Part shown: piece by piece, positions 1 to 64,000 of the stretch
How positions within the stretch are numbered: position 1 is the stretch's first letter
How the letters are laid out: the number at the start of each line of letters is the position of its first letter
NCBI GenBank assembly: GCA_021732415.1
Contig: JAKFVC010000102.1
Coordinates: 1 to 64,000, forward strand
Direction: 5' to 3'
Source: Planctomycetaceae bacterium
GTDB taxonomy: Bacteria > Planctomycetota > Planctomycetia > Planctomycetales > Planctomycetaceae
Length of the DNA: 64,000 bases
The notes under the pieces: model-generated
Databases searched by the model: none
What the model saw: the letters and a program-made list of their open reading frames with translations, nothing else
What the model was told of the DNA's origin: nothing
Made by a program: the position numbers and the translations under genes

Positions 1-49
1 CCCCGGGGTACCAGGGCGAGGGGAGCAAGATTAATATCTCATCACCCCT

Positions 50-415
50 CTAGCCCCAGAACTTCTCGCCGTGCAGGTTCAGCGGCGGGCGGGTTTCGAC
101 TTCGACTTCGCCGTTGCCGATCACCCGGGTCTTGCAGGCCAGCCGGATTTCCTTCTCTTTGCCGAGATACGCGAACATCGCCAGCGGGTCGAGCCACCAG
201 CGGAGACGTTCCCACCAGCCTGGACGAGTGACGTTTTCTGCCCCCTTCTTGATCAACACCTTGCACGACGCACATTGTCCCCAGCCCATGCAGTTCACAT
301 AGGCATGCGGGCCCGTGTAAAGCTGGATGCCTTCGCGCATCGCAGCATGGCGAATATCGGTACCCGGTTCGACCTCAACGGTCTTCTTTTCGTTCAGGAA
401 CTTGATCGTTGGCAT
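50..415 (-). CDS. 2Fe-2S ferredoxin-like protein
   Basis: A 121-residue protein with the plant/adrenodoxin-type 2Fe-2S fold. Cys42, Cys48, Cys51 and Cys94 form the C-x5-C-x2-C...C cluster motif. The stretch between Cys51 and Cys94 is longer than usual and rich in Trp (residues about 66-82), which suggests an inserted hydrophobic patch that could dock a partner or the membrane. It should act as a cytoplasmic one-electron carrier; the partner is not visible here. The ATG at 413-415 is the first in the frame. The gene stands alone, divergent from pepA across a repeat-filled gap. Family assignment is firm; the physiological role is unknown. Confidence 0.88.
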   Translation of the reverse strand: MPTIKFLNEKKTVEVEPGTDIRHAAMREGIQLYTGPHAYVNCMGWGQCASCKVLIKKGAENVTRPGWWERLRWWLDPLAMFAYLGKEKEIRLACKTRVIGNGEVEVETRPPLNLHGEKFWG

Positions 416-552
416 GAATGAAATCTCAGGGGAAGGCGGACATTTTCGGAGGGCTACGGCCGGTCTTGGCCGCTAACTGCTCAGGATCACGAAACCAGTG
501 AAAATCATACGACGGCTGGGGGGGAAATTCCAGCAGGGGGAAATGACGAATC

Positions 553-690
553 CCTAATGACTAATGTCTAAAAGGAAAACTGGACGGCGCGATCTATCCG
601 ACAGTGCGGGCGTCAAAATGTCCGCGAACTCTCCAATCCAACCTCGGCCTCCCTCCTTTTAGACATTAGTCATTAGTCATTAGACATTCC
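553..690. repeat. Inverted repeat with TAATGACTAATGTCTAAAAGG arms
   Basis: The arm at 553-574 is repeated in reverse complement at 655-676, and the right side carries a further TAGTCATTAGACATT copy to 690. Spacer about 80 bases. It sits in the divergent gap 416-775 between the ferredoxin and pepA; the rest of that gap shows nothing recognisable beyond the pepA ribosome-binding site. Confidence 0.8.
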
Positions 691-775
691 CCCCTCTCCC
701 TTGCCGTCTACGAACCAATCCGGTTGAATGCAGATTCGTCACTCACCAACATTATGTCCCCGAAAGGATTCAGTC

Positions 776-2266
776 ATGTCCTGGCAGCTTGACGCCACTC
801 CCTGGATTTCCGCCGACGCCGAGTGGTTGATCGTGGGTGTTCCCGAAACGTTCGAATTGACTGGATCCTACGCCAGTCTCGACAAGGCCCTGGCCGGTCA
901 GATGACTCGCCTGAAGGAAACGGGCGATTTGACCGGCAAGCTGGCCGAAACGGTGGCCCTGCGAGGCGTGCAGGGGATCAAGGCTCGCCGGTTGTTGTTC
1001 GTCGGTTTGGGCAAAGGGGACCAGCAGACTGAAGCGGGTCTCAATAAGGCGTTCCTGACGGCAATTCGGCAGATTACGTCGAAAACTCAGCAAACGGTGG
1101 CTGTCGCCATCCCTTCGGGTTTGACTTCGACTCCCGCTGCCATCACTCGAATCATTGCCTCGGCACTGCAAATCAGCGGTGAGGGACAAGATCTCTACCG
1201 CGTCGAGCGCGCGCGTTATCCGTTGGCATCGGCTCAACTGCTGGCCGATACGGGAAGCGATCTGACGGCCCTCCGCGCGGCCGCGACAGAGGGCACCGTC
1301 ATTGGCGACGCCGTGAACCTGGCCCGGGAATTGGTCAATCAGCCGCCATCTGTCTTGTTTCCCGTCAGCTTTGCTCAGCGAGCAGAAAAAGTTGCCGCCG
1401 AATGCGGATTGAAATGTGAGATCTTCGACGAACCCCGGTTGCGGCAGGAGCGGATGAATGCATTGCTCGCAGTGAATCAGGGCAGCGTGCAGGCGCCGCG
1501 AGTCGTGGTCCTCGAATACAACCAGGCGCCGGCCGGATCCCCGACGTTAACGATTGTGGGCAAAGGGGTAACGTTCGACAGCGGCGGACTCTCGCTGAAG
1601 CCGACAGACTCGATGTTGACGATGAAATGTGACATGGCGGGAGCGGCCACAGTCCTGGGGACGATGCAGGCGATTGCCAAGCTTAAGCTACCGGTTCACG
1701 TCCGCGGGCTAATGGGCCTGGTGGAAAACATGCCGAGTGGTTCCGCGTTCAAGCTGGGCGACGTCATGCACGCCCGGAACGGCGTCACGATTGAGAATCA
1801 GAATACGGATGCCGAAGGGCGGTTGGTGCTGGCTGATGTGCTCAGTTATGCCGTCGATCAAGGGACCGATTGTATTGTCGATCTGGCGACTTTGACCGGT
1901 GCCTGCGTGGTGGCGCTCGGTGAAGAGGTTGTCGGCGCATTCAGTAATAACCAAGGTTGGTGCGACCAGCTCTTGGGTGCGGCTGCAAGGATGGGTGAAG
2001 ATACCTGGCAGATGCCGATGTGGGACCACTTCAACGAGCTCATCAAGAGTGAAATCGCTGATATTCGCAACACGGGCGGCCGTTGGGGTGGGGCGATTAC
2101 AGCGGCGAAATTCCTGGAGAAATTCGTCGGCGGGAAGCCGTGGGTGCATCTGGATATCGCCGGGCCGGCGTTTGCGGGTTCGACCAAGCCGCATCGTGAA
2201 GGTGGCGGGACCGGTGTGATGGTGAAGACGCTTGTGGAATTGGCAAGAACGTTTAAAAAGCCGTAG
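776..2266 (+). CDS. pepA: Leucyl aminopeptidase (M17 family)
   Basis: A 496-residue cytosolic metallo-aminopeptidase, normal length for M17. The N-terminal half (about 1-190) is the less conserved macrodomain-like part; the C-terminal half is catalytic. The metal and active-site signatures are clear: GKGVTFDSGG with its Lys and Asp ligands and the family signature NTDAEGRL. It should release N-terminal residues from peptides in protein turnover, usually as a hexamer with two divalent metals. The ATG at 776 is chosen over an upstream in-frame ATG at 728 because AAAGGA lies at normal spacing before it and the extra 16 residues do not match the family. Single gene, followed by a repeat-rich gap. 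Confidence 0.95.
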   Translation: MSWQLDATPWISADAEWLIVGVPETFELTGSYASLDKALAGQMTRLKETGDLTGKLAETVALRGVQGIKARRLLFVGLGKGDQQTEAGLNKAFLTAIRQITSKTQQTVAVAIPSGLTSTPAAITRIIASALQISGEGQDLYRVERARYPLASAQLLADTGSDLTALRAAATEGTVIGDAVNLARELVNQPPSVLFPVSFAQRAEKVAAECGLKCEIFDEPRLRQERMNALLAVNQGSVQAPRVVVLEYNQAPAGSPTLTIVGKGVTFDSGGLSLKPTDSMLTMKCDMAGAATVLGTMQAIAKLKLPVHVRGLMGLVENMPSGSAFKLGDVMHARNGVTIENQNTDAEGRLVLADVLSYAVDQGTDCIVDLATLTGACVVALGEEVVGAFSNNQGWCDQLLGAAARMGEDTWQMPMWDHFNELIKSEIADIRNTGGRWGGAITAAKFLEKFVGGKPWVHLDIAGPAFAGSTKPHREGGGTGVMVKTLVELARTFKKP

Positions 2267-2270
2267 GCCT

Positions 2271-2540
2271 GTAGCCCGACTCTCTGAGTCGGGTGATCTG
2301 ATTCGAGTCGATGGGAGGGTGAGGCTCCTGCCGAACCGCATAGTCTGGCGATGATCGAGAAACGCTTGCGGTTCGGCGGGAGCCTCACCCGCCCATGACG
2401 TCGAATATGACAGGCATCGACGCTGGCAGCGTCGGCCACGGGCACCCCGGCTTACGCAGTGGGCTCGCCGAATCATCTTTATGCGTGAGTTGATATTGTA
2501 TTCGGAAGTCGAATAGTCCCGACTCGGAGAGTCGGGCTAC
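2271..2540. repeat. Nested inverted repeats (CCGACTC outer, GGGAGGGTGAGGCTCC inner)
   Basis: The outer pair is GTAGCCCGACTCTCTGAGTC at 2271-2290 and its complement ending at 2540, each arm itself a small hairpin. Inside lies a near-perfect stem, 2311-2340 against 2366-2396, with loop TAGTCTGGCGATGATCGAGA before ACGCTTGCGG. The same inner element recurs at 31500-31585 and, flipped, at 61892-61977. The remainder of the gap to 2869 has no gene. Confidence 0.85.
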
Positions 2541-2869
2541 ACGCCGCTGCGCGACGCAATCGTGTGAAGCTGTCCGGTTTCTGCCGGGTTTGACAGTTGA
2601 CTCGGTGGGGGATCTGGGGAAAATTTGAACTGCAGTAGCATTTGCTCGGTTCTATAGGGCAAAATAAACGCAGGTGACGTTTCCGCCACCTTTCAACCGA
2701 TAGCGAAACGGTAAGCGAAGTTCCGCCAATTCAGCGAGACGTTGTTTTCAACGGTCTCCCAGTTTGGTAATTTGGACTTGAGTCAGCCCGACAGGGATCC
2801 GTCGGTGTGCCGTTTGCTGCGGAGAAGCAGTCATACATCACAACACGGACTCTGCAAGGGTCGGACGAC

Positions 2870-4474
2870 ATGGCCAAAAAGTATCTCACCATTGAAGAAG
2901 CTGCCGAAATCCTCGGTGTCGATCCTTCCGATTTGTCTCGCCTCCGTGAAAAGGGCGAAATCCGAGCCTTCGCCGATCGCGGCAACTGGAAGTTCCGCCA
3001 GGACGATGTCGAAGAGCTCGCTCGCAAGCGCCAGACCGATTCCGATCCTGACGTCCCGATCTTCAAGGCCCCCAAGAAACCTGCAGACGACGAATTTGTC
3101 TTTGAAGAGCCGATTACTCCCGGTGCCGGCGATTCATCAATCACCCTGGGCGAAGAAGTCCCCGATGAAATCATCGGCAATCAACCGACGATCGTCCGTA
3201 AAGGTGGCTTGGACGACTTATTGGGTTCAGACAGCGATGTCCGCCTGGTATTCGACGACAGCCTGATGCCCGATAATTCGGAAGATGTCCTCAGCGATTC
3301 CGAGCATTCCGACAGCGACGTCCGGCTGATCAATTTCGACAAGCCCAAGGATGATGGCAGCGACAGCGATGTGAAGCTGGTTCCCGATAAGGCGTCGGTC
3401 AAGACCCCGAAGAACAAGGGTGAGGCCAGCGACAGCGACGTGACGCTCATCGGCAAGAAGAACGACGCGTTCACGCTGGATCTCGATGAATCCGACGGCA
3501 GCTTTGTCTTCGGCGGTGAATCGAGCGGCATTGCGCTGGGCGGTTTCGCGGAAGACGACGACGCAGATAGCGGGATCACGCTGGATTTGGCCGGTGATAG
3601 TGGTATCGCCCTGGAAGCTGGCGACAGTGGCATTTCGCTCGATCCGGGCGGCAGCGGCATTTCACTGGAAGCCGACGACAGCAGCCTGGTACTCGCTGGC
3701 GACAGTGGAATTTCCCTGGGCGGTCCCTCCGACAGTGGCATTGCGTTGGAAGGCCTGATGGCCGGTGACAGTGGTGCCGGCAAGAAAAAGAGCAAGGATA
3801 AGGGCAAGGCCAAGAAACCGCCCCAGGATCTCAGCGGCACCATGCCCGAGATGCCCATGATGAGTGCCCCCGACGATGACATGGGGAACACTCAGATGGA
3901 AATCCCCATGCTGGGGGGACAGGACAGTGAATTCGAATTCACCGCAAGTCCGCTCGATGAGGATTCCCACACGAACTTCGCAGTGCTGGGAGAAGATGAT
4001 GCTCCCGCCGGTAAGAAGGGTGGCGCGAAGAAGGGCAAGCACGACTCCGAAGACGATCTGTTCGACACATCGGCGACCGTCGAATTCGGTGCTGATGACG
4101 ATGAATTCGATAGCAACGCCGATGTCTTCGCCGACGATTCGGACGATATGGAAGTCGCCGACGATGTGATCGGTGAAGACGATGAAATCGCCGAAGACGT
4201 CTTCGGTGCGGCCGATGAAGACTTCGACGAGGAATTGCAGTCGGGCCAGAGTTCCGCTGATTTCCCGGTTCCCGCGATGTCTGGGGCGCGAGTCTCGGCA
4301 CCCATTCAAGCCGAATGGGGCGGAGCGACCTTCGGGATGTTGCTGGTGTCCTCAGCGGTCATGTTGCTGACGAGTTTCATGATGTACGACGTCGTCCGCA
4401 CAATGTGGGGCAACAACGAACCCAACGCCGGGACCGAGATGATTCTCTCGAGCTTCCGCGGGATGTTTGGTTGA
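2870..4474 (+). CDS. HTH protein with acidic DSDV/DSGI repeats and C-terminal membrane helix
   Basis: A 534-residue protein of unknown function. Residues 1-60 form an excisionase/MerR-type winged helix-turn-helix (LTIEEAAEILGV...LREKGEIRAF...WKFRQDDVEEL). A long, very acidic, low-complexity part follows with two repeat families: four DSDV(R/K/T)L units (about 120-200) and about eight DSGI(A/S/T)L-like units (about 215-305). A Lys-rich patch and further Asp/Glu-rich sequence lead to one hydrophobic segment near the C-terminus (about 485-507), leaving a short tail. This suggests a cytoplasmic DNA-binding head tethered to the membrane by a flexible linker. ATG at 2870 is chosen because AAGGG precedes it by 9 bases and the HTH starts right after; 21 extra codons upstream look non-coding. 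Role inferred only. Confidence 0.8.
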   Translation: MAKKYLTIEEAAEILGVDPSDLSRLREKGEIRAFADRGNWKFRQDDVEELARKRQTDSDPDVPIFKAPKKPADDEFVFEEPITPGAGDSSITLGEEVPDEIIGNQPTIVRKGGLDDLLGSDSDVRLVFDDSLMPDNSEDVLSDSEHSDSDVRLINFDKPKDDGSDSDVKLVPDKASVKTPKNKGEASDSDVTLIGKKNDAFTLDLDESDGSFVFGGESSGIALGGFAEDDDADSGITLDLAGDSGIALEAGDSGISLDPGGSGISLEADDSSLVLAGDSGISLGGPSDSGIALEGLMAGDSGAGKKKSKDKGKAKKPPQDLSGTMPEMPMMSAPDDDMGNTQMEIPMLGGQDSEFEFTASPLDEDSHTNFAVLGEDDAPAGKKGGAKKGKHDSEDDLFDTSATVEFGADDDEFDSNADVFADDSDDMEVADDVIGEDDEIAEDVFGAADEDFDEELQSGQSSADFPVPAMSGARVSAPIQAEWGGATFGMLLVSSAVMLLTSFMMYDVVRTMWGNNEPNAGTEMILSSFRGMFG

Positions 4475-4483
4475 TCTGTCTGA

Positions 4484-4880
4484 AGCCTGACTCTCCAGAG
4501 TCGGGTGAGCCCGTAATATTCTGCGTCAAAAGCGTTCGTCCCCAACGAGCTTCGCGCAGCGCACGGCACGATTTTCCTGGTCGGGTTCGCACGCTTCAAT
4601 ACGGCTTCTTATCTCACAAAACCCAGGACTCCGGGTGCCACTGGCTGTGCCAGTGCTTTGCCGGATCGGGGTTCGAAAGACTACGGGCACTGGCACAGCC
4701 AGTGGCACCCAAATTCAGTCTTATTGAAGCGCGCGAACATTGATAGCGAAATCGGGTCGTGCGCTGCGCGAAGCTCGCGAAGCTCGCGAGGGTCTTATCG
4801 TCTATTACGTCGCGGGTTACGGGCTCGGACGGGCCTGGAGACCCGTCCTACAAAGCACCCGACTCAGAGAGTCGGGCTAC
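4484..4880. repeat. Multi-layer nested palindrome, copy 1 (convergent gap)
   Basis: Five module pairs are arranged symmetrically: CCTGACTCTCCAGAGTCGGG 4485-4504 with 4858-4878; GAGCCCGTAA 4507-4516 with 4817-4826; CGAGCTTCGCGCAGCGCACG 4546-4565 with 4758-4777; CGCTTCAATA 4592-4601 with 4721-4730; and the central stem 4632-4657 with 4685-4710 (GGGTGCCACTGGCTGTGCCA and complement). A GGACGGGCCTGGAGACCCGTCC unit at 4827-4848 appears on the right side only. It fills the gap between two converging genes. Copies 2 and 3 are at 9385 and 50121. Confidence 0.9.
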
Positions 4881-4890
4881 GGGAAATCGA

Positions 4891-6741
4891 TCAGATCGAT
4901 TTCAAGAACCGTACCAGATCCGCCAAGTCTTGTTGACTGAGCACCGTCGCCCCGGGGTGATTGTAGTCCTCGAAGACGCTCTCTAACGATTCGGCTCGAT
5001 TGTCGTGGAAAAAGCGTGTTCCCTGGCTGACGCCGCGCAATGAGGGCGGGTTGAATTTCGCTAAGCCACGCTCATCGGTGAGGCCCACTTCGTAGCTCTC
5101 GTGCGAGGCATACACGATCGGCGGAATGTGGCAATTCTGGCAATGTTGCGCTTCGAAGATCTTTTGGCCTCGATCGATGCTGGCTTGGTCGGCGGCGTCG
5201 ATGGCGTGCGGCAGCACCGCTGGCGGAGGCGGCAGCGTGTGGAGATACGAAACAATGTCGCGAATCTCTTCGGCATTGATCTTCGCTCCATGCATGCTTT
5301 CGATCAGCGACTTGCGGACTTGATCGTGCAGGCTGACGACTTCACCATTCCAGGCCCAGCGGTACGTGAAGGCCGTCCCGAGCAGCGTCAGCGTCCGCTT
5401 GGGAGTTCCATACGAGTTATCCCCCAAGGTATCTGCCAGACGCCCATTCGAATGCCCGTCGGGATGGCAACTGTGACAACTGAGCCACCCGTCGCGAGAC
5501 AGCCGCGCATCAAAAAAGAGGCGTTCTCCGCGATTCTTCGGTAACAACGAAGGTTGCGGCCCCAGTGATATCGTCCGGTCGACAATCTGTTGATCGATAT
5601 CGGCCAGTGAGACACTATCGTCGAGCTGATTCAACACCGCGACCTGTGAGGTTCCCGGTCGCGGAATGACTGCCACAGGTCGTTGTCCCACCGCGGTCCG
5701 CGCCATCGTGACTGACCCGGCATGCACGTGAGAGACCACTCCGACTTGCTGCACGCCGGACAACGCGACCACCAGACGATCGCCTTTCAGCCAAGCCACT
5801 CCGGCGGGATCTCCGGCCCCCGCGCGAGACTCGCCCAGCGGCAGTACCGTACCGGTTTGAGACGCATTTCCGGTAGTTTGATGTCCGGCCTTCACCAGCG
5901 AACTCAAAGGCAAAACTCGCACGACATTCTGCATCAACTGGCCGAGTTCGATGTTCTCTTGGGTTGTCGGTAAATGCTCATTGAGAATCTGCTGAGCCAG
6001 CACGATCTTTTGCCCATCGGGAGACAGGATCAAACCTCGCGTGTTGTGGCCGCTCATCTCCTGACTGGCCAGAATCTTCCCCGAGGCCAGTTCCACAACC
6101 GCCAGTCCGCCGCCGAATCCATCCGCCACAATGACCCGTTGGCCATCTGGCGTCAGGCATTGCAGACGGGGGGCGAAGGGGAGCATCACGCGATGTCGCA
6201 GAAGTGGGGAAAAACTGTCGCCGTTCGTGTTGAGATCCATAATTTCCACACAATGCGACCACAATGCCGCCACAACGGCGCGGCGGCCATCAGGCGTGGC
6301 GACGACATGGATGGCCCCGGAACTCACGGGAAATCGAGACTCCACCCGGACAGATTCGCGCGTGACGTGGAGCAGCAGGAGCTCGTGGTTCGCTTCGTCC
6401 ACTGCCAGCAGCCGAGTTCGATCGGGGAGCGTCGCCAGACTGACGAGACTCTTGGCAAGCTTCCATTCGCCGAGAACTTCGCCTTGCTCGACATCAATCA
6501 GAGAGAGACTGCCGCTGATTTGATTCGCGATGCAGAGGGTGCGGTTGTCGGGCAGAAATACCGCCGATACTGGTCGTCGCAAATGCGATTCGGCTGGTGA
6601 TTTGACAGAAGAACCGGGCCGCGATTGGCCTCGTAAAGCGGCCTGTTGAATTGCAATCATGACCATCAAAACCACGACGAATCCGGCAACCCAATATGGG
6701 ATGCGCAACACCGACGACAAGGATGGGTATGATCGAAGCAT
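4891..6741 (-). CDS. Membrane-anchored beta-propeller / di-heme cytochrome c fusion
   Basis: A 616-residue protein. Residues about 8-30 form an N-terminal membrane anchor. A YVTN/YncE-like beta-propeller follows (about 45-390), then a cytochrome c peroxidase/MauG-like half with two CxxCH heme sites, CHSCH near residue 422 and CQNCH near 534. It should sit in the periplasm on the membrane and transfer electrons or oxidise a substrate; which one is not shown. The ATG at 6741 is chosen because the 44 residues upstream in frame are encoded by the inverted repeat at 6772-6874 (RPVR...GLETRPT peptides) and the anchor starts just after it. Such propeller plus cytochrome fusions are frequent in planctomycetes. 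Confidence 0.85.
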   Translation of the reverse strand: MLRSYPSLSSVLRIPYWVAGFVVVLMVMIAIQQAALRGQSRPGSSVKSPAESHLRRPVSAVFLPDNRTLCIANQISGSLSLIDVEQGEVLGEWKLAKSLVSLATLPDRTRLLAVDEANHELLLLHVTRESVRVESRFPVSSGAIHVVATPDGRRAVVAALWSHCVEIMDLNTNGDSFSPLLRHRVMLPFAPRLQCLTPDGQRVIVADGFGGGLAVVELASGKILASQEMSGHNTRGLILSPDGQKIVLAQQILNEHLPTTQENIELGQLMQNVVRVLPLSSLVKAGHQTTGNASQTGTVLPLGESRAGAGDPAGVAWLKGDRLVVALSGVQQVGVVSHVHAGSVTMARTAVGQRPVAVIPRPGTSQVAVLNQLDDSVSLADIDQQIVDRTISLGPQPSLLPKNRGERLFFDARLSRDGWLSCHSCHPDGHSNGRLADTLGDNSYGTPKRTLTLLGTAFTYRWAWNGEVVSLHDQVRKSLIESMHGAKINAEEIRDIVSYLHTLPPPPAVLPHAIDAADQASIDRGQKIFEAQHCQNCHIPPIVYASHESYEVGLTDERGLAKFNPPSLRGVSQGTRFFHDNRAESLESVFEDYNHPGATVLSQQDLADLVRFLKSI

Positions 6742-6771
6742 CAAGAGCGATACGAGACAGAAGGGTGAAAC

Positions 6772-6874
6772 CGTGGGACGGGTCTCCAGGCCCGTCCGTC
6801 CGGCCAATCTACCAGCAAAACAATTTTCCGATCGCTTTCCAAACTGACGGACGGGCCTGGAGACCCGTCCCACG
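6772..6874. repeat. Inverted repeat, GTGGGACGGGTCTCCAGGCC family
   Basis: Arms at 6773-6800 and 6846-6873 with about 45 bases between. Same family as the outer modules at 9385, 33150, 37345, 47698 and 50121. It lies between two genes read in the same direction on the minus strand and creates a false N-terminal extension of the downstream reading frame. Confidence 0.9.
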
Positions 6875-6913
6875 ACACGCCGTGGCCGACTCTGCTCGCG
6901 TTGATACTGAATG

Positions 6914-7933
6914 CTAAATTGCGACGACTTCTGACTGGCCGGTCTGGATCGACCTGTCGATCGATTCCATCAGCAGCAGGACCCGTTGAATCGACTCCGA
7001 CGTCACCGAAAAATCTTCCGCGTCCGCGTTCTGAATCGCGGCCGCTAATGAATTGTAGAAGGCTGACTGGTCAGTGGAAACTTCTTCGACTGGGACATCG
7101 ATCAATTCGTAGTCGGTGCCCGACCGATATCGCTTGCCATCGGCGAACCCGGCCACGGTCCCATCGAGAACCCAGCCGGTCTCGACGGGAGCCAGGCTGT
7201 GTCGATTCAATTCCAGCCAGGCGCGACACCCGTTGGCAAACTCAATGCTGACGCAGCGGCCGGGACGATCGCTGGACTCGCGGCCGCGCCCGGTTCCCGT
7301 GGTTTGAGCCAGGACCGACACCACCGGATCAGGAACCAACTGCAACAACTCGTCGAGCATTTCGAACCACTTGGTCTGCTGCACCTGTAGTTCTCGTTGT
7401 CGGACAGGTAGCGAATCAAACCTCAGGTCCGCCGAGGTGCGTGAGGCTGTCGGCTGCAGTCCCAATTCCAGCGGCACATACTGCCGCGAGATCCGCCGGA
7501 CGTCGATGATCTGCCCGAGGTCTCCGTTCTGGACAAGCTGCTGCACGGTCTGGAACTGGCCATCCCAGCGGTGCAGGGCGGCGACGAACAGTTTGGCCGT
7601 CGAGGAGTTCTTGCCAGAATCGATCCACGACTGCCAGTCGCTGGGGCTCGCATTCATCGGCAACCCAATCAACACATGCTTGCCCGCATCCAACGCCGAT
7701 CTGATCAGCGCAGAATCGGCCTGGGGTCCAATCCAGATGAGAGCAATGCGAGGATCCTCAATGATGTCCCGCGAAGACTTGGCCGGCGATTCGAGCAGTC
7801 CGTGAGCTTTGGTCAACGGTTGATCTGAGATCGATCCAGCCAGACAGCGAAAGTCAGTCCTCAATTGCATCCGTTCGAGATGAAACAGGCCTTCCGGATT
7901 CAAATCGAGGAAGCCGACACCGATGGGGTTCAT
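6914..7933 (-). CDS. Gfo/Idh/MocA-like oxidoreductase, divergent
   Basis: A 339-residue protein resembling the Gfo/Idh/MocA dehydrogenase fold: a Rossmann N-terminus (about 1-120, GVGFLDLNPEG in the dinucleotide-loop position), the segment DAGKHVLIGLPMN matching the family's GKHVxxEKP site, then an alpha/beta C-terminal domain. The catalytic EKP lysine is replaced here (IGLPM), so activity is doubtful; it could be a degenerate family member. ATG at 7933 is chosen because the 27 codons upstream come from a repeat (MTGWKPIL peptide). No signal peptide is seen, so it is probably cytoplasmic. Upstream on the same strand of the cytochrome gene but separated from it by 170 bases of repeat. Confidence 0.7.
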   Translation of the reverse strand: MNPIGVGFLDLNPEGLFHLERMQLRTDFRCLAGSISDQPLTKAHGLLESPAKSSRDIIEDPRIALIWIGPQADSALIRSALDAGKHVLIGLPMNASPSDWQSWIDSGKNSSTAKLFVAALHRWDGQFQTVQQLVQNGDLGQIIDVRRISRQYVPLELGLQPTASRTSADLRFDSLPVRQRELQVQQTKWFEMLDELLQLVPDPVVSVLAQTTGTGRGRESSDRPGRCVSIEFANGCRAWLELNRHSLAPVETGWVLDGTVAGFADGKRYRSGTDYELIDVPVEEVSTDQSAFYNSLAAAIQNADAEDFSVTSESIQRVLLLMESIDRSIQTGQSEVVAI

Positions 7934-7989
7934 GGTCTCTCGCAAGTGGTCTGACGATCGTGGCCGCATCCTGAGATTGTATTGCCTCC

Positions 7990-8042
7990 GTAGGATAGGC
8001 TTCCAGCCTGTCATTCTTTTGTTCTGGGATGACAGGCTACAG
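7990..8042. repeat. Short inverted repeat GACAGGCTGGAAGCCTATCC family
   Basis: AGGATAGGCTTCCAGCCTGTC at 7991-8011 faces GATGACAGGCTAC at 8028-8040. A related single copy lies at 53709-53734. Confidence 0.65.
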
Positions 8043-8072
8043 CGAATTCACTCGGTGATTGCGCAATCGAAA

Positions 8073-8178
8073 GTGTATGAGAGTTTGAGGGTGCGAGAGT
8101 AACGGGGTACGAGTTCAGCCCGAATTCGATTTGAATTATTCCTCACTCTCATACCCTCACACACTGGAACTCTCACAC
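8073..8178. repeat. Inverted repeat with GAGAGT octamer-phased arms
   Basis: The left arm (8073-8100) has GAGAGT-like words every 8 bases; the right arm (8145-8178) is its complement (ACTCTC words, TCACAC end). Same family as 16046-16151. It fills most of the gap between a minus-strand gene start and the next plus-strand gene. Confidence 0.8.
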
Positions 8179-8332
8179 CGACACTTGGCGCAAACGATTC
8201 GTTGAAGTGCTATAAAACCTAAGAGAAACCCACATTCTCCCCTCCAGTCTCTTGGCCGCGGGCCACCCTTTTTGCATAATCACATCAGAGTTTGTTGACG
8301 TTTGATTGTCCCCCAGCAGGAAAGCCCCTTTT

Positions 8333-9382
8333 ATGCGGCACGCTTCAAAATTGAGCTTTGGTCGAATCTGTCGTCTGGTCGCCGTAGCACTCGGTCTGCT
8401 GGTGGGTGGAACGGCGGCCCTCCGTGCTGACGATGCGCCTAAGGTGATTCGCGTGGGAATCATCGGCCTCGACACGTCGCACGTGATCGCTTTTACCAAG
8501 ATGCTGAATGATCCCAAGGCTGAAGCCGACGTCGCCCATTGCCGCGTGGTCGCCGCTTACCCGAAGGGGAGCCCCGATATCGAGTCGAGCACCAGTCGCG
8601 TGCCCGGCTACACCAAAGAGGTCGTTCAGATGGGTGTGGAGATCGTGGATTCGATCGAAGTGCTGCTGACGAAAGTGGACGCCGTCCTGCTGGAAACCAA
8701 TGATGGACGCCCTCACCTCGAACAAGTCATGCCGGTCCTGAAAGCGGGCAAACCGGTCTTTATCGACAAGCCGATCGCCGCCAGCTTGACCGATGCGGTC
8801 GCCATCTTCGAAGCGGCTAAGAAATACAAAGTGCCGATGTTCTCCTCGTCGTCACTGCGATTTTCGAAGAATGCTCAGGCCTTGAGAAACGGGAAGCTCG
8901 GGAAGATCACCGGCTGCGATGCCTTCAGCCCGTGCTCGTTGGATCCGACGCATCCTGATCTCTACTGGTACGGGATTCATGGCGTCGAGACCCTCTTCAC
9001 GGTAATGGGCACCGGATGCCAGCAAGTCAGCCGGGCCTCGACGACGCACTACGAGCTGGCCCTGGGAGAATGGAAGGACGGCCGCCTGGGTACGTTCCGC
9101 GGCATTCGTTCGGGGGGCGGAGGCTACGGCGGAACGGCGTTCGCGGAGAAAGGAGTCGAACCGATCGGCGGCTATGACGGTTACCGCCCGTTGCTCGTCG
9201 AAATCGTGAAGCTGTTCCGCACAGGTGTCGCGCCCGTCAGCGAAGAAGAGACGCTCGAAATCTATGCCTTCATGCAGGCTGCGGACGAAAGCAAACGCCA
9301 GGGGGGGGCACCGGTCAAATTGGCCAGCGTGATGGAAAAAGCCCGCGCGGAGGCCGCCGAGAAGCTGAAGAAATTTGAATAG
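8333..9382 (+). CDS. Exported Gfo/Idh/MocA family oxidoreductase
   Basis: A 349-residue protein with an N-terminal signal peptide (hydrophobic core about residues 14-32, cleavage likely after LRA) followed by a Gfo/Idh/MocA domain. The Rossmann start VGIIGLDTSH and the GKPVFIDKPIAAS segment with the family's DKP lysine are present. Exported members of this family are common in planctomycetes and usually act on sugars or sugar derivatives; the substrate here is unknown. ATG at 8333 (AGGAA upstream) is preferred to TTG at 8306. The gene ends in the nested palindrome at 9385. Confidence 0.85.
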   Translation: MRHASKLSFGRICRLVAVALGLLVGGTAALRADDAPKVIRVGIIGLDTSHVIAFTKMLNDPKAEADVAHCRVVAAYPKGSPDIESSTSRVPGYTKEVVQMGVEIVDSIEVLLTKVDAVLLETNDGRPHLEQVMPVLKAGKPVFIDKPIAASLTDAVAIFEAAKKYKVPMFSSSSLRFSKNAQALRNGKLGKITGCDAFSPCSLDPTHPDLYWYGIHGVETLFTVMGTGCQQVSRASTTHYELALGEWKDGRLGTFRGIRSGGGGYGGTAFAEKGVEPIGGYDGYRPLLVEIVKLFRTGVAPVSEEETLEIYAFMQAADESKRQGGAPVKLASVMEKARAEAAEKLKKFE

Positions 9383-9384
9383 GG

Positions 9385-9730
9385 TGTCGTGGGACGGGTC
9401 TCTGACCCGTCTGAGCCCGTAACCGGCGACGTAATACAAATTAGTCCCTCGCGAGCTTCGCGCAGCGCACGACTCGTATCAATCAATACGGCCTCTTATC
9501 TCATAAGAACCCAGGATTCCGGGTGCCACTGGCTGTGCCAGTGCTTTGTCGGATCGGGTGTCGAATGACTATCGGCACTGGCACAGCCAGTGGCACCCGA
9601 TTTTTGGCCTTATTGAAGCGCGCGGACCTCGCTAGAGAAATCGTGCGCTGCGCGATGCTCGAGAGGGATGAATGTTTTGGGGAGCAGAATGTTACGGGCT
9701 CAGACGGGTCGGAGACCCGTCCCACGATAC
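9385..9730. repeat. Multi-layer nested palindrome, copy 2 (convergent gap)
   Basis: Module pairs in order from outside: GTGGGACGGGTCT...GACCCGTC 9388-9411 with 9702-9726; GAGCCCGTAAC 9413-9423 with 9691-9700; GCGAGCTTCGCGCAGCGCAC 9451-9470 with TCGTGCGCTGCGCGA 9641-9655; CAATACGGCC about 9484 with TATTGAAGCG 9611-9620; central stem 9529-9555 with 9575-9598. It fills the gap from stop codon to stop codon almost exactly. Confidence 0.9.
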
Positions 9731-9735
9731 GTTCG

Positions 9736-10563
9736 CTACACATCCGCTGGCGGATGCCACGTTCCCCAATGGCTGAGGTAATGGGCATAGGCCGGCGACG
9801 TCGCGGCCTGTTCCTGCAGCCAGGTGTGGGTTTCCGCGACGAGCTTTTGTTCGTCGTCGAGCTTCAACTTGCCCAGCAGAACCTGCGTGCGCAGGAAAAC
9901 GAAATAGGTATCGAGGACATCGCAGCGGCAATAATCGTTGATCTCCTGGGCTTTGCCCGCGAGGTACATGTCCTGGACCTGTGACCCGTCGACTCCGCTT
10001 TTTCCCGGCTTGCCGATCAGGTTGGCCAGCAAATTCAGTCCGCCGACTAATCGGGCGGCTCCATAATTGGAGATCAGGTCGTGCAGGTCGACGTGGGCTC
10101 CCATGTTGAAGCGATTACGGGCCTGGTCGAAGGATTTGTCGTCGTAGTTGAACCAGCCCGGCAGGCTGATTCCATATCGAAAAGCCGCGAGTTCCATCAG
10201 GGGGATGTCGTAGCCGCGGCCGTTGAAGGTGACCAGCGTCGGCCGTCCGTAATGCATCCAGCCTTGCCAGAACTTCTTGGTAATAATGTGGGAACGGTAG
10301 GCGGGAGCATCCAGTACTGTCAGGTCGGTCAGCCGAAATCCGGCGTCCACTTTGCCGATCGCGACTGAAATAGGCAGCATGAACGTGTGGGGGATAAAAT
10401 CTTTGCCATCGCCGCGCTCAGCGACCAGTTCCTGGCGATAGCGGGCAATGGCCTCGTTCGGTTTGAGGTTCTCTTTCGGATAGCGAATCTTGGCGATCAG
10501 TTCGCCATCCGCCACGGCTTCCGTATCAAAAATCAGGTAGCTGGGTTTGGCGGGCTGATCCAT
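9736..10563 (-). CDS. Predicted 3'-5' exonuclease, PolB exonuclease-like
   Basis: A 275-residue DEDD-type nuclease. The three exonuclease motifs are visible: Exo [10 protein letters not shown] near the N-terminus, Exo [12 protein letters not shown] in the middle, and Exo [12 protein letters not shown] (YxxxD form) towards the C-terminus. This matches the family annotated as predicted 3'-5' exonuclease related to the exonuclease domain of DNA polymerase B, with no polymerase domain attached. It probably trims or proofreads DNA in the cytoplasm. ATG at 10563 has GAGG at good spacing; the 8 residues upstream lack support. Single gene. Confidence 0.85.
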
Positions 10564-10710
10564 CGGGAACCTCGTATTCGAGAGCACAGGATTGCATGCG
10601 TCTTGCGAATTCGTCTGGAGAGTTCTACAACTCTAGGCAGATCGAAACTCGGATCATGATTGCGGTTGGTGGAACCACAAGGCAAACGGTACTCATTTTG
10701 CGGTCAGTCT

Positions 10711-10790
10711 CGTGAGCGGTACGGCGCTAGCCGCCGGTTTATCAAGGGAAATCGATACACAGAACCGGTGGCTAGCGCCATTCCGCTCAC
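10711..10790. repeat. Inverted repeat, GTGAGCGGNNNGGCGCTAGC family
   Basis: Arms 10711-10739 and 10763-10790 (GGCGCTAGCCGCCGGTT and AACCGGTGGCTAGCGCC). Related copies at 43264, 46652 and 53598. Located in the divergent gap before the SRPBCC gene. Confidence 0.85.
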
Positions 10791-10809
10791 AAAGTAAGAA
10801 AGATACTCG

Positions 10810-11265
10810 ATGGCGGTCTTTGAAACGAGCTTGGTAGTAAATGCCCCTCTGGAGCGGGTATTTGACTTCTCCATTCGACCGGCCAATATTTCACGTATCA
10901 GTCCCCCGGAATTGGGTCTGAAATTCGTCAATCCGCCCGAAGCCTACTCGATGGGGGCGAAATTTGAATTCAAGGTCCAGGCGTGGGGGACGGTCCAGAC
11001 GTCGCACTTTGAGATCGTCGAATTTGATCGGCCGAATCTGTTTATCGAAGTGCAACTGAAGGGCCCGATGAAAAGCTGGCGGCACGAACACCGCTTCGCC
11101 CTCAATGCCGACGGACAGACGGTCGTCACGAACCGGATCGAATTCACGCCGCCGGGAGGGCTCGTCGGATTGCTGGTTACCGAAGCGAAAATCCTCGATA
11201 GTATGGAGGATGGCTTTTATCATCGCCATCAACAGTTGAAAAAACTGCTGGAAGGACCTGCCTGA
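10810..11265 (+). CDS. SRPBCC family protein (polyketide cyclase/START-like)
   Basis: A 151-residue single-domain protein with the helix-grip fold pattern: strand FETSLVVNAPLERVFDF at the N-terminus, alternating strands in the middle, and a long C-terminal helix (about 120-148). Family members bind hydrophobic ligands in a deep cavity; the ligand is unknown. Length is typical. Two bases separate its stop from the next gene, so the two are probably co-transcribed. Confidence 0.8.
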   Translation: MAVFETSLVVNAPLERVFDFSIRPANISRISPPELGLKFVNPPEAYSMGAKFEFKVQAWGTVQTSHFEIVEFDRPNLFIEVQLKGPMKSWRHEHRFALNADGQTVVTNRIEFTPPGGLVGLLVTEAKILDSMEDGFYHRHQQLKKLLEGPA

Positions 11266-11267
11266 TC

Positions 11268-11513
11268 GTGCCCCCACCTTTGCCCCCTGCGAACCGCGGT
11301 TCCAATGCCGGTACGCTCATCGCCATGATGATGCTGGCCGTGTGTGCGATGGGGTTGTTTATGCTGGTGTCGATGGTGACCCCGTTCGTGATGGGGGTCA
11401 TACTGGTGCCCGTCGTGCTGGGACCATTGGTGGTCCTGCAATATCTGGTCTGGGGCCGCTGGCTGGATCGCCTGCGTGCGGAAGATGAAGCCCGGGAAGC
11501 GGCGAAGAAGTAG
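11268..11513 (+). CDS. Small membrane protein, two helices
   Basis: An 81-residue protein starting with GTG, two bases after the SRPBCC stop. Residues about 16-38 and 41-62 are two hydrophobic helices; the N-terminus is Pro-rich and the C-terminus is charged (RLRAEDEAREAAKK). AAGGA lies in the end of the upstream gene at workable distance. No family recognised. Coupling to the SRPBCC gene suggests a linked role at the membrane. Confidence 0.6.
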   Translation: MPPPLPPANRGSNAGTLIAMMMLAVCAMGLFMLVSMVTPFVMGVILVPVVLGPLVVLQYLVWGRWLDRLRAEDEAREAAKK

Positions 11514-11542
11514 GCGCTCATCCTGGATTTGGCGAAGAAATT

Positions 11543-11702
11543 TTAGCCACGGATTGACACGGATGAAACACGGATTGGGTCATCGTACGATTGCGTCGTC
11601 CGGCTCTTGGCAGACTCTTGACGATTGACAATCATCAGGGAAACCTTGATGTGTTCTTCGTCTTCTTGATCCGTGTTTCTTCCGTGTCAATCCGTGGCTA
11701 AA
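11543..11702. repeat. Inverted repeat of CACGGAT words (convergent gap)
   Basis: The left arm 11543-11577 has the frame TTAGC then three CACGGAT words at spacing 10 and 11; the right arm 11668-11702 is the complement, with one word reading CACGGAA. The same frame with CACAGAA words occurs at 34340-34431. Sits between two converging genes. Confidence 0.88.
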
Positions 11703-11721
11703 AAATCCGAAATCAACCGGT

Positions 11722-12402
11722 TCACTTCACCCACAGCGCCAGCAATTGATCGGTATCAGTCAGATCGCTCACCACATGATCGGGCTCGGCGGTCTTTAAC
11801 TGATCCACGGAATGCGAACCGGTCGCCACGGCCAGAACTCGGGCACCGATCGCCCGGCCGCAGGTGACATCGTGCGGAGTATCGCCGATCACCCACAGCG
11901 TGATTGTCTCGTCGATCTCGCGGCCCAGATACTGCTCCGCTCGCTGACGCGCCGCGCGGGCGACATCGTTGCGTTCCACGAGGTTGTCGGCAAACCCACC
12001 ACACTGGAAGAAGTGGTTCAAACCGAAGTGACTCAGCTTGTTCGTGGCCCCCGCCTCGACATTGCCGGTCAGCAATCCCAACAAGACATCCGATCGCCCC
12101 TGCAACGCTTCCAGCAGCAGGCGAACTCCGGGTAGAGCCTGCCCCTGGCGCTGCGTCAGACAGACAGGCAGATGTCCCAGATAGGCCACGAGAAATCGCT
12201 TGATGTTTTCCGGCGTCACATCCAGTTCGTGGGCACGCAACAGATCGCCGATGATGGCCGCATCGGTTCGCCCCGCGTAGGGGACATGTCGATCGGAAAC
12301 CGTGATCCCAAATTCCGCGAGCAGGGCCGATTCCATCGCCAGCCGGCCGGCCCCGCCGCTGTCGATCAGTGTGCCGTCGATATCAAAAAAGAGAATGTTC
12401 AT
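11722..12402 (-). CDS. HAD family hydrolase, phosphoglycolate phosphatase-like
   Basis: A 226-residue HAD-superfamily protein. Motif I FFDIDGTLIDSGG carries the nucleophile Asp and the acid/base Asp; motif II LLTGN; motif IV region WVIGDTPHDVTCGRAIG with the metal-binding Asp. The helical cap follows motif I, as in subfamily IA phosphatases of the Gph type. It should dephosphorylate a small phosphorylated metabolite in the cytoplasm; specificity cannot be read. Single gene, minus strand. Confidence 0.85.
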   Translation of the reverse strand: MNILFFDIDGTLIDSGGAGRLAMESALLAEFGITVSDRHVPYAGRTDAAIIGDLLRAHELDVTPENIKRFLVAYLGHLPVCLTQRQGQALPGVRLLLEALQGRSDVLLGLLTGNVEAGATNKLSHFGLNHFFQCGGFADNLVERNDVARAARQRAEQYLGREIDETITLWVIGDTPHDVTCGRAIGARVLAVATGSHSVDQLKTAEPDHVVSDLTDTDQLLALWVK

Positions 12403-12457
12403 ACCAGTATTTTAGCGAGCCGGAACAGTCTCCGGCAGGGCACTGGTGATTCCAGGG

Positions 12458-12826
12458 TCGGGCGGAGGACAGCCGCTATTTGGTGGGGGTATTTGGAACC
12501 GCCCCCGTTGGGCTTGTCCCAACGGAGCGCTGACTGGTCAGCTACCCAGCAGTGAGTTTTGCAGAATTCTCAACCTTTACGTCTCCGATGCCCCCTGCCG
12601 CCAGCCAGTCGCTGCTGTGACAACGGTTCGCTCACGGCGGCAGGGGACATCGGAGACCACGCGTTGAGGGTCAAGAACGTTGCTCTCTAGTAGCTGGCAA
12701 GTCACCGCTCCGTTGGGACAAGCCCAACGGGGGCGACAAAACACGGCAATTCCGCGTTTCACTGTGACACAGTCACCCCGAATCTAAAAATTATTCCCCA
12801 CCAAATAGCGGCTGCGCCCGCCCCTG
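12458..12826. repeat. Three-layer nested palindrome
   Basis: The outer pair is CAGCCGCTATTTGGTGGGG at 12470-12488 with its complement at 12796-12814; the middle pair CGCCCCCGTTGGGCTTGTCC at 12500-12519 with 12716-12735; the inner pair GTCTCCGATGCCCCCTGCCG at 12581-12600 with 12638-12657. It lies between two minus-strand genes and accounts for most of the 520-base gap. Confidence 0.88.
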
Positions 12827-12845
12827 CATCGAATCCCCCAAAAGA

Positions 12846-12882
12846 CAATCACCCGGCTGCCGCTGGGGCTGCCGGGTGATTG
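12846..12882 (-). terminator. Probable intrinsic terminator of the BBP7 gene
   Basis: Perfect 12-bp stem CAATCACCCGGC / GCCGGGTGATTG, followed on the minus strand by a TCTTTT run, placed directly downstream of the stop at 12924. Confidence 0.75.
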
Positions 12883-12923
12883 GTTTTAAATCTCGTTGCG
12901 GACTGGTTCGCCGAGGCCTCTGG

Positions 12924-14402
12924 TTAGAACTGCCACTGCAAACCCCAGGTGACGGCTTGCATGTACCACCGGCTGTGGCTCAAGTCGATACGGGGCGAGT
13001 CGACTCGCCAGTCGATCAGCTTCGTCGGACGGGCGACGTTGCCGACCAGCAGGAAGTTGTATCCGACCAGCATGTCTGCGTTTGCAAAAATCGGGATGTC
13101 GTTGAAGCCCGGGATGACCCGGAAGACTTTCGCCTTGAAGTAGAAATCCTGCATGAAGATCGGCGAAACATGGGTGTGTGCCTGAGCGTCTCGGAAGTAG
13201 TTGGGCTTGGGATTGCTCGGGGTCGGGATGGGTGCGAACAGCGGGTCACGCATGTTGTCACCTGTCAGCTGAATCGTCTCATGATTCGCCATGACGGCCA
13301 GTCCCGTTTGACCAGTCAAAGTGAAGACGTTGCCACCCATCTCATACCGGATCGCGGCTTGAGGTCCCAGCAGATTCGATCTCGTTTGTGATGTCAGGGT
13401 CGTGATATAAGGATCAGGTGCCCCGAAGAAATTGGTTTGTACGCCGAAGAGGTCGAACTGCTCGCGGATCGTCAAGTATTTGACACCAAACAATGGCCGA
13501 ATCTTAAATCCCAGGGTCTCGTACACCGGCATGGTAGACCACACAATGTCGCCGCCCCAGGACTGCGCTTTGTATGTCAGTTGGAAGTCCTGATCAAATT
13601 GCAGTCGAGTTCCGAACGGTCCCCCATCGTCCAGGCCGAGGAATCCACGTTCATTGCGTGGGTTCTGGGGATTTGCCAAGTCCCGCGGCGGATAAGGTCG
13701 GTAGATCTGACGACCCTCCGCCACCCAGAACGCACTCAACTCCAGAGTCGAGGAGTCGGGATTTTGAATGGTAAACTTGGCACGAGTACCGTCGCTGGTG
13801 AGATCGTTACCGTTGGCGAACACGCTCGCATTGACCGGCTGAGCAAACAACCCACCTCTGAACAATGGATACACATCTGGAGCACCGATCCGGTCACTAC
13901 CAGGCCGGTTAAACCAGGTTCGCAGATACTCGGCACCGAAGAAGTATTTGCGCTCGCCGGTTACCCCTTCATTCATCCAGATCCCATTCTGGCGATAGGT
14001 CTTGTCCATGATCGGTTGTTCATAGGGCGAAACCTCGGGCCAGTAATTCATGTACGGATTCGCCGGCATTTGCGGCGGCGGATAGCCCTGCGTCAGCGGC
14101 TCGGGATAGTATCCCTGTGCCGGATCGACGTAGCCTCCACCACCGTAGGGGTCACCGTAACCGTAACCCCCGTCACCATAGCCGGCATCGTAGCCGGCCG
14201 GTGCATAATCTTGTCCGTAGCCGGCATCCTCGCCTGCGTCTCCGAGCATCGCACTGCCCGCGTAGTCCGCAGTTGCCACACTGCCCGCCGCCCCGGCTCC
14301 CGTGAGCGGTTCGGCTGCATAATCTTGTGCGACTGCGGTGTGGATGAACGTGAACGCCGTCAAGCAGCTCCACAGACAGACCACTTTGTTAGGAATCCGC
14401 AT
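12924..14402 (-). CDS. BBP7 family outer-membrane beta-barrel protein
   Basis: A 492-residue exported protein. A signal peptide ends near VAQ (about residue 25). A Gly/Tyr/Ala-rich low-complexity segment (about 30-110, GYGDGGYGYGDPYGGGGY) precedes a barrel domain of alternating amphipathic strands that begins near RKYFFGAEYLRTWF. It ends in WQF, with the terminal Phe typical of outer-membrane barrels. The family is named from planctomycete genomes; its function is unknown. A 9-bp inverted repeat lies upstream (14585-14612) and a strong terminator downstream. Monocistronic. Confidence 0.85.
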   Translation of the reverse strand: MRIPNKVVCLWSCLTAFTFIHTAVAQDYAAEPLTGAGAAGSVATADYAGSAMLGDAGEDAGYGQDYAPAGYDAGYGDGGYGYGDPYGGGGYVDPAQGYYPEPLTQGYPPPQMPANPYMNYWPEVSPYEQPIMDKTYRQNGIWMNEGVTGERKYFFGAEYLRTWFNRPGSDRIGAPDVYPLFRGGLFAQPVNASVFANGNDLTSDGTRAKFTIQNPDSSTLELSAFWVAEGRQIYRPYPPRDLANPQNPRNERGFLGLDDGGPFGTRLQFDQDFQLTYKAQSWGGDIVWSTMPVYETLGFKIRPLFGVKYLTIREQFDLFGVQTNFFGAPDPYITTLTSQTRSNLLGPQAAIRYEMGGNVFTLTGQTGLAVMANHETIQLTGDNMRDPLFAPIPTPSNPKPNYFRDAQAHTHVSPIFMQDFYFKAKVFRVIPGFNDIPIFANADMLVGYNFLLVGNVARPTKLIDWRVDSPRIDLSHSRWYMQAVTWGLQWQF

Positions 14403-14584
14403 CGAAGTGTCCTTGATTTACAGCCTGCCGAAGTGACGCACTCGGATGAACTCATTGGAACGAGCCCCATTCGAGACCCGCTCAGCAGCCACTTTGTACG
14501 GTCATCTGGTGTCCCACCGCATTAACAGTGAAACACACGGAAACTCCGCACAGAACGGCTCTAGCGGTTATATCGGTCGCTGAA

Positions 14585-14612
14585 GTTGAGAATCTGTAAC
14601 GATTATTCTCAA
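14585..14612. promoter_or_regulatory. 9-bp inverted repeat, possible operator
   Basis: GTTGAGAAT and ATTCTCAAC separated by 10 bases, about 185 bases upstream of the BBP7 start. Symmetry and spacing fit a dimeric regulator site, but a chance hairpin is possible. Confidence 0.35.
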
Positions 14613-14860
14613 CGTTTCGATTCTAACGGAGTTGCCTTGAACTGCCGCAAACCAATAACCAACAGCGAGTTACAACAGATCAACAGGCGTTAAAGACGCT
14701 AAAAACCGGGTTCAGAAATTTCCAAAGTGGCGAAGGAATCGACTGCTGGCACAAAACCGCAGACGCCGCAGACAGCGCAGTCTTCCATTGAATTGCGGTG
14801 CCTGGGTGACGTGGCCCGCTGTTAGTGAAGGACGGATCTGACTGAATGGCTCGTTTGAGA

Positions 14861-14993
14861 AGGGAGGGCGAGGCTCCCGCCGAGCCTAAGGCGACCGCAG
14901 GTCGGCGTCCGCCGGAGGCCGGGACGTTGAAATGCCTCCGGCGGACGCCGAGCTAAAGCTCGTATTAGGCTCGGCTGGAGCCTCGCCCTCCCA
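14861..14993. repeat. Inverted repeat, GGGAGGGCGAGGCTCC / CGGCGTCCGCCGG family
   Basis: Outer arms 14861-14889 and 14966-14993; inner arms GGTCGGCGTCCGCCGGAGGC at 14900-14919 with 14934-14953. A flipped relative is at 20564-20691. In the 1-kb divergent gap 14403-15426; beyond this element and the 14585 repeat I see no gene there. Confidence 0.85.
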
Positions 14994-15426
14994 AATGTTT
15001 TTTTCCTTACTTCACCACTCCCAAACCAGCCACACAAAATTCCCACACCTGAGAACCATCCGTTTATCCTTGCGGTTTCGTTAACCGTGGTCAGCACTCT
15101 GTGGTTAGACTGGCATTTGCACGATGGAAAACCTCGGCCAGCGGGTCTGGTTGGGGTTCTGGCATCCGGGTTCTGAGAGGAATTGTTGGCGACCGTTGAT
15201 TTGGTGCGCCGTGTCCCTTGCGACACAGGTCGAGACGCTTATAATTTTTTGACTGCCACGTCCTGGAAGAGGTTGCGCGAACATTGATGTCCGCAAACCT
15301 AGCCGCTTACGGCCAGTGGGCGAACTTGAGAACCCCTGACAAAACCGGTTGGGGAAGTTCAGAACCGCAATATTTGAATCGGTTCCGAACTGACGCAGAG
15401 GTTTTGTTAGGATTTAAGAGGGTAAT

Positions 15427-16005
15427 ATGGGGTCTTGGATTTGGAATGCGTTGCGGGGGTTCGCCGAATGGTGCCGCAACATTTTTGTCGCTGTCTATAC
15501 AGTCGTCACTGGCCTGTGGGTGACGCTGATCACAGCCCAGAAGACGTACACCCGCAAAACCTTCACTGAAGTCTACGAATATCCGGAAGTTCCGGTGCCC
15601 GTGAAGCCGCGCTATCGCGGGTTTCATCGGTTCGATCTGACGACGTGCATCGGCTGCGAAAAGTGCGCTGTCGCGTGTCCGGTCGACTGCATCTACATCG
15701 ATAAGCAGAAAAGTCCCGTCGGCAAGGGTTTCCGAGTGGATGGTTTTACCATCGACTACACCAAGTGCATGTTCTGTGCGTTGTGTGTTGAGCCTTGTCC
15801 GGTCGACTGTATCTTCATGGGTTCGAACTACGACCTCAGTTGTTACAGCCGCGATGGGTGCATCGTGGATTATGCGAAACTGCCACTGCCCGTGGCCTGG
15901 GGGCAAGCGACCCTCAATCCGACGGCCGTCGCGGAATCGAAGGTCCTCTATCAGCCAGTGTGGGTGAAGGGCGAGCCCAGTCCGTTTGAGCCCGCTCCGC
16001 AGTAG
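15427..16005 (+). CDS. nuoI: NADH-quinone oxidoreductase subunit I
   Basis: A 192-residue peripheral-arm subunit of respiratory complex I that carries clusters N6a and N6b between the hydrogenase-like module and the quinone site. Two 4Fe-4S motifs are complete: Cys74/77/80 with Cys84, and Cys114/117/120 with Cys124. The N-terminus has an amphipathic stretch (about 20-40) for contact with the membrane arm. ATG at 15427 has GAGGG just upstream. It heads a plus-strand cluster with nuoA, nuoC and nuoD, though 310 bases and a repeat separate it from the next gene. Confidence 0.95.
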
Positions 16006-16045
16006 TGTGTGACGTGATGGTAAAAGATTAACGTGTTTAAAATTG

Positions 16046-16151
16046 GAGGTGTGAGAGTATGAGAGTTGGAGAGTAATAGGGTGAAGACATGATGGCTCAC
16101 GCCAAATCTGATCTGGACTCTGTGACTCTCACACCCTCAAACTCCCACACT
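16046..16151. repeat. Inverted repeat with GAGAGT octamer-phased arms
   Basis: The left arm has GAGAGT every 8 bases (16052-16075); the right arm 16117-16151 carries the complementary ACTCTCACACCCTC words. Same family as 8073-8178. It fills the gap between nuoI and the DUF2203 gene. Confidence 0.8.
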
Positions 16152-16315
16152 CGTTCTTTCGTACAAATTCTCGAGCTATCGCGATCTAGCTCCCGATTTG
16201 ACCGCGGTTTAACATAAGATGATGTGGAAGGTCTCCAACCGACCTTCCAAGCAATGCCACTGGGCTGATTGAGCTCCAGGGTCGGGTCAAGACAGGTTGA
16301 GGAGAAATCCAAACC

Positions 16316-16783
16316 GTGGCCAACCTCAAGAAATACTTCACTGTCGAGGAAGCGAATCACGCGTTACCGCTGGTGCGCTCGATCGTCGGCGATATCGTGT
16401 CGTTTCATTCCGACTTGCATGCGCGGCGCGATCGCCTGCAAGCCGTAAAGCGACGCAACTCCGCATCACGCGGCAGCATGCCTCCTGAGTACAACGAAGA
16501 GTTGACTCAGATGGAAAATGATCTCGATCGCGACGCCGAGAAGCTGCAAGGCTTCATTGCCGAGCTCGAGGCGTTGGGAGTCGAGCTGAAGGATTTGTCT
16601 AAGGGGTTGGTGGATTTCCCCGGCCTGATCGAAGGCCGCGAAGTCTGCCTGTGCTGGATGTTGGGTGAATCGGAAGTAGCCTTCTGGCATGAAGTGACGG
16701 CCGGATTTATGGGACGTCAATCACTGATGGCGGGAACCTCGCCCGCGGTGCCGGATGACAGCATCGATCCGACCGCAATTTAA
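16316..16783 (+). CDS. DUF2203 domain protein
   Basis: A 155-residue protein matching DUF2203: start KKYFTVEEANHALPLVRSI, a helical coiled middle (about 30-90), and the conserved end LVDFPGLIEGREVCLCW...WHEVTAGFMGRQSL. Function unknown. GTG start at 16316 with GAGGAG upstream. It sits inside a complex I cluster, 55 bases before nuoA, so it is probably co-transcribed; whether it helps complex I assembly cannot be told. Confidence 0.85.
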   Translation: MANLKKYFTVEEANHALPLVRSIVGDIVSFHSDLHARRDRLQAVKRRNSASRGSMPPEYNEELTQMENDLDRDAEKLQGFIAELEALGVELKDLSKGLVDFPGLIEGREVCLCWMLGESEVAFWHEVTAGFMGRQSLMAGTSPAVPDDSIDPTAI

Positions 16784-16838
16784 TAATCGAACGCAGTGAT
16801 CAGCGGGTGACCGCCCGGTTTGGTGAATTGGAAATTTC

Positions 16839-17384
16839 ATGACGGACTTAGTCGGCCACTTTTTACTGTTCACAGTCGTCGGGATTGTGTTCCTGCTGGG
16901 TCCGTTGTTGCTGGGCTATCTGGTCCGGCCTTTCGCACCCAACACGGAAAAACTCGCCGCCTACGAATGCGGTGAACCGGCGATCGGTTCCAGCTACGTG
17001 CAGTTCGACCTGCGATTCTACGTGGTCGCCTTGCTGTTCATCATTTTCGATGTGGAAGTGGCGTTCTTCTTCCCGTGGGCCATGGTCTACGGTGGAGCCA
17101 TGCAACTGGCCGACCATCGCCTGGTGGGTGAGGCTCGCACGCAGATTTCAGAACGGATGCTGAATGCCCCCGCTGGTTCGCTGTCGGTTGATAACATCAT
17201 CAGTTCACAAACGGCCTACCATCTGGGCGTGACTGGCCTGTTCGACATCTTGGTCTTCTTCGGCGTGCTGCTCGTGGGTTTTGCCTACGTCTGGAAGCGC
17301 GGAGATCTCGACTGGGTCCGTGCGATGGCCCAGGAAGCTCAACAGCGACGCGAAGCTGCCGTCGACGCGACACTCAAGATTTAA
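16839..17384 (+). CDS. nuoA: NADH-quinone oxidoreductase subunit A
   Basis: A 181-residue membrane subunit of complex I with three transmembrane helices (about 6-28, 67-89, 131-153). The loop after helix 1 has the family motif KLAAYECGEP, whose conserved Cys lies near the quinone channel, and helix 2 has FDVEVAFFFPWA. It is longer than the usual 115-150 residues: about 40 residues (around 91-130) are added between helices 2 and 3. Between DUF2203 and nuoC; nuoB, normally next, is absent. Confidence 0.93.
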   Translation: MTDLVGHFLLFTVVGIVFLLGPLLLGYLVRPFAPNTEKLAAYECGEPAIGSSYVQFDLRFYVVALLFIIFDVEVAFFFPWAMVYGGAMQLADHRLVGEARTQISERMLNAPAGSLSVDNIISSQTAYHLGVTGLFDILVFFGVLLVGFAYVWKRGDLDWVRAMAQEAQQRREAAVDATLKI

Positions 17385-17464
17385 CCGACAGTTCGATGTA
17401 GCCGTGCTCATTGGAGTTCGGGAAACGTCCGGACAACACGCTGGAACGATCAAAGAAGGACAAC

Positions 17465-17995
17465 ATGTCGCCTGCCGACATTCATCAACAGTTGGTCCGC
17501 CAGTTTGGCGACAAGATTACCGGTGCCAATGTCACAGCGCTCGACCCGTGGGTCGAAGTCGCTCCGGCAGCCATCGTGGAAGTCGGCACCTATCTGCGTG
17601 ACGATCCCGCCTTGCTGTTCGATGCGTTGAACGACCTGTGCGCTGTCGATTACTTCGAACCCGATGCCAAGAAGGCGGCGAAGTTCGCCCATCAACCGCA
17701 CGTCGAAGTCGTCTATCACCTCTACAGCTACACGCTCAAGCATCATCTGAAGGTCAAAGCCAAATTACCGCGCTGGAAGAATGATCAAGCGGGTGAATTG
17801 CCCGAGATCCCTTCAGTCTCCAAGGTCTGGTTGATTGGCGAATGGCACGAACGTGAAGCCTATGACCTGATGGGTATCACCTTCACGAATCACCCGAACC
17901 TGCGACGCATTCTGTGCCCCGAAGACTGGGAAGGGCATGCTCTGCGGAAGGATTACGATTTCCCGCTCGAATACCACGGCATTCGCGGGCAGTAA
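17465..17995 (+). CDS. nuoC: NADH-quinone oxidoreductase subunit C
   Basis: A 176-residue 30-kDa-type subunit of the peripheral arm. The family signature is near the C-terminus: GEWHEREAYDLMGITF followed by HPNLRRILCPEDWEG. It stands as a separate protein, not fused to NuoD as in enterobacteria. ATG at 17465 has AAGGA five bases before it; an upstream TTG at 17411 is disfavoured. Eighty bases separate it from nuoA with no room for nuoB. Confidence 0.94.
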   Translation: MSPADIHQQLVRQFGDKITGANVTALDPWVEVAPAAIVEVGTYLRDDPALLFDALNDLCAVDYFEPDAKKAAKFAHQPHVEVVYHLYSYTLKHHLKVKAKLPRWKNDQAGELPEIPSVSKVWLIGEWHEREAYDLMGITFTNHPNLRRILCPEDWEGHALRKDYDFPLEYHGIRGQ

Positions 17996-18102
17996 ACAGG
18001 GGACTCTCCGTAGCGGAACGTCGTAAGACTTCCGCCGCATGCAGAAGAAACGCAAGAATTCTCACGAATTCTTCTACGATAAACAGAACGACAGAGAGTG
18101 TC

Positions 18103-19341
18103 ATGGCCATCACTTTAGAAGATCCCCGAGTTATCGAGTTCGACGTCCGCACGGACGAGATGCTCGTCAATATGGGTCCGCAGCACCCCAGCACCCATGG
18201 CGTGTTGCGTTTGCTGCTCCGTACGGACGGCGAAGTGATTTACGAAGTGACCCCGCACATCGGCTATCTCCACCGCTGTGCCGAAAAGATCGGCGAGAAT
18301 CTCAGCACCCCGCAGTGGATTCCCTACACCGACCGGATGGACTATCTGGCCGGCATGAACATGAACCTGGGACTCGCCCTGGCCGTTGAAAAACTGGTCG
18401 GCATGGAAGTCCCCGAAAAAGCGATGGTCCTGCGAGTCATCATCGCCGAACTGAACCGCATCGCCAGCCACCTCGTCGGCATGGGTGCTTACGGTCTCGA
18501 TCTCGGCAGCTTCAGCCCGTTCCTCTACGCCTTCCGCGAACGTGAGATCATCCTCGACCTGTTCGAAGAAGCCTGCGGAGCCCGGTTGACCTACAGCTAC
18601 ATCACCATCGGCGGCCTGACGCACGACGTCCCCGCTTCGATCACCATTCCCTCCGGCCTTGCCGCATTGACCCGCCGCAGCCCCAGCATGAAGCTCTCAT
18701 GGCTCGAAGCCCTCGAGATGTTCCTGAGCTGGCTCGAACCGCGAATCCTGGAATACCACACGCTGCTGACCGAGAACGCCATCTTCATCAAGCGCACCGC
18801 CGCCATCGGCGTGCTGTCGCGAGAAAAGGCGATCTCTTACGGCTGCACGGGCCCCGTCCTGCGTGGCAGCGGCGTCGATCACGACCTGCGACGCGACGGT
18901 GAGAAAATCTACACGCGGATGTACGAGGGCTATGAATTCGAGGTCCCCGTCGCTCCGTTCAAGAAGGCCCCGCCGGAAGTCATTCTCGGCGACAACTGGT
19001 GCCGCTTCTATGTCCGGATGATGGAAGTCGTCCAGTCGATCAAGCTCATTCGCCAGGGCATCCAAAAGTACGCCAAGGCCGAAGGGACTTATCGCGTCCC
19101 CTACAAGATGACGACCAAGCTGCCCGTCGCCGAAGCCTACCTGGAAACCGAATGCCCGCGTGGCCAGATGGGCTTCTACATCGTCGGCAACGGCGAAGAC
19201 AAACCCCTGCGAGCCCGTGCCAAGAGCTCCTGTTTCTGCAACCTGTCAGTCACCTCGGAACTCTGCCAGGGCTGCCTGATTGCCGACATCCCCGCGATCG
19301 TCGGCTCACTCGACATCGTAATGGGCGAAATCGATCGCTAG
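18103..19341 (+). CDS. nuoD: NADH-quinone oxidoreductase subunit D
   Basis: A 412-residue 49-kDa subunit that forms the quinone site with NuoB. Family landmarks: MGPQHPSTHGVLRL at about 25-38, GYLHRCAEKIGEN at about 55, and the C-terminal end DIVMGEIDR. The start at 18103 is chosen because the reading frame upstream overlaps nuoC and is not conserved. Last gene of the local nuo cluster; four hairpins follow the stop directly. Confidence 0.95.
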   Translation: MAITLEDPRVIEFDVRTDEMLVNMGPQHPSTHGVLRLLLRTDGEVIYEVTPHIGYLHRCAEKIGENLSTPQWIPYTDRMDYLAGMNMNLGLALAVEKLVGMEVPEKAMVLRVIIAELNRIASHLVGMGAYGLDLGSFSPFLYAFREREIILDLFEEACGARLTYSYITIGGLTHDVPASITIPSGLAALTRRSPSMKLSWLEALEMFLSWLEPRILEYHTLLTENAIFIKRTAAIGVLSREKAISYGCTGPVLRGSGVDHDLRRDGEKIYTRMYEGYEFEVPVAPFKKAPPEVILGDNWCRFYVRMMEVVQSIKLIRQGIQKYAKAEGTYRVPYKMTTKLPVAEAYLETECPRGQMGFYIVGNGEDKPLRARAKSSCFCNLSVTSELCQGCLIADIPAIVGSLDIVMGEIDR

Positions 19342-19430
19342 CGAGCGGAACGCTCGCCGTAGCCCGACTCTCCGAGTCGGGTGGCCGATGCGACCAGCAT
19401 CGGCCACGTGGCAGACGCTGCCAGCGTCTG
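19341..19430. repeat. Four consecutive hairpins after nuoD
   Basis: Stems at 19341-19357 (GCGAGCG/CGCTCGC), 19363-19381 (CCCGACTC/GAGTCGGG), 19381-19407 (GTGGCCGATGC/GCATCGGCCAC, 11 bp perfect) and 19412-19430 (CAGACGCTG/CAGCGTCTG). No T-run follows. They fill a 114-base convergent gap. Confidence 0.8.
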
Positions 19431-19455
19431 TGTCTGCCCCAGTTCGTTGTGAGCG

Positions 19456-19830
19456 TCAGCTCTCAATCCGCTCATTAAACTTCAAGCGGTTCCCGAACGG
19501 ATCGATCAGCTCAACACATCGAGCCCCATAAAACATGGTCTCGATTCCCGGGCGCAGGCGCGGATAGTTCTTCGAGACCAATTCCTGATGGAATTCCTCG
19601 ATCCCGGACATCCAGATGAACACGGCCGCACCGGGGCAACAGCCCCCGTGATGTTCGGTCAGATGAAAAATCAGCCCAGCCCGTGAGACCTGCATGTAGA
19701 TCGGAAACGTGTCGCCAAAGCGATGTTCCCAGTCTACGGAGAACCCCAGATAGTCGAGATAGAACTCGCGCGCTTTCGGAACATCAAAAATCCTCAGGAG
19801 CGGAATCGGTGCTTCGAAGGTGACCGCCAT
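19456..19830 (-). CDS. VOC/glyoxalase family protein
   Basis: A 124-residue protein of the bleomycin-resistance/glyoxalase superfamily. The pattern is IPLLRIFDVPKAREFYLDYLGFSVDW at the start, then LTEHHGGCCPG, and VELIDPFGNRLKFNE at the end, giving the usual metal-ligand positions (His and Glu). Substrate unknown. ATG at 19830 is chosen because the domain starts there; 35 extra codons upstream do not fit. Faces nuoD across the hairpin cluster. Confidence 0.85.
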   Translation of the reverse strand: MAVTFEAPIPLLRIFDVPKAREFYLDYLGFSVDWEHRFGDTFPIYMQVSRAGLIFHLTEHHGGCCPGAAVFIWMSGIEEFHQELVSKNYPRLRPGIETMFYGARCVELIDPFGNRLKFNERIES

Positions 19831-20062
19831 TGGTGTCGACTCCCACAGATCTGAGGAAACGATCGGTCTCGGAAAAACCGCCAGAGTACTGTAAACGAAT
19901 CCCTCTGATCCCGCCACGAGATTCGAGCTCTCCACCCAGCCGAAAGAGATCGTTACCCGTACGGCAATCGTGTTTTGTAGCGATTGTTCCGGAATATTGG
20001 GGCGGTTTGGCCAGTCTGCGGAAAAACCAACGGAAGTGACTTCCCCTCACGCCTCCCCCCGC

Positions 20063-20068
20063 TATAAT
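20063..20068 (+). promoter_or_regulatory. -10 box close to tRNA-fMet
   Basis: A perfect TATAAT ends only five bases before the first tRNA base. No convincing -35 box at 17 bases. If used, transcription would begin at or next to the mature 5' end. Confidence 0.45.
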
Positions 20069-20073
20069 CACGT

Positions 20074-20147
<74 letters not shown>

Positions 20148-20156
20148 CTTAGAAAA

Positions 20157-20183
20157 GACTCCCCGACATCGGGGAGTTTTTTC
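20157..20183 (+). terminator. Intrinsic terminator of tRNA-fMet
   Basis: Stem ACTCCCCGA/TCGGGGAGT with a short CA loop, followed by six T residues. Confidence 0.9.
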
Positions 20184-20351
20184 GTTTTCACAGCGGTGTT
20201 CTGCCGCTGTCAGCCTCTCGATTCCGATCCCTCCTGATCGACGTCGGCACTCCCGAATCCTCAAGTGGATATAAATACCCCATCCTCACTCGAGGTGATA
20301 TAATTCGATCGGTGCTCATTCTCCACGCGTATCGAAATTGGAGTCATTGCC

Positions 20352-20525
20352 GTGAAATTCCGAGTGATCATCCATCCTGCCGAAGAAGGCGGATTCTGGG
20401 CCGAAGTTCCCGCGCTGCCAGGCTGCGTCTCAGAAGGTGAAACGCTCGTCGAGACGCTCGCGAATATCCGCGAAGCAGCAATGGGCTGGCTGGAAGTGGC
20501 CAATGATCGCACCCCTATCGATTAA
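20352..20525 (+). CDS. Orphan HicB-like antitoxin
   Basis: A 57-residue protein read from GTG at 20352: KFRVIIHPAEEGGFWAEVPA, then LPGCVSEGETLVETL and NIREAAMGWLE. This is the HicB partial RNase H-like fold, which in complete systems neutralises the HicA mRNA interferase. No hicA is seen within several hundred bases on either side, and the usual C-terminal DNA-binding part is missing. It may be a solitary regulator or a remnant. A complete, different HicBA pair lies at 26666-27066. Confidence 0.75.
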   Translation: MKFRVIIHPAEEGGFWAEVPALPGCVSEGETLVETLANIREAAMGWLEVANDRTPID

Positions 20526-20563
20526 GTCTCTGGTCTGGCAGACATGGAGTTCGGAGTAATCAC

Positions 20564-20691
20564 GGGAGGGCGAGGCTCCTGCCGAGCCTAACACGAGCTC
20601 TAGTTTGGCGACCGCCGGATGCATTCCTCGGGGCCTCCGGCGGACGCCGACCTGCGGTCGTCTTAGGCTCGGCAGGAGCCTCGCCCTCCCA
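20564..20691. repeat. Inverted repeat, GGGAGGGCGAGGCTCC family, flipped copy
   Basis: Outer arms 20564-20592 and 20663-20691. The left inner part (CGAGCTCTAGTTTGGCG...) matches the reverse complement of 14934-14970, so this copy has the opposite orientation to the one at 14861. Confidence 0.85.
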
Positions 20692-20718
20692 TCAATCATC
20701 TGGATCTCGTGAGTAGCA

Positions 20719-21225
20719 ATGAAAAACCCAAACACGGTTGCCAGAGAATTCGCACTTGCTGCACATGGTGACCAAAAGTACGGAACGCAGCCCTACGCGG
20801 TACACCTCGACGCCGTCGCCGGCATTGCAGCGGCCTACGGCGACGAGGCCCAGACTATCGCTTATCTGCATGATGTTGTGGAGGACACTGCAGTCCCCCT
20901 CAATGCCATCCGCGAGCAGTTTGGAGAACGCATTGCCACCTGCGTTTCACTCCTGACAGATGGACCAGGAGGCGATCGCAAAGAGCGCAAGGTTCGTACG
21001 AACGCCAAGCTGAAAGCGACGTCCGAGGAATTCCAAATTGCTCTCGTCGTCAAAGCCGCCGATCGGCTGGCCAATCTGAGAGCCTCCGCCGGTGCCTCTG
21101 CCCCTTCCAAGCTGCAGATGTACCGCGAGGAGCATCCGGCATTTCGCGACGCCGCATTCCGGCCGGGACTGTGCGACGAATTGTGGGACGAAATTGATCG
21201 CATCGTCGGGGCAGGCCTGTCATAA
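20719..21225 (+). CDS. HD-domain hydrolase, MESH1/SpoT-hydrolase-like
   Basis: A 168-residue single-domain HD phosphohydrolase. Motifs: FALAAHGDQKYGTQPYAVHL at the start with metal-ligand His residues, HDVVEDT as the HD pair with catalytic ED, and KAADRLANL. The arrangement is like the hydrolase half of RelA/SpoT and stand-alone ppGpp hydrolases, so it may hydrolyse ppGpp or a related nucleotide; no synthetase domain is present. Start by the first ATG; the ribosome-binding site is weak. Confidence 0.8.
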   Translation: MKNPNTVAREFALAAHGDQKYGTQPYAVHLDAVAGIAAAYGDEAQTIAYLHDVVEDTAVPLNAIREQFGERIATCVSLLTDGPGGDRKERKVRTNAKLKATSEEFQIALVVKAADRLANLRASAGASAPSKLQMYREEHPAFRDAAFRPGLCDELWDEIDRIVGAGLS

Positions 21226-21372
21226 TTATCGTCGTCGGTGCGGCACATATGTATGGCCCAGGGGACTCAGAACACAACATCAAGTTCCCCGGGACAAGAC
21301 TACGAGACAGGCCCATTCGGGTACTGTCTATTTGGCTGTTCCACGATTGACGTTCGGTGAAGGGACAATCGC

Positions 21373-21849
21373 ATGGCATACGACGTCCGCTTTGAGCAAC
21401 TCGGCAGCCGCCCACTGGCGGTGGTACGCCGTCGCGGGAGCCCGCAGGAATTTTCCAGAATCGTACCGGAGGCCTGCGGGGCCGTGTGGAGTGTCGTTCG
21501 GTCGCGACAGATCCCAGGAGCGGGTCGGCACGTGGCGGTCTACCTGGACAATCAAATCAACCTGGAAGTGGGAGTCGAATTAGACGCCCCGTTTGCCGGG
21601 TATGGCGAGGTTGTCGGCTCAAGCACGCCACCCGGCCCAGTTGCCACGACGACCCATTACGGACCGTACGGATTGCTCGGCAAAGCTCATGATGCGATTC
21701 TTCAGTGGTGCAAAGACAATGGGCACAAGTTAGCCGGTCCGAGTTGGGAAGTTTACGGTCACTGGAAGGACGAATGGAATAGTGACCCATCCAAGATTAT
21801 CACCGACATTTACTATCTGCTCGTCGCCGAGGGGAGTTCGGCTGCCTGA
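21373..21849 (+). CDS. GyrI-like small-molecule-binding protein
   Basis: A 158-residue protein with the GyrI-like (AraC effector-binding/BmrR-type) fold: VRFEQLGSRPLAVVRRRGSP at the start, central LEVGVELDAPF, then THYGPYGLLGKAHDAILQWCKDNG and WEVYGHWKDE, where the conserved Glu faces the ligand pocket. It has no DNA-binding domain. It probably binds or hydrolyses a small cationic or aromatic compound. AAGGGA precedes the ATG by 8 bases. Confidence 0.8.
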   Translation: MAYDVRFEQLGSRPLAVVRRRGSPQEFSRIVPEACGAVWSVVRSRQIPGAGRHVAVYLDNQINLEVGVELDAPFAGYGEVVGSSTPPGPVATTTHYGPYGLLGKAHDAILQWCKDNGHKLAGPSWEVYGHWKDEWNSDPSKIITDIYYLLVAEGSSAA

Positions 21850-22044
21850 TCCAGCCCGCGCGAACTGACAAGCAGCTCCCGTGCGGCCCGCCATGCAGAC
21901 GTGCAGTCGATCGCCAAAACGGATCTTGAACCACTGATCCTCGCACTGCAAACAATCAACTGCAAAGAACACCTGCGCCGGGGCGTGTTTGTCCCCGCGT
22001 AATGGGAATCTCGCTAGTGATCAACCCGTAACGGAAGAGCTCTC

Positions 22045-22395
22045 ATGATTCGCGGAATGCATGCGATGTTCTACTCATCCGAAGCCGACGCGCTGCGAGC
22101 ATTTCTGCGTGACAAACTGGGACTCGCCGGAACCGATGTCGGCGGTGACTGGTTGATTTTTAACGCGCCCGAGGCCGATCTGGGAGTTCACCCGACTGAA
22201 GGCAAAGACGTGGCCTCTGGGACGGCCGATATCTCGTTCTACTGCGACAACATCCATCAAACCGTCGACGAACTGCGTGCGAAGGGAGTCGAATTCACTC
22301 AGGAAATTGAAGATCACGGCTATGGGTTCGTCACCTTCTTCAAAGTCCCGGGCGACTTCAAGGTGCAACTCTATCAGCCCAAGTACGTCAAGTAG
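22045..22395 (+). CDS. VOC family protein
   Basis: A 116-residue VOC-fold protein: MHAMFYSSEADALRAFLRD, then the strand DISFYCDNIHQTVDELRAKGVEF and the end GYGFVTFFKVPGDFKVQLYQP. Metal-ligand positions are partly kept. Function unknown. GGAAGAG upstream supports the start. Thirty bases separate it from the DUF1559 gene. Confidence 0.82.
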   Translation: MIRGMHAMFYSSEADALRAFLRDKLGLAGTDVGGDWLIFNAPEADLGVHPTEGKDVASGTADISFYCDNIHQTVDELRAKGVEFTQEIEDHGYGFVTFFKVPGDFKVQLYQPKYVK

Positions 22396-22425
22396 ATCGA
22401 ACGCTACCTAGTCGGACACCAAACG

Positions 22426-23190
22426 ATGTCTACCATCCGCTTGCCAAACACTTCGCGTTCGACCGAGTTTGTGATCATTGTCCTGATCGTGATCGTTCTG
22501 GTGTCATTCGTCTGGAAAGCGTCGCAACTGATCGAAACCGGTAGCTATCATCCACACTGTGCCAATAGCCTGAAGCAGATTGGACTCGCATTACATAATT
22601 ATCACGAAGCCAACGGTTGCTTTCCTCCGCCGTACATCGCAGATCAGAACGGAACGCCGATGCATAGCTGGCGCGTCCTGTTGTTGCCGTACCTTGATGA
22701 ACACGAGTTGTTCGCCAAGTACGATTTCAAAGAACCTTGGAATGGACCACATAACTCCAAGCTAGCGAACCAGATGCCCGTGTGGTTTGGATGTCCCGAT
22801 CAAAAAGTGCGACTGCCGGGAACCCGGCAGTGGACGACATCAACGACCAACTACCTGGCTCTCGTAGGACCTCGCGCTGCGTTTCAGGCAGGCAGGCCGC
22901 GTAAGCGGTCCGAATTCAAGGATGATCCTGGATTCACCCTGATGGTTGTGGAAGTCACCGATCCTGAAGTCAACTGGATGGAACCCCGCGACATTGACGT
23001 TTCGAAAGGACCAGTTTCATTGACCGGTGCGGTCCACAAACGGGACAACGGCCTGTGGTCGACAGTCACTGGCACTTATGTGATGTATGCAGACGGCAGC
23101 GTGCGACTACTCCCTTCGACGACTCCTGCGAACATGATCCGCGGACTCATCACGATTGACGGCGGGGAGCCGCATCCGAAAAATCGTTGA
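22426..23190 (+). CDS. DUF1559 domain protein without prepilin signature
   Basis: A 254-residue planctomycete DUF1559 protein. The family core is clear: CANSLKQIGLALHNYHEANGCFPP near residue 45, SWRVLLLPYLDEHELF, and the C-terminal YVMYADGSVRLL. The N-terminus has one helix (about 14-32) but not the GFTLIELL prepilin cleavage motif usually found in this family, so it is more likely a simple membrane-anchored protein than a pseudopilin. Function unknown. Confidence 0.85.
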   Translation: MSTIRLPNTSRSTEFVIIVLIVIVLVSFVWKASQLIETGSYHPHCANSLKQIGLALHNYHEANGCFPPPYIADQNGTPMHSWRVLLLPYLDEHELFAKYDFKEPWNGPHNSKLANQMPVWFGCPDQKVRLPGTRQWTTSTTNYLALVGPRAAFQAGRPRKRSEFKDDPGFTLMVVEVTDPEVNWMEPRDIDVSKGPVSLTGAVHKRDNGLWSTVTGTYVMYADGSVRLLPSTTPANMIRGLITIDGGEPHPKNR

Positions 23191-23259
23191 TCGAACGTAA
23201 CAATTTAAAGGTGTGGAAGGAGATCACGTTTTCGTATGTATCCCGGAGGGATTAAAGAG

Positions 23260-23418
23260 AGTAGCAGGTGGTTGAGCGCAGCGACACCACCGGATGGCGG
23301 CAATGATTGTTATTCGACCCTGGAGGGGTCGCACCGTTGGGTTCTGCGACCCATCCGGGGTCGTTGAAACGTTGTTGTCGCGTTACCGGTGGTGTCGCTG
23401 CGCTCAACCACCGGCTAC
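23260..23418. repeat. Inverted repeat, GGTGGTTGAGCGCAGCGACA family
   Basis: Arms 23268-23294 and 23387-23413, with GAGAGTAGC-type ends. Inner GACCCTGGAGGGGTCG and GACCCATCCGGGGTCG hairpins. A second copy lies at 62094-62317. Confidence 0.85.
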
Positions 23419-23481
23419 TCTCTGTGACCCCATTCGGGGTCGAAGAATTGCGTTTCGATCTCTATTGAAGTAAGTGACTTC

Positions 23482-23985
23482 ATGAACTATGCAATCACGC
23501 CCACTGCAGAATGCCATCTCCCAGGACTGTACCGGGCACTCGATGTGGTCGCGCGCGAACTGCGGTTTCTGGCTCTGACTGCCGCACCGCCCTGGGAAGA
23601 ATCGCTGGCTTATCACCGCAACATCCTAGGGAAAAATTTCCCAAACTTCGTGGCTCTGTGCGATGAGAAGGTCGTCGGATGGTGCGATGTGGCGCCTGCA
23701 TTCGCACAATCACGGGCGCATGTTGGAGTGATCGGCATTGGATTGCTCCCTGAAGCTCGCCACAAAGGACTGGGAACTTCGCTGATGCAGGCCGCGATGG
23801 CGAAAGCTTGGGCGCGAGGGCTTACGCGGCTGGAGTTAACTGTCCGTGCAGATAATCTCAATGCGATCAAACTGTATGAAAAGCTGGGGTTCGAACATGA
23901 AGGTGTGCAGCGCCGCGGCAGTTTTGTTCAAGGCGAGTACTATGATGTTTGTTGCATGGGGTTACTGCGATCGGAAGACCCGTAG
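23482..23985 (+). CDS. GNAT family N-acetyltransferase
   Basis: A 167-residue acetyltransferase. The acetyl-CoA signature is visible as IGLLPEARHKGLGTSLM (Q/R-x-x-G-x-G/A type), followed by the beta-alpha unit RADNLNAIKLYEKLGFEHEG. It should move an acetyl group from acetyl-CoA to an amine; the acceptor is unknown. It ends nine bases before the next gene, so the two probably form an operon. Confidence 0.9.
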   Translation: MNYAITPTAECHLPGLYRALDVVARELRFLALTAAPPWEESLAYHRNILGKNFPNFVALCDEKVVGWCDVAPAFAQSRAHVGVIGIGLLPEARHKGLGTSLMQAAMAKAWARGLTRLELTVRADNLNAIKLYEKLGFEHEGVQRRGSFVQGEYYDVCCMGLLRSEDP

Positions 23986-23994
23986 AGATCGATT

Positions 23995-24966
23995 ATGAAA
24001 ATACTTGTCCTCGGTGGTACCCAGTTTGTAGGGCGACACATCGTTGAGGAACTAGTGAGGGCAGGGCACTCCGTCGGTACTTTGAACCGGGGACAATCAG
24101 TCGATGAACTTCCTTCCCAAATCGAGCGTCTACGTGGCGACCGCGATGCGGGCGCTGGTGGACTCGACTCGCTGAGAGGCCGCACCTGGGATGTGTGTGT
24201 CGATGTCAGCGGCTACACGGCCCGGCAGGTTCGGGCGAGCGCCGAGAAGCTGCGATCGTGCGTGGGACATTATGTGTATCTGAGTGCCGTCAGCGTCTAT
24301 GGCGACCCGGCATCCGGTCCCGTGCATGAGACTCAGGCGAGATTGCCGCCTGCATCTGAAGACGTCATTGAGATCAACGCCGAGACCTACGGGCGCCTCA
24401 AGGTCACCTGCGAAAACATCGTTCAAGAAGTGTATTCGAATCGCTGTACGCTGTTACGGCCGCAGGTTGTCGCCGGTCCCCATGATCCTCTCGACCGCTT
24501 CTCATACTGGGTCCGCCGCGCCACGCAAGACGGTCCGATGCTGGCTCCGGGTGACGGCTCTGACTATCTGCAAGTCATCGATGCCGGCGATGTCGCGCGG
24601 TTCACTAGACTTGCCTGCGAGAACGGTTTTGGAGGGAGTTTCAACCTCGCAGGACCACGTCTAACCTGGAAGGAGTTCATGTCGGTCCTTGGCGCACAGG
24701 ACCTCGTATGGGTTGCCGCAGAGACCATCCAAAAAGCCGGACTGACCGAATTTGAACTGCCTCTTTTCAGACCGAATGGCGGTCGTCGCAGCAGCCTGAT
24801 GCACGTGAGTAGCGAACGCGCGGTTGGCCAGGGGCTGACTCTGACCGATCCGCGCGTCACAATCCAGAATGTGCGGAATTGGTTGCTCAGCGGTCCCTCG
24901 TTGGAAGTTGCGTTGTCACGAGAGCGCGAAGCGGACTTGATCAGCAAATCGGTTACGACCGCCTAA
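23995..24966 (+). CDS. NAD-dependent epimerase/dehydratase family protein
   Basis: A 323-residue extended SDR protein. The dinucleotide-binding loop is LVLGGTQFVGRHI at residues about 4-16. The segment YVYLSAVSVYGDP fills the catalytic Ser position, but the usual YxxxK reads YGRLK, with Tyr and Lys kept. Closest in pattern to the CSP41/isoflavone-reductase-like branch. It probably acts on a nucleotide sugar or similar NAD(P)-linked substrate. Downstream partner of the GNAT gene. Confidence 0.85.
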   Translation: MKILVLGGTQFVGRHIVEELVRAGHSVGTLNRGQSVDELPSQIERLRGDRDAGAGGLDSLRGRTWDVCVDVSGYTARQVRASAEKLRSCVGHYVYLSAVSVYGDPASGPVHETQARLPPASEDVIEINAETYGRLKVTCENIVQEVYSNRCTLLRPQVVAGPHDPLDRFSYWVRRATQDGPMLAPGDGSDYLQVIDAGDVARFTRLACENGFGGSFNLAGPRLTWKEFMSVLGAQDLVWVAAETIQKAGLTEFELPLFRPNGGRRSSLMHVSSERAVGQGLTLTDPRVTIQNVRNWLLSGPSLEVALSREREADLISKSVTTA

Positions 24967-25067
24967 TACCGTGACATCCAGAGGGAATTGAAACGCTCTG
25001 GCGTTCGTCAATTTGATCGCGGAGAATACTCCCACAGTACGAATGTTTCATCCCGATATTGATCGTT

Positions 25068-25472
25068 ATGACCATCAAACAAGCAATTCCACTGCTCCGC
25101 GTCACCGATGTGGCGCGGTCTATCGAGTGGTATCGTGAGACACTGGGTTTTGTCGGAGATCCTTTCCCGCCAACTCCGCCCCACGCGTTTGCGATCCTGC
25201 GGCACGCAGATGCCGAGCTGATGCTGCGCCGTGGCTCGCCGCCGGTTCGTGCCACACCGAAACCGTATGACTGGGACGTCTATTTGCGGTTGGAGGACAG
25301 CCCCTTCCGTGAAGCGTTCGCGGCCTTTAGCGCTCGCGGTATTGTGGCTCGGCGGTTGGAACGCATGTTTTACGGACTGGCCGAATTCGAAATCACGGAC
25401 CCCGACGGTTATGTCATTTGTCTCAGCCAGATGCTGGAAGACGCCAGCGATTTACCAACACCTGCGTTCTAA
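25068..25472 (+). CDS. VOC family protein
   Basis: A 134-residue VOC-fold protein: AIPLLRVTDVARSIEWYRETL at the start, AELMLRRGSPP in the middle and FEITDPDGYVICLSQ at the end, with the ligand Glu and aromatic pocket typical of bleomycin-resistance-like proteins. ATG at 25068 is chosen; a TTG nine bases upstream is less likely. The end abuts a hydrolase remnant in another frame. Confidence 0.85.
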   Translation: MTIKQAIPLLRVTDVARSIEWYRETLGFVGDPFPPTPPHAFAILRHADAELMLRRGSPPVRATPKPYDWDVYLRLEDSPFREAFAAFSARGIVARRLERMFYGLAEFEITDPDGYVICLSQMLEDASDLPTPAF

Positions 25473-25483
25473 ACGCTCGCATC

Positions 25484-25645
25484 ACCATTTCCTTTGCTCG
25501 CGAGAACCGAGACAAGTATCAACGGGAAGGGCACGAAGTGAAGTACGTGGATGTACCGGGACTGGGGCATATCTGGGCGACGAAAGCGAATATTAACGAA
25601 ACGATCTGGGAGTTTTTTGCGAAACATCCACGGACTAAGAAGTGA
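25484..25645 (+). pseudogene. C-terminal remnant of an alpha/beta hydrolase
   Basis: About 50 codons read NRDKYQREGHEVKYVDVPGLGH, then IWATKANINETIWEFFAKHP and a stop at 25643-25645. This is the tail of a dienelactone/PHB-depolymerase-like esterase, including the catalytic His of GLGH. No N-terminal part or nucleophile elbow is present upstream, where the VOC gene lies. Probably a deletion scar. Confidence 0.6.
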
Positions 25646-25730
25646 CGCGAACATCATATTAGAAACAGGCGAGACATAATATCTCTTCGGTTTCTCCATT
25701 CTTGACAGCCGGCGAACGGAGTCCTTTCCA

Positions 25731-26498
25731 ATGTCGACGGAAATCGTAATTGAACTGACAACACCAACTGTGCCGCGTCAGCCCGCTCCCAGCATCTTCC
25801 GCGAACCATTTATTGCGGTTCTGCTGGGGATCATTCTTCCGCTGGCGTGTCTGGCATGCGATCCGATCATCTTCAGCGGGGGCGTTACCCAGCCGATCCT
25901 CGGTCCCTACAGGATGCTCTGCTACAAATACATCGCCATTTCCATGTTGAGTTTGATTGCCTGGTTGATCAGCCGGCAGTGGCCTTCGCTCTTCACAGGA
26001 TTACTGTTCGGCGGCTGCGCATTTGCGATGGTGCTGGGAATGGTCATGTTGCCGATCAGTTTCATCGGCCTGATGATCTTTATCGGGATCTTCGGCTTCT
26101 CCCCGTTCTTAACGGCAACCACATTCTGGCATTGCGCGATGCATGCGAGAGAAATGGCGGGCAGCGGTTTCCGGCGAGGGCTGGCAGTCACCGCGTTCAG
26201 CCTCTTCCTGGCGGTCCCCCTCGTTACGCAAGCCGCCGTGTGGTACATCACCGATTACTTGTTGACCGAGGTGACGACTGGATCCGATCAAACAGCCGAG
26301 CAGGCCATCGGTCGCCTCAAACTGCTGGGACCGTTAATCGACACGGATCAACTCGTATCGCGGTACCGCAGGATCGAATCGGGTCAACGCGTGTGGCAGC
26401 AACCGAGGACTGGCTCGGTTCTGGCTCGCGAGCGACTGGCACAAGCCTACAAGGAATTAACGGTCCACAACATTGAACTGCGGATGTACCATTGGTAG
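25731..26498 (+). CDS. Multi-pass membrane protein, unknown
   Basis: A 255-residue protein with about four transmembrane helices (about 27-47, 62-82, 88-130 as two segments, 148-170), followed by a soluble C-terminal part of about 80 residues that is helical and charged (EQAIGRLKLLGPLIDTDQLV). No family recognised. GGAG nine bases before the ATG supports the start. Stands alone between the hydrolase remnant and the HicBA module. Confidence 0.7.
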   Translation: MSTEIVIELTTPTVPRQPAPSIFREPFIAVLLGIILPLACLACDPIIFSGGVTQPILGPYRMLCYKYIAISMLSLIAWLISRQWPSLFTGLLFGGCAFAMVLGMVMLPISFIGLMIFIGIFGFSPFLTATTFWHCAMHAREMAGSGFRRGLAVTAFSLFLAVPLVTQAAVWYITDYLLTEVTTGSDQTAEQAIGRLKLLGPLIDTDQLVSRYRRIESGQRVWQQPRTGSVLARERLAQAYKELTVHNIELRMYHW

Positions 26499-26665
26499 AA
26501 GTCGCTGATTTGCTTTGGTTGGGTCTAACTTAAGATGCGGTCCAGTGACAAGTAAACAATGGGCCAAAAAACTCCTTCGGGTAACGCTTTGAGTCGTGCC
26601 TGTCAACGAGGCCTATCTATGCTAATATGGAACTTGTTCAGATCTGCTTCGCAGGAGAATTGCTA

Positions 26666-26884
26666 ATGAAATTGACGGCCGTCTTTATGTCTGTCCCTGA
26701 AGGGTATATCGGATTCGTGGAAGAACTTCCCGGCGCGAATACTCAAGGTTCAACGATGGAAGAGACTCGGGAGAACCTGAAGGAGGCGGTCCAAATGGTG
26801 CTCGACGCCAATCGAGAATTGGCAGAGAGGTCAATTGTCGGCAAGCTGGTGTCGAGAGAGCCTTTTGATTTGGCAGCGCAATGA
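26666..26884 (+). CDS. hicB: HicB antitoxin
   Basis: A 72-residue HicB fold protein: KLTAVFMSVPEGYIGFVEEL, PGANTQGSTMEETRENLKEA. It should bind and block the HicA RNase downstream and may repress the pair. ATG at 26666 has AGGAG upstream; an ATG-like start at 26627 is less likely. Its stop overlaps the hicA start in ATGA. The order antitoxin first differs from the classical hicAB order but is common. Confidence 0.88.
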   Translation: MKLTAVFMSVPEGYIGFVEELPGANTQGSTMEETRENLKEAVQMVLDANRELAERSIVGKLVSREPFDLAAQ

Positions 26885-27066
26885 AGCGGCTCGACCTGAT
26901 TCGACATCTGGAACTCCATGGCTGCCAGCTTCTCCGGGAAGGGTCTAAGCATAGTCTGTACTTTAACCCTTCGGACAATCAAACATCAGCCGTCCCGCGC
27001 CACCGCGAAGTCAACGATTTTCTGGTACGGAAAATCTGCCGCGACTTGGGAATTGCCGAGCCATGA
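26881..27066 (+). CDS. hicA: HicA toxin (mRNA interferase)
   Basis: A 61-residue double-stranded-RNA-binding-fold toxin: KRLDLIRHLELHGCQLLREGSKHSLYF, where the His in GSKHS is the catalytic residue, and RHREVNDFLVRKICRDLGI at the end. It cleaves mRNA to slow translation unless bound by HicB. Translationally coupled to hicB through the ATGA overlap. Length is normal. Confidence 0.88.
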   Translation: MKRLDLIRHLELHGCQLLREGSKHSLYFNPSDNQTSAVPRHREVNDFLVRKICRDLGIAEP

Positions 27067-27495
27067 TTCACCTTCAAGTACTCTCGTCGTAGCCAATCCT
27101 ACGACTGTTGAACGGAGCGTCTGACGCAGCTTCGTGTAACGAATTACCATGGAACGGCAGGAACTCGATGCGAGTGCGAAGTCCTCATTAGAACATTCAA
27201 CTCTCATCCGTAAGACCGTCAAAAGCGATGTCGACAAATGCGACTCAGCAACTGTCGTCAAGCACATGACTGATCCGCGGAAATAACACACCTTCATTAC
27301 ATCGGCAAATGCAGGTATTTGCCTCACAGCCGCAATTCGCACACGGCTTTGCTTAACGCAACATTCATCGAAAAGTCAGCCGCGTCGGTTGCTGCGTGTT
27401 CGGCATCTTGTCATTATGTCCAGACTGTCAGAATGACAACTCACGTCTTTTGTCTTTCATCGTCTTTCGTCTTTCTCGAAGAAAAGAGCAGCGCC
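27067..27495. other. Gap without recognisable gene
   Basis: No family-like reading frame, RNA gene or strong repeat is seen in these 429 bases. A 45-codon frame at 27149-27286 has no ribosome-binding site. Confidence 0.5.
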
Positions 27496-28035
27496 ATGCA
27501 GCGTCGTTTTATGCATCTCGCTTTCGTCGCCTTTCTGCTTGCCGGACTCAGCGGGTGTGTGCAGGAAACAGTCAATGGGACCACGAAAATCTACACCTAC
27601 GAATTGTGGGTCCCCTTGGTCGTTTTAATCGCCGGGCTGGTTGCGACCCCAGCGGGTTGGTTCCTGCGTCAGTCTTCCAGCCGCTTTGCCTGGGCGCTGT
27701 TGATCTCCGGCCCGATCGCCGCCCTCGGTTTTGCCCCTTCACTGTTTCTGGACCGCGCAGCTGTCACCCCGGAGGCGTTCACGGTGCGAACGGGCATCTG
27801 GGGGATGACCGCCGTACATGAAGTCAAATTCAGCGACCTGCGGCAAGTCCGGTACATCTCCGAAGAAACCGTCGGACGCCGCGGAAGGAAAAATACGAAC
27901 TATTATTTCATGTGCGAACGGAAAGACGGCACGAGCGCGAAAATCCCCGTCGGAAACAACGTCGTGGAGGCCGCGGCACCAGCATTCATTGCGAAGGTGC
28001 TTGAGCTGAACATTGCTCTCGCGGATCAAACGTAA
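27496..28035 (+). CDS. Lipoprotein with membrane segments
   Basis: A 179-residue predicted lipoprotein. The signal peptide ends in the lipobox LAGLSGC, so the mature protein starts at Cys21 or so. Two further hydrophobic stretches follow (about 35-55 and 65-85), then a soluble domain of about 90 residues with a PH-like strand pattern (TVRTGIWGMTAVHEVKFSDLR). Function unknown. ATG at 27496 is chosen because the signal peptide starts there. Confidence 0.7.
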   Translation: MQRRFMHLAFVAFLLAGLSGCVQETVNGTTKIYTYELWVPLVVLIAGLVATPAGWFLRQSSSRFAWALLISGPIAALGFAPSLFLDRAAVTPEAFTVRTGIWGMTAVHEVKFSDLRQVRYISEETVGRRGRKNTNYYFMCERKDGTSAKIPVGNNVVEAAAPAFIAKVLELNIALADQT

Positions 28036-28055
28036 TCGACCGCGAGCTAACCACT

Positions 28056-28122
28056 AAGCCCTGTCGGCAGCAACCGAAAGCCTTTGAAACGATTTTCGGT
28101 GGCTTCTTACAGGGCTTTTTGC
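28056..28122 (+). terminator. Possible long-stem terminator
   Basis: AAGCCCTGT at 28056-28064 pairs with ACAGGGCTT at 28109-28117, with inner CCGAAAGCC/GGTGGC pairing and a T-run after the stem. Just after the lipoprotein stop. Confidence 0.55.
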
Positions 28123-28161
28123 GTTCTGACAGCATTCCTTGTCCCAAAGCCCTTCTTCAGA

Positions 28162-28740
28162 ATGGGGAACATGATGTCACGCCCACCGTTCCTGAAACAT
28201 ATTGAACAGGCTTGGACAGAATCAATTGAGAGTGACTACGACTCACACGCGGTCTTGTCTGAACGCACTTTGCAAGCGTCAATTTGGGCCAAATTGCGTG
28301 CAAAGGCCAATGGTCAGTATATTTTCATCGAACCAAAGATCTATCTACCTCCAATTCATGGAAATCTATCGACGCACGTAATTCCAGATTTATTGGTATG
28401 CCGAGGCGAGTCTGTCATCGCGGTTATCGAGCTAAAATTTACTCCTCGAGTGAAGGCTGACTTGCGGTCAGACATCCAAAAACTCCGCAAGGTGCGAGAC
28501 GCAAAAGAGCCATTGAGTATTGAGCTGGAGCGATTCCGCGGAGTTCAAGCGAAGGCACACAAGTACCGCACCACAGAATCAACGCAGTACGTTCTCGGTT
28601 ATGTGAGTTTTGGCGTCCCAAGAGGACTATCCGAGTTCTTGGCCGGTTTGAGTGATAGTACACTCGCGGGGCGATTGACAGTTCTCGGCGCATTAACTCA
28701 AAACGAACTGACCGCTTGCATCACTCGCGAGAGGTTGTGA
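28162..28740 (+). CDS. Putative PD-(D/E)XK-fold protein
   Basis: A 192-residue protein of unknown family. The central segment PDLLVCRGESVIAVIELKF has the spacing D...ExK of the PD-(D/E)XK nuclease superfamily; a preceding Glu and a long helix (about 140-165) fit that fold. It could be a small restriction-like or repair nuclease, but no methylase or specificity gene is near. Codon use is more AT-rich than the neighbours, which hints at transfer. The start is uncertain: ATGs at 28162, 28171 and 28174. Confidence 0.55.
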   Translation: MGNMMSRPPFLKHIEQAWTESIESDYDSHAVLSERTLQASIWAKLRAKANGQYIFIEPKIYLPPIHGNLSTHVIPDLLVCRGESVIAVIELKFTPRVKADLRSDIQKLRKVRDAKEPLSIELERFRGVQAKAHKYRTTESTQYVLGYVSFGVPRGLSEFLAGLSDSTLAGRLTVLGALTQNELTACITRERL

Positions 28741-28876
28741 AGGTATAGCAAGCAACCAACTTTCATCATTGTGAAAAATGTGCGGATCGTCGCTCTACGG
28801 TCACTCATTCGTTACAATCCGTAGCGTCTTGCCTTCGCAGGATCGATGAGTTTTCTTCCATTGTCAGGAGTGAACT

Positions 28877-29992
28877 ATGCTGAATTTCAAGTCTTGGACC
28901 TTCGCTGCGCCGCTCTCCGCTTTGCTGGCTTTCGGGACTCTGTCGGCCGACGCTGCCGATGCCCCCGCTCTTGCCAAGAAAGGCAAACCCGATATCCAGT
29001 CAGTCGGGCCGCTGGCCTTTGGGCCGACTGGCGTCCTGTTCGTCGGTGATCCGAAATCTGCGACTCTGTTTGCCATTGGCGTGAGCCCTACGGCCAGTGT
29101 CCCCGCTGCTGCCGAGATCAAGCTGGAAGGCATTGATCGCACGATTTCCAGCCTGCTGGGAACGGCCGCCTCGGAGATCGTCATCAATGACATCGCCGCT
29201 CAACCGGGAACCGGCGAAGTCTATATCAGTGTGACCCGCGGTAAGGGTCCCGATGCCCAGCCCGCCATCGTGCGTGTTGATGGGGCCGGCAAGGTCAACG
29301 AAGTGCCGCTCGACAAGGTTGACTACGCCTCGGTGTCGTTGAACAACGCTCCGGCCGCAGACGCCAAGGACAAGCGCGGTAATTCGACGCGCACCGAATC
29401 GATTACCGATGTCGCCTACAGTGACGGCCGCGTGTTTGTCGCCGGTCTGTCGAACGAAGAATTCGCCTCGAAACTGCGAGCGATCCCGTTCCCCTTCCAG
29501 GAAGCCACCGCCGGAACCAGCGTGGAAATCTACCACGGAGCGCATGGGGCGTTTGAAACCCGCTCACCCATCCGCACGTTTGTGCCGTTCGACATCGCCG
29601 GCAAGCCCTACATCCTGGCCGCCTACACATGCACGCCGTTGGTCAAATTCCCGCTCGACTCTCTGAAGCCGGGTGAGAAGGTCCAGGGGATCACGGTCGC
29701 GGAACTTGGCAACCGCAACAAGCCGCTTGATCTGATCGTCTATCAGAAGGACGGCCGCAGCCATCTGTTGCTGGCGAACAGTGCCCGTGGCGTGTTGAAA
29801 GTCTCGACCGACAACATCGACAAGGAAACGCCGATCAAGGAAAAGGTGACCGTCGAAAAGGCCGGTCTGAATCAGGAAACGATCGCCAATCTGAAGGGTG
29901 TCGAGCAACTCGACAAACTGAACGACAAGCAGGCGGTGATCCTGGTGAAGAACGAAGCGGGATTTAATCTGGAAAGCATTCCGCTGCCGTAA
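28877..29992 (+). CDS. Exported propeller-like protein, unknown
   Basis: A 371-residue protein with a signal peptide (hydrophobic about 8-25, cleavage after ADA). The mature part has repeated strands with motifs like GPTGVLFVGDPKSATLFAIGV and ITDVAYSDGRVFVAGLSN, as in beta-propellers, but no named family is recognised. AGGAG seven bases before the ATG supports the start. Probably periplasmic. Confidence 0.75.
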   Translation: MLNFKSWTFAAPLSALLAFGTLSADAADAPALAKKGKPDIQSVGPLAFGPTGVLFVGDPKSATLFAIGVSPTASVPAAAEIKLEGIDRTISSLLGTAASEIVINDIAAQPGTGEVYISVTRGKGPDAQPAIVRVDGAGKVNEVPLDKVDYASVSLNNAPAADAKDKRGNSTRTESITDVAYSDGRVFVAGLSNEEFASKLRAIPFPFQEATAGTSVEIYHGAHGAFETRSPIRTFVPFDIAGKPYILAAYTCTPLVKFPLDSLKPGEKVQGITVAELGNRNKPLDLIVYQKDGRSHLLLANSARGVLKVSTDNIDKETPIKEKVTVEKAGLNQETIANLKGVEQLDKLNDKQAVILVKNEAGFNLESIPLP

Positions 29993-30010
29993 GCCACAGG
30001 TTATCTCTCC

Positions 30011-30183
30011 TTAAGCCCCAAAGGGGCGCGCTAGGCCAGCCCAGGGCAACGCCCTGGGTTCCGAGCCAAGCGTATGACTCAAGCCCTGAAGGGGCGCGCC
30101 CCTTCAGGGCTCAATTCACCTAATTGACGTTTACCTAGGGCGATGCCCTAGGCTGGCCTAGTACGCCCCGGTTGGGGCTTAAA
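30011..30183. repeat. Three-layer nested palindrome with near-perfect centre
   Basis: Outer TTAAGCCCCAAAGGGGCG 30011-30028 with CGCCCCGGTTGGGGCTTAA 30165-30183; middle CTAGGCCAGCCCAGGGC 30031-30047 with its complement ending at 30161; centre AGCCCTGAAGGGGCG/CGCCCCTTCAGGGCT 30082-30111, a 30-base perfect palindrome. Lies between two same-strand genes. Confidence 0.9.
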
Positions 30184-30205
30184 CACCGCAAATCGGGACG
30201 GCAGG

Positions 30206-31399
30206 ATGATCACAAAAACCGCGAGTTGTCGCCTGATCGTCATGAGCCTCGCACTCCTTGTTGGCAAGTCCGTCCAACCACTGACGAAGTGCTTTGCCGA
30301 CGACGCTCCTCGAATCAACCTCACCACAAAAACGGCCCAACAACCTGCGACGTTCGAAGCCGCGGGACTCCCCGCTGCAGAATTGAATCGTCTGAAGTCA
30401 CTCGAATCGACTGACCCTGTCTTCACCAATACATTTGCGGTTTATGTTGTTGGGGACACACTGGATCCCGCGGTCCCACCAGTTGGAGGCAGTTATCGCG
30501 TCGAGGGTTTGCGGCTGGTATTTACGCCTCGCTATCCACCGTTAGCCGGGCTGAAGTATCGCGCCGTGTTACGATTGCCTGAGGGCAACAAGATCGAGCA
30601 AGAGCTGTCACTCGCTAAGCTAGCTGTAGCCGAAACCAAGCCCGCTCGCGTCGAGCAGATCTATCCCAGTGGTGACCTCCTGCCGGAGAATCACTTGCGG
30701 TTCTACATCCACTTTTCTCAGCCTATTGAACGCGGGAATGCGTATGAGCATCTCGAGCTACTGGATGCGGCTGGCAAGCCGGTGGAGTCGGCCTTCCTGG
30801 AACTGGGCGAAGAGCTGTGGGATCCGAGTGGCCGGCGATTTACGCTGTTGCTCGATCCGGGACGGATTAAGCAGGGGCTGAAGCCACGCGAAGAATTGGG
30901 GCCGATCTTGCACAGCGGAAAGAAATATACGCTGGTGGTGAAGAGCGGCTGGCGCGACATCAAAGGCCGCCCGTTAGCGGCGGGATTCCGCAAGAGCTTT
31001 TCCGTTGGTTCGGTGATTGATGAGCCCATCGATACCAAACGCTGGAAGTTCAACTCGCCTCGCATCGGGACCGCCGAGCCACTGGTTGTCCGCTTTCCCC
31101 GGCCGCTGGATCATGCGCTCCTCGAACGGACGTTTTCCGTGGTGGATGGCGCCGGCGAACGTGTTTCTGGCCGAGTCACCATCACCGATGTCGAACGCCG
31201 CTGGGAATTCACCCCCGATTCGCCTTGGGCTGTGGGAGGTCAGCAGTTGGTCGTTGATACGGTCCTGGAAGACACGGCAGGGAATAGTATTGGACGGGCC
31301 TTTGAAGTGGACGAACAACATCCGATTACCAAGTCGGTGACGACCGAGACGGTGAAGTTCTCGATCACCTTCGCTCCGGAGAGTCCCGCCGCCCGATGA
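30206..31399 (+). CDS. Exported Ig-like domain protein, unknown
   Basis: A 397-residue protein with an N-terminal hydrophobic signal (about 10-30). The mature part contains at least three SbsA/Ig-like beta-sandwich repeats, with recurring phrases of the type FTNTFAVYVVGDTLD, LRFYIHFSQPIERG and LVVRFPRPLDHALLERTFSVVD, as in domains that describe 'function of X at its extremes'. No catalytic motif. Probably a cell-envelope or surface protein. Starts just after the nested palindrome. Confidence 0.65.
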   Translation: MITKTASCRLIVMSLALLVGKSVQPLTKCFADDAPRINLTTKTAQQPATFEAAGLPAAELNRLKSLESTDPVFTNTFAVYVVGDTLDPAVPPVGGSYRVEGLRLVFTPRYPPLAGLKYRAVLRLPEGNKIEQELSLAKLAVAETKPARVEQIYPSGDLLPENHLRFYIHFSQPIERGNAYEHLELLDAAGKPVESAFLELGEELWDPSGRRFTLLLDPGRIKQGLKPREELGPILHSGKKYTLVVKSGWRDIKGRPLAAGFRKSFSVGSVIDEPIDTKRWKFNSPRIGTAEPLVVRFPRPLDHALLERTFSVVDGAGERVSGRVTITDVERRWEFTPDSPWAVGGQQLVVDTVLEDTAGNSIGRAFEVDEQHPITKSVTTETVKFSITFAPESPAAR

Positions 31400-31499
31400 A
31401 TTTTGCTCCAGGATCAGTTCATTGGCCGTTGAGCATATTGGCGGATCAGATAGAGTGGTGAGAATCAGGATGCGCCAAGGGTATGGGGCATTCGGGCTG

Positions 31500-31585
31500 A
31501 TGGGAGGGTGAGGCTCCTGCCGAACCGCATAGTCTGGTGAAGTTCGATAGACGCTTGCGGTTCGGCAGGAGCCTCACCCTCCCAT
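31500..31585. repeat. Inverted repeat, GGGAGGGTGAGGCTCC family
   Basis: Arms 31500-31530 and 31556-31585; the loop (TAGTCTGGTGAAGTTCGATA before GACGCTTGCGG) matches the copy at 2311-2396. The rest of the gap 31400-31670 has no gene. Confidence 0.88.
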
Positions 31586-31670
31586 GAAGCCGATTCTGAA
31601 AATCAAGCGTGCAAATTCCACTGAAAGCAGCGCTCCGTAATCGATTCCAAAGCAGTTCAGGAGAACTTTG

Positions 31671-33140
31671 ATGTCCGTTGAATTCAGTCGGAGCGTCGTG
31701 AGAGCAGGCCGGTTTGTCTGTTTACTGGCCGGTGTCGTCTGTTTCGCATCCACAGTCCATGCTGAAGACTGGCTGCAATTTCGCGGTCCTGCGGGGAGCG
31801 GAATCAGCGAGTCCAAGTCGAAGTTGCCCAACGCACTGGGGCCTAAAGAACATGTGCTCTGGAAGGCCGATGTCCCGACTGGTGTGTCCTCTCCCATCGT
31901 CACGAAGGACCGCATCTTCCTGACCGCCGTTCGCGAGAAGCAACTGCTTACGTTGGGACTGGACCGTCTCAATGGGAAAGTCTTGTGGGAAGCGGTCGCT
32001 CCTTATGACACCCTGGAGAATATCCACCGCACGGGCAGCTATGCTCAATCGACCCCGGCGACTGACGGCGACGTTGTCGTCAGCTTTTTCGGCTCCAGTG
32101 GGTTGCATGCGTATGACCGCAACGGCAAACCGCTGTGGAGTCACCGCATGGGGCCGTTCAAGAATGACTTCGGTGCGGGAAGCTCCCCCATCATCGTCGG
32201 TGACTCGGTGATTCTCGTCCAGGACCATGACGTGGATTCGTTCGTGGCTTCGTACGACAAGCGGACCGGCAAGCTCAAGTGGCGCGCCGATCGCTCGGAG
32301 TTCCTGCGAAACTATGCGACGCCCGTCGTGTGGGAAGTCGACGGCAAAAAAGAAATCGTCGTCTCAGCGACGCTGCGAATCGTCGGATACGACTTTGAAA
32401 CGGGGAAAGAAAAATGGACCGTCACGGGTGTGGCTCGCATCATCAACATGACACCGGTCATTGGACCGGACAACACCTTGTATGCGGCATGCTTCTCTCC
32501 TGGTGCCGAAGCCGACGATCGCATCGTGCCCCCGACTGTCGACGAACTCTTCGCCAGCGACACCGATAAGAATGGAACAATCGAAGAGAGCGAATTCCCA
32601 GACAATCCGCTCAAGAAGCGATTTAGCCAGATCGACCGTAACAAGGATGAGCATATTTCTCGTGACGAGTACCGAGCCGTCAGCCGTGCGCTGGGCGAGG
32701 GACGCAACGTGGTCCTGGCGGTCAAGCCTGGGGGCACTGGCGACATCACGAAGACGCACGTCAAATGGGAATACACGCAGCAGATTCCGTACTGCCCCTC
32801 ACCGTTGCTTTACAACGGCGTCCTCTTCATGGTGAAGGACGGAGGGATCCTGACTTCTCTGGATGCCACAACCGGCAAGTTGATCAAGCGAGGCCGCATC
32901 TCCTCGACGGGGGGCTTCTATGCGTCTCCGGTCGTCGGGGACGGCAAGCTTTATCTGATGAGCCAGGAAGGTGACCTGTCAGTGGTCTCCGCTGAGGGCA
33001 AATGGGAAGAGTTGTCTTCGTCGAAGTTCGACGCTGATGGACATGGCACTCCGGCGATTGTGAACGGTCGGATTTATGCTCGGCTGGGAGGCCAGTTGTA
33101 TTGCTTTGGGTTGCCGGATCAGACGGCGGCGATCAAGTGA
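31671..33140 (+). CDS. PQQ-like beta-propeller protein with EF-hands
   Basis: A 489-residue exported protein. A signal peptide ends near VHA. The rest is an eight-bladed PQQ/BamB-like propeller with tryptophan-type repeats (WLQFRGPAGSG, LDRLNGKVLWE, YDKRTGKLKWR). Between blades are two EF-hand loops, DTDKNGTIEESEF and DRNKDEHISRDEY, with Asp/Asn ligands kept and Glu at position 12, which should bind calcium. Common in planctomycetes; catalytic role unknown. ATG at 31671 with GGAG upstream is preferred to TTG at 31668. Confidence 0.85.
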   Translation: MSVEFSRSVVRAGRFVCLLAGVVCFASTVHAEDWLQFRGPAGSGISESKSKLPNALGPKEHVLWKADVPTGVSSPIVTKDRIFLTAVREKQLLTLGLDRLNGKVLWEAVAPYDTLENIHRTGSYAQSTPATDGDVVVSFFGSSGLHAYDRNGKPLWSHRMGPFKNDFGAGSSPIIVGDSVILVQDHDVDSFVASYDKRTGKLKWRADRSEFLRNYATPVVWEVDGKKEIVVSATLRIVGYDFETGKEKWTVTGVARIINMTPVIGPDNTLYAACFSPGAEADDRIVPPTVDELFASDTDKNGTIEESEFPDNPLKKRFSQIDRNKDEHISRDEYRAVSRALGEGRNVVLAVKPGGTGDITKTHVKWEYTQQIPYCPSPLLYNGVLFMVKDGGILTSLDATTGKLIKRGRISSTGGFYASPVVGDGKLYLMSQEGDLSVVSAEGKWEELSSSKFDADGHGTPAIVNGRIYARLGGQLYCFGLPDQTAAIK

Positions 33141-33149
33141 TCGGCGTAT

Positions 33150-33393
33150 CGTGGGACGGGTCTCCAGGCCCGTCCGTCCAGCAGAACTGCCGGAAATACG
33201 ATCTTCCACCCCAGATCTTCGTGTCCTTCGTGATCTTCTGTGACAAATCTTTTTAAACAGAAGGTCACAAAGGACGCGAAGGATTGGATTGTCAAAGTCG
33301 CGGTTGCCTCGCGGTATCGGCCATTACGCTATCGCGATTCTTAACCGTACGACCGGGGGGGACGGACGGGCCTGGAGACCCGTCCCACGATAC
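33150..33393. repeat. Nested inverted repeats filling a convergent gap
   Basis: Outer GTGGGACGGGTCTCCAGGCC at 33151-33170 with its complement at 33369-33388; inner ATCTTCGTGTCCTTCGTGAT at 33214-33233 with its complement family at 33263-33284. The gap between the two stop codons is 255 bases and the element takes almost all of it. Confidence 0.9.
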
Positions 33394-33395
33394 CC

Positions 33396-34208
33396 TTACG
33401 CCTCAGCCACGGCCCGCATCTTTTCCAGGCCGACGCGGGCAACTTCATACGGATCGCTGGCCCAGAGGTCTTCGCGGAAGAGTTCCAGCGACAGCCAGCG
33501 GAAGTACCCCACTTGTCGCAACAGTTTCAGCAGTCGGGCCAGATCCAGATGTCCGTCTCCCGGATACACGCGGCTGTGATCGTGTTGTTGCAGGCGGGGC
33601 GGCTGGGCCGGTGTGTCGTTGAAGTGACAGATGGCGATCTGCTCGGGCTTCAGCTTGGCGATGCTTTCAACTGATCCGCCGCCCCGGAAGATATGGAACG
33701 GATCAAGCACGAGCGTCCCCTGGGGATGGTCGGCCTTGGTGATGATTTCCAAAGCCGAGTCGATCGTGTTGAGGTCTTCGACAAATCCCAGGAACTCCAT
33801 CGACGGCTTCACCCCGATACGGAGCCCCAGTTCCAGCAGTTCGCGATAGTTGCGAGCTCCCTGATCGTGATTGGCAAAGCCCATCGGTGGGCCGGCGATG
33901 ACATGCACGGCCCCCACTTCGACCGCCTGCTCCATCCGCCGCTGGCATTCGACCAGCTCAACACGGTGTTCTTCACCGGTCGTTTCGAACCAGCCCTTCA
34001 GATAGATCGTCGTCGGGACAGTCAGTCCATTGTCGGAGAGAGCCTTGCGGACTTCAGCCAGCGTGCCGCCGCGGGCAATGTGTGCATCCAGATCATCGTG
34101 CCACAGCTCAATGGCTTTGTAGCCCACTTTGCCGGCAATCTGGATCTTTTCGAGCACGGGGGTGGGGCGGATCGTGCTGCAATTTAGCGTATAGATGAAG
34201 TCACTCAT
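33396..34208 (-). CDS. Sugar phosphate isomerase/epimerase (TIM barrel)
   Basis: A 270-residue protein of the xylose-isomerase-like TIM-barrel family. Metal-ligand Glu, Asp and His lie in KAIELWHDDLDAH, MEFLGFVED, LVLDPFHIFRGG and ICHFNDTP. It should isomerise or epimerise a sugar or sugar acid in the cytoplasm. ATG at 34208 with GAGGA upstream is chosen; 20 upstream codons are unsupported. Single gene. Confidence 0.88.
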   Translation of the reverse strand: MSDFIYTLNCSTIRPTPVLEKIQIAGKVGYKAIELWHDDLDAHIARGGTLAEVRKALSDNGLTVPTTIYLKGWFETTGEEHRVELVECQRRMEQAVEVGAVHVIAGPPMGFANHDQGARNYRELLELGLRIGVKPSMEFLGFVEDLNTIDSALEIITKADHPQGTLVLDPFHIFRGGGSVESIAKLKPEQIAICHFNDTPAQPPRLQQHDHSRVYPGDGHLDLARLLKLLRQVGYFRWLSLELFREDLWASDPYEVARVGLEKMRAVAEA

Positions 34209-34339
34209 GATGTCCTCGCGGAGGGCGCTACCGGGAACGATGAAGCTCAAAGCGTGGATTCTAACCAATTCGCGGCGAAAAACAGCACCCGCCCGTTTGG
34301 AATGCTCAGAGAGACCATTGCACCACGGAAAGAGAGTTA

Positions 34340-34431
34340 TTTAGCCACAGAAGGACACAGAAGAAACACAGAATCAGAAAGGGATTTCATTTCCCAACTT
34401 CTGTGTTTCTTCTGTGTCCTTCTGTGGCTAA
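34340..34431. repeat. Inverted repeat of CACAGAA words
   Basis: The left arm 34340-34373 has TTAGC then three CACAGAA words at spacing 10 and 11; the right arm 34398-34431 is the complement. Same framework as the CACGGAT element at 11543-11702. Confidence 0.9.
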
Positions 34432-34450
34432 AACTCCTCTTTTAAACAAC

Positions 34451-34488
34451 GCAGCAACCCGGCAGTTGTGACACTGTCGGGTTGCTGC
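34451..34488 (-). terminator. Probable terminator of the sigma-54 activator gene
   Basis: Stem GCAGCAACCCGGCAGT / ACTGTCGGGTTGCTGC with one mismatch and a 6-base loop; on the minus strand it is followed by GTTGTTTAAAAG, a weak T-rich tail. Confidence 0.6.
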
Positions 34489-34538
34489 GGTCGTACTTCG
34501 AGGGGACGCGTCGGCCCGCTGCTCTTACTTGGATAAGT

Positions 34539-35984
34539 CTACTTCGACATGCCGTACTTCCGCATCTTGTTGTAGAGCGTCACTCGGCTGATGCCCAGTG
34601 ATTTTGCGGTGTTCGTCCGGCTATAGTTGTTCTTGAAGAGTGCCTGCTCGATGATGTCCCGTTCGGTGAAGGCAATCTGTTTCCCGAGGACGCTCGAGTT
34701 TCCTGCGGCCGGTTGCGGCACTGCGGGAGCATAGTCCAGCGTGACCGAGGCATCGTTCGTCGGTCCGGCGATTCCCAACAGAATGTAGGAGGGCAACTGC
34801 TGAGCGGTCAGCAGACCGTCTCGACAGTAGATGACCGCTCGCTGGATCACGTTTTCCAGCTCACGAACATTGCCCGGCCATGGGTAGTTGTACAACGCGG
34901 TCAACAGGCTATCGTCGACTCGTTCAATCTTGATGTTGTGCTTGGCCGACAGTTCGGCGATGAAGCGTTGAGCCAGCGGGATGATGTCGGGTTTACGAGC
35001 TCGCAGCGGGGGGAGTTCGAACTTCAACATGTTCAACCGATAGTACAAGTCCGGGCGAAACTTACCCTGTTGGACCAGGGGTTGGAGTTCCAGGTTGCTC
35101 GCCACGATCAACCGGGCTTGCGACCGTTGCGTCCGGTTCGAGCCCACCGGTTCGAACTCGCCCGACTCGATCACTCGCAACAGTTTGACTTGCTGCTCGG
35201 GGCCGAGAACGTCGATTTCGTCCAGCAGGATGGTGCCTCGACCGGCTGCCAGGAATTTTCCATCTTTGTCGGCATGGGCACTCGTAAAGGCACCTCGGAC
35301 GTGGCCGAACAGTTCGCTTTCAATCAGGTCGGCGGGCAGGGCACCGCAGGCAACCGTCAGGAAGGGTTCATTGCGGCGGGGTGAGACTTCATGAATCAGT
35401 CGCGACAGGAACGTCTTGCCGGCCCCCGTTTCACCGATCAACAGAATCGTAACGTCATGCTTGGCGGCAATTTCGAGGTCGCCGAGCATCGCCTTGGCTT
35501 TGGGTGTATTGGTTTCGAAGCGGCGGGTGAGCCCGGTCAATGTCGTCGCCGTTTCCATGTTCGACGGAGCATTGCGGTGCGTCTCGACCACGACGGGCTC
35601 TGCGGCTTCCACTTGCACTCGGCTGTTGATGACTTCGGCCACCGCTTCAGCGTTGGTCTCGGTCAGTCGCACCACCTGATGGCAGGCACTGAAGCGTTCA
35701 ATCGGTTCCGGGCAAACCTGGGGCGTTGCCAGCCACATCTGGGCTCCATGAAAACGCCCGTGGAGCATTTCCAGGAATCGTTCTTCCGCATGACCACCTA
35801 CAACGATGGTGCGGAAGTCCGCCAGGCAACCCCAGACTGGATGCTGGGCGAGAGCCTCGGCAGCGTCTTTCAACGTCCGGCAGCGGACCGGCGTGATGCC
35901 TGCGGTCAGGCCCTCGGCGATCGCGTCCATCCATTGTTCATCGGGAGATAGCAGAAGCAGACACAGAGCTGACATAGGCCACAT
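34539..35984 (-). CDS. Sigma-54-dependent regulator, degenerate receiver
   Basis: A 481-residue NtrC-family activator. Residues about 1-120 resemble a receiver fold but lack a clear phosphoacceptor Asp (LSPDEQWMDAIAEGL...). The AAA+ domain (about 150-385) has Walker A GETGAGKT, Walker B GTILLDEIDVLG and the sigma-54 contact loop written GAFTSA instead of GAFTGA. A C-terminal Fis-type helix-turn-helix reads NTAKSLGISRVTLYNKMRKY. It should open sigma-54 promoters under non-phosphorylation control. Start uncertain between ATG 35984 and ATG 35975. Monocistronic. Confidence 0.88.
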   Translation of the reverse strand: MWPMSALCLLLLSPDEQWMDAIAEGLTAGITPVRCRTLKDAAEALAQHPVWGCLADFRTIVVGGHAEERFLEMLHGRFHGAQMWLATPQVCPEPIERFSACHQVVRLTETNAEAVAEVINSRVQVEAAEPVVVETHRNAPSNMETATTLTGLTRRFETNTPKAKAMLGDLEIAAKHDVTILLIGETGAGKTFLSRLIHEVSPRRNEPFLTVACGALPADLIESELFGHVRGAFTSAHADKDGKFLAAGRGTILLDEIDVLGPEQQVKLLRVIESGEFEPVGSNRTQRSQARLIVASNLELQPLVQQGKFRPDLYYRLNMLKFELPPLRARKPDIIPLAQRFIAELSAKHNIKIERVDDSLLTALYNYPWPGNVRELENVIQRAVIYCRDGLLTAQQLPSYILLGIAGPTNDASVTLDYAPAVPQPAAGNSSVLGKQIAFTERDIIEQALFKNNYSRTNTAKSLGISRVTLYNKMRKYGMSK

Positions 35985-36250
35985 TTTCTTTACGGAAGTG
36001 AAAGCGGCTTGATACGGGACTGACCAACTTCTTAACAAATTGAATGCCAAGACTGTTCAGATTCTCGTACATTCGACCAGAACATCTTTTGCTACTTGGA
36101 GTTACACTTTGTTTTGAAGGTGAATCATGGTTTGAACGATGCCCTCGCGTGTTGCCCCAACACCACACGTGTGGTTGTCGCGTGTTGATGTTTCACCTCA
36201 TGTGCAACATGGCAACGTGGAGGGAGAATGACGAATGATAAACCCGAATT

Positions 36251-36421
36251 AGGCGAGCCGGGCGGCGTAAGCCCCCGGGTTCTTTCGGCCTATTTTTGAA
36301 ACACAGAGGCACAGAGAACACAGAGATCTCTATCTCGCCTTCTCTGTGCCTCTGTGTTTCCACTTCCAACGAGTGCTCCTTCAATTGAAGAATCCGGGGG
36401 CTTACGCCGCGCGGCTCGCCT
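36251..36421. repeat. Nested inverted repeats with CACAGAG-word core
   Basis: Outer AGGCGAGCCGGGCGGCGTAA at 36251-36270 with its complement family at 36402-36421; inner CACAGAG words at spacing 8-9 (36302-36325) with complement at 36341-36360. Lies in a 540-base divergent gap that has no other recognisable content. Confidence 0.88.
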
Positions 36422-36524
36422 GGTCGATTTACTTTGCACGTGAGCACTTCGGAGATGCACTCGCTGGCGCTTCGGGCTAGTATTGCGGTCTGATTCCGAT
36501 CCTTAATTCCCAACGAGTCTTCCC

Positions 36525-37340
36525 ATGCCTGCCATCTCCGACATCACTCACTTCCTCAGCGAGTTCGCTCCTCTGTCGCTGGCAGAAGCGTGGGACAATG
36601 TGGGACTATTGATCGGAGACGCCGGACGTCCCGTGGATCGCGTCCTGACGTGTTTGACGGTCACACCGGATGTCGTGGCCGAGGCGATCGCTTTGCGGGT
36701 CGACTTGATCGTGTCGCATCACCCGATGCTCTTCAAACCGATTCAACGACTCGTTTCCAGCGACCCGCAGGGGGCCATGTTGCTGTGCCTGATTGGTGCC
36801 GGCATTGCGCTCTACAGCCCGCACACGGCATTCGACAGTGCGAGCGCGGGGATCAATCAACAATTGGCTGAGAGATTCGGACTGCTCGGCATACACCCTT
36901 TGCGAATCAAGCCGAACCCGGGCAATTCGGGGGCTCCTCTGTCGGAAGGGGCCAGCGGTTCGGGGAGATATGGGGATCTGCCTCAGCCCTGTACCCTCGA
37001 TGAGCTGTGTGAATCGACCAAGCAGCAGTTGAATATTTCGGGACTGCAACGAGTCGGCTCGTCCTCCGCGGCGATTCGGCGGTTGGGTATTGCCTGCGGC
37101 GCCGCGGCGGAATTCATCCCCGATGCGCTGGCGGCTGGCTGCGACGCCTTACTCACGGGAGAAGCCCGGTTTCACGATTGCCTGCGGGCCCGAGACAGTG
37201 GCCTCGCACTCATTCTGCCAGGGCACTATGCGACCGAGCGACCCGCGGTAGAGGCATTGGCCGACACCTTGCAGTCACACTTCCCGAACGTGACCGTCAG
37301 CGCGAGTGTGCAGGAACACGATCCGGTGGAGATTGTGTAG
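36525..37340 (+). CDS. Nif3-like dinuclear metal center protein
   Basis: A 271-residue Nif3/YbgI (GTP cyclohydrolase type 2-like) protein. Metal-ligand motifs are LIVSHHPMLFKP in the N-terminal half, YSPHTAFDSA next, and the C-terminal HYATERPAVEAL, which gives the last His/Glu. The N-terminal WDNVGLLIGD is a family hallmark. It forms a toroidal hexamer; function is poorly known. Length is typical. It ends against a nested repeat. Confidence 0.9.
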   Translation: MPAISDITHFLSEFAPLSLAEAWDNVGLLIGDAGRPVDRVLTCLTVTPDVVAEAIALRVDLIVSHHPMLFKPIQRLVSSDPQGAMLLCLIGAGIALYSPHTAFDSASAGINQQLAERFGLLGIHPLRIKPNPGNSGAPLSEGASGSGRYGDLPQPCTLDELCESTKQQLNISGLQRVGSSSAAIRRLGIACGAAAEFIPDALAAGCDALLTGEARFHDCLRARDSGLALILPGHYATERPAVEALADTLQSHFPNVTVSASVQEHDPVEIV

Positions 37341-37344
37341 CGAG

Positions 37345-37518
37345 CGTATCGTGGGACGGGTCTCCAGGCCCGTCCGTCCCGTAGCGTGATCTTTGTGATG
37401 TTCTGTTAAAAAGAATTGGAACAGAAGATCACAAAGGACACGAAGGTCTCTTTGCAAAACGGGTGGTGAAAGCGCTCTCGGCGGGACGGACGGGCCTGGA
37501 GACCCGTCCCACGGTACG
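37345..37518. repeat. Nested inverted repeats filling a convergent gap
   Basis: Outer GTGGGACGGGTCTCCAGGCC at 37351-37370 with complement at 37493-37512; inner GATCTTTGTGATGTTCTGTT at 37387-37406 with AACAGAAGATCACAAAGGAC at 37420-37439. Takes the whole 178-base gap between two stop codons; same two-family combination as 33150-33393. Confidence 0.9.
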
Positions 37519-39174
37519 CTACGGCGTCGTCGCCACCACTTCATGCTGGCGCAGGTAATGATCATCCACCGGATAGTTCGAGAACTGCAGCGTGTAGTAT
37601 TTCTCAAACCATTCCTGGATATGCGGCGTGTGTGATTCATCCCATTCGGGAGCCACGTGCAGCAACTTGCCCTCGGGGGTGGCCCGGATCTCCCCTTGTT
37701 CCACGACGATTTGGCCGTTTTGAATGACCACGCGCGGGAGCTCGAACATCAACTGTATATCGGGATTCGGCGTGTAAATCGTCACGTCCGCGTCCGCACC
37801 GACGCCCAGGTGCCCCTTGTGTTTCAACCCCAGGATTCGTGCTGGGCTGGCTCGAGTGATGATGGCGATTTCGTTCAGCGAGTATTCGCGATCAATATCG
37901 GGCAACGTACAACGTTCTTTCACACGCGGATGCATGCGCGAGAGAACCTCGCGCCGACGCTCCTTGGACATCAACAGGGCGATGATTTCCGGGTAGGCCA
38001 TGAACGAACCACCGTTGGGATGATCGGTACTCATGCCGACACGCCACGGATCGTCCATCAGCAGATACCACTCCAAGCCAATCGCCCATTGCAGACCATG
38101 GACCATGCTTTTGTCTTTGTAGACGATGGGGACGATGCCGCAACCCGATTCCATTTCGCTATCGCCCGAAAACCACTTGCGGCCGGTGACCTTGTGCAGG
38201 AAGTAACCGAGCGGTCCGTCACCCGTCATCGAGGTCGTTTCCGAAAACATGACCTGCCCGACATCGACGGTGATATTGGGATGGCTGTTCACGTATTCGA
38301 CCAGCTTGGGGACCTCTGAGCAGAACGTGCTCTGCACATCAGGATCACCGCCATAGCTGTGGAATTGAATGTGAGTCAGGTGTCCGCGACGTCCTTCCAG
38401 CGCCTTCATCGTCTCCAGCGTCGTGGACCAGTTACCGGGCATCCCCAGATTGTTGCAATGGATATGCACAGGGTGGGGCAGGCCGAGTTCTATCGCCGCC
38501 TGAGCAATGCTGGAAATGATCTGCCGCGGGGTCACTTCGAAATGGCTGACCATGTCGTCCAGGCCATGCACATTTCCGCCACCCGACTTCCAGACTTCCA
38601 CGCCACCGGGGTTCACGATCTTGGCCGCGTAGCCCTTGGTCGAATTGAGCAGCCAGCCGACATACGCCTTCAGCCGTTCGGGCTCGCCTTTCTGGATTTG
38701 CTCCATGATGTAGTGATTGTTGCCCATCAGCACAAAGAAGCCTTTGTCGATGATGGGAGTATCACGTAACTCTTCATGAGCATGCCGGGCAGCCAGCGCC
38801 GGAATGGCCGCATCGAACGCGGTCGTGTAGCCCAAGCCGGCATATTTGTAGCCGGTGGCAAACGTGCTGGGCACGCTGCCCATGGTGCCCGAGCGAGTCG
38901 ACTGGGTACGGACAACCTTCTCGGCCAGCCGCTTATCATCCGGCATCATTTTGCGGGCCACGTTCACCTTCGGACCAGCGATATGGCAATGCATATCGAC
39001 GCCCCCGGGCATCACGCACAGCCCCTCGGCATTAAAGATCCGCGACGGTTTGACCGCCGGATCGGTGGGCGCGGCGATGACCTTCCCAGCCTCAATCCAA
39101 ATATCGCGCACTTCACCGTCAATGCCATTGGCGGGGTCATAAACGGTACCACCGGCAATCTTGAACAAACTCAC
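37519..39174 (-). CDS. fhcA: Formylmethanofuran dehydrogenase subunit A (FhcA/FwdA)
   Basis: A 551-residue amidohydrolase-fold subunit of the formyltransferase/hydrolase complex that moves C1 units between tetrahydromethanopterin and formate. The zinc motif is VDMHCHIAG; the later His, Asn and Lys positions lie in GYAAKIVNPGG and HIHCNNLG; GADADVTIYTP at the C-terminus is the amidohydrolase tail. Planctomycetes are known to carry this archaeal-type C1 pathway. The partner genes fhcB, fhcC and fhcD are not in the window. GTG at 39174 is chosen (AGG upstream), with GTG at 39186 as an alternative. Cytoplasmic. Confidence 0.88.
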   Translation of the reverse strand: MSLFKIAGGTVYDPANGIDGEVRDIWIEAGKVIAAPTDPAVKPSRIFNAEGLCVMPGGVDMHCHIAGPKVNVARKMMPDDKRLAEKVVRTQSTRSGTMGSVPSTFATGYKYAGLGYTTAFDAAIPALAARHAHEELRDTPIIDKGFFVLMGNNHYIMEQIQKGEPERLKAYVGWLLNSTKGYAAKIVNPGGVEVWKSGGGNVHGLDDMVSHFEVTPRQIISSIAQAAIELGLPHPVHIHCNNLGMPGNWSTTLETMKALEGRRGHLTHIQFHSYGGDPDVQSTFCSEVPKLVEYVNSHPNITVDVGQVMFSETTSMTGDGPLGYFLHKVTGRKWFSGDSEMESGCGIVPIVYKDKSMVHGLQWAIGLEWYLLMDDPWRVGMSTDHPNGGSFMAYPEIIALLMSKERRREVLSRMHPRVKERCTLPDIDREYSLNEIAIITRASPARILGLKHKGHLGVGADADVTIYTPNPDIQLMFELPRVVIQNGQIVVEQGEIRATPEGKLLHVAPEWDESHTPHIQEWFEKYYTLQFSNYPVDDHYLRQHEVVATTP

Positions 39175-39399
39175 GTGTACCTGCACTCATTCAAATCGAG
39201 GATCGATCAGCCTTCCGCGAACTTGGCAGCTCGAAAGGGTGTCACATTGATGCTGCTGCAATCTAGCAAGTCCGATGCATTAACACTATCGAACAACGCC
39301 TTTCCGAGGCCCATCCATGCACCGTAACACATTGACACAACATAACTTGTAGTAGATCGCACTCCCCGAGACGACCAACATCACTGCCGCAGTGGATGA

Positions 39400-39428
39400 T
39401 TGACGTTGTGCCGACTCCGGAGTATTAT
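39400..39428 (+). promoter_or_regulatory. Sigma-70-type promoter of tRNA-His
   Basis: TTGACG at 39400-39405, 17-base spacer, TATTAT at 39423-39428, with the tRNA 33 bases downstream. Confidence 0.7.
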
Positions 39429-39460
39429 GCTACGCGTCCCGGCTGAAAAGGCCGTTGCAC

Positions 39461-39535
39461 GGTGGCTATAGCTCAGTTGGTTAGAGCGCCAGATTGTGGA
39501 TCTGGAGGTCGCGAGTTCAAGCCTCGTTAGCCACC
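39461..39535 (+). tRNA. tRNA-His (GTG)
   Basis: A 75-base tRNA with anticodon GTG in loop TTGTGGA and the extra G at -1 opposite C73, the identity mark of histidine tRNAs. Acceptor stem GGTGGCTA/TAGCCACC. CCA is not encoded. Confidence 0.95.
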
Positions 39536-39545
39536 CATTGATTGA

Positions 39546-39575
39546 AAAGACCCCCGATTTGTCGGGGGTCTTTTT
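39546..39575 (+). terminator. Intrinsic terminator of tRNA-His
   Basis: Stem AAGACCCCCGA/TCGGGGGTCTT with a short loop and a following T-run. Confidence 0.9.
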
Positions 39576-39796
39576 GTTTTGGCCGAGCAATACCGGTTTC
39601 GCTCAACTTTTATGGCGATCAGGCTGCGTGAGAGCGAAAGGGTGTGGTCCTGCCACACCTAACAGAAAGCTCGATGTCCACTTTGAAGCGCCCTCGATTT
39701 CGCCTGGCTCAAACAGGTTTAATTACTGGTACTACTCGGCAACTTTGAAAAGAAGTCCTCTCGTCATTCGCTGAAATCCAAGGTAATATTCGATAT

Positions 39797-40069
39797 ATGG
39801 CAATCAATCTCACAGCCGAACAGCATATGGAACTGGAACAGCTGGGCACCAAGCCGATGCAGGTGATCGATCCCGTCAACCAGAAGATCTATTTCGTGGT
39901 CTCGCAAGAAATGTTCGAACGAGTCCGCGGATTATTCGACCAGGATCCGTTTGACATAGCTGAAACGTATCGAGCTCAAGAAGCGGCGCTTGCAAAAGTC
40001 TGGGATGATCCCTCGTTGGACATCTACAATGACTATGACGTGAGCTATCGATCTAACGCCGACGAATAG
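39797..40069 (+). CDS. Small antitoxin-like protein, unpaired
   Basis: A 90-residue acidic protein, AINLTAEQHMELEQLGTKPM, VIDPVNQKIYFVVSQEMFERV and KVWDDPSLDIYNDYD at the end. This resembles small planctomycete proteins that sit before MazF/PemK-like toxins, but no toxin gene follows; the next gene converges and overlaps its end by 25 bases. It may be a leftover antitoxin. Assignment by resemblance only. Confidence 0.5.
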   Translation: MAINLTAEQHMELEQLGTKPMQVIDPVNQKIYFVVSQEMFERVRGLFDQDPFDIAETYRAQEAALAKVWDDPSLDIYNDYDVSYRSNADE

Positions 40070-40386
40070 TGAATCGCCAGCCAGATCGTCGGCTGTTTCG
40101 GATCGGTCCAGTCGACTCGGTGGCGAGTGTGGGCGACGATCAGAACGTGATCTCCCGGAATCAATTCCAGCGGTTCTTTGCGATCTTCAAAACGTAGCCG
40201 GGCTGCTCCCTCTAACAGCAAGACCCATTCGTTGTCCGGCTGGTCGTACCAGAAGTCAGCGGGTGACGCTTGACCGTGCGAGACGATTCGCTCGACGCGT
40301 AGTCCTTTGGCGGAAATCAGCGTCTCAAACAGTTCCTCGGGGAGTGAAGGCGGCAAGTCTGCGAACAAGTTTGAGGGGATCGTCAT
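40045..40386 (-). CDS. Cupin domain protein
   Basis: A 113-residue single cupin. The two cupin motifs are visible as WYDQPDNEWVLLLEGAARLRF and LIPGDHVLIVAHTRHRVDW, with the metal-binding His in the second (the first is partly altered, DNEW in place of HxH). Likely a small sensor or isomerase. Its ATG overlaps the stop of the GH5 gene (ATGA), so it is co-translated with it. Its 3' end overlaps the antitoxin-like gene on the other strand by 25 bases. Confidence 0.8.
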   Translation of the reverse strand: MTIPSNLFADLPPSLPEELFETLISAKGLRVERIVSHGQASPADFWYDQPDNEWVLLLEGAARLRFEDRKEPLELIPGDHVLIVAHTRHRVDWTDPKQPTIWLAIHYSSALDR

Positions 40387-41492
40387 TTCGCTCCCAACCC
40401 CTTCGAGCGTTTTTCAAATGCTTCCAGCCACTCGCGAATGATGGCAGCCTTGAGCGTGTCTGATTTACGAAGTTCCGCTGGTGGTTGGCCCCAATAAAAG
40501 CCGAACGTCCCTGCCGACTGCGGTTTGGCCAGATCGAGGAATTCCAAGAGTTCCGACGCGGAGCATTTCAGCGAAAAAGTCTCTTCGATCACCACGGGTT
40601 TGCCGACTGCAGCAAAGCCCGCCAGCGTTTCCAGAGCCGCTTGCTGCTTGCCACGCTCGGGATAAATATGAACGCAGAGAAAATCGAGATCCTTGGCGAC
40701 TTTGTCAGGGACGAATCCGGATGTCAGACCCGGACGGTCGAGACTCCAGTCGACCAACCCTACGGTTATCAGGTGTCGTTGGTCGACTTCTCGAATCGCC
40801 GCGACGAGTTGCTTGATCCACTGCTGCGCGATCTCGGGCCGAGGTCGATTCGCCTGGTCCAGCGAGATGCATTGCACGAAGTGCTTGCCCCCGAATGCCG
40901 GTCCCAGCCAATCACCGTCAGCACGACGGCCGCCGGGAACGACCGGTTCATTCATCAAGTCGTAGCAGAAAATGGCGGGACTTTTCGCCACGCGGCCAGC
41001 AACCGCTTTCCAGAATCTGGCTTGGACCTTCCAGCGTTCGGATTCGGTCAGCTTATCGTACCAGGCGGGAACGTCGGCTTTGTGGTAACACCCTAAGCCG
41101 GTCAGATTGAGGTACAACTCGTGCTGTTCGGCCAAGGCGGTCAGCTTGGCCAATCGATCGAGAGCTGCCACATTGGGACTTTCCGGTCCCGACATGAACT
41201 TGCCAAGCTGCAGATGGATGCGAACGGCGTTTGCCCCCATCTGTTTCATCTGCTGGAAGTGGGTTTCGACACTCGCCCATTCGGTCTCCCAGTAATCTTC
41301 TAGCAATCGATCCTGGGAGTCGTGATCGTAATTGAAACCCCAGACGACGAATGGTTTGTCGCCCGGTGACAGCACGAACGTCGGAGTTGTTTTTGCCACC
41401 TGCACCCAGGGCATATCAGCGGCCTGCGCCAGCGGTAGAAATCCACCGCAGAGCAGGGTCCCCATCAACCAAACGCCGATCTGTCGAAACAT
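40383..41492 (-). CDS. Exported GH5-like glycoside hydrolase
   Basis: A 369-residue TIM-barrel glycosidase of the cellulase (GH5/clan A) type with a signal peptide (about 1-25, cleavage after AQA). The acid/base Glu is in FCYDLMNEPV and the nucleophile Glu in KPVVIEETF, as in clan A; VRIHLQLGKF near residue 90 fits strand 2-3. It should cut a beta-linked glycan in the periplasm or outside. ATG at 41492 with AAGGA upstream is chosen over TTG 41513. Coupled to the cupin gene by overlap. Confidence 0.82.
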   Translation of the reverse strand: MFRQIGVWLMGTLLCGGFLPLAQAADMPWVQVAKTTPTFVLSPGDKPFVVWGFNYDHDSQDRLLEDYWETEWASVETHFQQMKQMGANAVRIHLQLGKFMSGPESPNVAALDRLAKLTALAEQHELYLNLTGLGCYHKADVPAWYDKLTESERWKVQARFWKAVAGRVAKSPAIFCYDLMNEPVVPGGRRADGDWLGPAFGGKHFVQCISLDQANRPRPEIAQQWIKQLVAAIREVDQRHLITVGLVDWSLDRPGLTSGFVPDKVAKDLDFLCVHIYPERGKQQAALETLAGFAAVGKPVVIEETFSLKCSASELLEFLDLAKPQSAGTFGFYWGQPPAELRKSDTLKAAIIREWLEAFEKRSKGLGAK

Positions 41493-41549
41493 CACGACCG
41501 TCCTTCTGCGCAAGTCCGTTGTCGCATCCCACGTGACGATTTGCCGGCG

Positions 41550-42968
41550 TCAGCCAGTCGCGCCGGTGGCCAAATCATCGTCCCCTTCGCCGCCCAGTCG
41601 TTGAATGCGTTTGTGCATGGAGATGTTGAATCCACGATACCGATTCGTCAGGTTGCCCGGATGGAACTGGCTGGTGCGGATCGATTCCACGTCGTCGTGG
41701 CCGATGGCATCGGTGAAGATCTTCGTTAAGTACTCGATGCCCAGCTTCGAAGGTTGAAAGCGGACCGGGTCGTAGAAGCTGGGGTGGAGTTCGCGCGGAC
41801 GGATGTTTTGATACGGATCACGCAACGTATTCGCGAGAATCGAATCCAGCTTGAATCCGCCTTGCTCGGACCATTGCAGCGTCGCGATGCTGTTGTTGTA
41901 GCCCTGGACCAGCAATTCGACGGCTTTGCCCCCCAACTGAGCCGCATAAAAACGATCGAATGCAATCGGTCGCCCGCCGCGCTGGGTGTGTCCCACTTTA
42001 CGAGTAAAAATGGCCGACTTGGCTTTGTCGTGACGCCGTTTGTCGAGGAAGTATTTGTCGCCGAATGTGTTCCCCAGCATGACGGCCAGATGCTCGGCCG
42101 CCCCGCTGAAGATCACGTTTCCTGCCGGATCGTGGCTGGCGGACATCGCCCCCAGTTCGCGGCCTTCTTCGTCCCGGACCCCTTCACCAATCACGATGAC
42201 AACGTTCTTTTGCAGTTCGTATAATTCCCGCACCCGACGTTCGAGTTTCTCGAAGTTCATGCGGACTTCGGGGATCAGAATGATATCGGGCTGCCCGTAG
42301 GCGGAACCCAGGGCGATGTAGCCGGATTGCCGGCCCATCACTTCCACAATCGCGATGCGGCGGTGGCTTTCCGCTGTCGTGCGGATGCGATCGATACCGC
42401 CGGCGGCGACATAGACCGCGGTGGCATAACCCGGTGTCGCAAAGTTGACGATGTCATCCAGGCGAATTTCGTCACGCTCACCTTGGCGGCTGTATTTCCA
42501 CGTGCCGGGCTTTTCTCCCGCTTCGCGAATCCATTCGTTTGGTTCGTCGAGGTAGTTCAGTCCCAGGTCATTGTCGATCGTTTTCGGCGCCAGCACGCAG
42601 GGAAAATACTGGGCGAGGGGCTGCATGCCGTTGATCGTGCCGTCGCCGCCGATGCAGATCAGGCCATCAATTCCCAGGCGGCCGAGTCGATAGGCCACCT
42701 GCTTGAGGACCTCTTTTTGACTGGGGTCGATGTAATCGCGCGAGGCACCCAGGATCGTGCCGCCCACACAAGGATCGAGTTCCGGGATCGACGAAAACAG
42801 CGGATTCAAATGGACGTGGGGCACTGTCGGATTCAGCATCCCCGAAAAACCCTTGATGATGCCGTAGACTTCCACTTTCAGTTGATTGGCCCGAGCTACC
42901 GCCCCGTAGATCGTGGCATTGAGGGCCGGGGTGTCTCCGCCGGCGGTAAGAATCGCAATCCGACGCAT
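41550..42968 (-). CDS. pfkA: 6-phosphofructokinase
   Basis: A 472-residue PFK-fold kinase that phosphorylates fructose 6-phosphate in glycolysis. Key motifs: AILTAGGDTPALNATI at the N-terminus, ICIGGDGTINGMQ, APKTIDNDL and MGRQSGYIAL. Gly at the GGDG position argues for ATP as donor, while the Lys of PKTIDND is the residue of PPi-type and some ATP-type enzymes, so the donor needs testing. Longer than the 320-residue bacterial type. Single gene on the minus strand. Confidence 0.9.
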   Translation of the reverse strand: MRRIAILTAGGDTPALNATIYGAVARANQLKVEVYGIIKGFSGMLNPTVPHVHLNPLFSSIPELDPCVGGTILGASRDYIDPSQKEVLKQVAYRLGRLGIDGLICIGGDGTINGMQPLAQYFPCVLAPKTIDNDLGLNYLDEPNEWIREAGEKPGTWKYSRQGERDEIRLDDIVNFATPGYATAVYVAAGGIDRIRTTAESHRRIAIVEVMGRQSGYIALGSAYGQPDIILIPEVRMNFEKLERRVRELYELQKNVVIVIGEGVRDEEGRELGAMSASHDPAGNVIFSGAAEHLAVMLGNTFGDKYFLDKRRHDKAKSAIFTRKVGHTQRGGRPIAFDRFYAAQLGGKAVELLVQGYNNSIATLQWSEQGGFKLDSILANTLRDPYQNIRPRELHPSFYDPVRFQPSKLGIEYLTKIFTDAIGHDDVESIRTSQFHPGNLTNRYRGFNISMHKRIQRLGGEGDDDLATGATG

Positions 42969-43184
42969 GAATGGACTTTCTAATCGAGAATCGTGTGCGG
43001 TGCTGACGCCGAAAGACGGAATTTCAATGACAATTGGTGAAGGGCGCTCCCCAAGCTGTCATCGCCAGAATTCTGATTGGCGTCGACCGCGCTGTGTGCA
43101 ATCCGAACGGAACGGGGCGATTCTACCGCAGACAGACCGTCCAGCCAACGAGAGTCTGAATTCTCTAACGAAAACGACATCCGC

Positions 43185-43254
43185 CGTAGGTCAGGCTGTG
43201 CCTGACGTCTTCATGCGATGCCAGCCGAATGAGTCAGGCACAGCCTGACCTACG
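43185..43254. repeat. Inverted repeat CGTAGGTCAGGCTGTGCC
   Basis: Arms 43185-43206 and 43232-43254 perfectly complementary over about 20 bases (CGTAGGTCAGGCTGTGCCTG). Next to another element at 43264; both lie in the divergent gap 42969-43500, otherwise empty. Confidence 0.9.
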
Positions 43255-43263
43255 GGCTCAAAC

Positions 43264-43347
43264 TCGTGCGGCACGGCGCTAGCCGCCGGTTCTTTCGGCT
43301 TGGACGTCGTGCGGAAGAACCGGTGGCTAGCGCCATGCCGCTCACGA
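43264..43347. repeat. Inverted repeat, GGCGCTAGCCGCCGGTTCTT family
   Basis: Arms 43264-43293 and 43315-43347, related to 10711, 46652 and 53598. Confidence 0.88.
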
Positions 43348-43500
43348 ATTACGTTGCCACTGGGGACAGACTCAGCTTGAGCCATTTCCCAAGATCACGA
43401 TAATAGAATCTCTGAGCCGCATGGGGTGACAATTGCGGATCCGACCCGGTCGGGCAGGGCCGCGAATCAAATGCTGATTGGAAAGCGTATCTTCAAAATC

Positions 43501-44775
43501 ATGAATCAACATCATAAGTCCATACAACTTCCGTGGAATTACTTGGTTCTGTGCGGAATCTCCGCAGCGGCCGGAGCGCTGGGCGCGATGGCCTGGATGT
43601 CTCCCCAGACTCTGCCCCAGGTGCAGGCTCAGGATCGCGGGCCGGCTTTCCCCGGACAGCGGCCTGCCGCCCGTGCCGTCGGCAATGAGGGCCTGAATGG
43701 ACCGGGTCATGCAGTGCCGGGACACGGGCCGGCGAATATGGGCTTGTTTCAAGCCGATGGAATGACGGCCGAAGAGCATATCAACGTCAATGTTTACGAA
43801 CGGGTGAATAAGTCGGTCGCGAACATCACGACGAAAACCGTAAAAGCCGATGGCTTGTTTACCGAAAGTGCGGCCGAGGGAGCGGGTTCGGGGAGCGTCA
43901 TCGATCAGGTCGGACATATCCTGACCAACTTTCACGTGGTGGAAGACGCCCGGCAAGTCTCGGTGACGCTGTACGACGGTAAGACTTACGACGCGACGTT
44001 TGTGGGTGCCGATCCGATCAATGATGTCTCGATCATCAAGATCGAGGCGCCGCCGGAAGTGCTCGTGCCGGTCACGTTCGGTGATTCGAACAGCTTGCGA
44101 GTCGGTATGCGCGTCTTCGCGATTGGCAATCCGTTCGGCCTGGAACGCACGCTGACCACCGGCATTGTTTCCAGCATCAATCGGTCGCTTCAAATCCGTG
44201 GCGATCGGACGATCAAATCGATCATCCAGATCGACGCCGCCATCAACCCGGGCAACTCGGGTGGGCCGCTGGCCGATGCTCATGGTCGCCTGATCGGCAT
44301 GAATACGGCGATTGCCAGTGCGACCGGCCAGAGTGCCGGCGTGGGCTTTGCGATTCCCATCAATCTGATTGCGCGAATCGTGCCCCAGTTGATTCAGAAG
44401 GGGAAAGTGATCCGACCCGAGATCGGGATTTCTCGAGTCTACCAGACAGAACACGGCCTGCTGGTGGCCCAGTTGACTCCCGGCGGTCCGGCCGAAAAGG
44501 CGGGCATGAAAGGTCCGCAAGTCATTCGCAAGCGCCGCGGTCCATTCGTATTCGAACGAGTGGAGCGGAACACGGCCGATTTGATCATCGAAGTTGACGA
44601 CAAGCCCATCAAAACGGCCGACGATTTCCTAAGCATCATCGAGACCAGAAACCCCGGCGACGCGGTGATTCTGACGGTGGTTCGCGACGGGAAAGAAACG
44701 CGAGTCGCAGTCCGGCTGACGAGCAGCGATCAGCACGAACAGGCACCCGCGCCAGGACCAGGGCCGCTGCCCTAA
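43501..44775 (+). CDS. HtrA/Do-like serine protease with PDZ domain
   Basis: A 424-residue S1C protease. Residues about 15-35 are an N-terminal anchor or signal. The protease domain has the full catalytic triad: His in LTNFHVVED, Asp in NDVSIIKI and Ser in GNSGGPL. One PDZ domain follows (about 310-400) with GLLVAQLTPGGPAEKAG, and the end is Pro-rich. It should degrade or refold misfolded envelope proteins. The ATG at 43501 is chosen; ATGs upstream at 43426 and 43471 lack support. Confidence 0.92.
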   Translation: MNQHHKSIQLPWNYLVLCGISAAAGALGAMAWMSPQTLPQVQAQDRGPAFPGQRPAARAVGNEGLNGPGHAVPGHGPANMGLFQADGMTAEEHINVNVYERVNKSVANITTKTVKADGLFTESAAEGAGSGSVIDQVGHILTNFHVVEDARQVSVTLYDGKTYDATFVGADPINDVSIIKIEAPPEVLVPVTFGDSNSLRVGMRVFAIGNPFGLERTLTTGIVSSINRSLQIRGDRTIKSIIQIDAAINPGNSGGPLADAHGRLIGMNTAIASATGQSAGVGFAIPINLIARIVPQLIQKGKVIRPEIGISRVYQTEHGLLVAQLTPGGPAEKAGMKGPQVIRKRRGPFVFERVERNTADLIIEVDDKPIKTADDFLSIIETRNPGDAVILTVVRDGKETRVAVRLTSSDQHEQAPAPGPGPLP

Positions 44776-44776
44776 C

Positions 44777-45124
44777 AATTTGGACTGCGGTGATTCATCA
44801 CCACTTTCCCATTAGGTCCGATATTGAAAACATGCGACTGAGTTCTGGAAATGGGCTGAGAACAGCAAGCAATCCACTCAGCTATTCAAGAGTTTGTGAA
44901 CCACGAATCACACAAATGACACGAATCGAATTCCTAAAAATCAGATGCGATTGAACAGAGTTCTCTCTTTCAAATTCGTGTCATTCGTTTTATTCGTGGT
45001 TAAAAATCCCCTTGCCCGCTCAATCAACGATTAGCGAGAGCTCTCGGTTTGGATAGGCGCTCTTAATAGTTTTTGGCAGTGTAGATGGAATAAAAAGCGG
45101 CGATGAATCGCCGCAGTCCAAATT
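44777..45124. repeat. Nested inverted repeats with CACGAAT-word core (convergent gap)
   Basis: Outer AATTTGGACTGCGGTGATTC at 44777-44796 with complement ending at 45124; inner CACGAAT-like words (CACGAAT, CACAAAT, CACGAAT, spacing 9) at 44901-44925 with complement at 44975-45000. Fills the gap between two converging genes. Confidence 0.88.
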
Positions 45125-45128
45125 CGGG

Positions 45129-46631
45129 CTACGGCTTGATCGCTCGCTGCAACAGGTTCTTCGTGATCTGTTGGACTCGTTCATCGGGTCCGTGCGGACG
45201 GGTCCAATGCGACCACGGGAGAACGTGTCCTGGGGGACTGCTTAAACCTTGTGACCAGAAGATGGTTGAGGCGTTGAAGACATAGTTGTTCTTGGGGCCG
45301 AGATAAATGGTGGCGGTCCATTTCTGAGGTCGAACTCCGGCCACAAGGGCCGTCCCGCCGCCGACGATTTCCAGGCCCGGAATTTCCGGGGGATCTCCGT
45401 GATATTCCCAACCCACGAGGCCAGGGATGTGCTCGCCGGCTTTGACTCCGGTTTCGGCGAACATCCAATGGTCGGGCTTGGTGACGACCCAGTCGGCTCC
45501 GCCGTTGACCGGTTCGACGTTGCGGGCTCCCATGAGAAAACCTTCGTCGGGGCCGCGTTCGGGGAACGGGCCGTTTTTGGCTTCTCGTTCTTCGGCGTAT
45601 TTGTACTTGCCGCCGTACGGACCGCCTCGAAACATGATCCGATTGGCGCGGCCATCGCTGCTGTTGCGTAGTGGGGTCACCCAACAGACCGAGTTGCCCG
45701 ACAGGAACAGGACCGACACTCCCGAGTCTCTCAGTTTCACCACGCTATTGTATTGGCGAATATCCCAGTACTCATCGTGACCGACGCTGATCAGGCATTT
45801 GGTTTTGAGTCCGCGGTCGGGACTGATCAAGTCGCTGTTGGCGCAATACGTGACGTCATAGCCGTGCTGTTCGAGATAGTACGCCAGCGGAAATTCAAAC
45901 GGCAGATACTCGCCCGATCCGACCGACAGCGGGTCATTCACGACGCTGGTGTATTGCGCGTAGCGTCCATAGGGACGATCAAAGCTGACGTCGGCCCATG
46001 GTCCTTGATTGCCTTTGGGATGAGTGTAGACCGAGTACTTGTCGGGCCACTGATTGTAGGCCTGCCAGGTGTTGTCGGAACATTGGAACAAAACATCCGC
46101 CGGCCGGTCGTCCTTTACGATGAAGATCACATAGCTCTGCCACGCAGCGACGGTTTCATCAGGCGGAATAGTCGTCAGGCGACCGAGGTAGACCCCGCTG
46201 GGCCAGTCGGCGGGAATGGTCAATTGAGTGGACGACTTCCAGCGGCATTCGTGAAGGTTCTTGGGGCCGATCTCGGGGACAGGTTGCGGCTGGCCTTCGA
46301 ACGGGCCGAGCTTCGTCATCAGCCGGGCACCACGTCCGCCGTAATAACCGGTGCGAAAAATTTCGATCTCAAACGGCCGGGCCGGTTTCGTCGAGACCAT
46401 GATGTCGATGGTCTCACCGGCGACTACGCTTTGCTTGGAACAATAGCCTTCGATGAGCGACGTACGAACGCCGGTCGCCTCGTCGAGTTTGACTCGAGTC
46501 AGTTGCCAGTCACGAGCGCCGGGCTTGGCGTTTTCCTTGCGGATGAGCTCAGGGTCACGATCCGCGGCCCACAGTGTGGAAGCTGAGACGAGAACGTGGA
46601 CCAGCAACATCGAGGCCAACGAGCGAACCAT
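45129..46631 (-). CDS. Exported N,N-dimethylformamidase beta-subunit-like protein
   Basis: A 500-residue protein with a signal peptide (cleavage near LWA) and the C-terminal domain of the N,N-dimethylformamidase large-subunit family. Landmarks: RTGYYGGRGARLM, then SDNTWQAYNQWPDKYS, SVGHDEYWDIRQYN and LSGNSVCWV, which form the conserved core with His, Asp and Glu. In known enzymes this fold hydrolyses formamides; planctomycete members have unknown substrates. GGAG precedes the ATG. Downstream of cysE on the same strand, but a repeat separates them. Confidence 0.85.
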   Translation of the reverse strand: MVRSLASMLLVHVLVSASTLWAADRDPELIRKENAKPGARDWQLTRVKLDEATGVRTSLIEGYCSKQSVVAGETIDIMVSTKPARPFEIEIFRTGYYGGRGARLMTKLGPFEGQPQPVPEIGPKNLHECRWKSSTQLTIPADWPSGVYLGRLTTIPPDETVAAWQSYVIFIVKDDRPADVLFQCSDNTWQAYNQWPDKYSVYTHPKGNQGPWADVSFDRPYGRYAQYTSVVNDPLSVGSGEYLPFEFPLAYYLEQHGYDVTYCANSDLISPDRGLKTKCLISVGHDEYWDIRQYNSVVKLRDSGVSVLFLSGNSVCWVTPLRNSSDGRANRIMFRGGPYGGKYKYAEEREAKNGPFPERGPDEGFLMGARNVEPVNGGADWVVTKPDHWMFAETGVKAGEHIPGLVGWEYHGDPPEIPGLEIVGGGTALVAGVRPQKWTATIYLGPKNNYVFNASTIFWSQGLSSPPGHVLPWSHWTRPHGPDERVQQITKNLLQRAIKP

Positions 46632-46651
46632 GGGGAACTCCAGTTAAAAGT

Positions 46652-46735
46652 AGTGAGCGGCCTGGCGCTAGCCACCGATTCTTCCGTGCGATGTCCAACC
46701 CGACAAAACCGGCGGCTAGCGCCGTGCCCCTCACG
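46652..46735. repeat. Inverted repeat, GGCGCTAGCCACCGATTCTT family
   Basis: Arms 46652-46683 and 46706-46735. Between cysE and the dimethylformamidase-like gene on the minus strand. Confidence 0.85.
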
Positions 46736-46746
46736 AGCCGAACTTC

Positions 46747-47574
46747 TCAAATCCCACTGCCTTCTTCGTGTCGATGGGGAAACTGTTGATCCATTTCGAG
46801 AGACGGCATTTTTTCTGACAGTCGACCAACGATCCGAGACGGCACGCCTGCCACGGTGCAATGCGGTGGCACCGCATCGAGCACGACACTCCCCGCACCG
46901 ATCTTGGAGCCTTCGCCGATTTCGATATTTCCCAGCACCTTGGAGCCCGCACCAATCAGCACACCGCGCCGGACCTTGGGATGTCGGTCTCCCGAGTCCT
47001 TGCCGGTTCCGCCCAGCGTCACTTCATGGAGAATCGAGACGTCGTCCTCAATGACGGACGTTTCGCCGATCACGATGCTCGTCCCATGATCCATCATGAC
47101 CCCCGAACCAATCTTCGCCGCGGGGTGGATGTCGACCCCGAACACTTCAGAAATCCGGTTCTGAAAATGAAACGCCAGCAACTGCCGGTCGTGCGCCCAC
47201 AGCCAATGCGCCACTCGATACGACTGGAGTGCCTGAAATCCCTTGAAAAACAGGAACGGAATCAGGAAGCCGCGCGAGGCCGGGTCGCGATCGCGAATCG
47301 CCCGCAGGTCGTTGCGAATCGATTCCCCGACCGTCGGGCACGATCCGTAAGCCTGATCGAACAGCGACCGCAACAATGCCGGATTGACGCATTCGGTCGC
47401 CAGCTTCGAGCACAATAACTGGGCGAGCGCGTCTTCGAGACGGCGGTTCTTGAGAATCGTCTGTGTTAAAAACTGCCGCAGAAAGGGATCTCGTTCTTCT
47501 TCGGACCAGGCTTCTGCGCGAATGGCCGTCCAGATGGGATCGGCTTGTTGAGATTGAACGCTATTAGCTGGCAT
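46747..47574 (-). CDS. cysE: Serine O-acetyltransferase
   Basis: A 275-residue enzyme that makes O-acetylserine from serine and acetyl-CoA, the first step of cysteine synthesis. The N-terminal half is helical (about 1-140); the C-terminal half is a left-handed hexapeptide helix. Catalytic Asp and His are in DIHPAAKIG and MMDHGTSIVIGET; the acetyl-CoA loop is HEVTLGGTGKDSGDRHPKV. The C-terminus lacks the usual terminal Ile of classical CysE regulation but ends GSGI. Single gene. Confidence 0.93.
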   Translation of the reverse strand: MPANSVQSQQADPIWTAIRAEAWSEEERDPFLRQFLTQTILKNRRLEDALAQLLCSKLATECVNPALLRSLFDQAYGSCPTVGESIRNDLRAIRDRDPASRGFLIPFLFFKGFQALQSYRVAHWLWAHDRQLLAFHFQNRISEVFGVDIHPAAKIGSGVMMDHGTSIVIGETSVIEDDVSILHEVTLGGTGKDSGDRHPKVRRGVLIGAGSKVLGNIEIGEGSKIGAGSVVLDAVPPHCTVAGVPSRIVGRLSEKMPSLEMDQQFPHRHEEGSGI

Positions 47575-47697
47575 CAGAAATCATTGTCTCCACTTTGCAA
47601 TTGCGCGGACCTGCGTTGAAATTCAACACTGCTGCCGATCACCAGCCTATCGCTGTCTGCGCCGGGTGTCGACTGTGCGACGTGTCGTAACGCGTAT

Positions 47698-47906
47698 CGT
47701 GGGACGGGTCTCCAGGCCCGTCCGTCCAGCAACTCGTAGCTTGTCTCTCCAGAGTCGAGCGAATTCAGTGCGACTCGAGCAGCGATAAAGAGTTCCTGCG
47801 GCCGTCGATACGAATGTTCGATTCGTTGATCTACGGAGTTCGCCCGACTCTGGAGAGTCAGGCTACGATGGGGACTGACGGGCCTGGAGACCCGTCCCAC
47901 GATACG
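47698..47906. repeat. Nested inverted repeats (GGGACGGGTC outer, CCGACTC inner)
   Basis: Outer CGTGGGACGGGTCTCCAGGC at 47698-47717 with complement at 47883-47902; inner TAGCTTGTCTCTCCAGAGTC at 47737-47756 with CCCGACTCTGGAGAGTCAGG at 47843-47862. In the 423-base divergent gap between cysE and dppD. Confidence 0.88.
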
Positions 47907-47997
47907 CTGGTGTGGACACGCTGTCTCTTTTCCGTTACAGCATAATTGAATTGATCCACCAAACCGCTCTCTGAGAACTTCCACCCCGGGAGGCGAA

Positions 47998-49029
47998 ATG
48001 GCTGAGCCGCCGCCGTTGCTAGCTGTCGACAATCTGCGAACTTACTTTAACACCGAGTTCGGTGTCGCGCGGGCCGTGGATGGAGTCAGCTTTTCGATTT
48101 CTGCCGGCAAGACTCTGGCCGTCGTCGGCGAGAGCGGCTGCGGAAAAACCGTGACGGCGCTCAGTATCCTGCAGTTGGTGCCGATGCCTCCCGGTCGGTT
48201 CGAAAGCGGCGAGATCCGCTTTCAGGGAAAAAATATCCTCGGCTTGTCCGCCAGTGAGCTCCGCAAACTGCGCGGTGGCGACATCGCCATGATCTTTCAA
48301 GAGCCGGCCACCAGCCTGAATCCGGTCTTCACGATCGGCTTCCAAGTCGGCGAGGCCATCCTGCTGCATCGTCCGGAAGTCCCGCGGAACAAGGTCCGGG
48401 ATGAGGTCTTGAAAGCGCTGCGGTCGGTGCATGTCAGTGACCCCGAGCGGCGCCTCGATCAGTATCCGCATGAAATGTCGGGGGGCATGAAGCAGCGGAT
48501 CATGATCGCCATGGCTCTGGCGTGCAAACCGCAACTGTTGATCGCCGACGAGCCGACGACCGCCGTGGACGTGACCATTCAGGCCCGGATTCTCGATCTC
48601 CTGCGCGACATCCAGGCCGAACATCACATGGCCATTCTGTTGATCACGCATGATCTGGGAGTCGTGGCGGAACTCGCCGATGATGTCGTGGTGATGTATG
48701 CCGGCAAGGTGATCGAACAGGCGCCGGTCCACGAGCTGTTCGACAATCCGCGGCATCCTTATACGCTCGGATTGTTTGCCAGCCTGCCGCGAGTGGATGA
48801 GACCAAGACTCGGCTGGAAACGATCGAAGGGAGCGTCCCGCCGGCGACCCACTTCCCCGAGGGTTGTCGCTTTCGTGAACGTTGCAAATGGGCTGGCCCA
48901 GACTGCACCAAGGAGCCGCCCTTGTTGCAGATTGGCGGCGGGCATGCCGTCGCCTGCTGGTATCACGACACCATCGCCAGTCAACGAGCTGTCAGCTCAG
49001 GAGCCGCCAGTCCAGGAGCCAACCGATGA
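47998..49029 (+). CDS. dppD: Oligopeptide/dipeptide ABC transporter ATPase, DppD-like
   Basis: A 343-residue ATPase subunit that drives peptide import. Walker [10 protein letters not shown]-loop QEPATSLNP, signature [10 protein letters not shown], Walker [14 protein letters not shown] and switch His ITHDLG are present. The C-terminal oligo_HPN Cys-rich domain has [23 protein letters not shown] five bases before the ATG. Overlaps dppF by ATGA. No permease or binding-protein gene is near. Confidence 0.93.
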
Positions 49030-50117
49030 CAACTGCCACTCCCGCTGCCGCGAAATCCTCGGCAGTGCCTCCCCGTCCGACCCCGAGTGCGGATGTGTTG
49101 CTGAAAGTCACGAATCTCGTCAAGCATTTTCCCGTGCGCGGCGGAGTCTTCCGGACCGTCAAGGACTGGGTGAAAGCTGTCGACGGGGTTAGTTTTCAGA
49201 TTGATGCGAGCCAGACGATGGGCCTCGTGGGCGAAAGCGGCTGCGGCAAGACGACCGTCGGCCGGTCCCTGCTGCGACTGATTCCGGGAGCCACCGGCGA
49301 AGTCCTCTACAACGGCGTTGATCTCCTGGGCTTGAGCCGTGCGCAACTCCGGCCATTGCGCGAACACCTGCAGATCATCTTTCAAGACCCGTATGGATCA
49401 CTCAATCCTCGTATGACGATCGCCCAGATCGTCGGCGAGCCACTGAGTCTGCACCAGCGGCTGCGCGGTAAGGCTTTGCGGACGGAAGTCTCGCAATTGA
49501 TTGAAACGGTGGGCTTGAAGTCACACGTCCTGGATCGCTATCCGCATGAATTCTCCGGCGGACAGCGGCAGCGAATCGGGATCGCTCGGGCCATCGCCTT
49601 GAAGCCGTCATTCATCGTCTGCGATGAACCAACGAGTGCCCTGGATGTCTCGATCCGAGCCCAGATCGTGAACTTGCTGCAAGATCTGCAGCAGTCGCGA
49701 GGCTTGAGCTATTTGATGATCAGCCACGACCTGGGTGTCGTCCGGCACATCAGCCAGAATGTGGCGGTGATGTACTTGGGAAAAATCGTCGAGCAGGCGC
49801 CGACCGAAGATCTCTATCAGAACGCCCGGCACCCTTACACGGCGGTGTTGCTGTCGGCGATTCCTGTTCCCAATCCCAAGCTGCGAGCGGACGCTCGCCA
49901 GCGGGTGCGGACGCAGGATACGGAGGATTCGGTCCCGTCACCGATCCGCGTCCCGAGCGGTTGTGCGTTTCATCCGCGTTGCCCGCTGTATGCGGCGAAA
50001 GGGAAGCCCGAGCAGTGCAGGGCGTCAATGCCCGAGTTGCTGCCGCTGGCTGGCAATCCGCAGCATGTGGTGCGGTGTCATTTCCCGGAAGATTCGGTCT
50101 TCTCGGTCACGAAGTGA
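49026..50117 (+). CDS. dppF: Oligopeptide/dipeptide ABC transporter ATPase, DppF-like
   Basis: A 363-residue second ATPase of the same transporter. Walker [11 protein letters not shown], signature FSGGQRQRIGIAR, Walker B SFIVCDEPTSALDVS, ISHDLG, and the C-terminal Cys cluster CAFHPRCPLYAAKGKPEQC. ATG at 49026 overlaps the dppD stop, so the two are translationally coupled; a longer upstream frame is disregarded. It ends at the third nested palindrome. Confidence 0.93.
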   Translation: MTTATPAAAKSSAVPPRPTPSADVLLKVTNLVKHFPVRGGVFRTVKDWVKAVDGVSFQIDASQTMGLVGESGCGKTTVGRSLLRLIPGATGEVLYNGVDLLGLSRAQLRPLREHLQIIFQDPYGSLNPRMTIAQIVGEPLSLHQRLRGKALRTEVSQLIETVGLKSHVLDRYPHEFSGGQRQRIGIARAIALKPSFIVCDEPTSALDVSIRAQIVNLLQDLQQSRGLSYLMISHDLGVVRHISQNVAVMYLGKIVEQAPTEDLYQNARHPYTAVLLSAIPVPNPKLRADARQRVRTQDTEDSVPSPIRVPSGCAFHPRCPLYAAKGKPEQCRASMPELLPLAGNPQHVVRCHFPEDSVFSVTK

Positions 50118-50120
50118 CGG

Positions 50121-50472
50121 TCTCGTGGGATGGGTCTCCAGGCCCGTCTGAGTGCCGTAACATTTGACTTGGCAGAGATTCGACCCTGTGGAGCTTCGCG
50201 CAGCGCACGGCCGGAGTTGGTCAAATGAGTCCCAAACGCTTCAATAAGCCAGAATTCGGGTGCCACTGGCTATGCCAGTGCTCGCAGTCTTTCGACACCC
50301 GGTCCGGCCAAGCACTGGCACAGCCAGTGGCACCCAGAAGAAGAGTTTATTGAAGCGAAACACACTGTTCGCACATATCTTGCCGTGCGCTGCGCGAAGA
50401 TCGCGGGGGTTGATCATGTGTCATGTCGCTGGTTACGGCACTCGGACGGGCCTGGAGACCCATCCCACGATC
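50121..50472. repeat. Multi-layer nested palindrome, copy 3 (convergent gap)
   Basis: Pairs from outside: GTGGGATGGGTCTCCAGGCC at 50125-50144 with complement at 50448-50467; GAGTGCCGTAAC 50150-50161 with GTTACGGCACTC 50432-50443; GGAGCTTCGCGCAGCGCACG 50190-50209 with 50383-50398; CGCTTCAATAA 50238-50248 with TTTATTGAAGCG 50346-50357; central stem TTCGGGTGCCACTGGC from 50256 with 50311-50335. Same order as copies 1 and 2. Confidence 0.9.
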
Positions 50473-50478
50473 TTGGTC

Positions 50479-51840
50479 CTACTTCACGAGCCCATCAGCT
50501 CGCAGCAGTTCAATCGCCTTGGAAAAACCAATGACCGTCTTCTCAATATCATCGGCGGTATGAGCGGCCGACAGCATCGCTCGCCAGCCGAAGAAGTCGA
50601 TGCCGTTCAGCAACAGAGCACAGCGGAACGCATGAGACAGCACGGGATCGCGTTTGGAATCCAGCTTATCCAGGCGATTGTCGCACGGAATGAAGGCATC
50701 ATCGGTCGACCGCGGGCCGTCGTAACCCGTCAGCACCGAGAGCATGGAAAACTCACCGTATGCGATCCAATCGACGCTCCGCTGAGTAAACAGTCCGTTC
50801 AAGGCAGCTCGTAACTGGCGGCCCAATTCGTTGGCCTGGCGAGTCGGTTCGCCTTGTTGGACCAGCTTCAACGCAGCGATACCGGCGGCGGCAGAGAGCG
50901 GATTGCCGTTATAGGTGCCAGGATGACGCATCTTCTGGCCGTGGGGGTTGTCGAACTCCAGGGCGTTCATGATGTCGGCACGGCCACCCACGGCTCCACC
51001 CGGTAGTCCGCCGGCGAGGATCTTCGCCAGCGTCGTCAGATCGGGCTTGATCCCGTAGTGGGCTTGGGAACCGCCGGGAGAGACTCGGAACCCGGTGATG
51101 ACTTCATCCATGATCAGCAGCACGCCGCGTTCGGCAGTGAGCTTCCGCAGACCATGAATGAATTCTCGGCGCATGGGAACGAGGCTCCAGTGGCCCCCGG
51201 TCCCTTCAAAGATTAAACAGGCGGGCTTGTGCTCATCGAGGGCCTTGGCGACCACCGACAAATCATTCGGAGGAATGACCACCAGGTCCTGCAGCACGCC
51301 TCCCGTGACACCCGGCATAGCCACGCTGTCGTAGGGGGCATCGGCAGCCGGCATCAGCCAGTCATGCCAGCCGTGAAAATGGCCCAGGAACTTCAGAACC
51401 TTGGGGCGGCCAGTCACGATACGAGCCAGCCGCAGAGCCATCAGGGTCGCTTCCGTACCACTGTTGGTGAAGCGGACACGTTCGATCGACGGCATCAATT
51501 GCCGCACGCATTCGCCCCATTCCAACTCCATCTGGTGATTGGCCCCCAGATGAGTCCCGCGGGCCACCTGACGTGAAACGGCATCAACGACGGCGGGATG
51601 ACTGTGCCCCAGGATGAGCGACCCATGGCCCATCCAGTAGTCGATGATCTCGTGACCGTCGACATCGTACTTCTTGGAACCCTGGGCCCGGTCAATATAG
51701 ACCGGGAAGGGCTTCATGTAGCGGCTGTCGTGAGTCACCCCGTTCGGAAAGACCGTACGGCCCTGTTCGAACAATTTCGCCGATGTCGGAAAACGGTCAC
51801 GATAGGCCGCTTCGATATTTGCCGCGGAAGGGGATGCCAT
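50479..51840 (-). CDS. Class III aminotransferase, GSA-aminomutase-like
   Basis: A 453-residue PLP enzyme of the glutamate-1-semialdehyde aminomutase/aspartate aminotransferase family. The PLP lysine lies in LTTLAKILAGGLPGGA, the phosphate and pyridine contacts in FTNSGTEATLMALRLAR and LLIMDEVITGFR. Closer in pattern to HemL-like than to true HemL, so the role may be an amine transfer other than heme synthesis. ATG at 51840 is chosen because the domain starts there; 41 upstream codons do not match. Cytoplasmic. Confidence 0.85.
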   Translation of the reverse strand: MASPSAANIEAAYRDRFPTSAKLFEQGRTVFPNGVTHDSRYMKPFPVYIDRAQGSKKYDVDGHEIIDYWMGHGSLILGHSHPAVVDAVSRQVARGTHLGANHQMELEWGECVRQLMPSIERVRFTNSGTEATLMALRLARIVTGRPKVLKFLGHFHGWHDWLMPAADAPYDSVAMPGVTGGVLQDLVVIPPNDLSVVAKALDEHKPACLIFEGTGGHWSLVPMRREFIHGLRKLTAERGVLLIMDEVITGFRVSPGGSQAHYGIKPDLTTLAKILAGGLPGGAVGGRADIMNALEFDNPHGQKMRHPGTYNGNPLSAAAGIAALKLVQQGEPTRQANELGRQLRAALNGLFTQRSVDWIAYGEFSMLSVLTGYDGPRSTDDAFIPCDNRLDKLDSKRDPVLSHAFRCALLLNGIDFFGWRAMLSAAHTADDIEKTVIGFSKAIELLRADGLVK

Positions 51841-51984
51841 GATTACTTCTCGTTCAGATCTACTACGTGCAGTCAAATCCCCCCTCGCCCTGGCCGGAAA
51901 AACGAACCGGGCGGGGAGAGGGGAGAAACTGTCGCTGCGCTCCCTAATTCTGTAACGCGTCATTTGAGCATCATACAGATGCGC

Positions 51985-53010
51985 CTACTTCGCGATCGGA
52001 ATGTTGAAGTCACCCGCCATTTGGCGCCACATCGAATGCACGTGGTTGGCCATGTTCTGGGTGTTGTTGTACTCGATGATGAAGGTCGGCCCCTGGATGC
52101 GGTAGTAGTGCGGCTGATTGCGATCCTGGTCGCCCCACCACGCGAAGTAGATGTTGTCGACACCCGCCGCGTTGACTTCAGCACGACGTTTTTCTTCCAC
52201 ATCGGACGGCATGTTCTTCAAGTATTCCGTCATCACCTTGGCGAGCAATTCCTTCTGATCGGCACTCATGTCGGAAGCCTTCAGGCCCACCGCGGGAGTG
52301 ATCTCAGGTTGCGCCACGCCACCCCCGCGCAAGTCACCGGGAGCCTTCTTGTCGACCCAGACGACCTTAAGTTGCTCGGGCGTCGAGCCTTTCAGAATCT
52401 GTCGGGCGAGATCCTCTTCCATGCCGAGGACGCGAATCGAACGCTCGGGTCCGGCGTCGATGAGTCCCGGATTGGCACCGAAGAACTCGGGGGTGCTGGA
52501 CACGACTTGACCATCCTTGACGCTGAAGTTCAGCGAGACGTGATGTCCCTCCAACCGCCAGCCCCAGGTCCCGGTCAGGGCCGGGGTGCCGAACACACTG
52601 AAGTAGTATTTCCGAGGGTCTCGGCGTTCGCGGCGTTCGGACCGTTCGCCGGGTTCGAGCAGATAGAGGACTTCTTCCAGTCCCATGATGTCGAGGGTCT
52701 GGGCGTAGCCGGCAGGGGACAAACCCGTCTGGAGCAACGCCTGGGCGCGACGCAGAGGTTCGCCTTCCAGATCACGAATCGGCAGTCCCTTGCGGACGCG
52801 CGGGATGAAGTGCCAGTTCAAGCGTTCGGGGTCGTCGTAACCGAACTTCGCCTGTTGAGCCTGCTGCGGCGTGAGCGAATTCAAGAAGGCGGTCGCGGCC
52901 TCAGTCATGGCCTTACCCGAGGCCTCTTGTTTACCGGCCTGAGCGCGAAGGGCGGCGACCATGGCCGTGCCAACGATCAACATCGCTGCGAGCGTTTTCC
53001 AGCGTTGCAT
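51985..53010 (-). CDS. Exported DUF3500 protein
   Basis: A 341-residue DUF3500 protein with a signal peptide (about 1-23, cleavage after LRA). The core has GTWGWRLEGHHVSLNF, then TPEFFGANPG and FAWWGDQDRNQPHYYRIQGPTFIIEYNN near the C-terminus. This family is frequent in planctomycetes and often annotated as unknown; no enzyme reaction is assigned. ATG at 53010 is chosen by the signal peptide. Confidence 0.85.
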   Translation of the reverse strand: MQRWKTLAAMLIVGTAMVAALRAQAGKQEASGKAMTEAATAFLNSLTPQQAQQAKFGYDDPERLNWHFIPRVRKGLPIRDLEGEPLRRAQALLQTGLSPAGYAQTLDIMGLEEVLYLLEPGERSERRERRDPRKYYFSVFGTPALTGTWGWRLEGHHVSLNFSVKDGQVVSSTPEFFGANPGLIDAGPERSIRVLGMEEDLARQILKGSTPEQLKVVWVDKKAPGDLRGGGVAQPEITPAVGLKASDMSADQKELLAKVMTEYLKNMPSDVEEKRRAEVNAAGVDNIYFAWWGDQDRNQPHYYRIQGPTFIIEYNNTQNMANHVHSMWRQMAGDFNIPIAK

Positions 53011-53068
53011 AGAAGATTCCTCGTGGTGAAAAGTCATGGATTCGGCGACGCAGATTTCGCGGCGCTGA

Positions 53069-53416
53069 TTAACCGGGCGGCCAGTTCAACGGCCGGCCGC
53101 CAAGCAAATGCAAATGGAGGTGGTCGACTGATTGTCCACCCCACGGACCGCAATTCACGATAATACGGTACCCCTGTTCCAACCCCAGTTGCGTGGCAAT
53201 CTTGGAAACCGTCAACAACAGATGCCCCGCCAGTGCCTGATCTTCGTCAGACAATTCCGCGGCCGAAGGAATTTCCTTCTTGGGAATGACCAGAACATGG
53301 ATCGGAGCCTGGGGATGCACATCGTGAAATGCCAGGCAGAGCTCGTCTTCATAGACGATTTTCGCCGGGATTTCCCGATCGATGATGCGTTTGAAGATCG
53401 TCTTTGCGCCTGCCAT
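53069..53416 (-). CDS. HIT family protein
   Basis: A 115-residue histidine-triad nucleotide hydrolase of the HINT type. The catalytic triad is DHLHLHLLGG, with the conserved IPAKIVYEDE start and PIHVLVIPKKEI middle. It should hydrolyse adenosine phosphoramidates or similar. ATG at 53416 is chosen by the domain start; nine upstream codons are not conserved. Upstream of DUF3500 on the same strand, 58 bases apart. Confidence 0.92.
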   Translation of the reverse strand: MAGAKTIFKRIIDREIPAKIVYEDELCLAFHDVHPQAPIHVLVIPKKEIPSAAELSDEDQALAGHLLLTVSKIATQLGLEQGYRIIVNCGPWGGQSVDHLHLHLLGGRPLNWPPG

Positions 53417-53597
53417 CTGGGCTCTCGATGAACTGCGGGCCAATCGTGGCGATTTGCTGGAACTGCAAATCTTGACTCACTTTAGCAATTGTGGGTGGTC
53501 AATTCAATGTTCGGTGCCTGAAGTGAGATAGGCATCTATTTGGAACTCCGCGGCTGGGTGGAAGCATCTCCCATGGCAGGGAGACCTGAATGTCGAT

Positions 53598-53673
53598 CCG
53601 AACCGTGGGCTAGCGCCCAGCGGCTGATTAGCATCCAGGCAACATCAGCCGGCACGCGCTAGCGTCCGGTTCG
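53598..53673. repeat. Inverted repeat, GGGCTAGCGCCC/CGCTAGCG family
   Basis: CCGAACCGTGGGCTAGCGCC at 53598-53617 faces GGCACGCGCTAGCGTCCGGT at 53651-53670. A diverged member of the 10711 family. Confidence 0.75.
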
Positions 53674-53708
53674 GAGAATAGTGCCGCAGACGGTCACCGA
53701 GATCCAAG

Positions 53709-53734
53709 AATGACAGGCTGGAAGCCTATCCCAC
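53709..53734. repeat. Single GACAGGCTGGAAGCCTATCC unit
   Basis: Matches one arm of the element at 7990-8042, without the partner arm. Confidence 0.55.
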
Positions 53735-53937
53735 TGAATCTAACGATTACTCCGAATTTCGCGATCAACAGAATTGCACTACCACTGTGATCATGTCTTG
53801 TCATGACTGAGACTTAGAGTCCGAACGAGACGCGAAATCGTTGCAGGTGGCACGACCGCGGGAGATCTTGAAGAAAACCGCTTCAATTTGATTTGACAAT
53901 TTGCAACCCGTAGGGATTAGGACGCCGCTGACGGTGA

Positions 53938-54093
53938 CATTCACGGTTCCGTGAATGCCGAGACGACCTTACAAGGGCAGAAAAAGAGCGTCTCGCGCCA
54001 CGGGTTCCGGCGCGGATTGTCTGTTTGGAATTCCGGATATGTTTGAGATTTGATCGAACTACAGGCTCACTCAGTCTGTAGTTTGGGAACCAA
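53938..54093. promoter_or_regulatory. Three small hairpins in the adhesin leader
   Basis: CATTCACGG/CCGTGAATG at 53938-53957; AACTACAG/CTGTAGTT near 54057-54084; TTTGG/CCAAA at 54084-54095. They lie 140-290 bases before the adhesin ATG and could form a folded leader or attenuator; no regulator is known. The rest of the gap 53417-54229 holds only the repeats listed. Confidence 0.35.
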
Positions 54094-54229
54094 ATTTTCT
54101 TGAACTCCGTCTAGTACATCCAGCATTCCCGTTTCAATTTGACAGAACTGCCGGGCAGTCCGGCAATCGATACAGCGGGACGTAGACTGAACCTCCACTT
54201 TCGCCTTGCACGTAATAGGGACAGCCGCA

Positions 54230-57200
54230 ATGAAACTGACACCGTGGCTCCGCTCATTGAAGAATGGTCTCTCACGGGCTTTCCGGACGACGAAAGTGAA
54301 ACGCCGTCTGATCAGCTCCGGTAATCAGCTGATGGGCGACGGTGCTGGCGTCGAATTGCTGGAAGATCGCACCGTATTGAATGCGACGTTGTATTCGACG
54401 TTTGCCGCCGATGGAACCTATGACAACGGTCATCTGTTGCAGCCGCAACCGTTCAATCCGATTGATTTGCCCAGAGACCCGTTTGGCAATCCGGCCATTC
54501 CGATTATTGTCCAGTTCCAGGGCCTGGTCAGCATCAATATTGTGCCTGGCCGTCCGACATTGTCCTTCAATACGTTTTCGACCGATCCGAATGCACCCAA
54601 CTATCCCGGCATCACCAGCATTGCGACGTATCAGGGACCGTCTGTCGTCAACGCTGGTTCTTTGACGTTCTGGTACGAAATTCAGGACGGTCAGAACACA
54701 CCCGGACCGTTGCAGCCCAACCCCGTGTTGAAGATCATCTCGGCGGCCAACAATGGTGCGGCCATGACGGACGGTGGTGGCGTGGTGACGATGTCGGTCA
54801 TTCCGACAAACGGACTCAGTGCCAACGGAAAGATTGTCGATGCCGGCAGTCTCCTCGACAAGAATATTTTCATTGACACCAAACCGATCATTCTGGATGT
54901 TGATTCCACGACGCCGGATTCCTTCCCCTACAATAACGATCCCTCACAGGGAATTGTCCGCCGCCCCTATCGAGTCGGTGATGAGCCCATCCATTTGACG
55001 GTGACGTTCAGTGAACCAGTCGCGGTCACCGGTGCTCCGGAATTGGTGCTGAATACGGACGGTATCGCCGGCGCTCAGGGAACCGACGGCCGGGCTGTGT
55101 ACAAGAGCGGCTCGGGCACGAACGTTCTGAAGCTCGATTACATCATTAACCCCGGAGATAACAGCTTTGACCTGGACGTGGCGAGTGGTTCTGCATTCGT
55201 CACCAATCCTTCGAATGGTGTTCAGGTACGCGACCAGGATTTCACTCAGGACGATGCACTGACTGGCGTAGCGGGCCCCAACGGGATTTTCCCCGGAGTC
55301 CTGGGGGTAAATCGTGCGATCCAGGTTGATACCCTGGCGCCTCTCGTCGGTCCGCGACCGGACACTCCGAACGCACCCTTCGTCGGTGTGACTTCGTTTA
55401 ACGCCAACGGGACATATGGAGCCGGCCAGACTCTGACGATTCGTATGAGCTTCAATGAAGCCGTGGTGTTGACCGGAGCTCCCACCCTGGTCCTCGCGAC
55501 CGGACCCGTGAATCGCGAAGCCACATTCGCGGGATTTGACGGGACTGACACGCTGCTGTTCACATACACCGTGCAGCCGGGCGATTTGAGCAGCGATCTG
55601 GATTATGTCGGCCCGAACTCCTTGAAACTCAACGGTGGGTCGCTCACCGACATCGCCGGAAATGCTGCCAGCATCGTATTGCCGCTGCCGGGTGCCGTGG
55701 GTTCGTTGAGCTTCAACAAGAATATCGTGATCGACACTGTCGTCGCGGTGACCAACGTGACGACGACCGTTCCCAGCGGCAGCTACGGAATTGGCCAGGT
55801 CATCCCGATCCAGGTTGTCTTCAACAAATCCGTCACGGTTTTCGGAACACCGCAGCTGGTGTTGGATCTGGATTCGCCCACCGACTCGGTCATCGTCAAT
55901 TACTCGGCTGGCTCCGGAACCAACATTCTGACGTTCAATTACACGATTCAGGCCGGGCACAATACCCCTGATCTCGATTACATTTCCAATGCCGCCCTGC
56001 AATTGAACGGCGGGGCCATCATCGACACCATTGGCAACGGCAATGCCATTCTGACACTGCCCATTCCGGGTTCGGTGGGCTCGTTGGGATTCAATAAGAA
56101 CATCTTGATCGATACCAACATTCCGCAAATTGCGGGGGTATCCGCCAGTGCTTCCGTCCCCAATGGGACCTATGTCGCCGGGCAGACCATTCCGATTACG
56201 GTGACCTTCAATGAGGCAGTGTCTGTCTCCGGAATTCCGCAGATCACCCTGGATACCAACGGTATCCCTGGTGTGCAGCCCTTCTTGAATCCGGGCGAGA
56301 TTGCCGACGCCGTAGTGAACTACAGCAGTGGCTCGGGGACGACAACCCTGACCTTCAATTACACGATCGCGTTGGGACAGAACTCGCTCGATTTGGATGG
56401 CCTGTACCTGCAGCTCGCCAATAACTCATTGATCAAGGATCTGGCTGGCAATGATATCGCTCCCACCGGCTCCATTTTGACGTTGCCGCAGTTCACCAAC
56501 GAATCGCTGACGAATGCGAATGTGGTGGCCAATGTCGTGCCTGTTTCGCAGATCGATGATGTGGTCGTCGGAAACGTGATTGTCGGTGCCAATTACTCCT
56601 TTACGGTGGGCGGCAATACCTACTCTTATGTCGCCACTGGGGTAGACACGCAGGCCACGATCGCGACCAAGTTGCGTCAGGCTGTCAACCAGAGCCCGGT
56701 CGTCGTCACGGCGGGTGGCTTCGGCAATATTGTTCGTTTGACCTCGAACACTCCCGGCACTGCGTTCACAGTGAATATTGTCGGTGGTTCTCCTCTCTCT
56801 GATTCAACGGTCGTCAACAGCGTCGCGGCCGTCAAGCAGGTCGATTCGATTACCGTCACCAGCGTGTCTCAAGGGACCGTCTATGATTTCGTGGTGAACG
56901 GCGTCGCCTTGACCTACACCGCCAACAATTCCGACATCGCGAATACCGTGGCGGTGGCGATTCGCAATCTGATTAACAGCCACGTCACGCTGGCCACGCA
57001 AGTGGGTGCCACTGCCAATGGTAGCGTAGTGACGATCACCAGCAGTACGGCCGGTGTGCCAGTGACAGTCTCGACAGGTCATTCGCTGGCGGGCAGCCGC
57101 AATCTGGTGATTGATACCGCACCACTCATTACCAACGTGACCAGTTCCACCGCCGATGGCATTTACACCAACGGCAATGCGATCCTGATCCAGGTAACCT

Positions 57201-60200
57201 TCTCTGAACCGGTGACGGTCACCGGGACTCCGCAACTGGTGCTGGAGACCAACGGCACTGTCGGTATCCAAGCGGGTGATGCCCGTGCCGACTACAGTGG
57301 CGGCAGTGGAACGAAAACACTGACCTTCCTGTATGTCGTGGCTGCGGGACAGACCAGCGTTGATCTCGACTATGCCACGGGTGCGGCTCTGTTGTTGACG
57401 GGCGCGACGATTCGCGATCTCGACGGACAACAAGCGAATCTCAGCGCGACCCTTCCGGTCCCCGGTGGCCCGGGATCGTTGAGTTTCAACAAGGAACTGC
57501 AGGTTGACGATACGGGTGCCAATGATCCTCCCGTCAACTTTGTCCCGGGAACGCAGACGATCATCGAGGACATTCCCAACGGACTGGCCTTCTCCGCGGC
57601 CAACGGCAATCAGATCCAGATCAAGGACGTTGATGCGGGCGGCAACGATGTGCAAGTCACCTTGACTGCCGCACATGGCGTGGTCACTCTGCCAGTCACA
57701 GCTGGCCTGACGAGCGTCACCGGGAATGGCACCGCCACCCTGGTCATTCAAGGCAGCGTGGCAGTCATCAACACGCGGCTGAATGGTTTGATCTTCACTC
57801 CTGACGCCAATGTGAATTCCATCACGACCAACGGAATCGGACTGACCGTCGCGACCGATGATCTTGGGAATACGGGTGGTGCGCCCAAGGCCGATTCCGA
57901 CCTGATTCCGATCTTCGTCACGGCCGTCAATGACGTGCCAGTGGCCGCCGATCAAACATTGCAGACGGCAGTCGGCACGCCCATCACGGTCACCTTGTCG
58001 GCTTCCGATGCCGACTTCGACAGCCTGGCGTATGTCATCGACCAGACGGCCTTGCCCGCACATGGAACGCTGGGCGTGCTGGCGGGTGGGAACACGATCG
58101 TATATACCCCGAATGCCGGCTATGTCGGTCCTGATACATTCCGCTTCAACGCCAAGGATGCCCTCTCCACCTCCAATGCCGGAACCGTCACGATCAACGT
58201 CGTGCCGACCGTGTCGGTGACTGGATTCCCGGATATCACCATCGACGAAGGTAATGGACCGGGCTTCTCCAATGCGGTCTTCACCATCACGCTCAGTCAG
58301 ATACCCGTGCAGCCGGTCACGATCCTGTACACAACCGTGGCAGCTACGGCTACAGCAGGTGTGGACTTTCAATCGACATCCGGGCAAGTCACATTTCCCG
58401 CCGGTCAACAGACGGCAACGATCCTGGTCCCGATTAGCGGTGATCTGACCGACGAGCCGAATGAAACCTTCAGCGTGGTGCTGTCAAACCCGACGAACAC
58501 CGTGCTCGTTGACACCACCGCCATCGCCACGATCCAGAACGACGACGGTCTGTCGATCGACGATTTCACCGCCACGGAAGGGGATTTCGGAACGAAGATC
58601 TTCACGTTCAACGTTCATCTGTCATCTCCGTCGGCGAACACGGTTTCGGTGAGCTACAAGACCGTTGATGGCACTGCCAGCCAGAATGGCGATTACAACA
58701 ATCAGGCTGGAACCTTGACGTTCCTGCCGGGCGAACAGTTGAAAACGGTCAGCATCACCGTCAACGGTGATACGCTGAGCGAAACCGATGAAGCATTCTT
58801 CGTCGATCTGTTCGGTCCGTCCGGATCGAGCCTGGGTAAGTTCCGTGGAATTGGAACGATTCTCAACGACGATACAGCACCCACTTATTCCATCGGGGAT
58901 CTGTCGATCACTGAAGGCAATTCGGGGGTGAAGATTGCCAATTTCGTCGTCACGTTGTCGGCGATTGCCGGTCAACCGGTGACGATTGATTACACGACCG
59001 TTGACTCCACCGCGTTCGCCGGCAGCGACTACTTCGCGACCAATGGTACGGTGACGTTCGCCCCGGGGACGACGACTCAGCAAATCTCCGTGCAACTGAT
59101 CGGTGATCAGATTGTCGAACCGGATGAAACCTTCCTGGTGACATTGTCGAACGGGGTCAACGCCTCGCCGATCAAGAGCCAGGGGGTCGGAACGATCCTG
59201 AATGACGACGGTATCTTTATCTCCGATACTCAGTTGCAGGAAGGCAACGCAGGAACAACGTTCATGACCTTCACGGTCACGGCTCCGCAGACCAACGGAC
59301 AGACCGTGTCGGTGGATTACACCACCGCACCGGGAACGGCCACACCAGGCGTCGACTACACGCCGGTCAGCGGGACTATTCTCTTCTCCGGCGGAGTGAC
59401 CTCCAAGACGATCACTGTGCCGATCCTGGGTGATTTCTCGCAGGAAGGCAATGAAAACTTCTACGTCAACTTGTCGAATCCTTTGAATTCACCACTGCTC
59501 GACAGCCAGGCGATCGGCACGATTCAGGACGACGACATCACCCCCGTGATTACCTCCAGCGATTACTTCGCCCAGGAAGGCAATTCCGGAACGACGAATG
59601 CAACCTTCACCCTGACGTTGTCGGCCGCGGTCGGCATCCCGGTCACGGTGAACTACTCCACCTTCGATGTCACTGCAATCGGCGGCTCCGACTATGTGCC
59701 AGTGACAGGTACAGTGACCTTTGCTCCGTTCCAGACATCGCAAACGGTCATTGTCCCGATCATCGGTGATACCGTGGACGAATTCGACGAAACATTTGGA
59801 CTGCATCTGTCGAATCCGACCAACGCGAATTACTTCGGCCCGGATCCGATCGGGACGATCGGTGACAATGATTCGACTCCGACCTTGATCTTCAATAACT
59901 TGACGATCCCTGAAGGCCAGGCCGGTCAGACCCAGGCCGTGATCACGGTTTCGCTGTCGGCACCTAGCGGTAAAGTCGTGACGATGAATTACTCAACGTC
60001 AGATGGCACCGCGATCAATGGCAATGATCCGAACAACAACAGCAGCAATGATTACATCTCTCAGACAGGTACGCTGACGTTCCAGCCTGGTGTGACCAGT
60101 CAGAACATCACAGTCACGATTAACGGCGACACCCTGTACGAACTGGATGAAACGTTCGCGGTCAATCTGTCCGGCTTTGGCAATGTGAACGCGGTCAACA

Positions 60201-61801
60201 CGCAGCGAACAGTGACGATCGTCAATGACGATCCGAAACCGACGGTGGTCATCAGCGATGCCACAGTGCCCGAAGGTGACTCGGGGCTCACACCCGTTGA
60301 TTTCACTCTGACGTTGCAACAACCGAGCGCCCTGCCGGTGACGGTGACCTATTCGACATCATCCGGCCAGGCACAAATCGGCAGCGACATCCAGAATGCC
60401 GGTGGCACGGTCACATTCGCCCCGGGTGAAACCTCCAAGACGATCACGGTGAATGTCATCGGTGACACGGCTGTGGAAGGCGATGAGAACTTCTTCGTCA
60501 ACCTCTTGAACGGTGTCAACGTGGTCATCGGCGACAACGCCGGTTTGGGAGTCATCACCAACGACGACTTCCTGCCCAGCGTGCAGGTCAGCGATGCCGT
60601 GCTCCTGGAAGGGGATGCCGGAACATCTCAGATGATCTTCACGGTCACTCGTACGGGATCGACCGCACTCCCCACCACCGTGGCTTACTCGACCAGCAAC
60701 GGTACTGCTACTGCAGGTTTAGACTTCAATGCGGCTAGCGGAACGGTGACATTCGCCGCCGGTGAAACCACCAAGAATATCATCGTCAACATCAAGGGCG
60801 ACGACATCGCCGAGCCCAACGAATCGTTCTTCGTCAACTTGTCGAATCCGTCCAACGCGACGATTGCCGATGGGCAGGGTGTCGGAACCATCACGAACGA
60901 CGACAACGCCCCGCCAGCGGTCACCCTGCCGGCTGGACCGTTGGCGACAGTCGAAGAGACGAATCTCTCGATCACCGGGATTTCGGTGGCTGATCCTGAT
61001 GCGGCTGGTGCCTCGATCATTGTGACGTTGACTGCCGCACATGGAACGATTGTGGTTCGCAACGATGCGATCAATGGCCTCGATAGCTCGCAAATCTTGA
61101 ATAACGGAACGGCAGAAGTCACCCTGGTGGGATCGATCGCCGAAATCAATACGACTCTGGCCAGTTCAAACGGCGTCGTTTACCGTGGGTTCACCGACTT
61201 CTTCGGCTCCGACAACCTGATAGTGAAAGCCAACGACCTGGGCAACACCGGCAACAGCGGTGTTGAGAAGACCGACACGAAGATCGTCGTCATCAACGTG
61301 GCCAACGTGAACGATGCCCCGGTGATTGGATTCACGGCTGACGGCGGTGGAGCAGCCACTCCGATCAACAGCACCAAGGGTAATGCGGTCGCGGCCTTCG
61401 GTCCGCCCAACTCGCTGACCTTGTCCGATGCCGACAACCTGAACTTTGGCGGCGGCAAGATTACGGTGACAAACCTGGGACAGTTCATCAGTGGTAAGGA
61501 TACGATTTCGGTTCGTAACCAGGGCACGAGTAGCGGACTGATCGGATTCAAGAAGGGCAAGATTACATTTGGCGGTCAGGTCATCGGTACGGCTACCGGC
61601 GGCAAGGGAACCGATCCGCTGGTAATCACGCTCAGCAACACGGCCAGCATTGAAGCCGTCACGGCCTTGATGAAGAACATCACCTTCGGCACGTCCAAGG
61701 CACGCCTCACGGCCCTGCCGCGAACGCTCCGCATGGTGGTGACGGACGGCAACGGTGGAACCAGTGCCGGAGTCCAGACGACGGTCAATGTGACGAACTA
61801 G
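54230..61801 (+). CDS. Giant Calx-beta/Ig-like surface adhesin
   Basis: A 2523-residue protein. Residues 1-60 are basic and lack a hydrophobic core, but VELLEDRTVLNA matches the planctomycete LEPR-like (LE[PD]R) sorting motif. About 220-1090 holds five SwmB/SbsA-type Ig-like repeats (NGTYGAGQTLTIRMSF type); two smaller repeats at about 763-960 (ITV...YDFVVNG...) interrupt them. Two cadherin-like units follow (about 1100-1323), then eight Calx-beta domains (about 1326-2225) with DEGN/EGDSG calcium motifs, and two C-terminal cadherin-like units. No SLH, LPXTG or PEP-CTERM anchor seen. Probably cell surface or matrix. ATG at 54230 is chosen over 54206. Confidence 0.9.
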   Translation: MKLTPWLRSLKNGLSRAFRTTKVKRRLISSGNQLMGDGAGVELLEDRTVLNATLYSTFAADGTYDNGHLLQPQPFNPIDLPRDPFGNPAIPIIVQFQGLVSINIVPGRPTLSFNTFSTDPNAPNYPGITSIATYQGPSVVNAGSLTFWYEIQDGQNTPGPLQPNPVLKIISAANNGAAMTDGGGVVTMSVIPTNGLSANGKIVDAGSLLDKNIFIDTKPIILDVDSTTPDSFPYNNDPSQGIVRRPYRVGDEPIHLTVTFSEPVAVTGAPELVLNTDGIAGAQGTDGRAVYKSGSGTNVLKLDYIINPGDNSFDLDVASGSAFVTNPSNGVQVRDQDFTQDDALTGVAGPNGIFPGVLGVNRAIQVDTLAPLVGPRPDTPNAPFVGVTSFNANGTYGAGQTLTIRMSFNEAVVLTGAPTLVLATGPVNREATFAGFDGTDTLLFTYTVQPGDLSSDLDYVGPNSLKLNGGSLTDIAGNAASIVLPLPGAVGSLSFNKNIVIDTVVAVTNVTTTVPSGSYGIGQVIPIQVVFNKSVTVFGTPQLVLDLDSPTDSVIVNYSAGSGTNILTFNYTIQAGHNTPDLDYISNAALQLNGGAIIDTIGNGNAILTLPIPGSVGSLGFNKNILIDTNIPQIAGVSASASVPNGTYVAGQTIPITVTFNEAVSVSGIPQITLDTNGIPGVQPFLNPGEIADAVVNYSSGSGTTTLTFNYTIALGQNSLDLDGLYLQLANNSLIKDLAGNDIAPTGSILTLPQFTNESLTNANVVANVVPVSQIDDVVVGNVIVGANYSFTVGGNTYSYVATGVDTQATIATKLRQAVNQSPVVVTAGGFGNIVRLTSNTPGTAFTVNIVGGSPLSDSTVVNSVAAVKQVDSITVTSVSQGTVYDFVVNGVALTYTANNSDIANTVAVAIRNLINSHVTLATQVGATANGSVVTITSSTAGVPVTVSTGHSLAGSRNLVIDTAPLITNVTSSTADGIYTNGNAILIQVTFSEPVTVTGTPQLVLETNGTVGIQAGDARADYSGGSGTKTLTFLYVVAAGQTSVDLDYATGAALLLTGATIRDLDGQQANLSATLPVPGGPGSLSFNKELQVDDTGANDPPVNFVPGTQTIIEDIPNGLAFSAANGNQIQIKDVDAGGNDVQVTLTAAHGVVTLPVTAGLTSVTGNGTATLVIQGSVAVINTRLNGLIFTPDANVNSITTNGIGLTVATDDLGNTGGAPKADSDLIPIFVTAVNDVPVAADQTLQTAVGTPITVTLSASDADFDSLAYVIDQTALPAHGTLGVLAGGNTIVYTPNAGYVGPDTFRFNAKDALSTSNAGTVTINVVPTVSVTGFPDITIDEGNGPGFSNAVFTITLSQIPVQPVTILYTTVAATATAGVDFQSTSGQVTFPAGQQTATILVPISGDLTDEPNETFSVVLSNPTNTVLVDTTAIATIQNDDGLSIDDFTATEGDFGTKIFTFNVHLSSPSANTVSVSYKTVDGTASQNGDYNNQAGTLTFLPGEQLKTVSITVNGDTLSETDEAFFVDLFGPSGSSLGKFRGIGTILNDDTAPTYSIGDLSITEGNSGVKIANFVVTLSAIAGQPVTIDYTTVDSTAFAGSDYFATNGTVTFAPGTTTQQISVQLIGDQIVEPDETFLVTLSNGVNASPIKSQGVGTILNDDGIFISDTQLQEGNAGTTFMTFTVTAPQTNGQTVSVDYTTAPGTATPGVDYTPVSGTILFSGGVTSKTITVPILGDFSQEGNENFYVNLSNPLNSPLLDSQAIGTIQDDDITPVITSSDYFAQEGNSGTTNATFTLTLSAAVGIPVTVNYSTFDVTAIGGSDYVPVTGTVTFAPFQTSQTVIVPIIGDTVDEFDETFGLHLSNPTNANYFGPDPIGTIGDNDSTPTLIFNNLTIPEGQAGQTQAVITVSLSAPSGKVVTMNYSTSDGTAINGNDPNNNSSNDYISQTGTLTFQPGVTSQNITVTINGDTLYELDETFAVNLSGFGNVNAVNTQRTVTIVNDDPKPTVVISDATVPEGDSGLTPVDFTLTLQQPSALPVTVTYSTSSGQAQIGSDIQNAGGTVTFAPGETSKTITVNVIGDTAVEGDENFFVNLLNGVNVVIGDNAGLGVITNDDFLPSVQVSDAVLLEGDAGTSQMIFTVTRTGSTALPTTVAYSTSNGTATAGLDFNAASGTVTFAAGETTKNIIVNIKGDDIAEPNESFFVNLSNPSNATIADGQGVGTITNDDNAPPAVTLPAGPLATVEETNLSITGISVADPDAAGASIIVTLTAAHGTIVVRNDAINGLDSSQILNNGTAEVTLVGSIAEINTTLASSNGVVYRGFTDFFGSDNLIVKANDLGNTGNSGVEKTDTKIVVINVANVNDAPVIGFTADGGGAATPINSTKGNAVAAFGPPNSLTLSDADNLNFGGGKITVTNLGQFISGKDTISVRNQGTSSGLIGFKKGKITFGGQVIGTATGGKGTDPLVITLSNTASIEAVTALMKNITFGTSKARLTALPRTLRMVVTDGNGGTSAGVQTTVNVTN

Positions 61802-61830
61802 TCGTTGCCAATTCAGTGACGAGAAATTTC

Positions 61831-61876
61831 CAGCCCGCTGACGACCCCGGTCGTCAGCGGGCTGTTTTGTTTTTTG
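61831..61876 (+). terminator. Strong intrinsic terminator of the adhesin gene
   Basis: Perfect 15-bp stem CAGCCCGCTGACGAC/GTCGTCAGCGGGCTG with a 4-base loop, then TTTTGTTTTTT. Confidence 0.92.
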
Positions 61877-61891
61877 GCAACTTCGACGTCA

Positions 61892-61977
61892 TGGGAGGGT
61901 GAGGCTCCCGCCGAACCGCAAGCGTCTATCGGCCCTCGCCAGACTATGCGGTTCGGCAGGAGCCTCACCCTCCCATC
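61892..61977. repeat. Inverted repeat, GGGAGGGTGAGGCTCC family, flipped copy
   Basis: Arms 61892-61921 and 61947-61977. The loop reads as the reverse complement of the loops at 2341 and 31531, so this copy is inverted. Confidence 0.88.
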
Positions 61978-62093
61978 GACTCGAATCACAAATGAAAGCT
62001 GATCTTTGCCGAAATCCCTCATAAAAATCGTTCACGGCGTAGCCCTCTGGGGAAACGGGATTGAGGAGCGCAGATCACCCCGGCAGGGGTGAC

Positions 62094-62317
62094 AGAGAGT
62101 AGCCGGTGGTTGAGCGCAGCGACACCACCGGTTGTCGTGTAGAAGCTGCCCGCACCCTGAAGGGGTGCCAGAGGCTCGCAGGACGGATTTGTCGAGGGTT
62201 GTTTTCGACGTGCATGTGGCCGGCACGAAAACCGCGCTTCTGGCACCTCTCCAGGGTGCATTGATCCCACCCGTCGATGTCCGGTGGTGTCGCTGCGCTC
62301 AACCACCGGCTACCCTC
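62094..62317. repeat. Inverted repeat, GGTGGTTGAGCGCAGCGACA family
   Basis: GAGAGTAGCCGGTGGTTGAG from 62095 faces its complement ending at 62317; the inside carries CCCTGAAGGGGTGCCAGAG and its inverted relative near 62238-62257. Second copy of the 23260 element. In the convergent gap before the last gene. Confidence 0.85.
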
Positions 62318-62391
62318 TTTAATCCCTGCCGGGATGTCAGAGCGCTCATTCAAGCGTACGCGGCAAGAAACACCGCGAAATCTGCCCGGCC

Positions 62392-64000
62392 TCAAATCCG
62401 ATCCAGCACATCCAACCACCGCGCAAACTCAGCGACCGCGGACTCCGCCGGATATTCCGTCCCGTCACCGGGCAGCAACCGGTACACGACAGGAAACTTC
62501 AGTTTCCGCAAGGCATCGGCAGTGGCCTTCACCCCTTTGGTCAAGGGATTCTTTTCGACCCCAACGACGAACAATTGCAGCGAGAAATCAGGCTCATTGT
62601 CCGGCGGCGGCAATCGCAGCACCGTTTGAATGGCCAGGACAGCTCGATAAATCGCACGCTCCTGGAAGGCCATGTGATATGCCAGGCCACCGCTCGACCC
62701 CATTCCATGGATGGCGACGCGGCGACGATCAATCGAGTACTTCTTCAAAAAGTCTTCGGTGAGTTCTTTGATGAACTCGACTTCATTGGGGGTCCAACCC
62801 ATCGGCGACTTGGCCTTGGGTGCCAGCAGGATGATTCCCCGCTCCTCGCAATGCGCCTTCCAGGCTTTGAGCACCGCCGCTTCATGGGTCTCACCCGTCG
62901 GATGCAGCCAGACCATCAGGCCATACTGAGCAGCCGGATTGTAGTCTTGCGGGATATAAGCCCAGTAAGCCTGGTCGTGTCCCGGAAACGTTTCAGTAAT
63001 CAAGCCCGTAGCGAGCTTCTTCGGTTCCTCTTCGGCCGCCGGTTTGTCCGCAGCCTTGTCCGCTTTTTCGGGTGGGACGATAAACGCGGGATCGAGCTCC
63101 GCCGGAACATCGTCCGGAAAACTACCTAACTTGATGGTCACTGTGCGCGGTTCATCAGCTCCCGTTTTCACGGAGAGTGTGACCGTGTCACCGGGGCGAA
63201 CACGGCTGATTCGGTCCCGGAGATTCAAGCTGTCGGTCACGGCTTGATCTCCAAACTGCAGGATCTGATCGGCGGGCTTCAATCCCGCTTGAGCCGCGGG
63301 AGAATCTTTCCAGACGGACCGAATCTTCGTGCCCGGATCGGCCGGCAGACTGGAATTGGTCCGTGCCGGCAAAATCCCCAGGAACGGAAATTCGTAAGGG
63401 ACCATTTCCCCAATGAGAGTCACATTCGCCGTGATCTCCTGATCGCCACGTTTGGCCACGAGCACGACTTTGTCGCCCGCATATTTGGTCCCCATGATCT
63501 GTCGGAACTGAGCAATCCGCGCGATCGGCTTGCCATCGAGGCTGACAACGGCATCTCCTGTTTTGAGCCCCGCCTGTTGAGCCGGCGAGCCATACCGCAC
63601 GCGATCCAGGGTCGCTTCGCCAGCAAATTCGTCCTGACTTTTGAACGTGATCCCCAGCAGGCCGGCCAGCAAATCGTGCCCCTGCTTCAATCGCTCGAGC
63701 GTGCCATGAATATCGGTCAGCGGAATGGCAAAACCGATCCCGGAATCGTACCACTCAACGCCCGCGACTGCGTCGTCTTTCCCCTGTGCCGCAAGGGGTA
63801 CGAGAATCCCCAGCACCTGACCATCGATATTGATCAACGGCCCGCCGTAGTTGATCGGCGAGACTTTCGCATCGGTCTGAATCGCCTTGCCCCAGATCCG
63901 CCGCAAGGCACTGATGATGCCCACCGAGACACTGGGAGATTCCCCTTCCAGGGTCCTGCCCAGAGCGATCGCCCACTGGCCCACGCGCATCGATTCCGGA
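62392..64000 (-). CDS. Degenerate HtrA domain - PDZ - hydrolase fusion, cut by window
   Basis: The C-terminal 535 residues or so of a longer protein; the 5' part lies beyond the window. Order: the end of an S1C protease domain (MRVGQWAIALG, IQTDAKVSPINYGGPL), a PDZ domain near LLAGLLGITF, a second PDZ near KIRSVWKDSPAAQAGL, then an alpha/beta-hydrolase-like domain with nucleophile elbow GMGSSGG. The protease Ser of NSGGPL is Tyr (NYGGPL), and the hydrolase His position reads GDGTEYP. Both active sites may be dead, which suggests a scaffold or sensor. Planctomycetes have related fusions. Confidence 0.8.
   Translation of the reverse strand, partial: PESMRVGQWAIALGRTLEGESPSVSVGIISALRRIWGKAIQTDAKVSPINYGGPLINIDGQVLGILVPLAAQGKDDAVAGVEWYDSGIGFAIPLTDIHGTLERLKQGHDLLAGLLGITFKSQDEFAGEATLDRVRYGSPAQQAGLKTGDAVVSLDGKPIARIAQFRQIMGTKYAGDKVVLVAKRGDQEITANVTLIGEMVPYEFPFLGILPARTNSSLPADPGTKIRSVWKDSPAAQAGLKPADQILQFGDQAVTDSLNLRDRISRVRPGDTVTLSVKTGADEPRTVTIKLGSFPDDVPAELDPAFIVPPEKADKAADKPAAEEEPKKLATGLITETFPGHDQAYWAYIPQDYNPAAQYGLMVWLHPTGETHEAAVLKAWKAHCEERGIILLAPKAKSPMGWTPNEVEFIKELTEDFLKKYSIDRRRVAIHGMGSSGGLAYHMAFQERAIYRAVLAIQTVLRLPPPDNEPDFSLQLFVVGVEKNPLTKGVKATADALRKLKFPVVYRLLPGDGTEYPAESAVAEFARWLDVLDRI

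What the first reader, a model, noticed from the sequence alone, without database searches (positions are those of the whole stretch)
4484..50472. Same multi-layer palindrome in three convergent gaps
Copies at 4484-4880, 9385-9730 and 50121-50472 share the same module order (GGGACGGGTC, GAGCCCGTAA, GCTTCGCGCAGCGCAC, GCTTCAATA, GGGTGCCACTGGCTGTGCC) and its mirror image. All three lie between converging genes, almost stop codon to stop codon. Each arm is diverged between copies but pairing within a copy is kept, which points to selection or gene conversion on the folded form.
Basis: seen in the sequence. Interest (0 to 1): 0.8.

Follow-up and report, generated by a model that had tools for sequence, protein, structure and literature searches.

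The report
Nested palindromes from transposase-linked hairpin elements
The three long palindromes are real and belong to a genome-wide set of small hairpin-forming mobile elements that sit one inside another, sharing their end sequences with IS200-like (HUH/Y1) transposase genes, and they settle just after gene ends; they look like layered mobile DNA rather than a gene-end device kept for its shape.

Summary
In detail: three ~350-400 bp concentric palindromes lie stop-to-stop between convergent genes (z of -16 to -19 against shuffles). They are not a special class of convergent-gap element. In this 9.9-Mb Planctomycetaceae genome each layer is a separate repeat family: layer A has about 600 sites, layer E about 250, layer C about 120. 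Layer A is also the terminal inverted repeat of a Y1 (HUH) transposase gene in this genome. Layer E is the terminal repeat of a Y1 transposase clade in relatives. Other layered palindromes in the window match the frames of further Y1 genes.

The parts recombine. About half of the sampled C frames have an empty centre; most others carry the E unit at the exact centre. A sister species has 15 C frames and 15 E units, never combined. At two orthologous sites the same frame is empty, or holds a different core, in the sister species. The gap of copy 3 is empty there.

Elements abut gene 3' ends (36/37 within 30 bp), in tandem gaps as well. Best reading: nested, non-autonomous REPIN/TIR elements of Y1 transposases, a known kind; concentric exchangeable cores appear undescribed.

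The parts
4484..4880 (.). Copy 1: layered palindrome. K hairpins at both ends (4484-4508, about 4856-4880), B 4506, C 4549-4564 / 4759-4774, E unit 4633-4710, A only on the right arm (about 4833-4853)
   Evidence: fold z -18.1
9385..9730 (.). Copy 2: full A-B-C frame with the E unit in its centre; C 9455-9470 / 9643-9658, E unit 9521-9598
   Evidence: fold z -18.7; the sister species has a K-type palindrome at the same place
50121..50472 (.). Copy 3: A-B-C frame with the E unit inverted relative to copies 1-2; C 50193-50208 / 50385-50400, E unit 50258-50335
   Evidence: fold z -16.5; empty site in G003 (19-bp gap) and lone A hairpin in G002
6772..6881 (.). A frame with a short unrelated centre
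33150..33396 (.). A frame enclosing core M (TTCGTGATCTTCTGT..ACAGAAGGTCACAAAGG), convergent gap
37343..37520 (.). A frame with core M, convergent gap; left end identical over 39 nt to the terminal repeat of the Y1 transposase gene in L043
47692..47908 (.). A frame enclosing core K (the layer that is outermost in copy 1), so layer order is not fixed
   Evidence: K flanks the Y1 transposase in L042
62076..62336 (.). Three-layer palindrome with the same layers and spacing as those around the Y1 transposase gene of L035, without the gene ('hollow' counterpart)
   Evidence: arms 78% and 74% identical
12500..12735 (.). I-family frame, 93-94% identical to the frame of the Y1 transposase gene of L041, holding another palindrome as core

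Best explanation
The palindromes are layered, non-autonomous mobile elements of the REPIN / TIR-repeat kind, related to Y1 (HUH, IS200-like) transposases of the RAYT/TIRYT type. Several layers (A, K, and E in relatives) are inverted pairs of short hairpin repeats that also serve as terminal inverted repeats of Y1 transposase genes. The ~220-bp A-B-C 'frame' and the ~118-bp D-E 'core' are separate building blocks. The composite arises when a core lands at the centre (hairpin tip) of a frame, and cores are gained or exchanged at a standing frame. Mobilisation as folded single strands by the cognate transposase, and insertion at the hairpin tip, are inferred. Shared ends with transposase genes, separate existence of the parts, concentric nesting and core differences at orthologous frames are shown. 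Elements persist just behind stop codons probably because such sites tolerate insertion; any effect as a 3'-end RNA hairpin would be secondary.
For: Layer A is the terminal inverted repeat of a Y1 gene in this genome (L043), identical over 39 nt to an element in the window. Families G, I and K flank Y1 genes L035, L041 and L042. The Y1 loci inspected nearly all show flanking inverted repeats, often layered. Layer E flanks a Y1 gene in G020 (L114), and 22 of 30 loci of this gene family have terminal inverted hairpins against 0 of 30 shuffled, most with a GGGTGCCA/GGGTGGCA-like head; motif HxH is present, and Tyr in most that the pattern caught. Of 41 sampled C frames, 20 have no inner unit and 21 a larger centre (17 with a confirmed E pair); outer spacers are alike in both classes. 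Nesting is concentric (E in C: median offset 1 bp; no interleaving). E also sits in an unrelated frame (Z) or with little frame. In sister G003, 15 C frames and 15 E units never coincide. At one orthologous site G003 has the same frame without E (L343 vs L309); at another the same frame with a different core (L347 vs L102). The copy-3 gap is empty in G003.
Against: No transposition was observed. No target-site duplication could be read at the one clean empty site. No gene with C as its terminal repeat was found. E units here lack a cognate transposase in the 98%-complete assembly (closest L036, other repeat). No two elements exceed ~89% identity, so there is no sign of very recent movement. 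Core and frame divergences are uncorrelated (Mantel r = -0.17 and 0.08), which fits independent insertion but also saturation. The age of the composites is unclear, since cores and spacers differ more among copies than orthologous flanks do between species. Direction (gain here or loss in G003) was not polarised with an outgroup.
Confidence: 0.78

Rival explanations
1. Bidirectional transcript-end structures: the palindromes are kept by selection for folding at gene 3' ends, as terminators or 3' stabilisers of converging mRNAs.
For: Outer ends a median of 11 bp behind stop codons, excess in convergent gaps, very stable folds, modules conserved while spacers diverge.
Against: No within-copy covariation of spacers. 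Orthologous convergent gaps in sister species are empty or hold other families. No excess of terminator-like sites with T runs in the 8-kb stretch around copies 1-2 (8 found, 7.7 expected). The same layers surround transposase genes. More than half lie in tandem gaps.
Confidence: 0.12
2. One old long-inverted-repeat MITE that amplified as a single ~350-bp unit; the 'layers' are only its conserved binding sites, and copies without a core are deletions.
For: Module spacing and concentric position are nearly constant; outer spacers show common descent of all frames.
Against: Frames and cores exist separately, and only separately in G003. A core is present or absent on the same orthologous frame, and another core sits on a second orthologous frame. 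E occurs in the unrelated Z frame. Core and frame divergences are uncorrelated.
Confidence: 0.13
3. Gene conversion between the two arms, or between dispersed copies, maintains the palindromes.
For: A+B ends are more alike within a copy than between copies (0.878 vs 0.839, 0/2000); some elements have chimeric arms.
Against: Most of the arm shows no within-copy excess. Conversion would not produce other families in the same gap or cores present in one species only.
Confidence: 0.07

Closest known systems
REPtrons / RAYTs and REPINs (REP doublets; Bertels & Rainey 2011 PMC3116915; Nunvar 2010 PMC2817692; Corneloup 2021 PMC8266576)
   Same: Inverted pairs of short hairpins, hundreds of extragenic copies, shared with the flanks of a Y1 transposase gene; several families per genome each with its own transposase; placed behind gene 3' ends.
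   Different: Several families nested concentrically, elements up to ~350-400 bp, unpaired spacers of near-constant length, cores that differ on a standing frame; head motifs of E and C are not GTAG-like.
TIRtrons / TIRYTs and their TIR repeats (Di Nocera 2013 PMC3733652)
   Same: Y1 transposase genes inside long, sometimes double, terminal inverted repeats that also occur as dispersed dimers; many were noted for R. baltica, a planctomycete.
   Different: Here TIR dimers of different transposases are stacked in each other with frame/core differences shown at orthologous sites; the passages read report no such system, though they note REP dimers inside longer palindromes in A. variabilis, T. 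roseum and H. neapolitanus.
IS elements that insert at a fixed point of REP palindromes (IS1397, IS621, ISPsy8; PMC1525189)
   Same: Palindromes act as specific landing sites for a second mobile element, giving nesting.
   Different: Here the inserted unit is itself a non-coding palindrome, sits at the dyad centre, and is of the same general kind as its host.
Class 3 TnpAY1 genes of Planctomycetes and Acidobacteria (PMC6006769)
   Same: Planctomycete Y1 genes flanked by several unusual hairpins present in high copy number.
   Different: No nesting or cassette exchange was described in the passages read; whether the genes here belong to that class was not tested.

Membership tests
TIRtron / TIRYT with dispersed TIR repeats | Y1 (HUH) transposase gene flanked by long terminal inverted repeats | tested here: met
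   13 PF01797 genes in the genome, nearly all with flanking inverted repeats; layers A, G, I and K are such repeats; E in relatives
TIRtron / TIRYT with dispersed TIR repeats | The same repeats occur as a dispersed family without the gene, often as inverted dimers | tested here: met
   A about 600 sites, E about 250; window elements match the frames of L035, L041 and L043
TIRtron / TIRYT with dispersed TIR repeats | HUH motif and catalytic tyrosine in the transposase | tested here: met
   L043 MPNHVH and YIGRN; the E-clade homologues caught by the pattern have MPEHxH and mostly Tyr, but Asp in L114 and L283 and His in L291; the other loci were not caught by the pattern
REPIN / BIME (REP doublet) | Inverted pair of 20-40 nt hairpin repeats with a conserved spacer, intergenic, high copy number | tested here: met
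   E unit: 78 bp with a conserved centre found in both orientations; almost no in-gene copies
REPIN / BIME (REP doublet) | GT[AG]G-type tetranucleotide 5' of the hairpin | tested here: inconclusive
   A has GTGG directly before its stem; E (GGGTGC head) and C do not
REPIN / BIME (REP doublet) | Cognate transposase present in the same genome | tested here: inconclusive
   Met for A (L043); no cognate found in this genome for E (only L036 matches, with another repeat) or for C
REPIN / BIME (REP doublet) | Transposase cleaves and rejoins the repeat as single-stranded DNA | not testable with these tools
   needs biochemistry
DDE-type MITE | Target-site duplication at the insertion | tested here: inconclusive
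   None visible at the copy-3 site against the empty G003 site, but this is one site in two diverged species
Intrinsic bidirectional terminator | G+C-rich stem followed by a T run, on both strands | tested here: not met
   8 terminator-like sites found, 7.7 expected in 3-11 kb, one weak match inside copy 2; copy 3 not scanned

The most novel reading that the evidence does not exclude
A single-strand transposition system whose preferred target is the exact dyad centre (hairpin tip) of other palindromic elements, so that standing frames act as docking sites in which cores from different transposase families are repeatedly gained and swapped, building Russian-doll palindromes.
Probability: 0.35. 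Interest if true: 0.75.

Novelty: new variant of a known kind. Interest (0 to 1): 0.55.

Why it matters
It links a large, unannotated class of planctomycete intergenic palindromes to identifiable Y1 transposases, and it provides natural pairs (same frame without a core, or with a different core) that make REP/REPIN dissemination, which is still poorly understood, testable in a genome rich in families. If tip-targeted core exchange is confirmed, it would be a new targeting mode for HUH transposases. It also cautions against reading gene-end palindromes as terminators.

Tried and rejected
Rfam scan of the window: only two tRNAs. Compensatory-change hypothesis: tested by permutation and rejected for the spacers. 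Convergent-only rule: rejected. Vertical conservation at orthologous gaps: not seen. Co-amplification of core with frame as one unit: no correlation, but low power because the spacers are near saturation. Target-site duplication: none seen at one site. Terminator T runs: no excess. PHROGs gave no family for the L043 transposase.

Full report
Observation. Folded as single-stranded DNA they are 16 to 19 standard deviations more stable than shuffles. Two details differ: copy 1 carries another hairpin (K) at both ends and lacks module A on the left, and copy 3 has its central unit inverted.

Organism and scale. The window lies in a 9.87-Mb, 350-contig, 98%-complete genome. The closest named relatives by a window protein are Planctomycetaceae MAGs: RYN_439, LH-05nov19-189 (titled Planctomicrobium piriforme) and RYN_440. 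Genome-wide there are about 606 sites of layer A (<=3 mismatches), 250 of layer E (<=3) and 122 of layer C (<=1), with reversed-pattern controls of 0 or 1.

Building blocks. The A-B-C 'frame' occurs without any inner unit (C to c' span 77-91 bp) about as often as with an enlarged centre (155-226 bp): 20 and 21 in the sample; 17 of the latter carry a confirmed E pair. Outer spacers are equally similar within and across the two classes (0.468, 0.459, 0.465), and inner spacers are above the shuffled level (0.36 vs 0.25), so both are the same frame. The E unit is 78 bp with a conserved, non-palindromic centre present in both orientations. It also occurs inside an unrelated frame (AGGCGAGCGTCCGGCGTAAGCCGGATGG, called Z), in elements with one foreign arm, and with little frame. 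Nesting is concentric: E centres on C frames with a median offset of 1 bp and on Z frames of 0.5 bp (two cases), and no pairs interleave. In 15 of the 17 confirmed cases the offset is within 5 bp (distances). A frames elsewhere in the window enclose other cores (K at 47692-47908; M at 33150-33396 and 37343-37520).

Link to transposases. The genome has 13 genes with the Y1_Tnp domain. Nearly all lie between inverted repeats, often in several layers. Layer A is the terminal repeat of the gene in L043; its left end is identical over 39 nt to the element at 37343 in the window. Families G, I and K flank the genes in L035, L041 and L042. The three-layer palindrome at 62076-62336 has the same layers in the same order as those around the L035 gene but no gene, and the frame at 12500-12735 is 93-94% identical to that of L041. 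The E repeat directly flanks a Y1 gene in another genus of the family (L114). Of 30 loci of that gene family, 22 have terminal inverted hairpins against 0 of 30 shuffled; most keep a GGGTGCCA/GGGTGGCA-like head while the stem changes with pairing kept, as expected of co-evolving transposase and repeat. This genome itself lacks a close E-type gene; the only match is L036, which has a different repeat.

Position. In a 1.07-Mb sample with 730 called genes, 40 C-frame elements fall 15 in convergent, 22 in tandem and 3 in divergent gaps, none in genes. The outer end is a median of 11 bp from a stop codon, 36 of 37 within 30 bp, against 48% for random placement in the same gaps. A behaves alike (57 of 63), K less strictly (16 of 22). 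So the rule is 'just behind a gene end', and the three convergent cases in the window are partly luck.

If pairing were maintained while arms diverge, left and right arms of one copy should resemble each other more than arms of different copies. For the spacers they do not (0.642 vs 0.642; 0.582 vs 0.581; 41 copies, 2000 permutations). Only the A+B ends show an excess (0.878 vs 0.839, 0 of 2000), and that is weak in an ungapped version. Pairing mostly reflects conserved short modules shared by all copies.

Orthologous sites. The gap of copy 3 is an empty 19-bp gap in sister G003 and holds a lone A hairpin in G002. The gap of copy 1 holds a different palindrome family in G003, and that of copy 2 a K-type palindrome. 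At another locus G003 has the same frame without the E core that this genome has (L343 vs L309), and at a third the same frame with a different core (L347 vs L102). In the G003 loci collected, 15 C frames and 15 E units never coincide, whereas in this genome 29 of 38 sampled E units have a C module on at least one side (this sample was partly chosen by C sites); in G002 0 of 20 E units do.

Mechanism. Shown: shared ends with Y1 transposase genes, separate existence of frame and core, concentric nesting, core differences at orthologous frames, absence at orthologous gaps. Inferred: that the transposases move the units as folded single strands, as in-vitro work on REP supports for E. coli (PMC8266576), and that cores land at the hairpin tip. 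Whether each composite is an independent insertion or some spread as units is open: core and frame divergences are uncorrelated, but the spacers are near saturation and no two elements exceed about 89% identity.

Known or new. REPs, REPINs and TIRtrons are known, Planctomycetes are among the phyla with them, and placement behind gene ends is typical (PMC3733652, PMC3116915, PMC6006769). REP dimers inside longer palindromes have been noted in three bacteria, and IS elements that target REPs at a fixed point are known (PMC1525189). I found no description, in the open-access library searched, of stacked families with exchangeable central cores; subscription papers were not available. Hence a new variant of a known kind.

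Noticed in passing
window 54206-61801: A 2531-aa open frame with 336-bp internal repeats (59224-60846), probably a large repetitive surface or extracellular protein.
   Followed up: no
L114:1161-1844, L283, L291: Some E-type Y1 transposases have Asp or His where homologues have the catalytic Tyr, suggesting decayed copies beside intact ones.
   Followed up: partly
window 2301-2410, 31490-31599, 61881-61990, 14862-14993, 20564-20691: Another palindrome family (F, GGGAGGGTGAGGCTCC..), 46 pairs in the sample, less tied to stop codons (15/39 within 30 bp); no transposase identified for it.
   Followed up: partly
L037, L038 (G000:C1:49482 and 52274): Two Y1 transposase genes with identical search scores about 2.8 kb apart, with short AAAGGGGACAGGTCCATT repeats.
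   Followed up: no
L039: A Y1 transposase gene beside several copies of GGGGTCGAGCCTTCAAATTTCAAAATTGGCC; a similar repeat lies at one arm of an E element in L334.
   Followed up: no
window 535-695: A further inverted repeat (42-nt arms, AT-rich, ATGACTAATGTCTAAA) outside the families studied.
   Followed up: no
window 10761-10796, 43270-43350, 46648-46740: Palindrome family H/J (GGTGGCTAGCGCC); it occupies the copy-1 gap in G003 and a similar one is the core of one G003 frame (L347).
   Followed up: partly
L391-L420 (G002): In G002 the E units are 71-77 bp and many are flanked by TAGTGCTT..TCA ends instead of the C frame, a possible ancestral outer end of the E element.
   Followed up: partly

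Follow-up and report, generated by a model that had tools for sequence, protein, structure and literature searches.

Palindromes nested within palindromes in a planctomycete genome: probable non-autonomous units of RAYT-like transposases

Intergenic palindromes that enclose other palindromes, found in a Planctomycetaceae bacterium, are probably non-autonomous units of RAYT/Y1-type HUH tyrosine transposases. Their nesting appears to come from compound ends, from elements of one family landing between the arms of another, and from the copying of whole packages; the arrangement is a dense, multi-family variant of known REP/RAYT (TIRYT) biology. The window, a stretch of 64,000 nucleotides, is contig C32 of a 9.87-Mb genome in 350 contigs. 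Catalogue statistics come from 1.25 Mb of this genome, window included (12.7%), a partly biased sample in that some stretches were chosen for containing the arms here called G; the f11 family was sampled more widely. Inverted repeats were found by a gapless search of intergenic DNA, in which genes were called with our own simple hexamer-scoring caller, not a published one.

One G unit, at 37350–37513, occupies the gap between the convergent genes 36525–37340 and 37519–39186. Its left arm (37350–37381, plus strand) is 10 nt away from the first gene's stop codon, and its right arm (37482–37513, minus strand) 6 nt away from that of the second. The arms form a perfect 32-nt inverted repeat, and the left one, a REP-like hairpin GGACGGG-TCTCCAGG-CCCGTCC, folds by itself (z −2.8). 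Between them is a hairpin of the CACAAAGGACACGAAGG family, f4 (37391–37436; CTTTGTGATGTTCTGTT...AACAGAAGATCACAAAG; z −6.8). An earlier note on this DNA had described the nesting as symmetric; some nests are indeed exactly coaxial, but the inner axis here is offset 18 bp from the outer one. A second G unit, with 34-nt arms at 33146–33179 (plus) and 33360–33393 (minus), also holds an f4 hairpin (33217–33281), and a third (47692–47907) surrounds a GTAGC.TG-CTCTCCAGAGTCG pair at 47734–47868 and has a homologous composite at L049:6447–6640. Two nests have other outer families: the TTTGGACTGCGG (f11) unit at 44777–45124, with an exactly coaxial CACGAAT pair (44899–45001), and the GGCGAGCCGGG (f27) unit at 36251–36421, around a CACAGAG pair (36298–36360). 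All of these nests had been named in the earlier note, and each was verified. The G unit at 6772–6874 has no inner palindrome.

The earlier note had also placed nests in three large copies. Two of them are G2-type units with two or three further concentric pairs: 9387–9727 (pairs 9404–9710, 9445–9668, and 9520–9599) and 50123–50470 (pairs 50194–50399 and 50258–50335). The third (4475–4890; unit 4484–4851, inner pairs 4546–4777 and 4633–4710) has lost its left G arm. Its right G2 arm (4816–4851) is intact and is the sole G arm left; the left-arm position is taken by a CTGACTCTCCAGAGTCGGG hairpin of another family.

Across the 1.25 Mb, 484 inverted repeats gave 35 families of at least three members. 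Nesting is more frequent than chance predicts: 119 of the 484 sit within another inverted repeat, where random placement in non-coding DNA would put about 32. At least 74 of these 119 are compound or ambiguous, and 45 independent nests remain. Decay of a single long palindrome was rejected as their origin, because the DNA that separates outer from inner arms is for the most part not complementary, with z mostly near 0. A trivial further source of coaxial layers is a pair of same-family palindromic units that flank something else, as at L053:8304–8687.

The G arm (GGGACGGGTCTCC) is a 34-nt REP-like hairpin with an 8-bp stem (−8.4 kcal/mol, z −2.8). Its exact core occurs 460 times genome-wide, mostly in inverted pairs, and the arms are intergenic. 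Arm conservation in 48 G pairs drops sharply past nucleotide 29 (the first 15 nt were fixed by the search pattern). No GTAG/CGTC tag stands beside the G hairpin, whose arm starts GTATCGTGGGAC; GTAG is borne here by other families (f0/S1, f13, f19, and f12). In this respect G resembles TIRYT ends more than it does GTAG REPs.

Thirteen genes match Y1_Tnp, and nine of these have arms of catalogued palindrome families nearby in inverted orientation. A RAYT-like gene on contig C40 (L221) is bounded by inverted G1 arms and sits between two convergent genes, the same setting as the small G units; a second, found on contig C9 (L233) by protein search, is bounded by G2-type arms. The two proteins are 66% identical, and both contain H-x-H plus the Y in IQYIGRN. 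Against the NCBIfam RAYT model (REP_Tyr_transpos) the C40 protein reaches E=2e-16 and 60 bits, under the cut-off of 80, and against Pfam Y1_Tnp 21.4, under the cut-off of 23. For the homologues on contigs C167 and C21, the bounding arms belong to f19 and f0, respectively. Because G1 and G2 arms bound the C40 and C9 genes, the G arm appears to be the end of a RAYT-like transposon, and small G units would be such ends without the gene. Comparison of G interiors with the transposase gene gave no match above background, which rules out that they are remnants of that gene. A PDB search with the transposase gave no match, and no G arms were found in viral contigs. For the CAC-word families (f4, f14, f8, f22, and f31), no transposase was found among arm pairs 450–3000 bp apart around genes in the 1.25 Mb. 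Two further Y1 genes on contig C1 (L015 and L016), 2.8 kb apart and with equal Y1_Tnp scores, both have AAAGGGGACAGGTCCATT inverted ends.

Some nesting resides in the transposon ends themselves. The arms of f21 and f26 are concentric around one Y1 gene (L010), as are those of f16 and f32 around another (L011); a third Y1 gene (L013) has f10 arms and a second pair matching the f23 type. The small units f21>f26, f16>f32, and f10>f23 are coaxial. Since identical concentric family pairs flank single Y1 genes, these small units are best read as deletion forms of one transposon, not as insertions between families. The pairs f1>f3 and f24>f25 are likely also compound elements, and most exactly concentric nests are of this kind. 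A single transposon can thus carry concentric palindromes as its compound ends, which is a pitfall for anyone who reads nesting as repeated insertion.

Double ends around single Y1 genes, together with the constancy of certain pairs (f24>f25, 4/4; f21>f26 or a similar pair, 5/5; f1>f3, 18/39), could suggest that every outer and inner pair is one fixed compound element, with no nesting by insertion. As a general account this is very improbable, and it is refuted for both G and f11: both occur with many inner families and with none, so neither is part of one compound element. The earlier note had proposed looking for outer families without their inner partner, and these are common: among 48 G pairs, 19 lack any inner palindrome (27 have exactly one), and 16 TTTGGACTGCGG units carry their native spacer alone. 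A different model, that of the note itself, has new palindromes enter the exact centre of an existing one, for example at an extruded cruciform loop. The position of the inner element was considered in the 45 independent nests and in seven more f11 units taken from across the genome; 51 of these were scorable. The 21 independent G outers have a mean |f−0.5| of 0.28, where 0.25 is expected, and include no exactly coaxial case. Their inner elements could not be told apart from a uniform scatter along the spacer, and in some G spacers there are two, one next to the other. Central insertion was accordingly discarded for G. The f11 family, singled out only after inspection of the data, is different: its 12 outers have a mean of 0.075, four are coaxial within 1 bp (0.17 expected), none of 5000 simulations was as extreme, and at least three different inner families are involved. 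The f30>f6 nest is coaxial as well. Yet no native f11 spacer is recognisable beside the arms of the four exactly coaxial units, many coaxial pairs elsewhere are compound ends, and the 39 nests without f11 average 0.25 (P=0.47), with one coaxial against 0.7 expected. Central entry is therefore improbable as the general route. Its narrower form, that unrelated palindromes are added to TTTGGACTGCGG precisely on the dyad axis, is unlikely too; the transposase explanation does not predict the central bias of f11. If it were true, a HUH-type transposase or a replication event would recognise the centre of a folded palindrome, adding concentric palindromes layer by layer.

Comparison with relatives bears on how the units arrived. 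Syntenic stretches were read in G001, G002, and G003, which are about 77, 82, and 88% identical, respectively, over long matches. The G002 gaps orthologous to nested units measure 6 bp (window 44776–45128), 3 bp (L053:13451), 13 bp (L053:16312), 21 bp (L051:13219, three layers in the window genome), and 22 bp (L061:8932). Because these gaps are only 3–22 bp, arms and spacer arrived together. They speak strongly against independent single-arm insertion, in which G arms would have landed singly beside each stop codon and the enclosed DNA would be old intergenic sequence with its own repeats. That account draws on the eight G pairs with both arms at most 20 nt from stop codons, in convergent gaps, and on the many G spacers that look unique; it is also opposed by the excess of pairs over singles (49 to 10 in the 1.25 Mb) and by the recurrence of composites with similar interiors, and we consider it highly unlikely. 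Exchange of G-unit interiors by homologous recombination or conversion through identical arms is unlikely. At L053:16312 the G arms of the window genome and of G003 share nearly the same right boundary around unrelated interiors; the G003 unit at 37345 combines a G2-like left boundary with a G1 right end; and in the copy at 4475–4890 one arm has been replaced by another family's hairpin. Independent insertion into the same permissive gap would, however, explain L053:16312, and at orthologous gaps other families, too, take one another's place although they have no arms in common.

Turnover against G003 is extensive. The same gap is often filled there by a different palindrome, as is the convergent gap of the 44777–45124 unit. 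Both arms are matched in only 7 of 40 outermost units with a G003 junction; the 20 nested units with such a junction comprise 15 that are missing altogether, 3 that are shared in full, and 2 in which only the outer arms are shared. The 37350–37513 unit is common to both genomes, with an altered spacer and the inner hairpin likewise present in G003; the automatic count scores 37343–37520 as single despite that shared hairpin. The two nested units with only outer arms shared do not provide clean empty sites: at 36251, a single arm survives in G003, adjoining another unit, and at L053:16324 the interior in G003 is entirely different. The empty-site comparison proposed in the earlier note thus yielded near-empty gaps; in the syntenic stretches of G001–G003 there was no orthologous pair whose homologous outer spacer merely lacks the inner element, and we infer the insertion of inner elements for that reason. 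Of the earlier interpretation, outer families with varied or no inner partners and near-empty sites stand, and central entry for G does not. The G003 interval orthologous to window 47574–47998 spans 818 bp, has no G unit, and holds an apparent small glyoxalase/VOC-type gene.

Nested units also recur as wholes. Composite interiors are 73–86% similar across loci in four G>f14 composites (three at L053, one at L059), several G>f4 composites (similar pairs L032/L060 and L055/L058), and two G>CTCTCCAGAGTCG composites (47699 and L049). Their outer flanks look unrelated by eye, except for about 20 nt upstream that are common to L055 and L058. Because similar composites recur at unrelated loci, they appear to move as packages. 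Three G>f14 composites lie within 5.3 kb at L053:11309–16575, with interiors 82–86% similar. The uniformity of arms around drifting interiors may reflect selection, conversion, or recent copying.

Placement is strongly tied to gene ends. In 29 of 46 G pairs one or both arms come within 20 nt of a stop codon, where random insertion into the present non-coding DNA would give 2.5. Di Nocera et al. 2013 (PMC3733652) describe the same for other bacteria, whose convergent REPs mostly lie less than 20 bp from the 3′ ends on both sides. Proximity to stop codons may reflect either insertion preference or purifying selection.

The transposase explanation proposes that each unit consists of two inverted REP-like ends and a tolerant spacer, served by a large set of RAYT/Y1-type HUH tyrosine transposases, and that units insert chiefly into short gaps just behind stop codons. 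On this reading the outer G element is a REPIN/TIR-type unit, whose arms variously enclose a transposase gene, plain DNA, or a palindrome from another family. Nesting would then have three sources: compound ends, with two concentric hairpins per transposon end (f21/f26, f16/f32, and f10/f23); presumed insertion of one family into another's spacer, at no preferred position for G; and multiplication of composites as packages. Movement would presumably follow the proposal made for REPINs, with arms cut by the cognate RAYT and the unit passing through a single-stranded intermediate.

Several known systems share parts of this design. REPIN/RAYT systems (Pseudomonas fluorescens SBW25, PMC3116915; Escherichia coli TnpA-REP, PMC8266576) have short hairpin arms in inverted pairs, extragenic and in high copy, and the gene for their cognate Y1 HUH transposase lies between copies of those arms (here L221 for G1, L233 for G2). 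The present genome differs in its several dozen families, in spacers that reach about 400 bp and harbour other families, and in two G arms that bound the gene directly. TIRtrons, or TIRYTs (Di Nocera et al. 2013, PMC3733652), have a RAYT-like gene bounded by terminal inverted repeats that form a repeat family; the same study describes REP dimers inside palindromes in A. variabilis, T. roseum, and H. neapolitanus, and notes many TIRYT-type genes in a planctomycete, R. baltica. In contrast to TIRYTs and REP dimers, nests here involve many family pairs and reach at least three layers, and whole nested composites turn over at orthologous junctions. Insertion sequences that enter REPs (ISPpu9, PMC8450116) likewise use repeats as landing sites for other elements. 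Bacterial MITEs are also inverted-repeat units without coding capacity; however, G arms belong to a Y1 transposase, not a DDE enzyme, and a MITE-like element with a 12-bp direct repeat was seen in only one G arm of G003. That element (TTGGGATTACCCTACTTT...AAAGTAGGGTAATCCCAA) lies in the right G arm of the G003 orthologue (L196) of L053:13455–13715. It is palindromic, and because the 12-bp direct repeat GGCCAAGAGACC flanks it on both sides it is MITE-like; its position is non-central. Beside G units themselves no obvious direct repeat was found by eye at junctions of the window genome, G003, or G002, with boundaries approximate.

The movement of REP-type elements is still inferred, not watched. 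In this genus dozens of families, several of them alongside a transposase gene of their own in the same genome, turn over at orthologous gaps between species 77–88% identical, which offers natural before-and-after sites for each family. Counting against the transposase explanation, G003 has about 36 exact G cores per strand, and no close G-RAYT homologue was found in its 87%-complete assembly; the sub-cut-off model scores of the C40 protein and the lack of a transposase match for the CAC-word families count against it as well. Outside the genus of the window, a Gemmataceae metagenome-assembled genome from Lake Baikal (L255) contains one G-like inverted pair with a short spacer, which could be a transfer or mis-binning. 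The f11 family is also found as 34-bp solo hairpins; 16 of its units genome-wide have a near-constant spacer length of 127–146 bp, with f11 arms 96% and spacers 54% identical on average (12 of 26 arm positions were fixed by the search). A single open frame of 2531 amino acids spans window positions 54206–61801.
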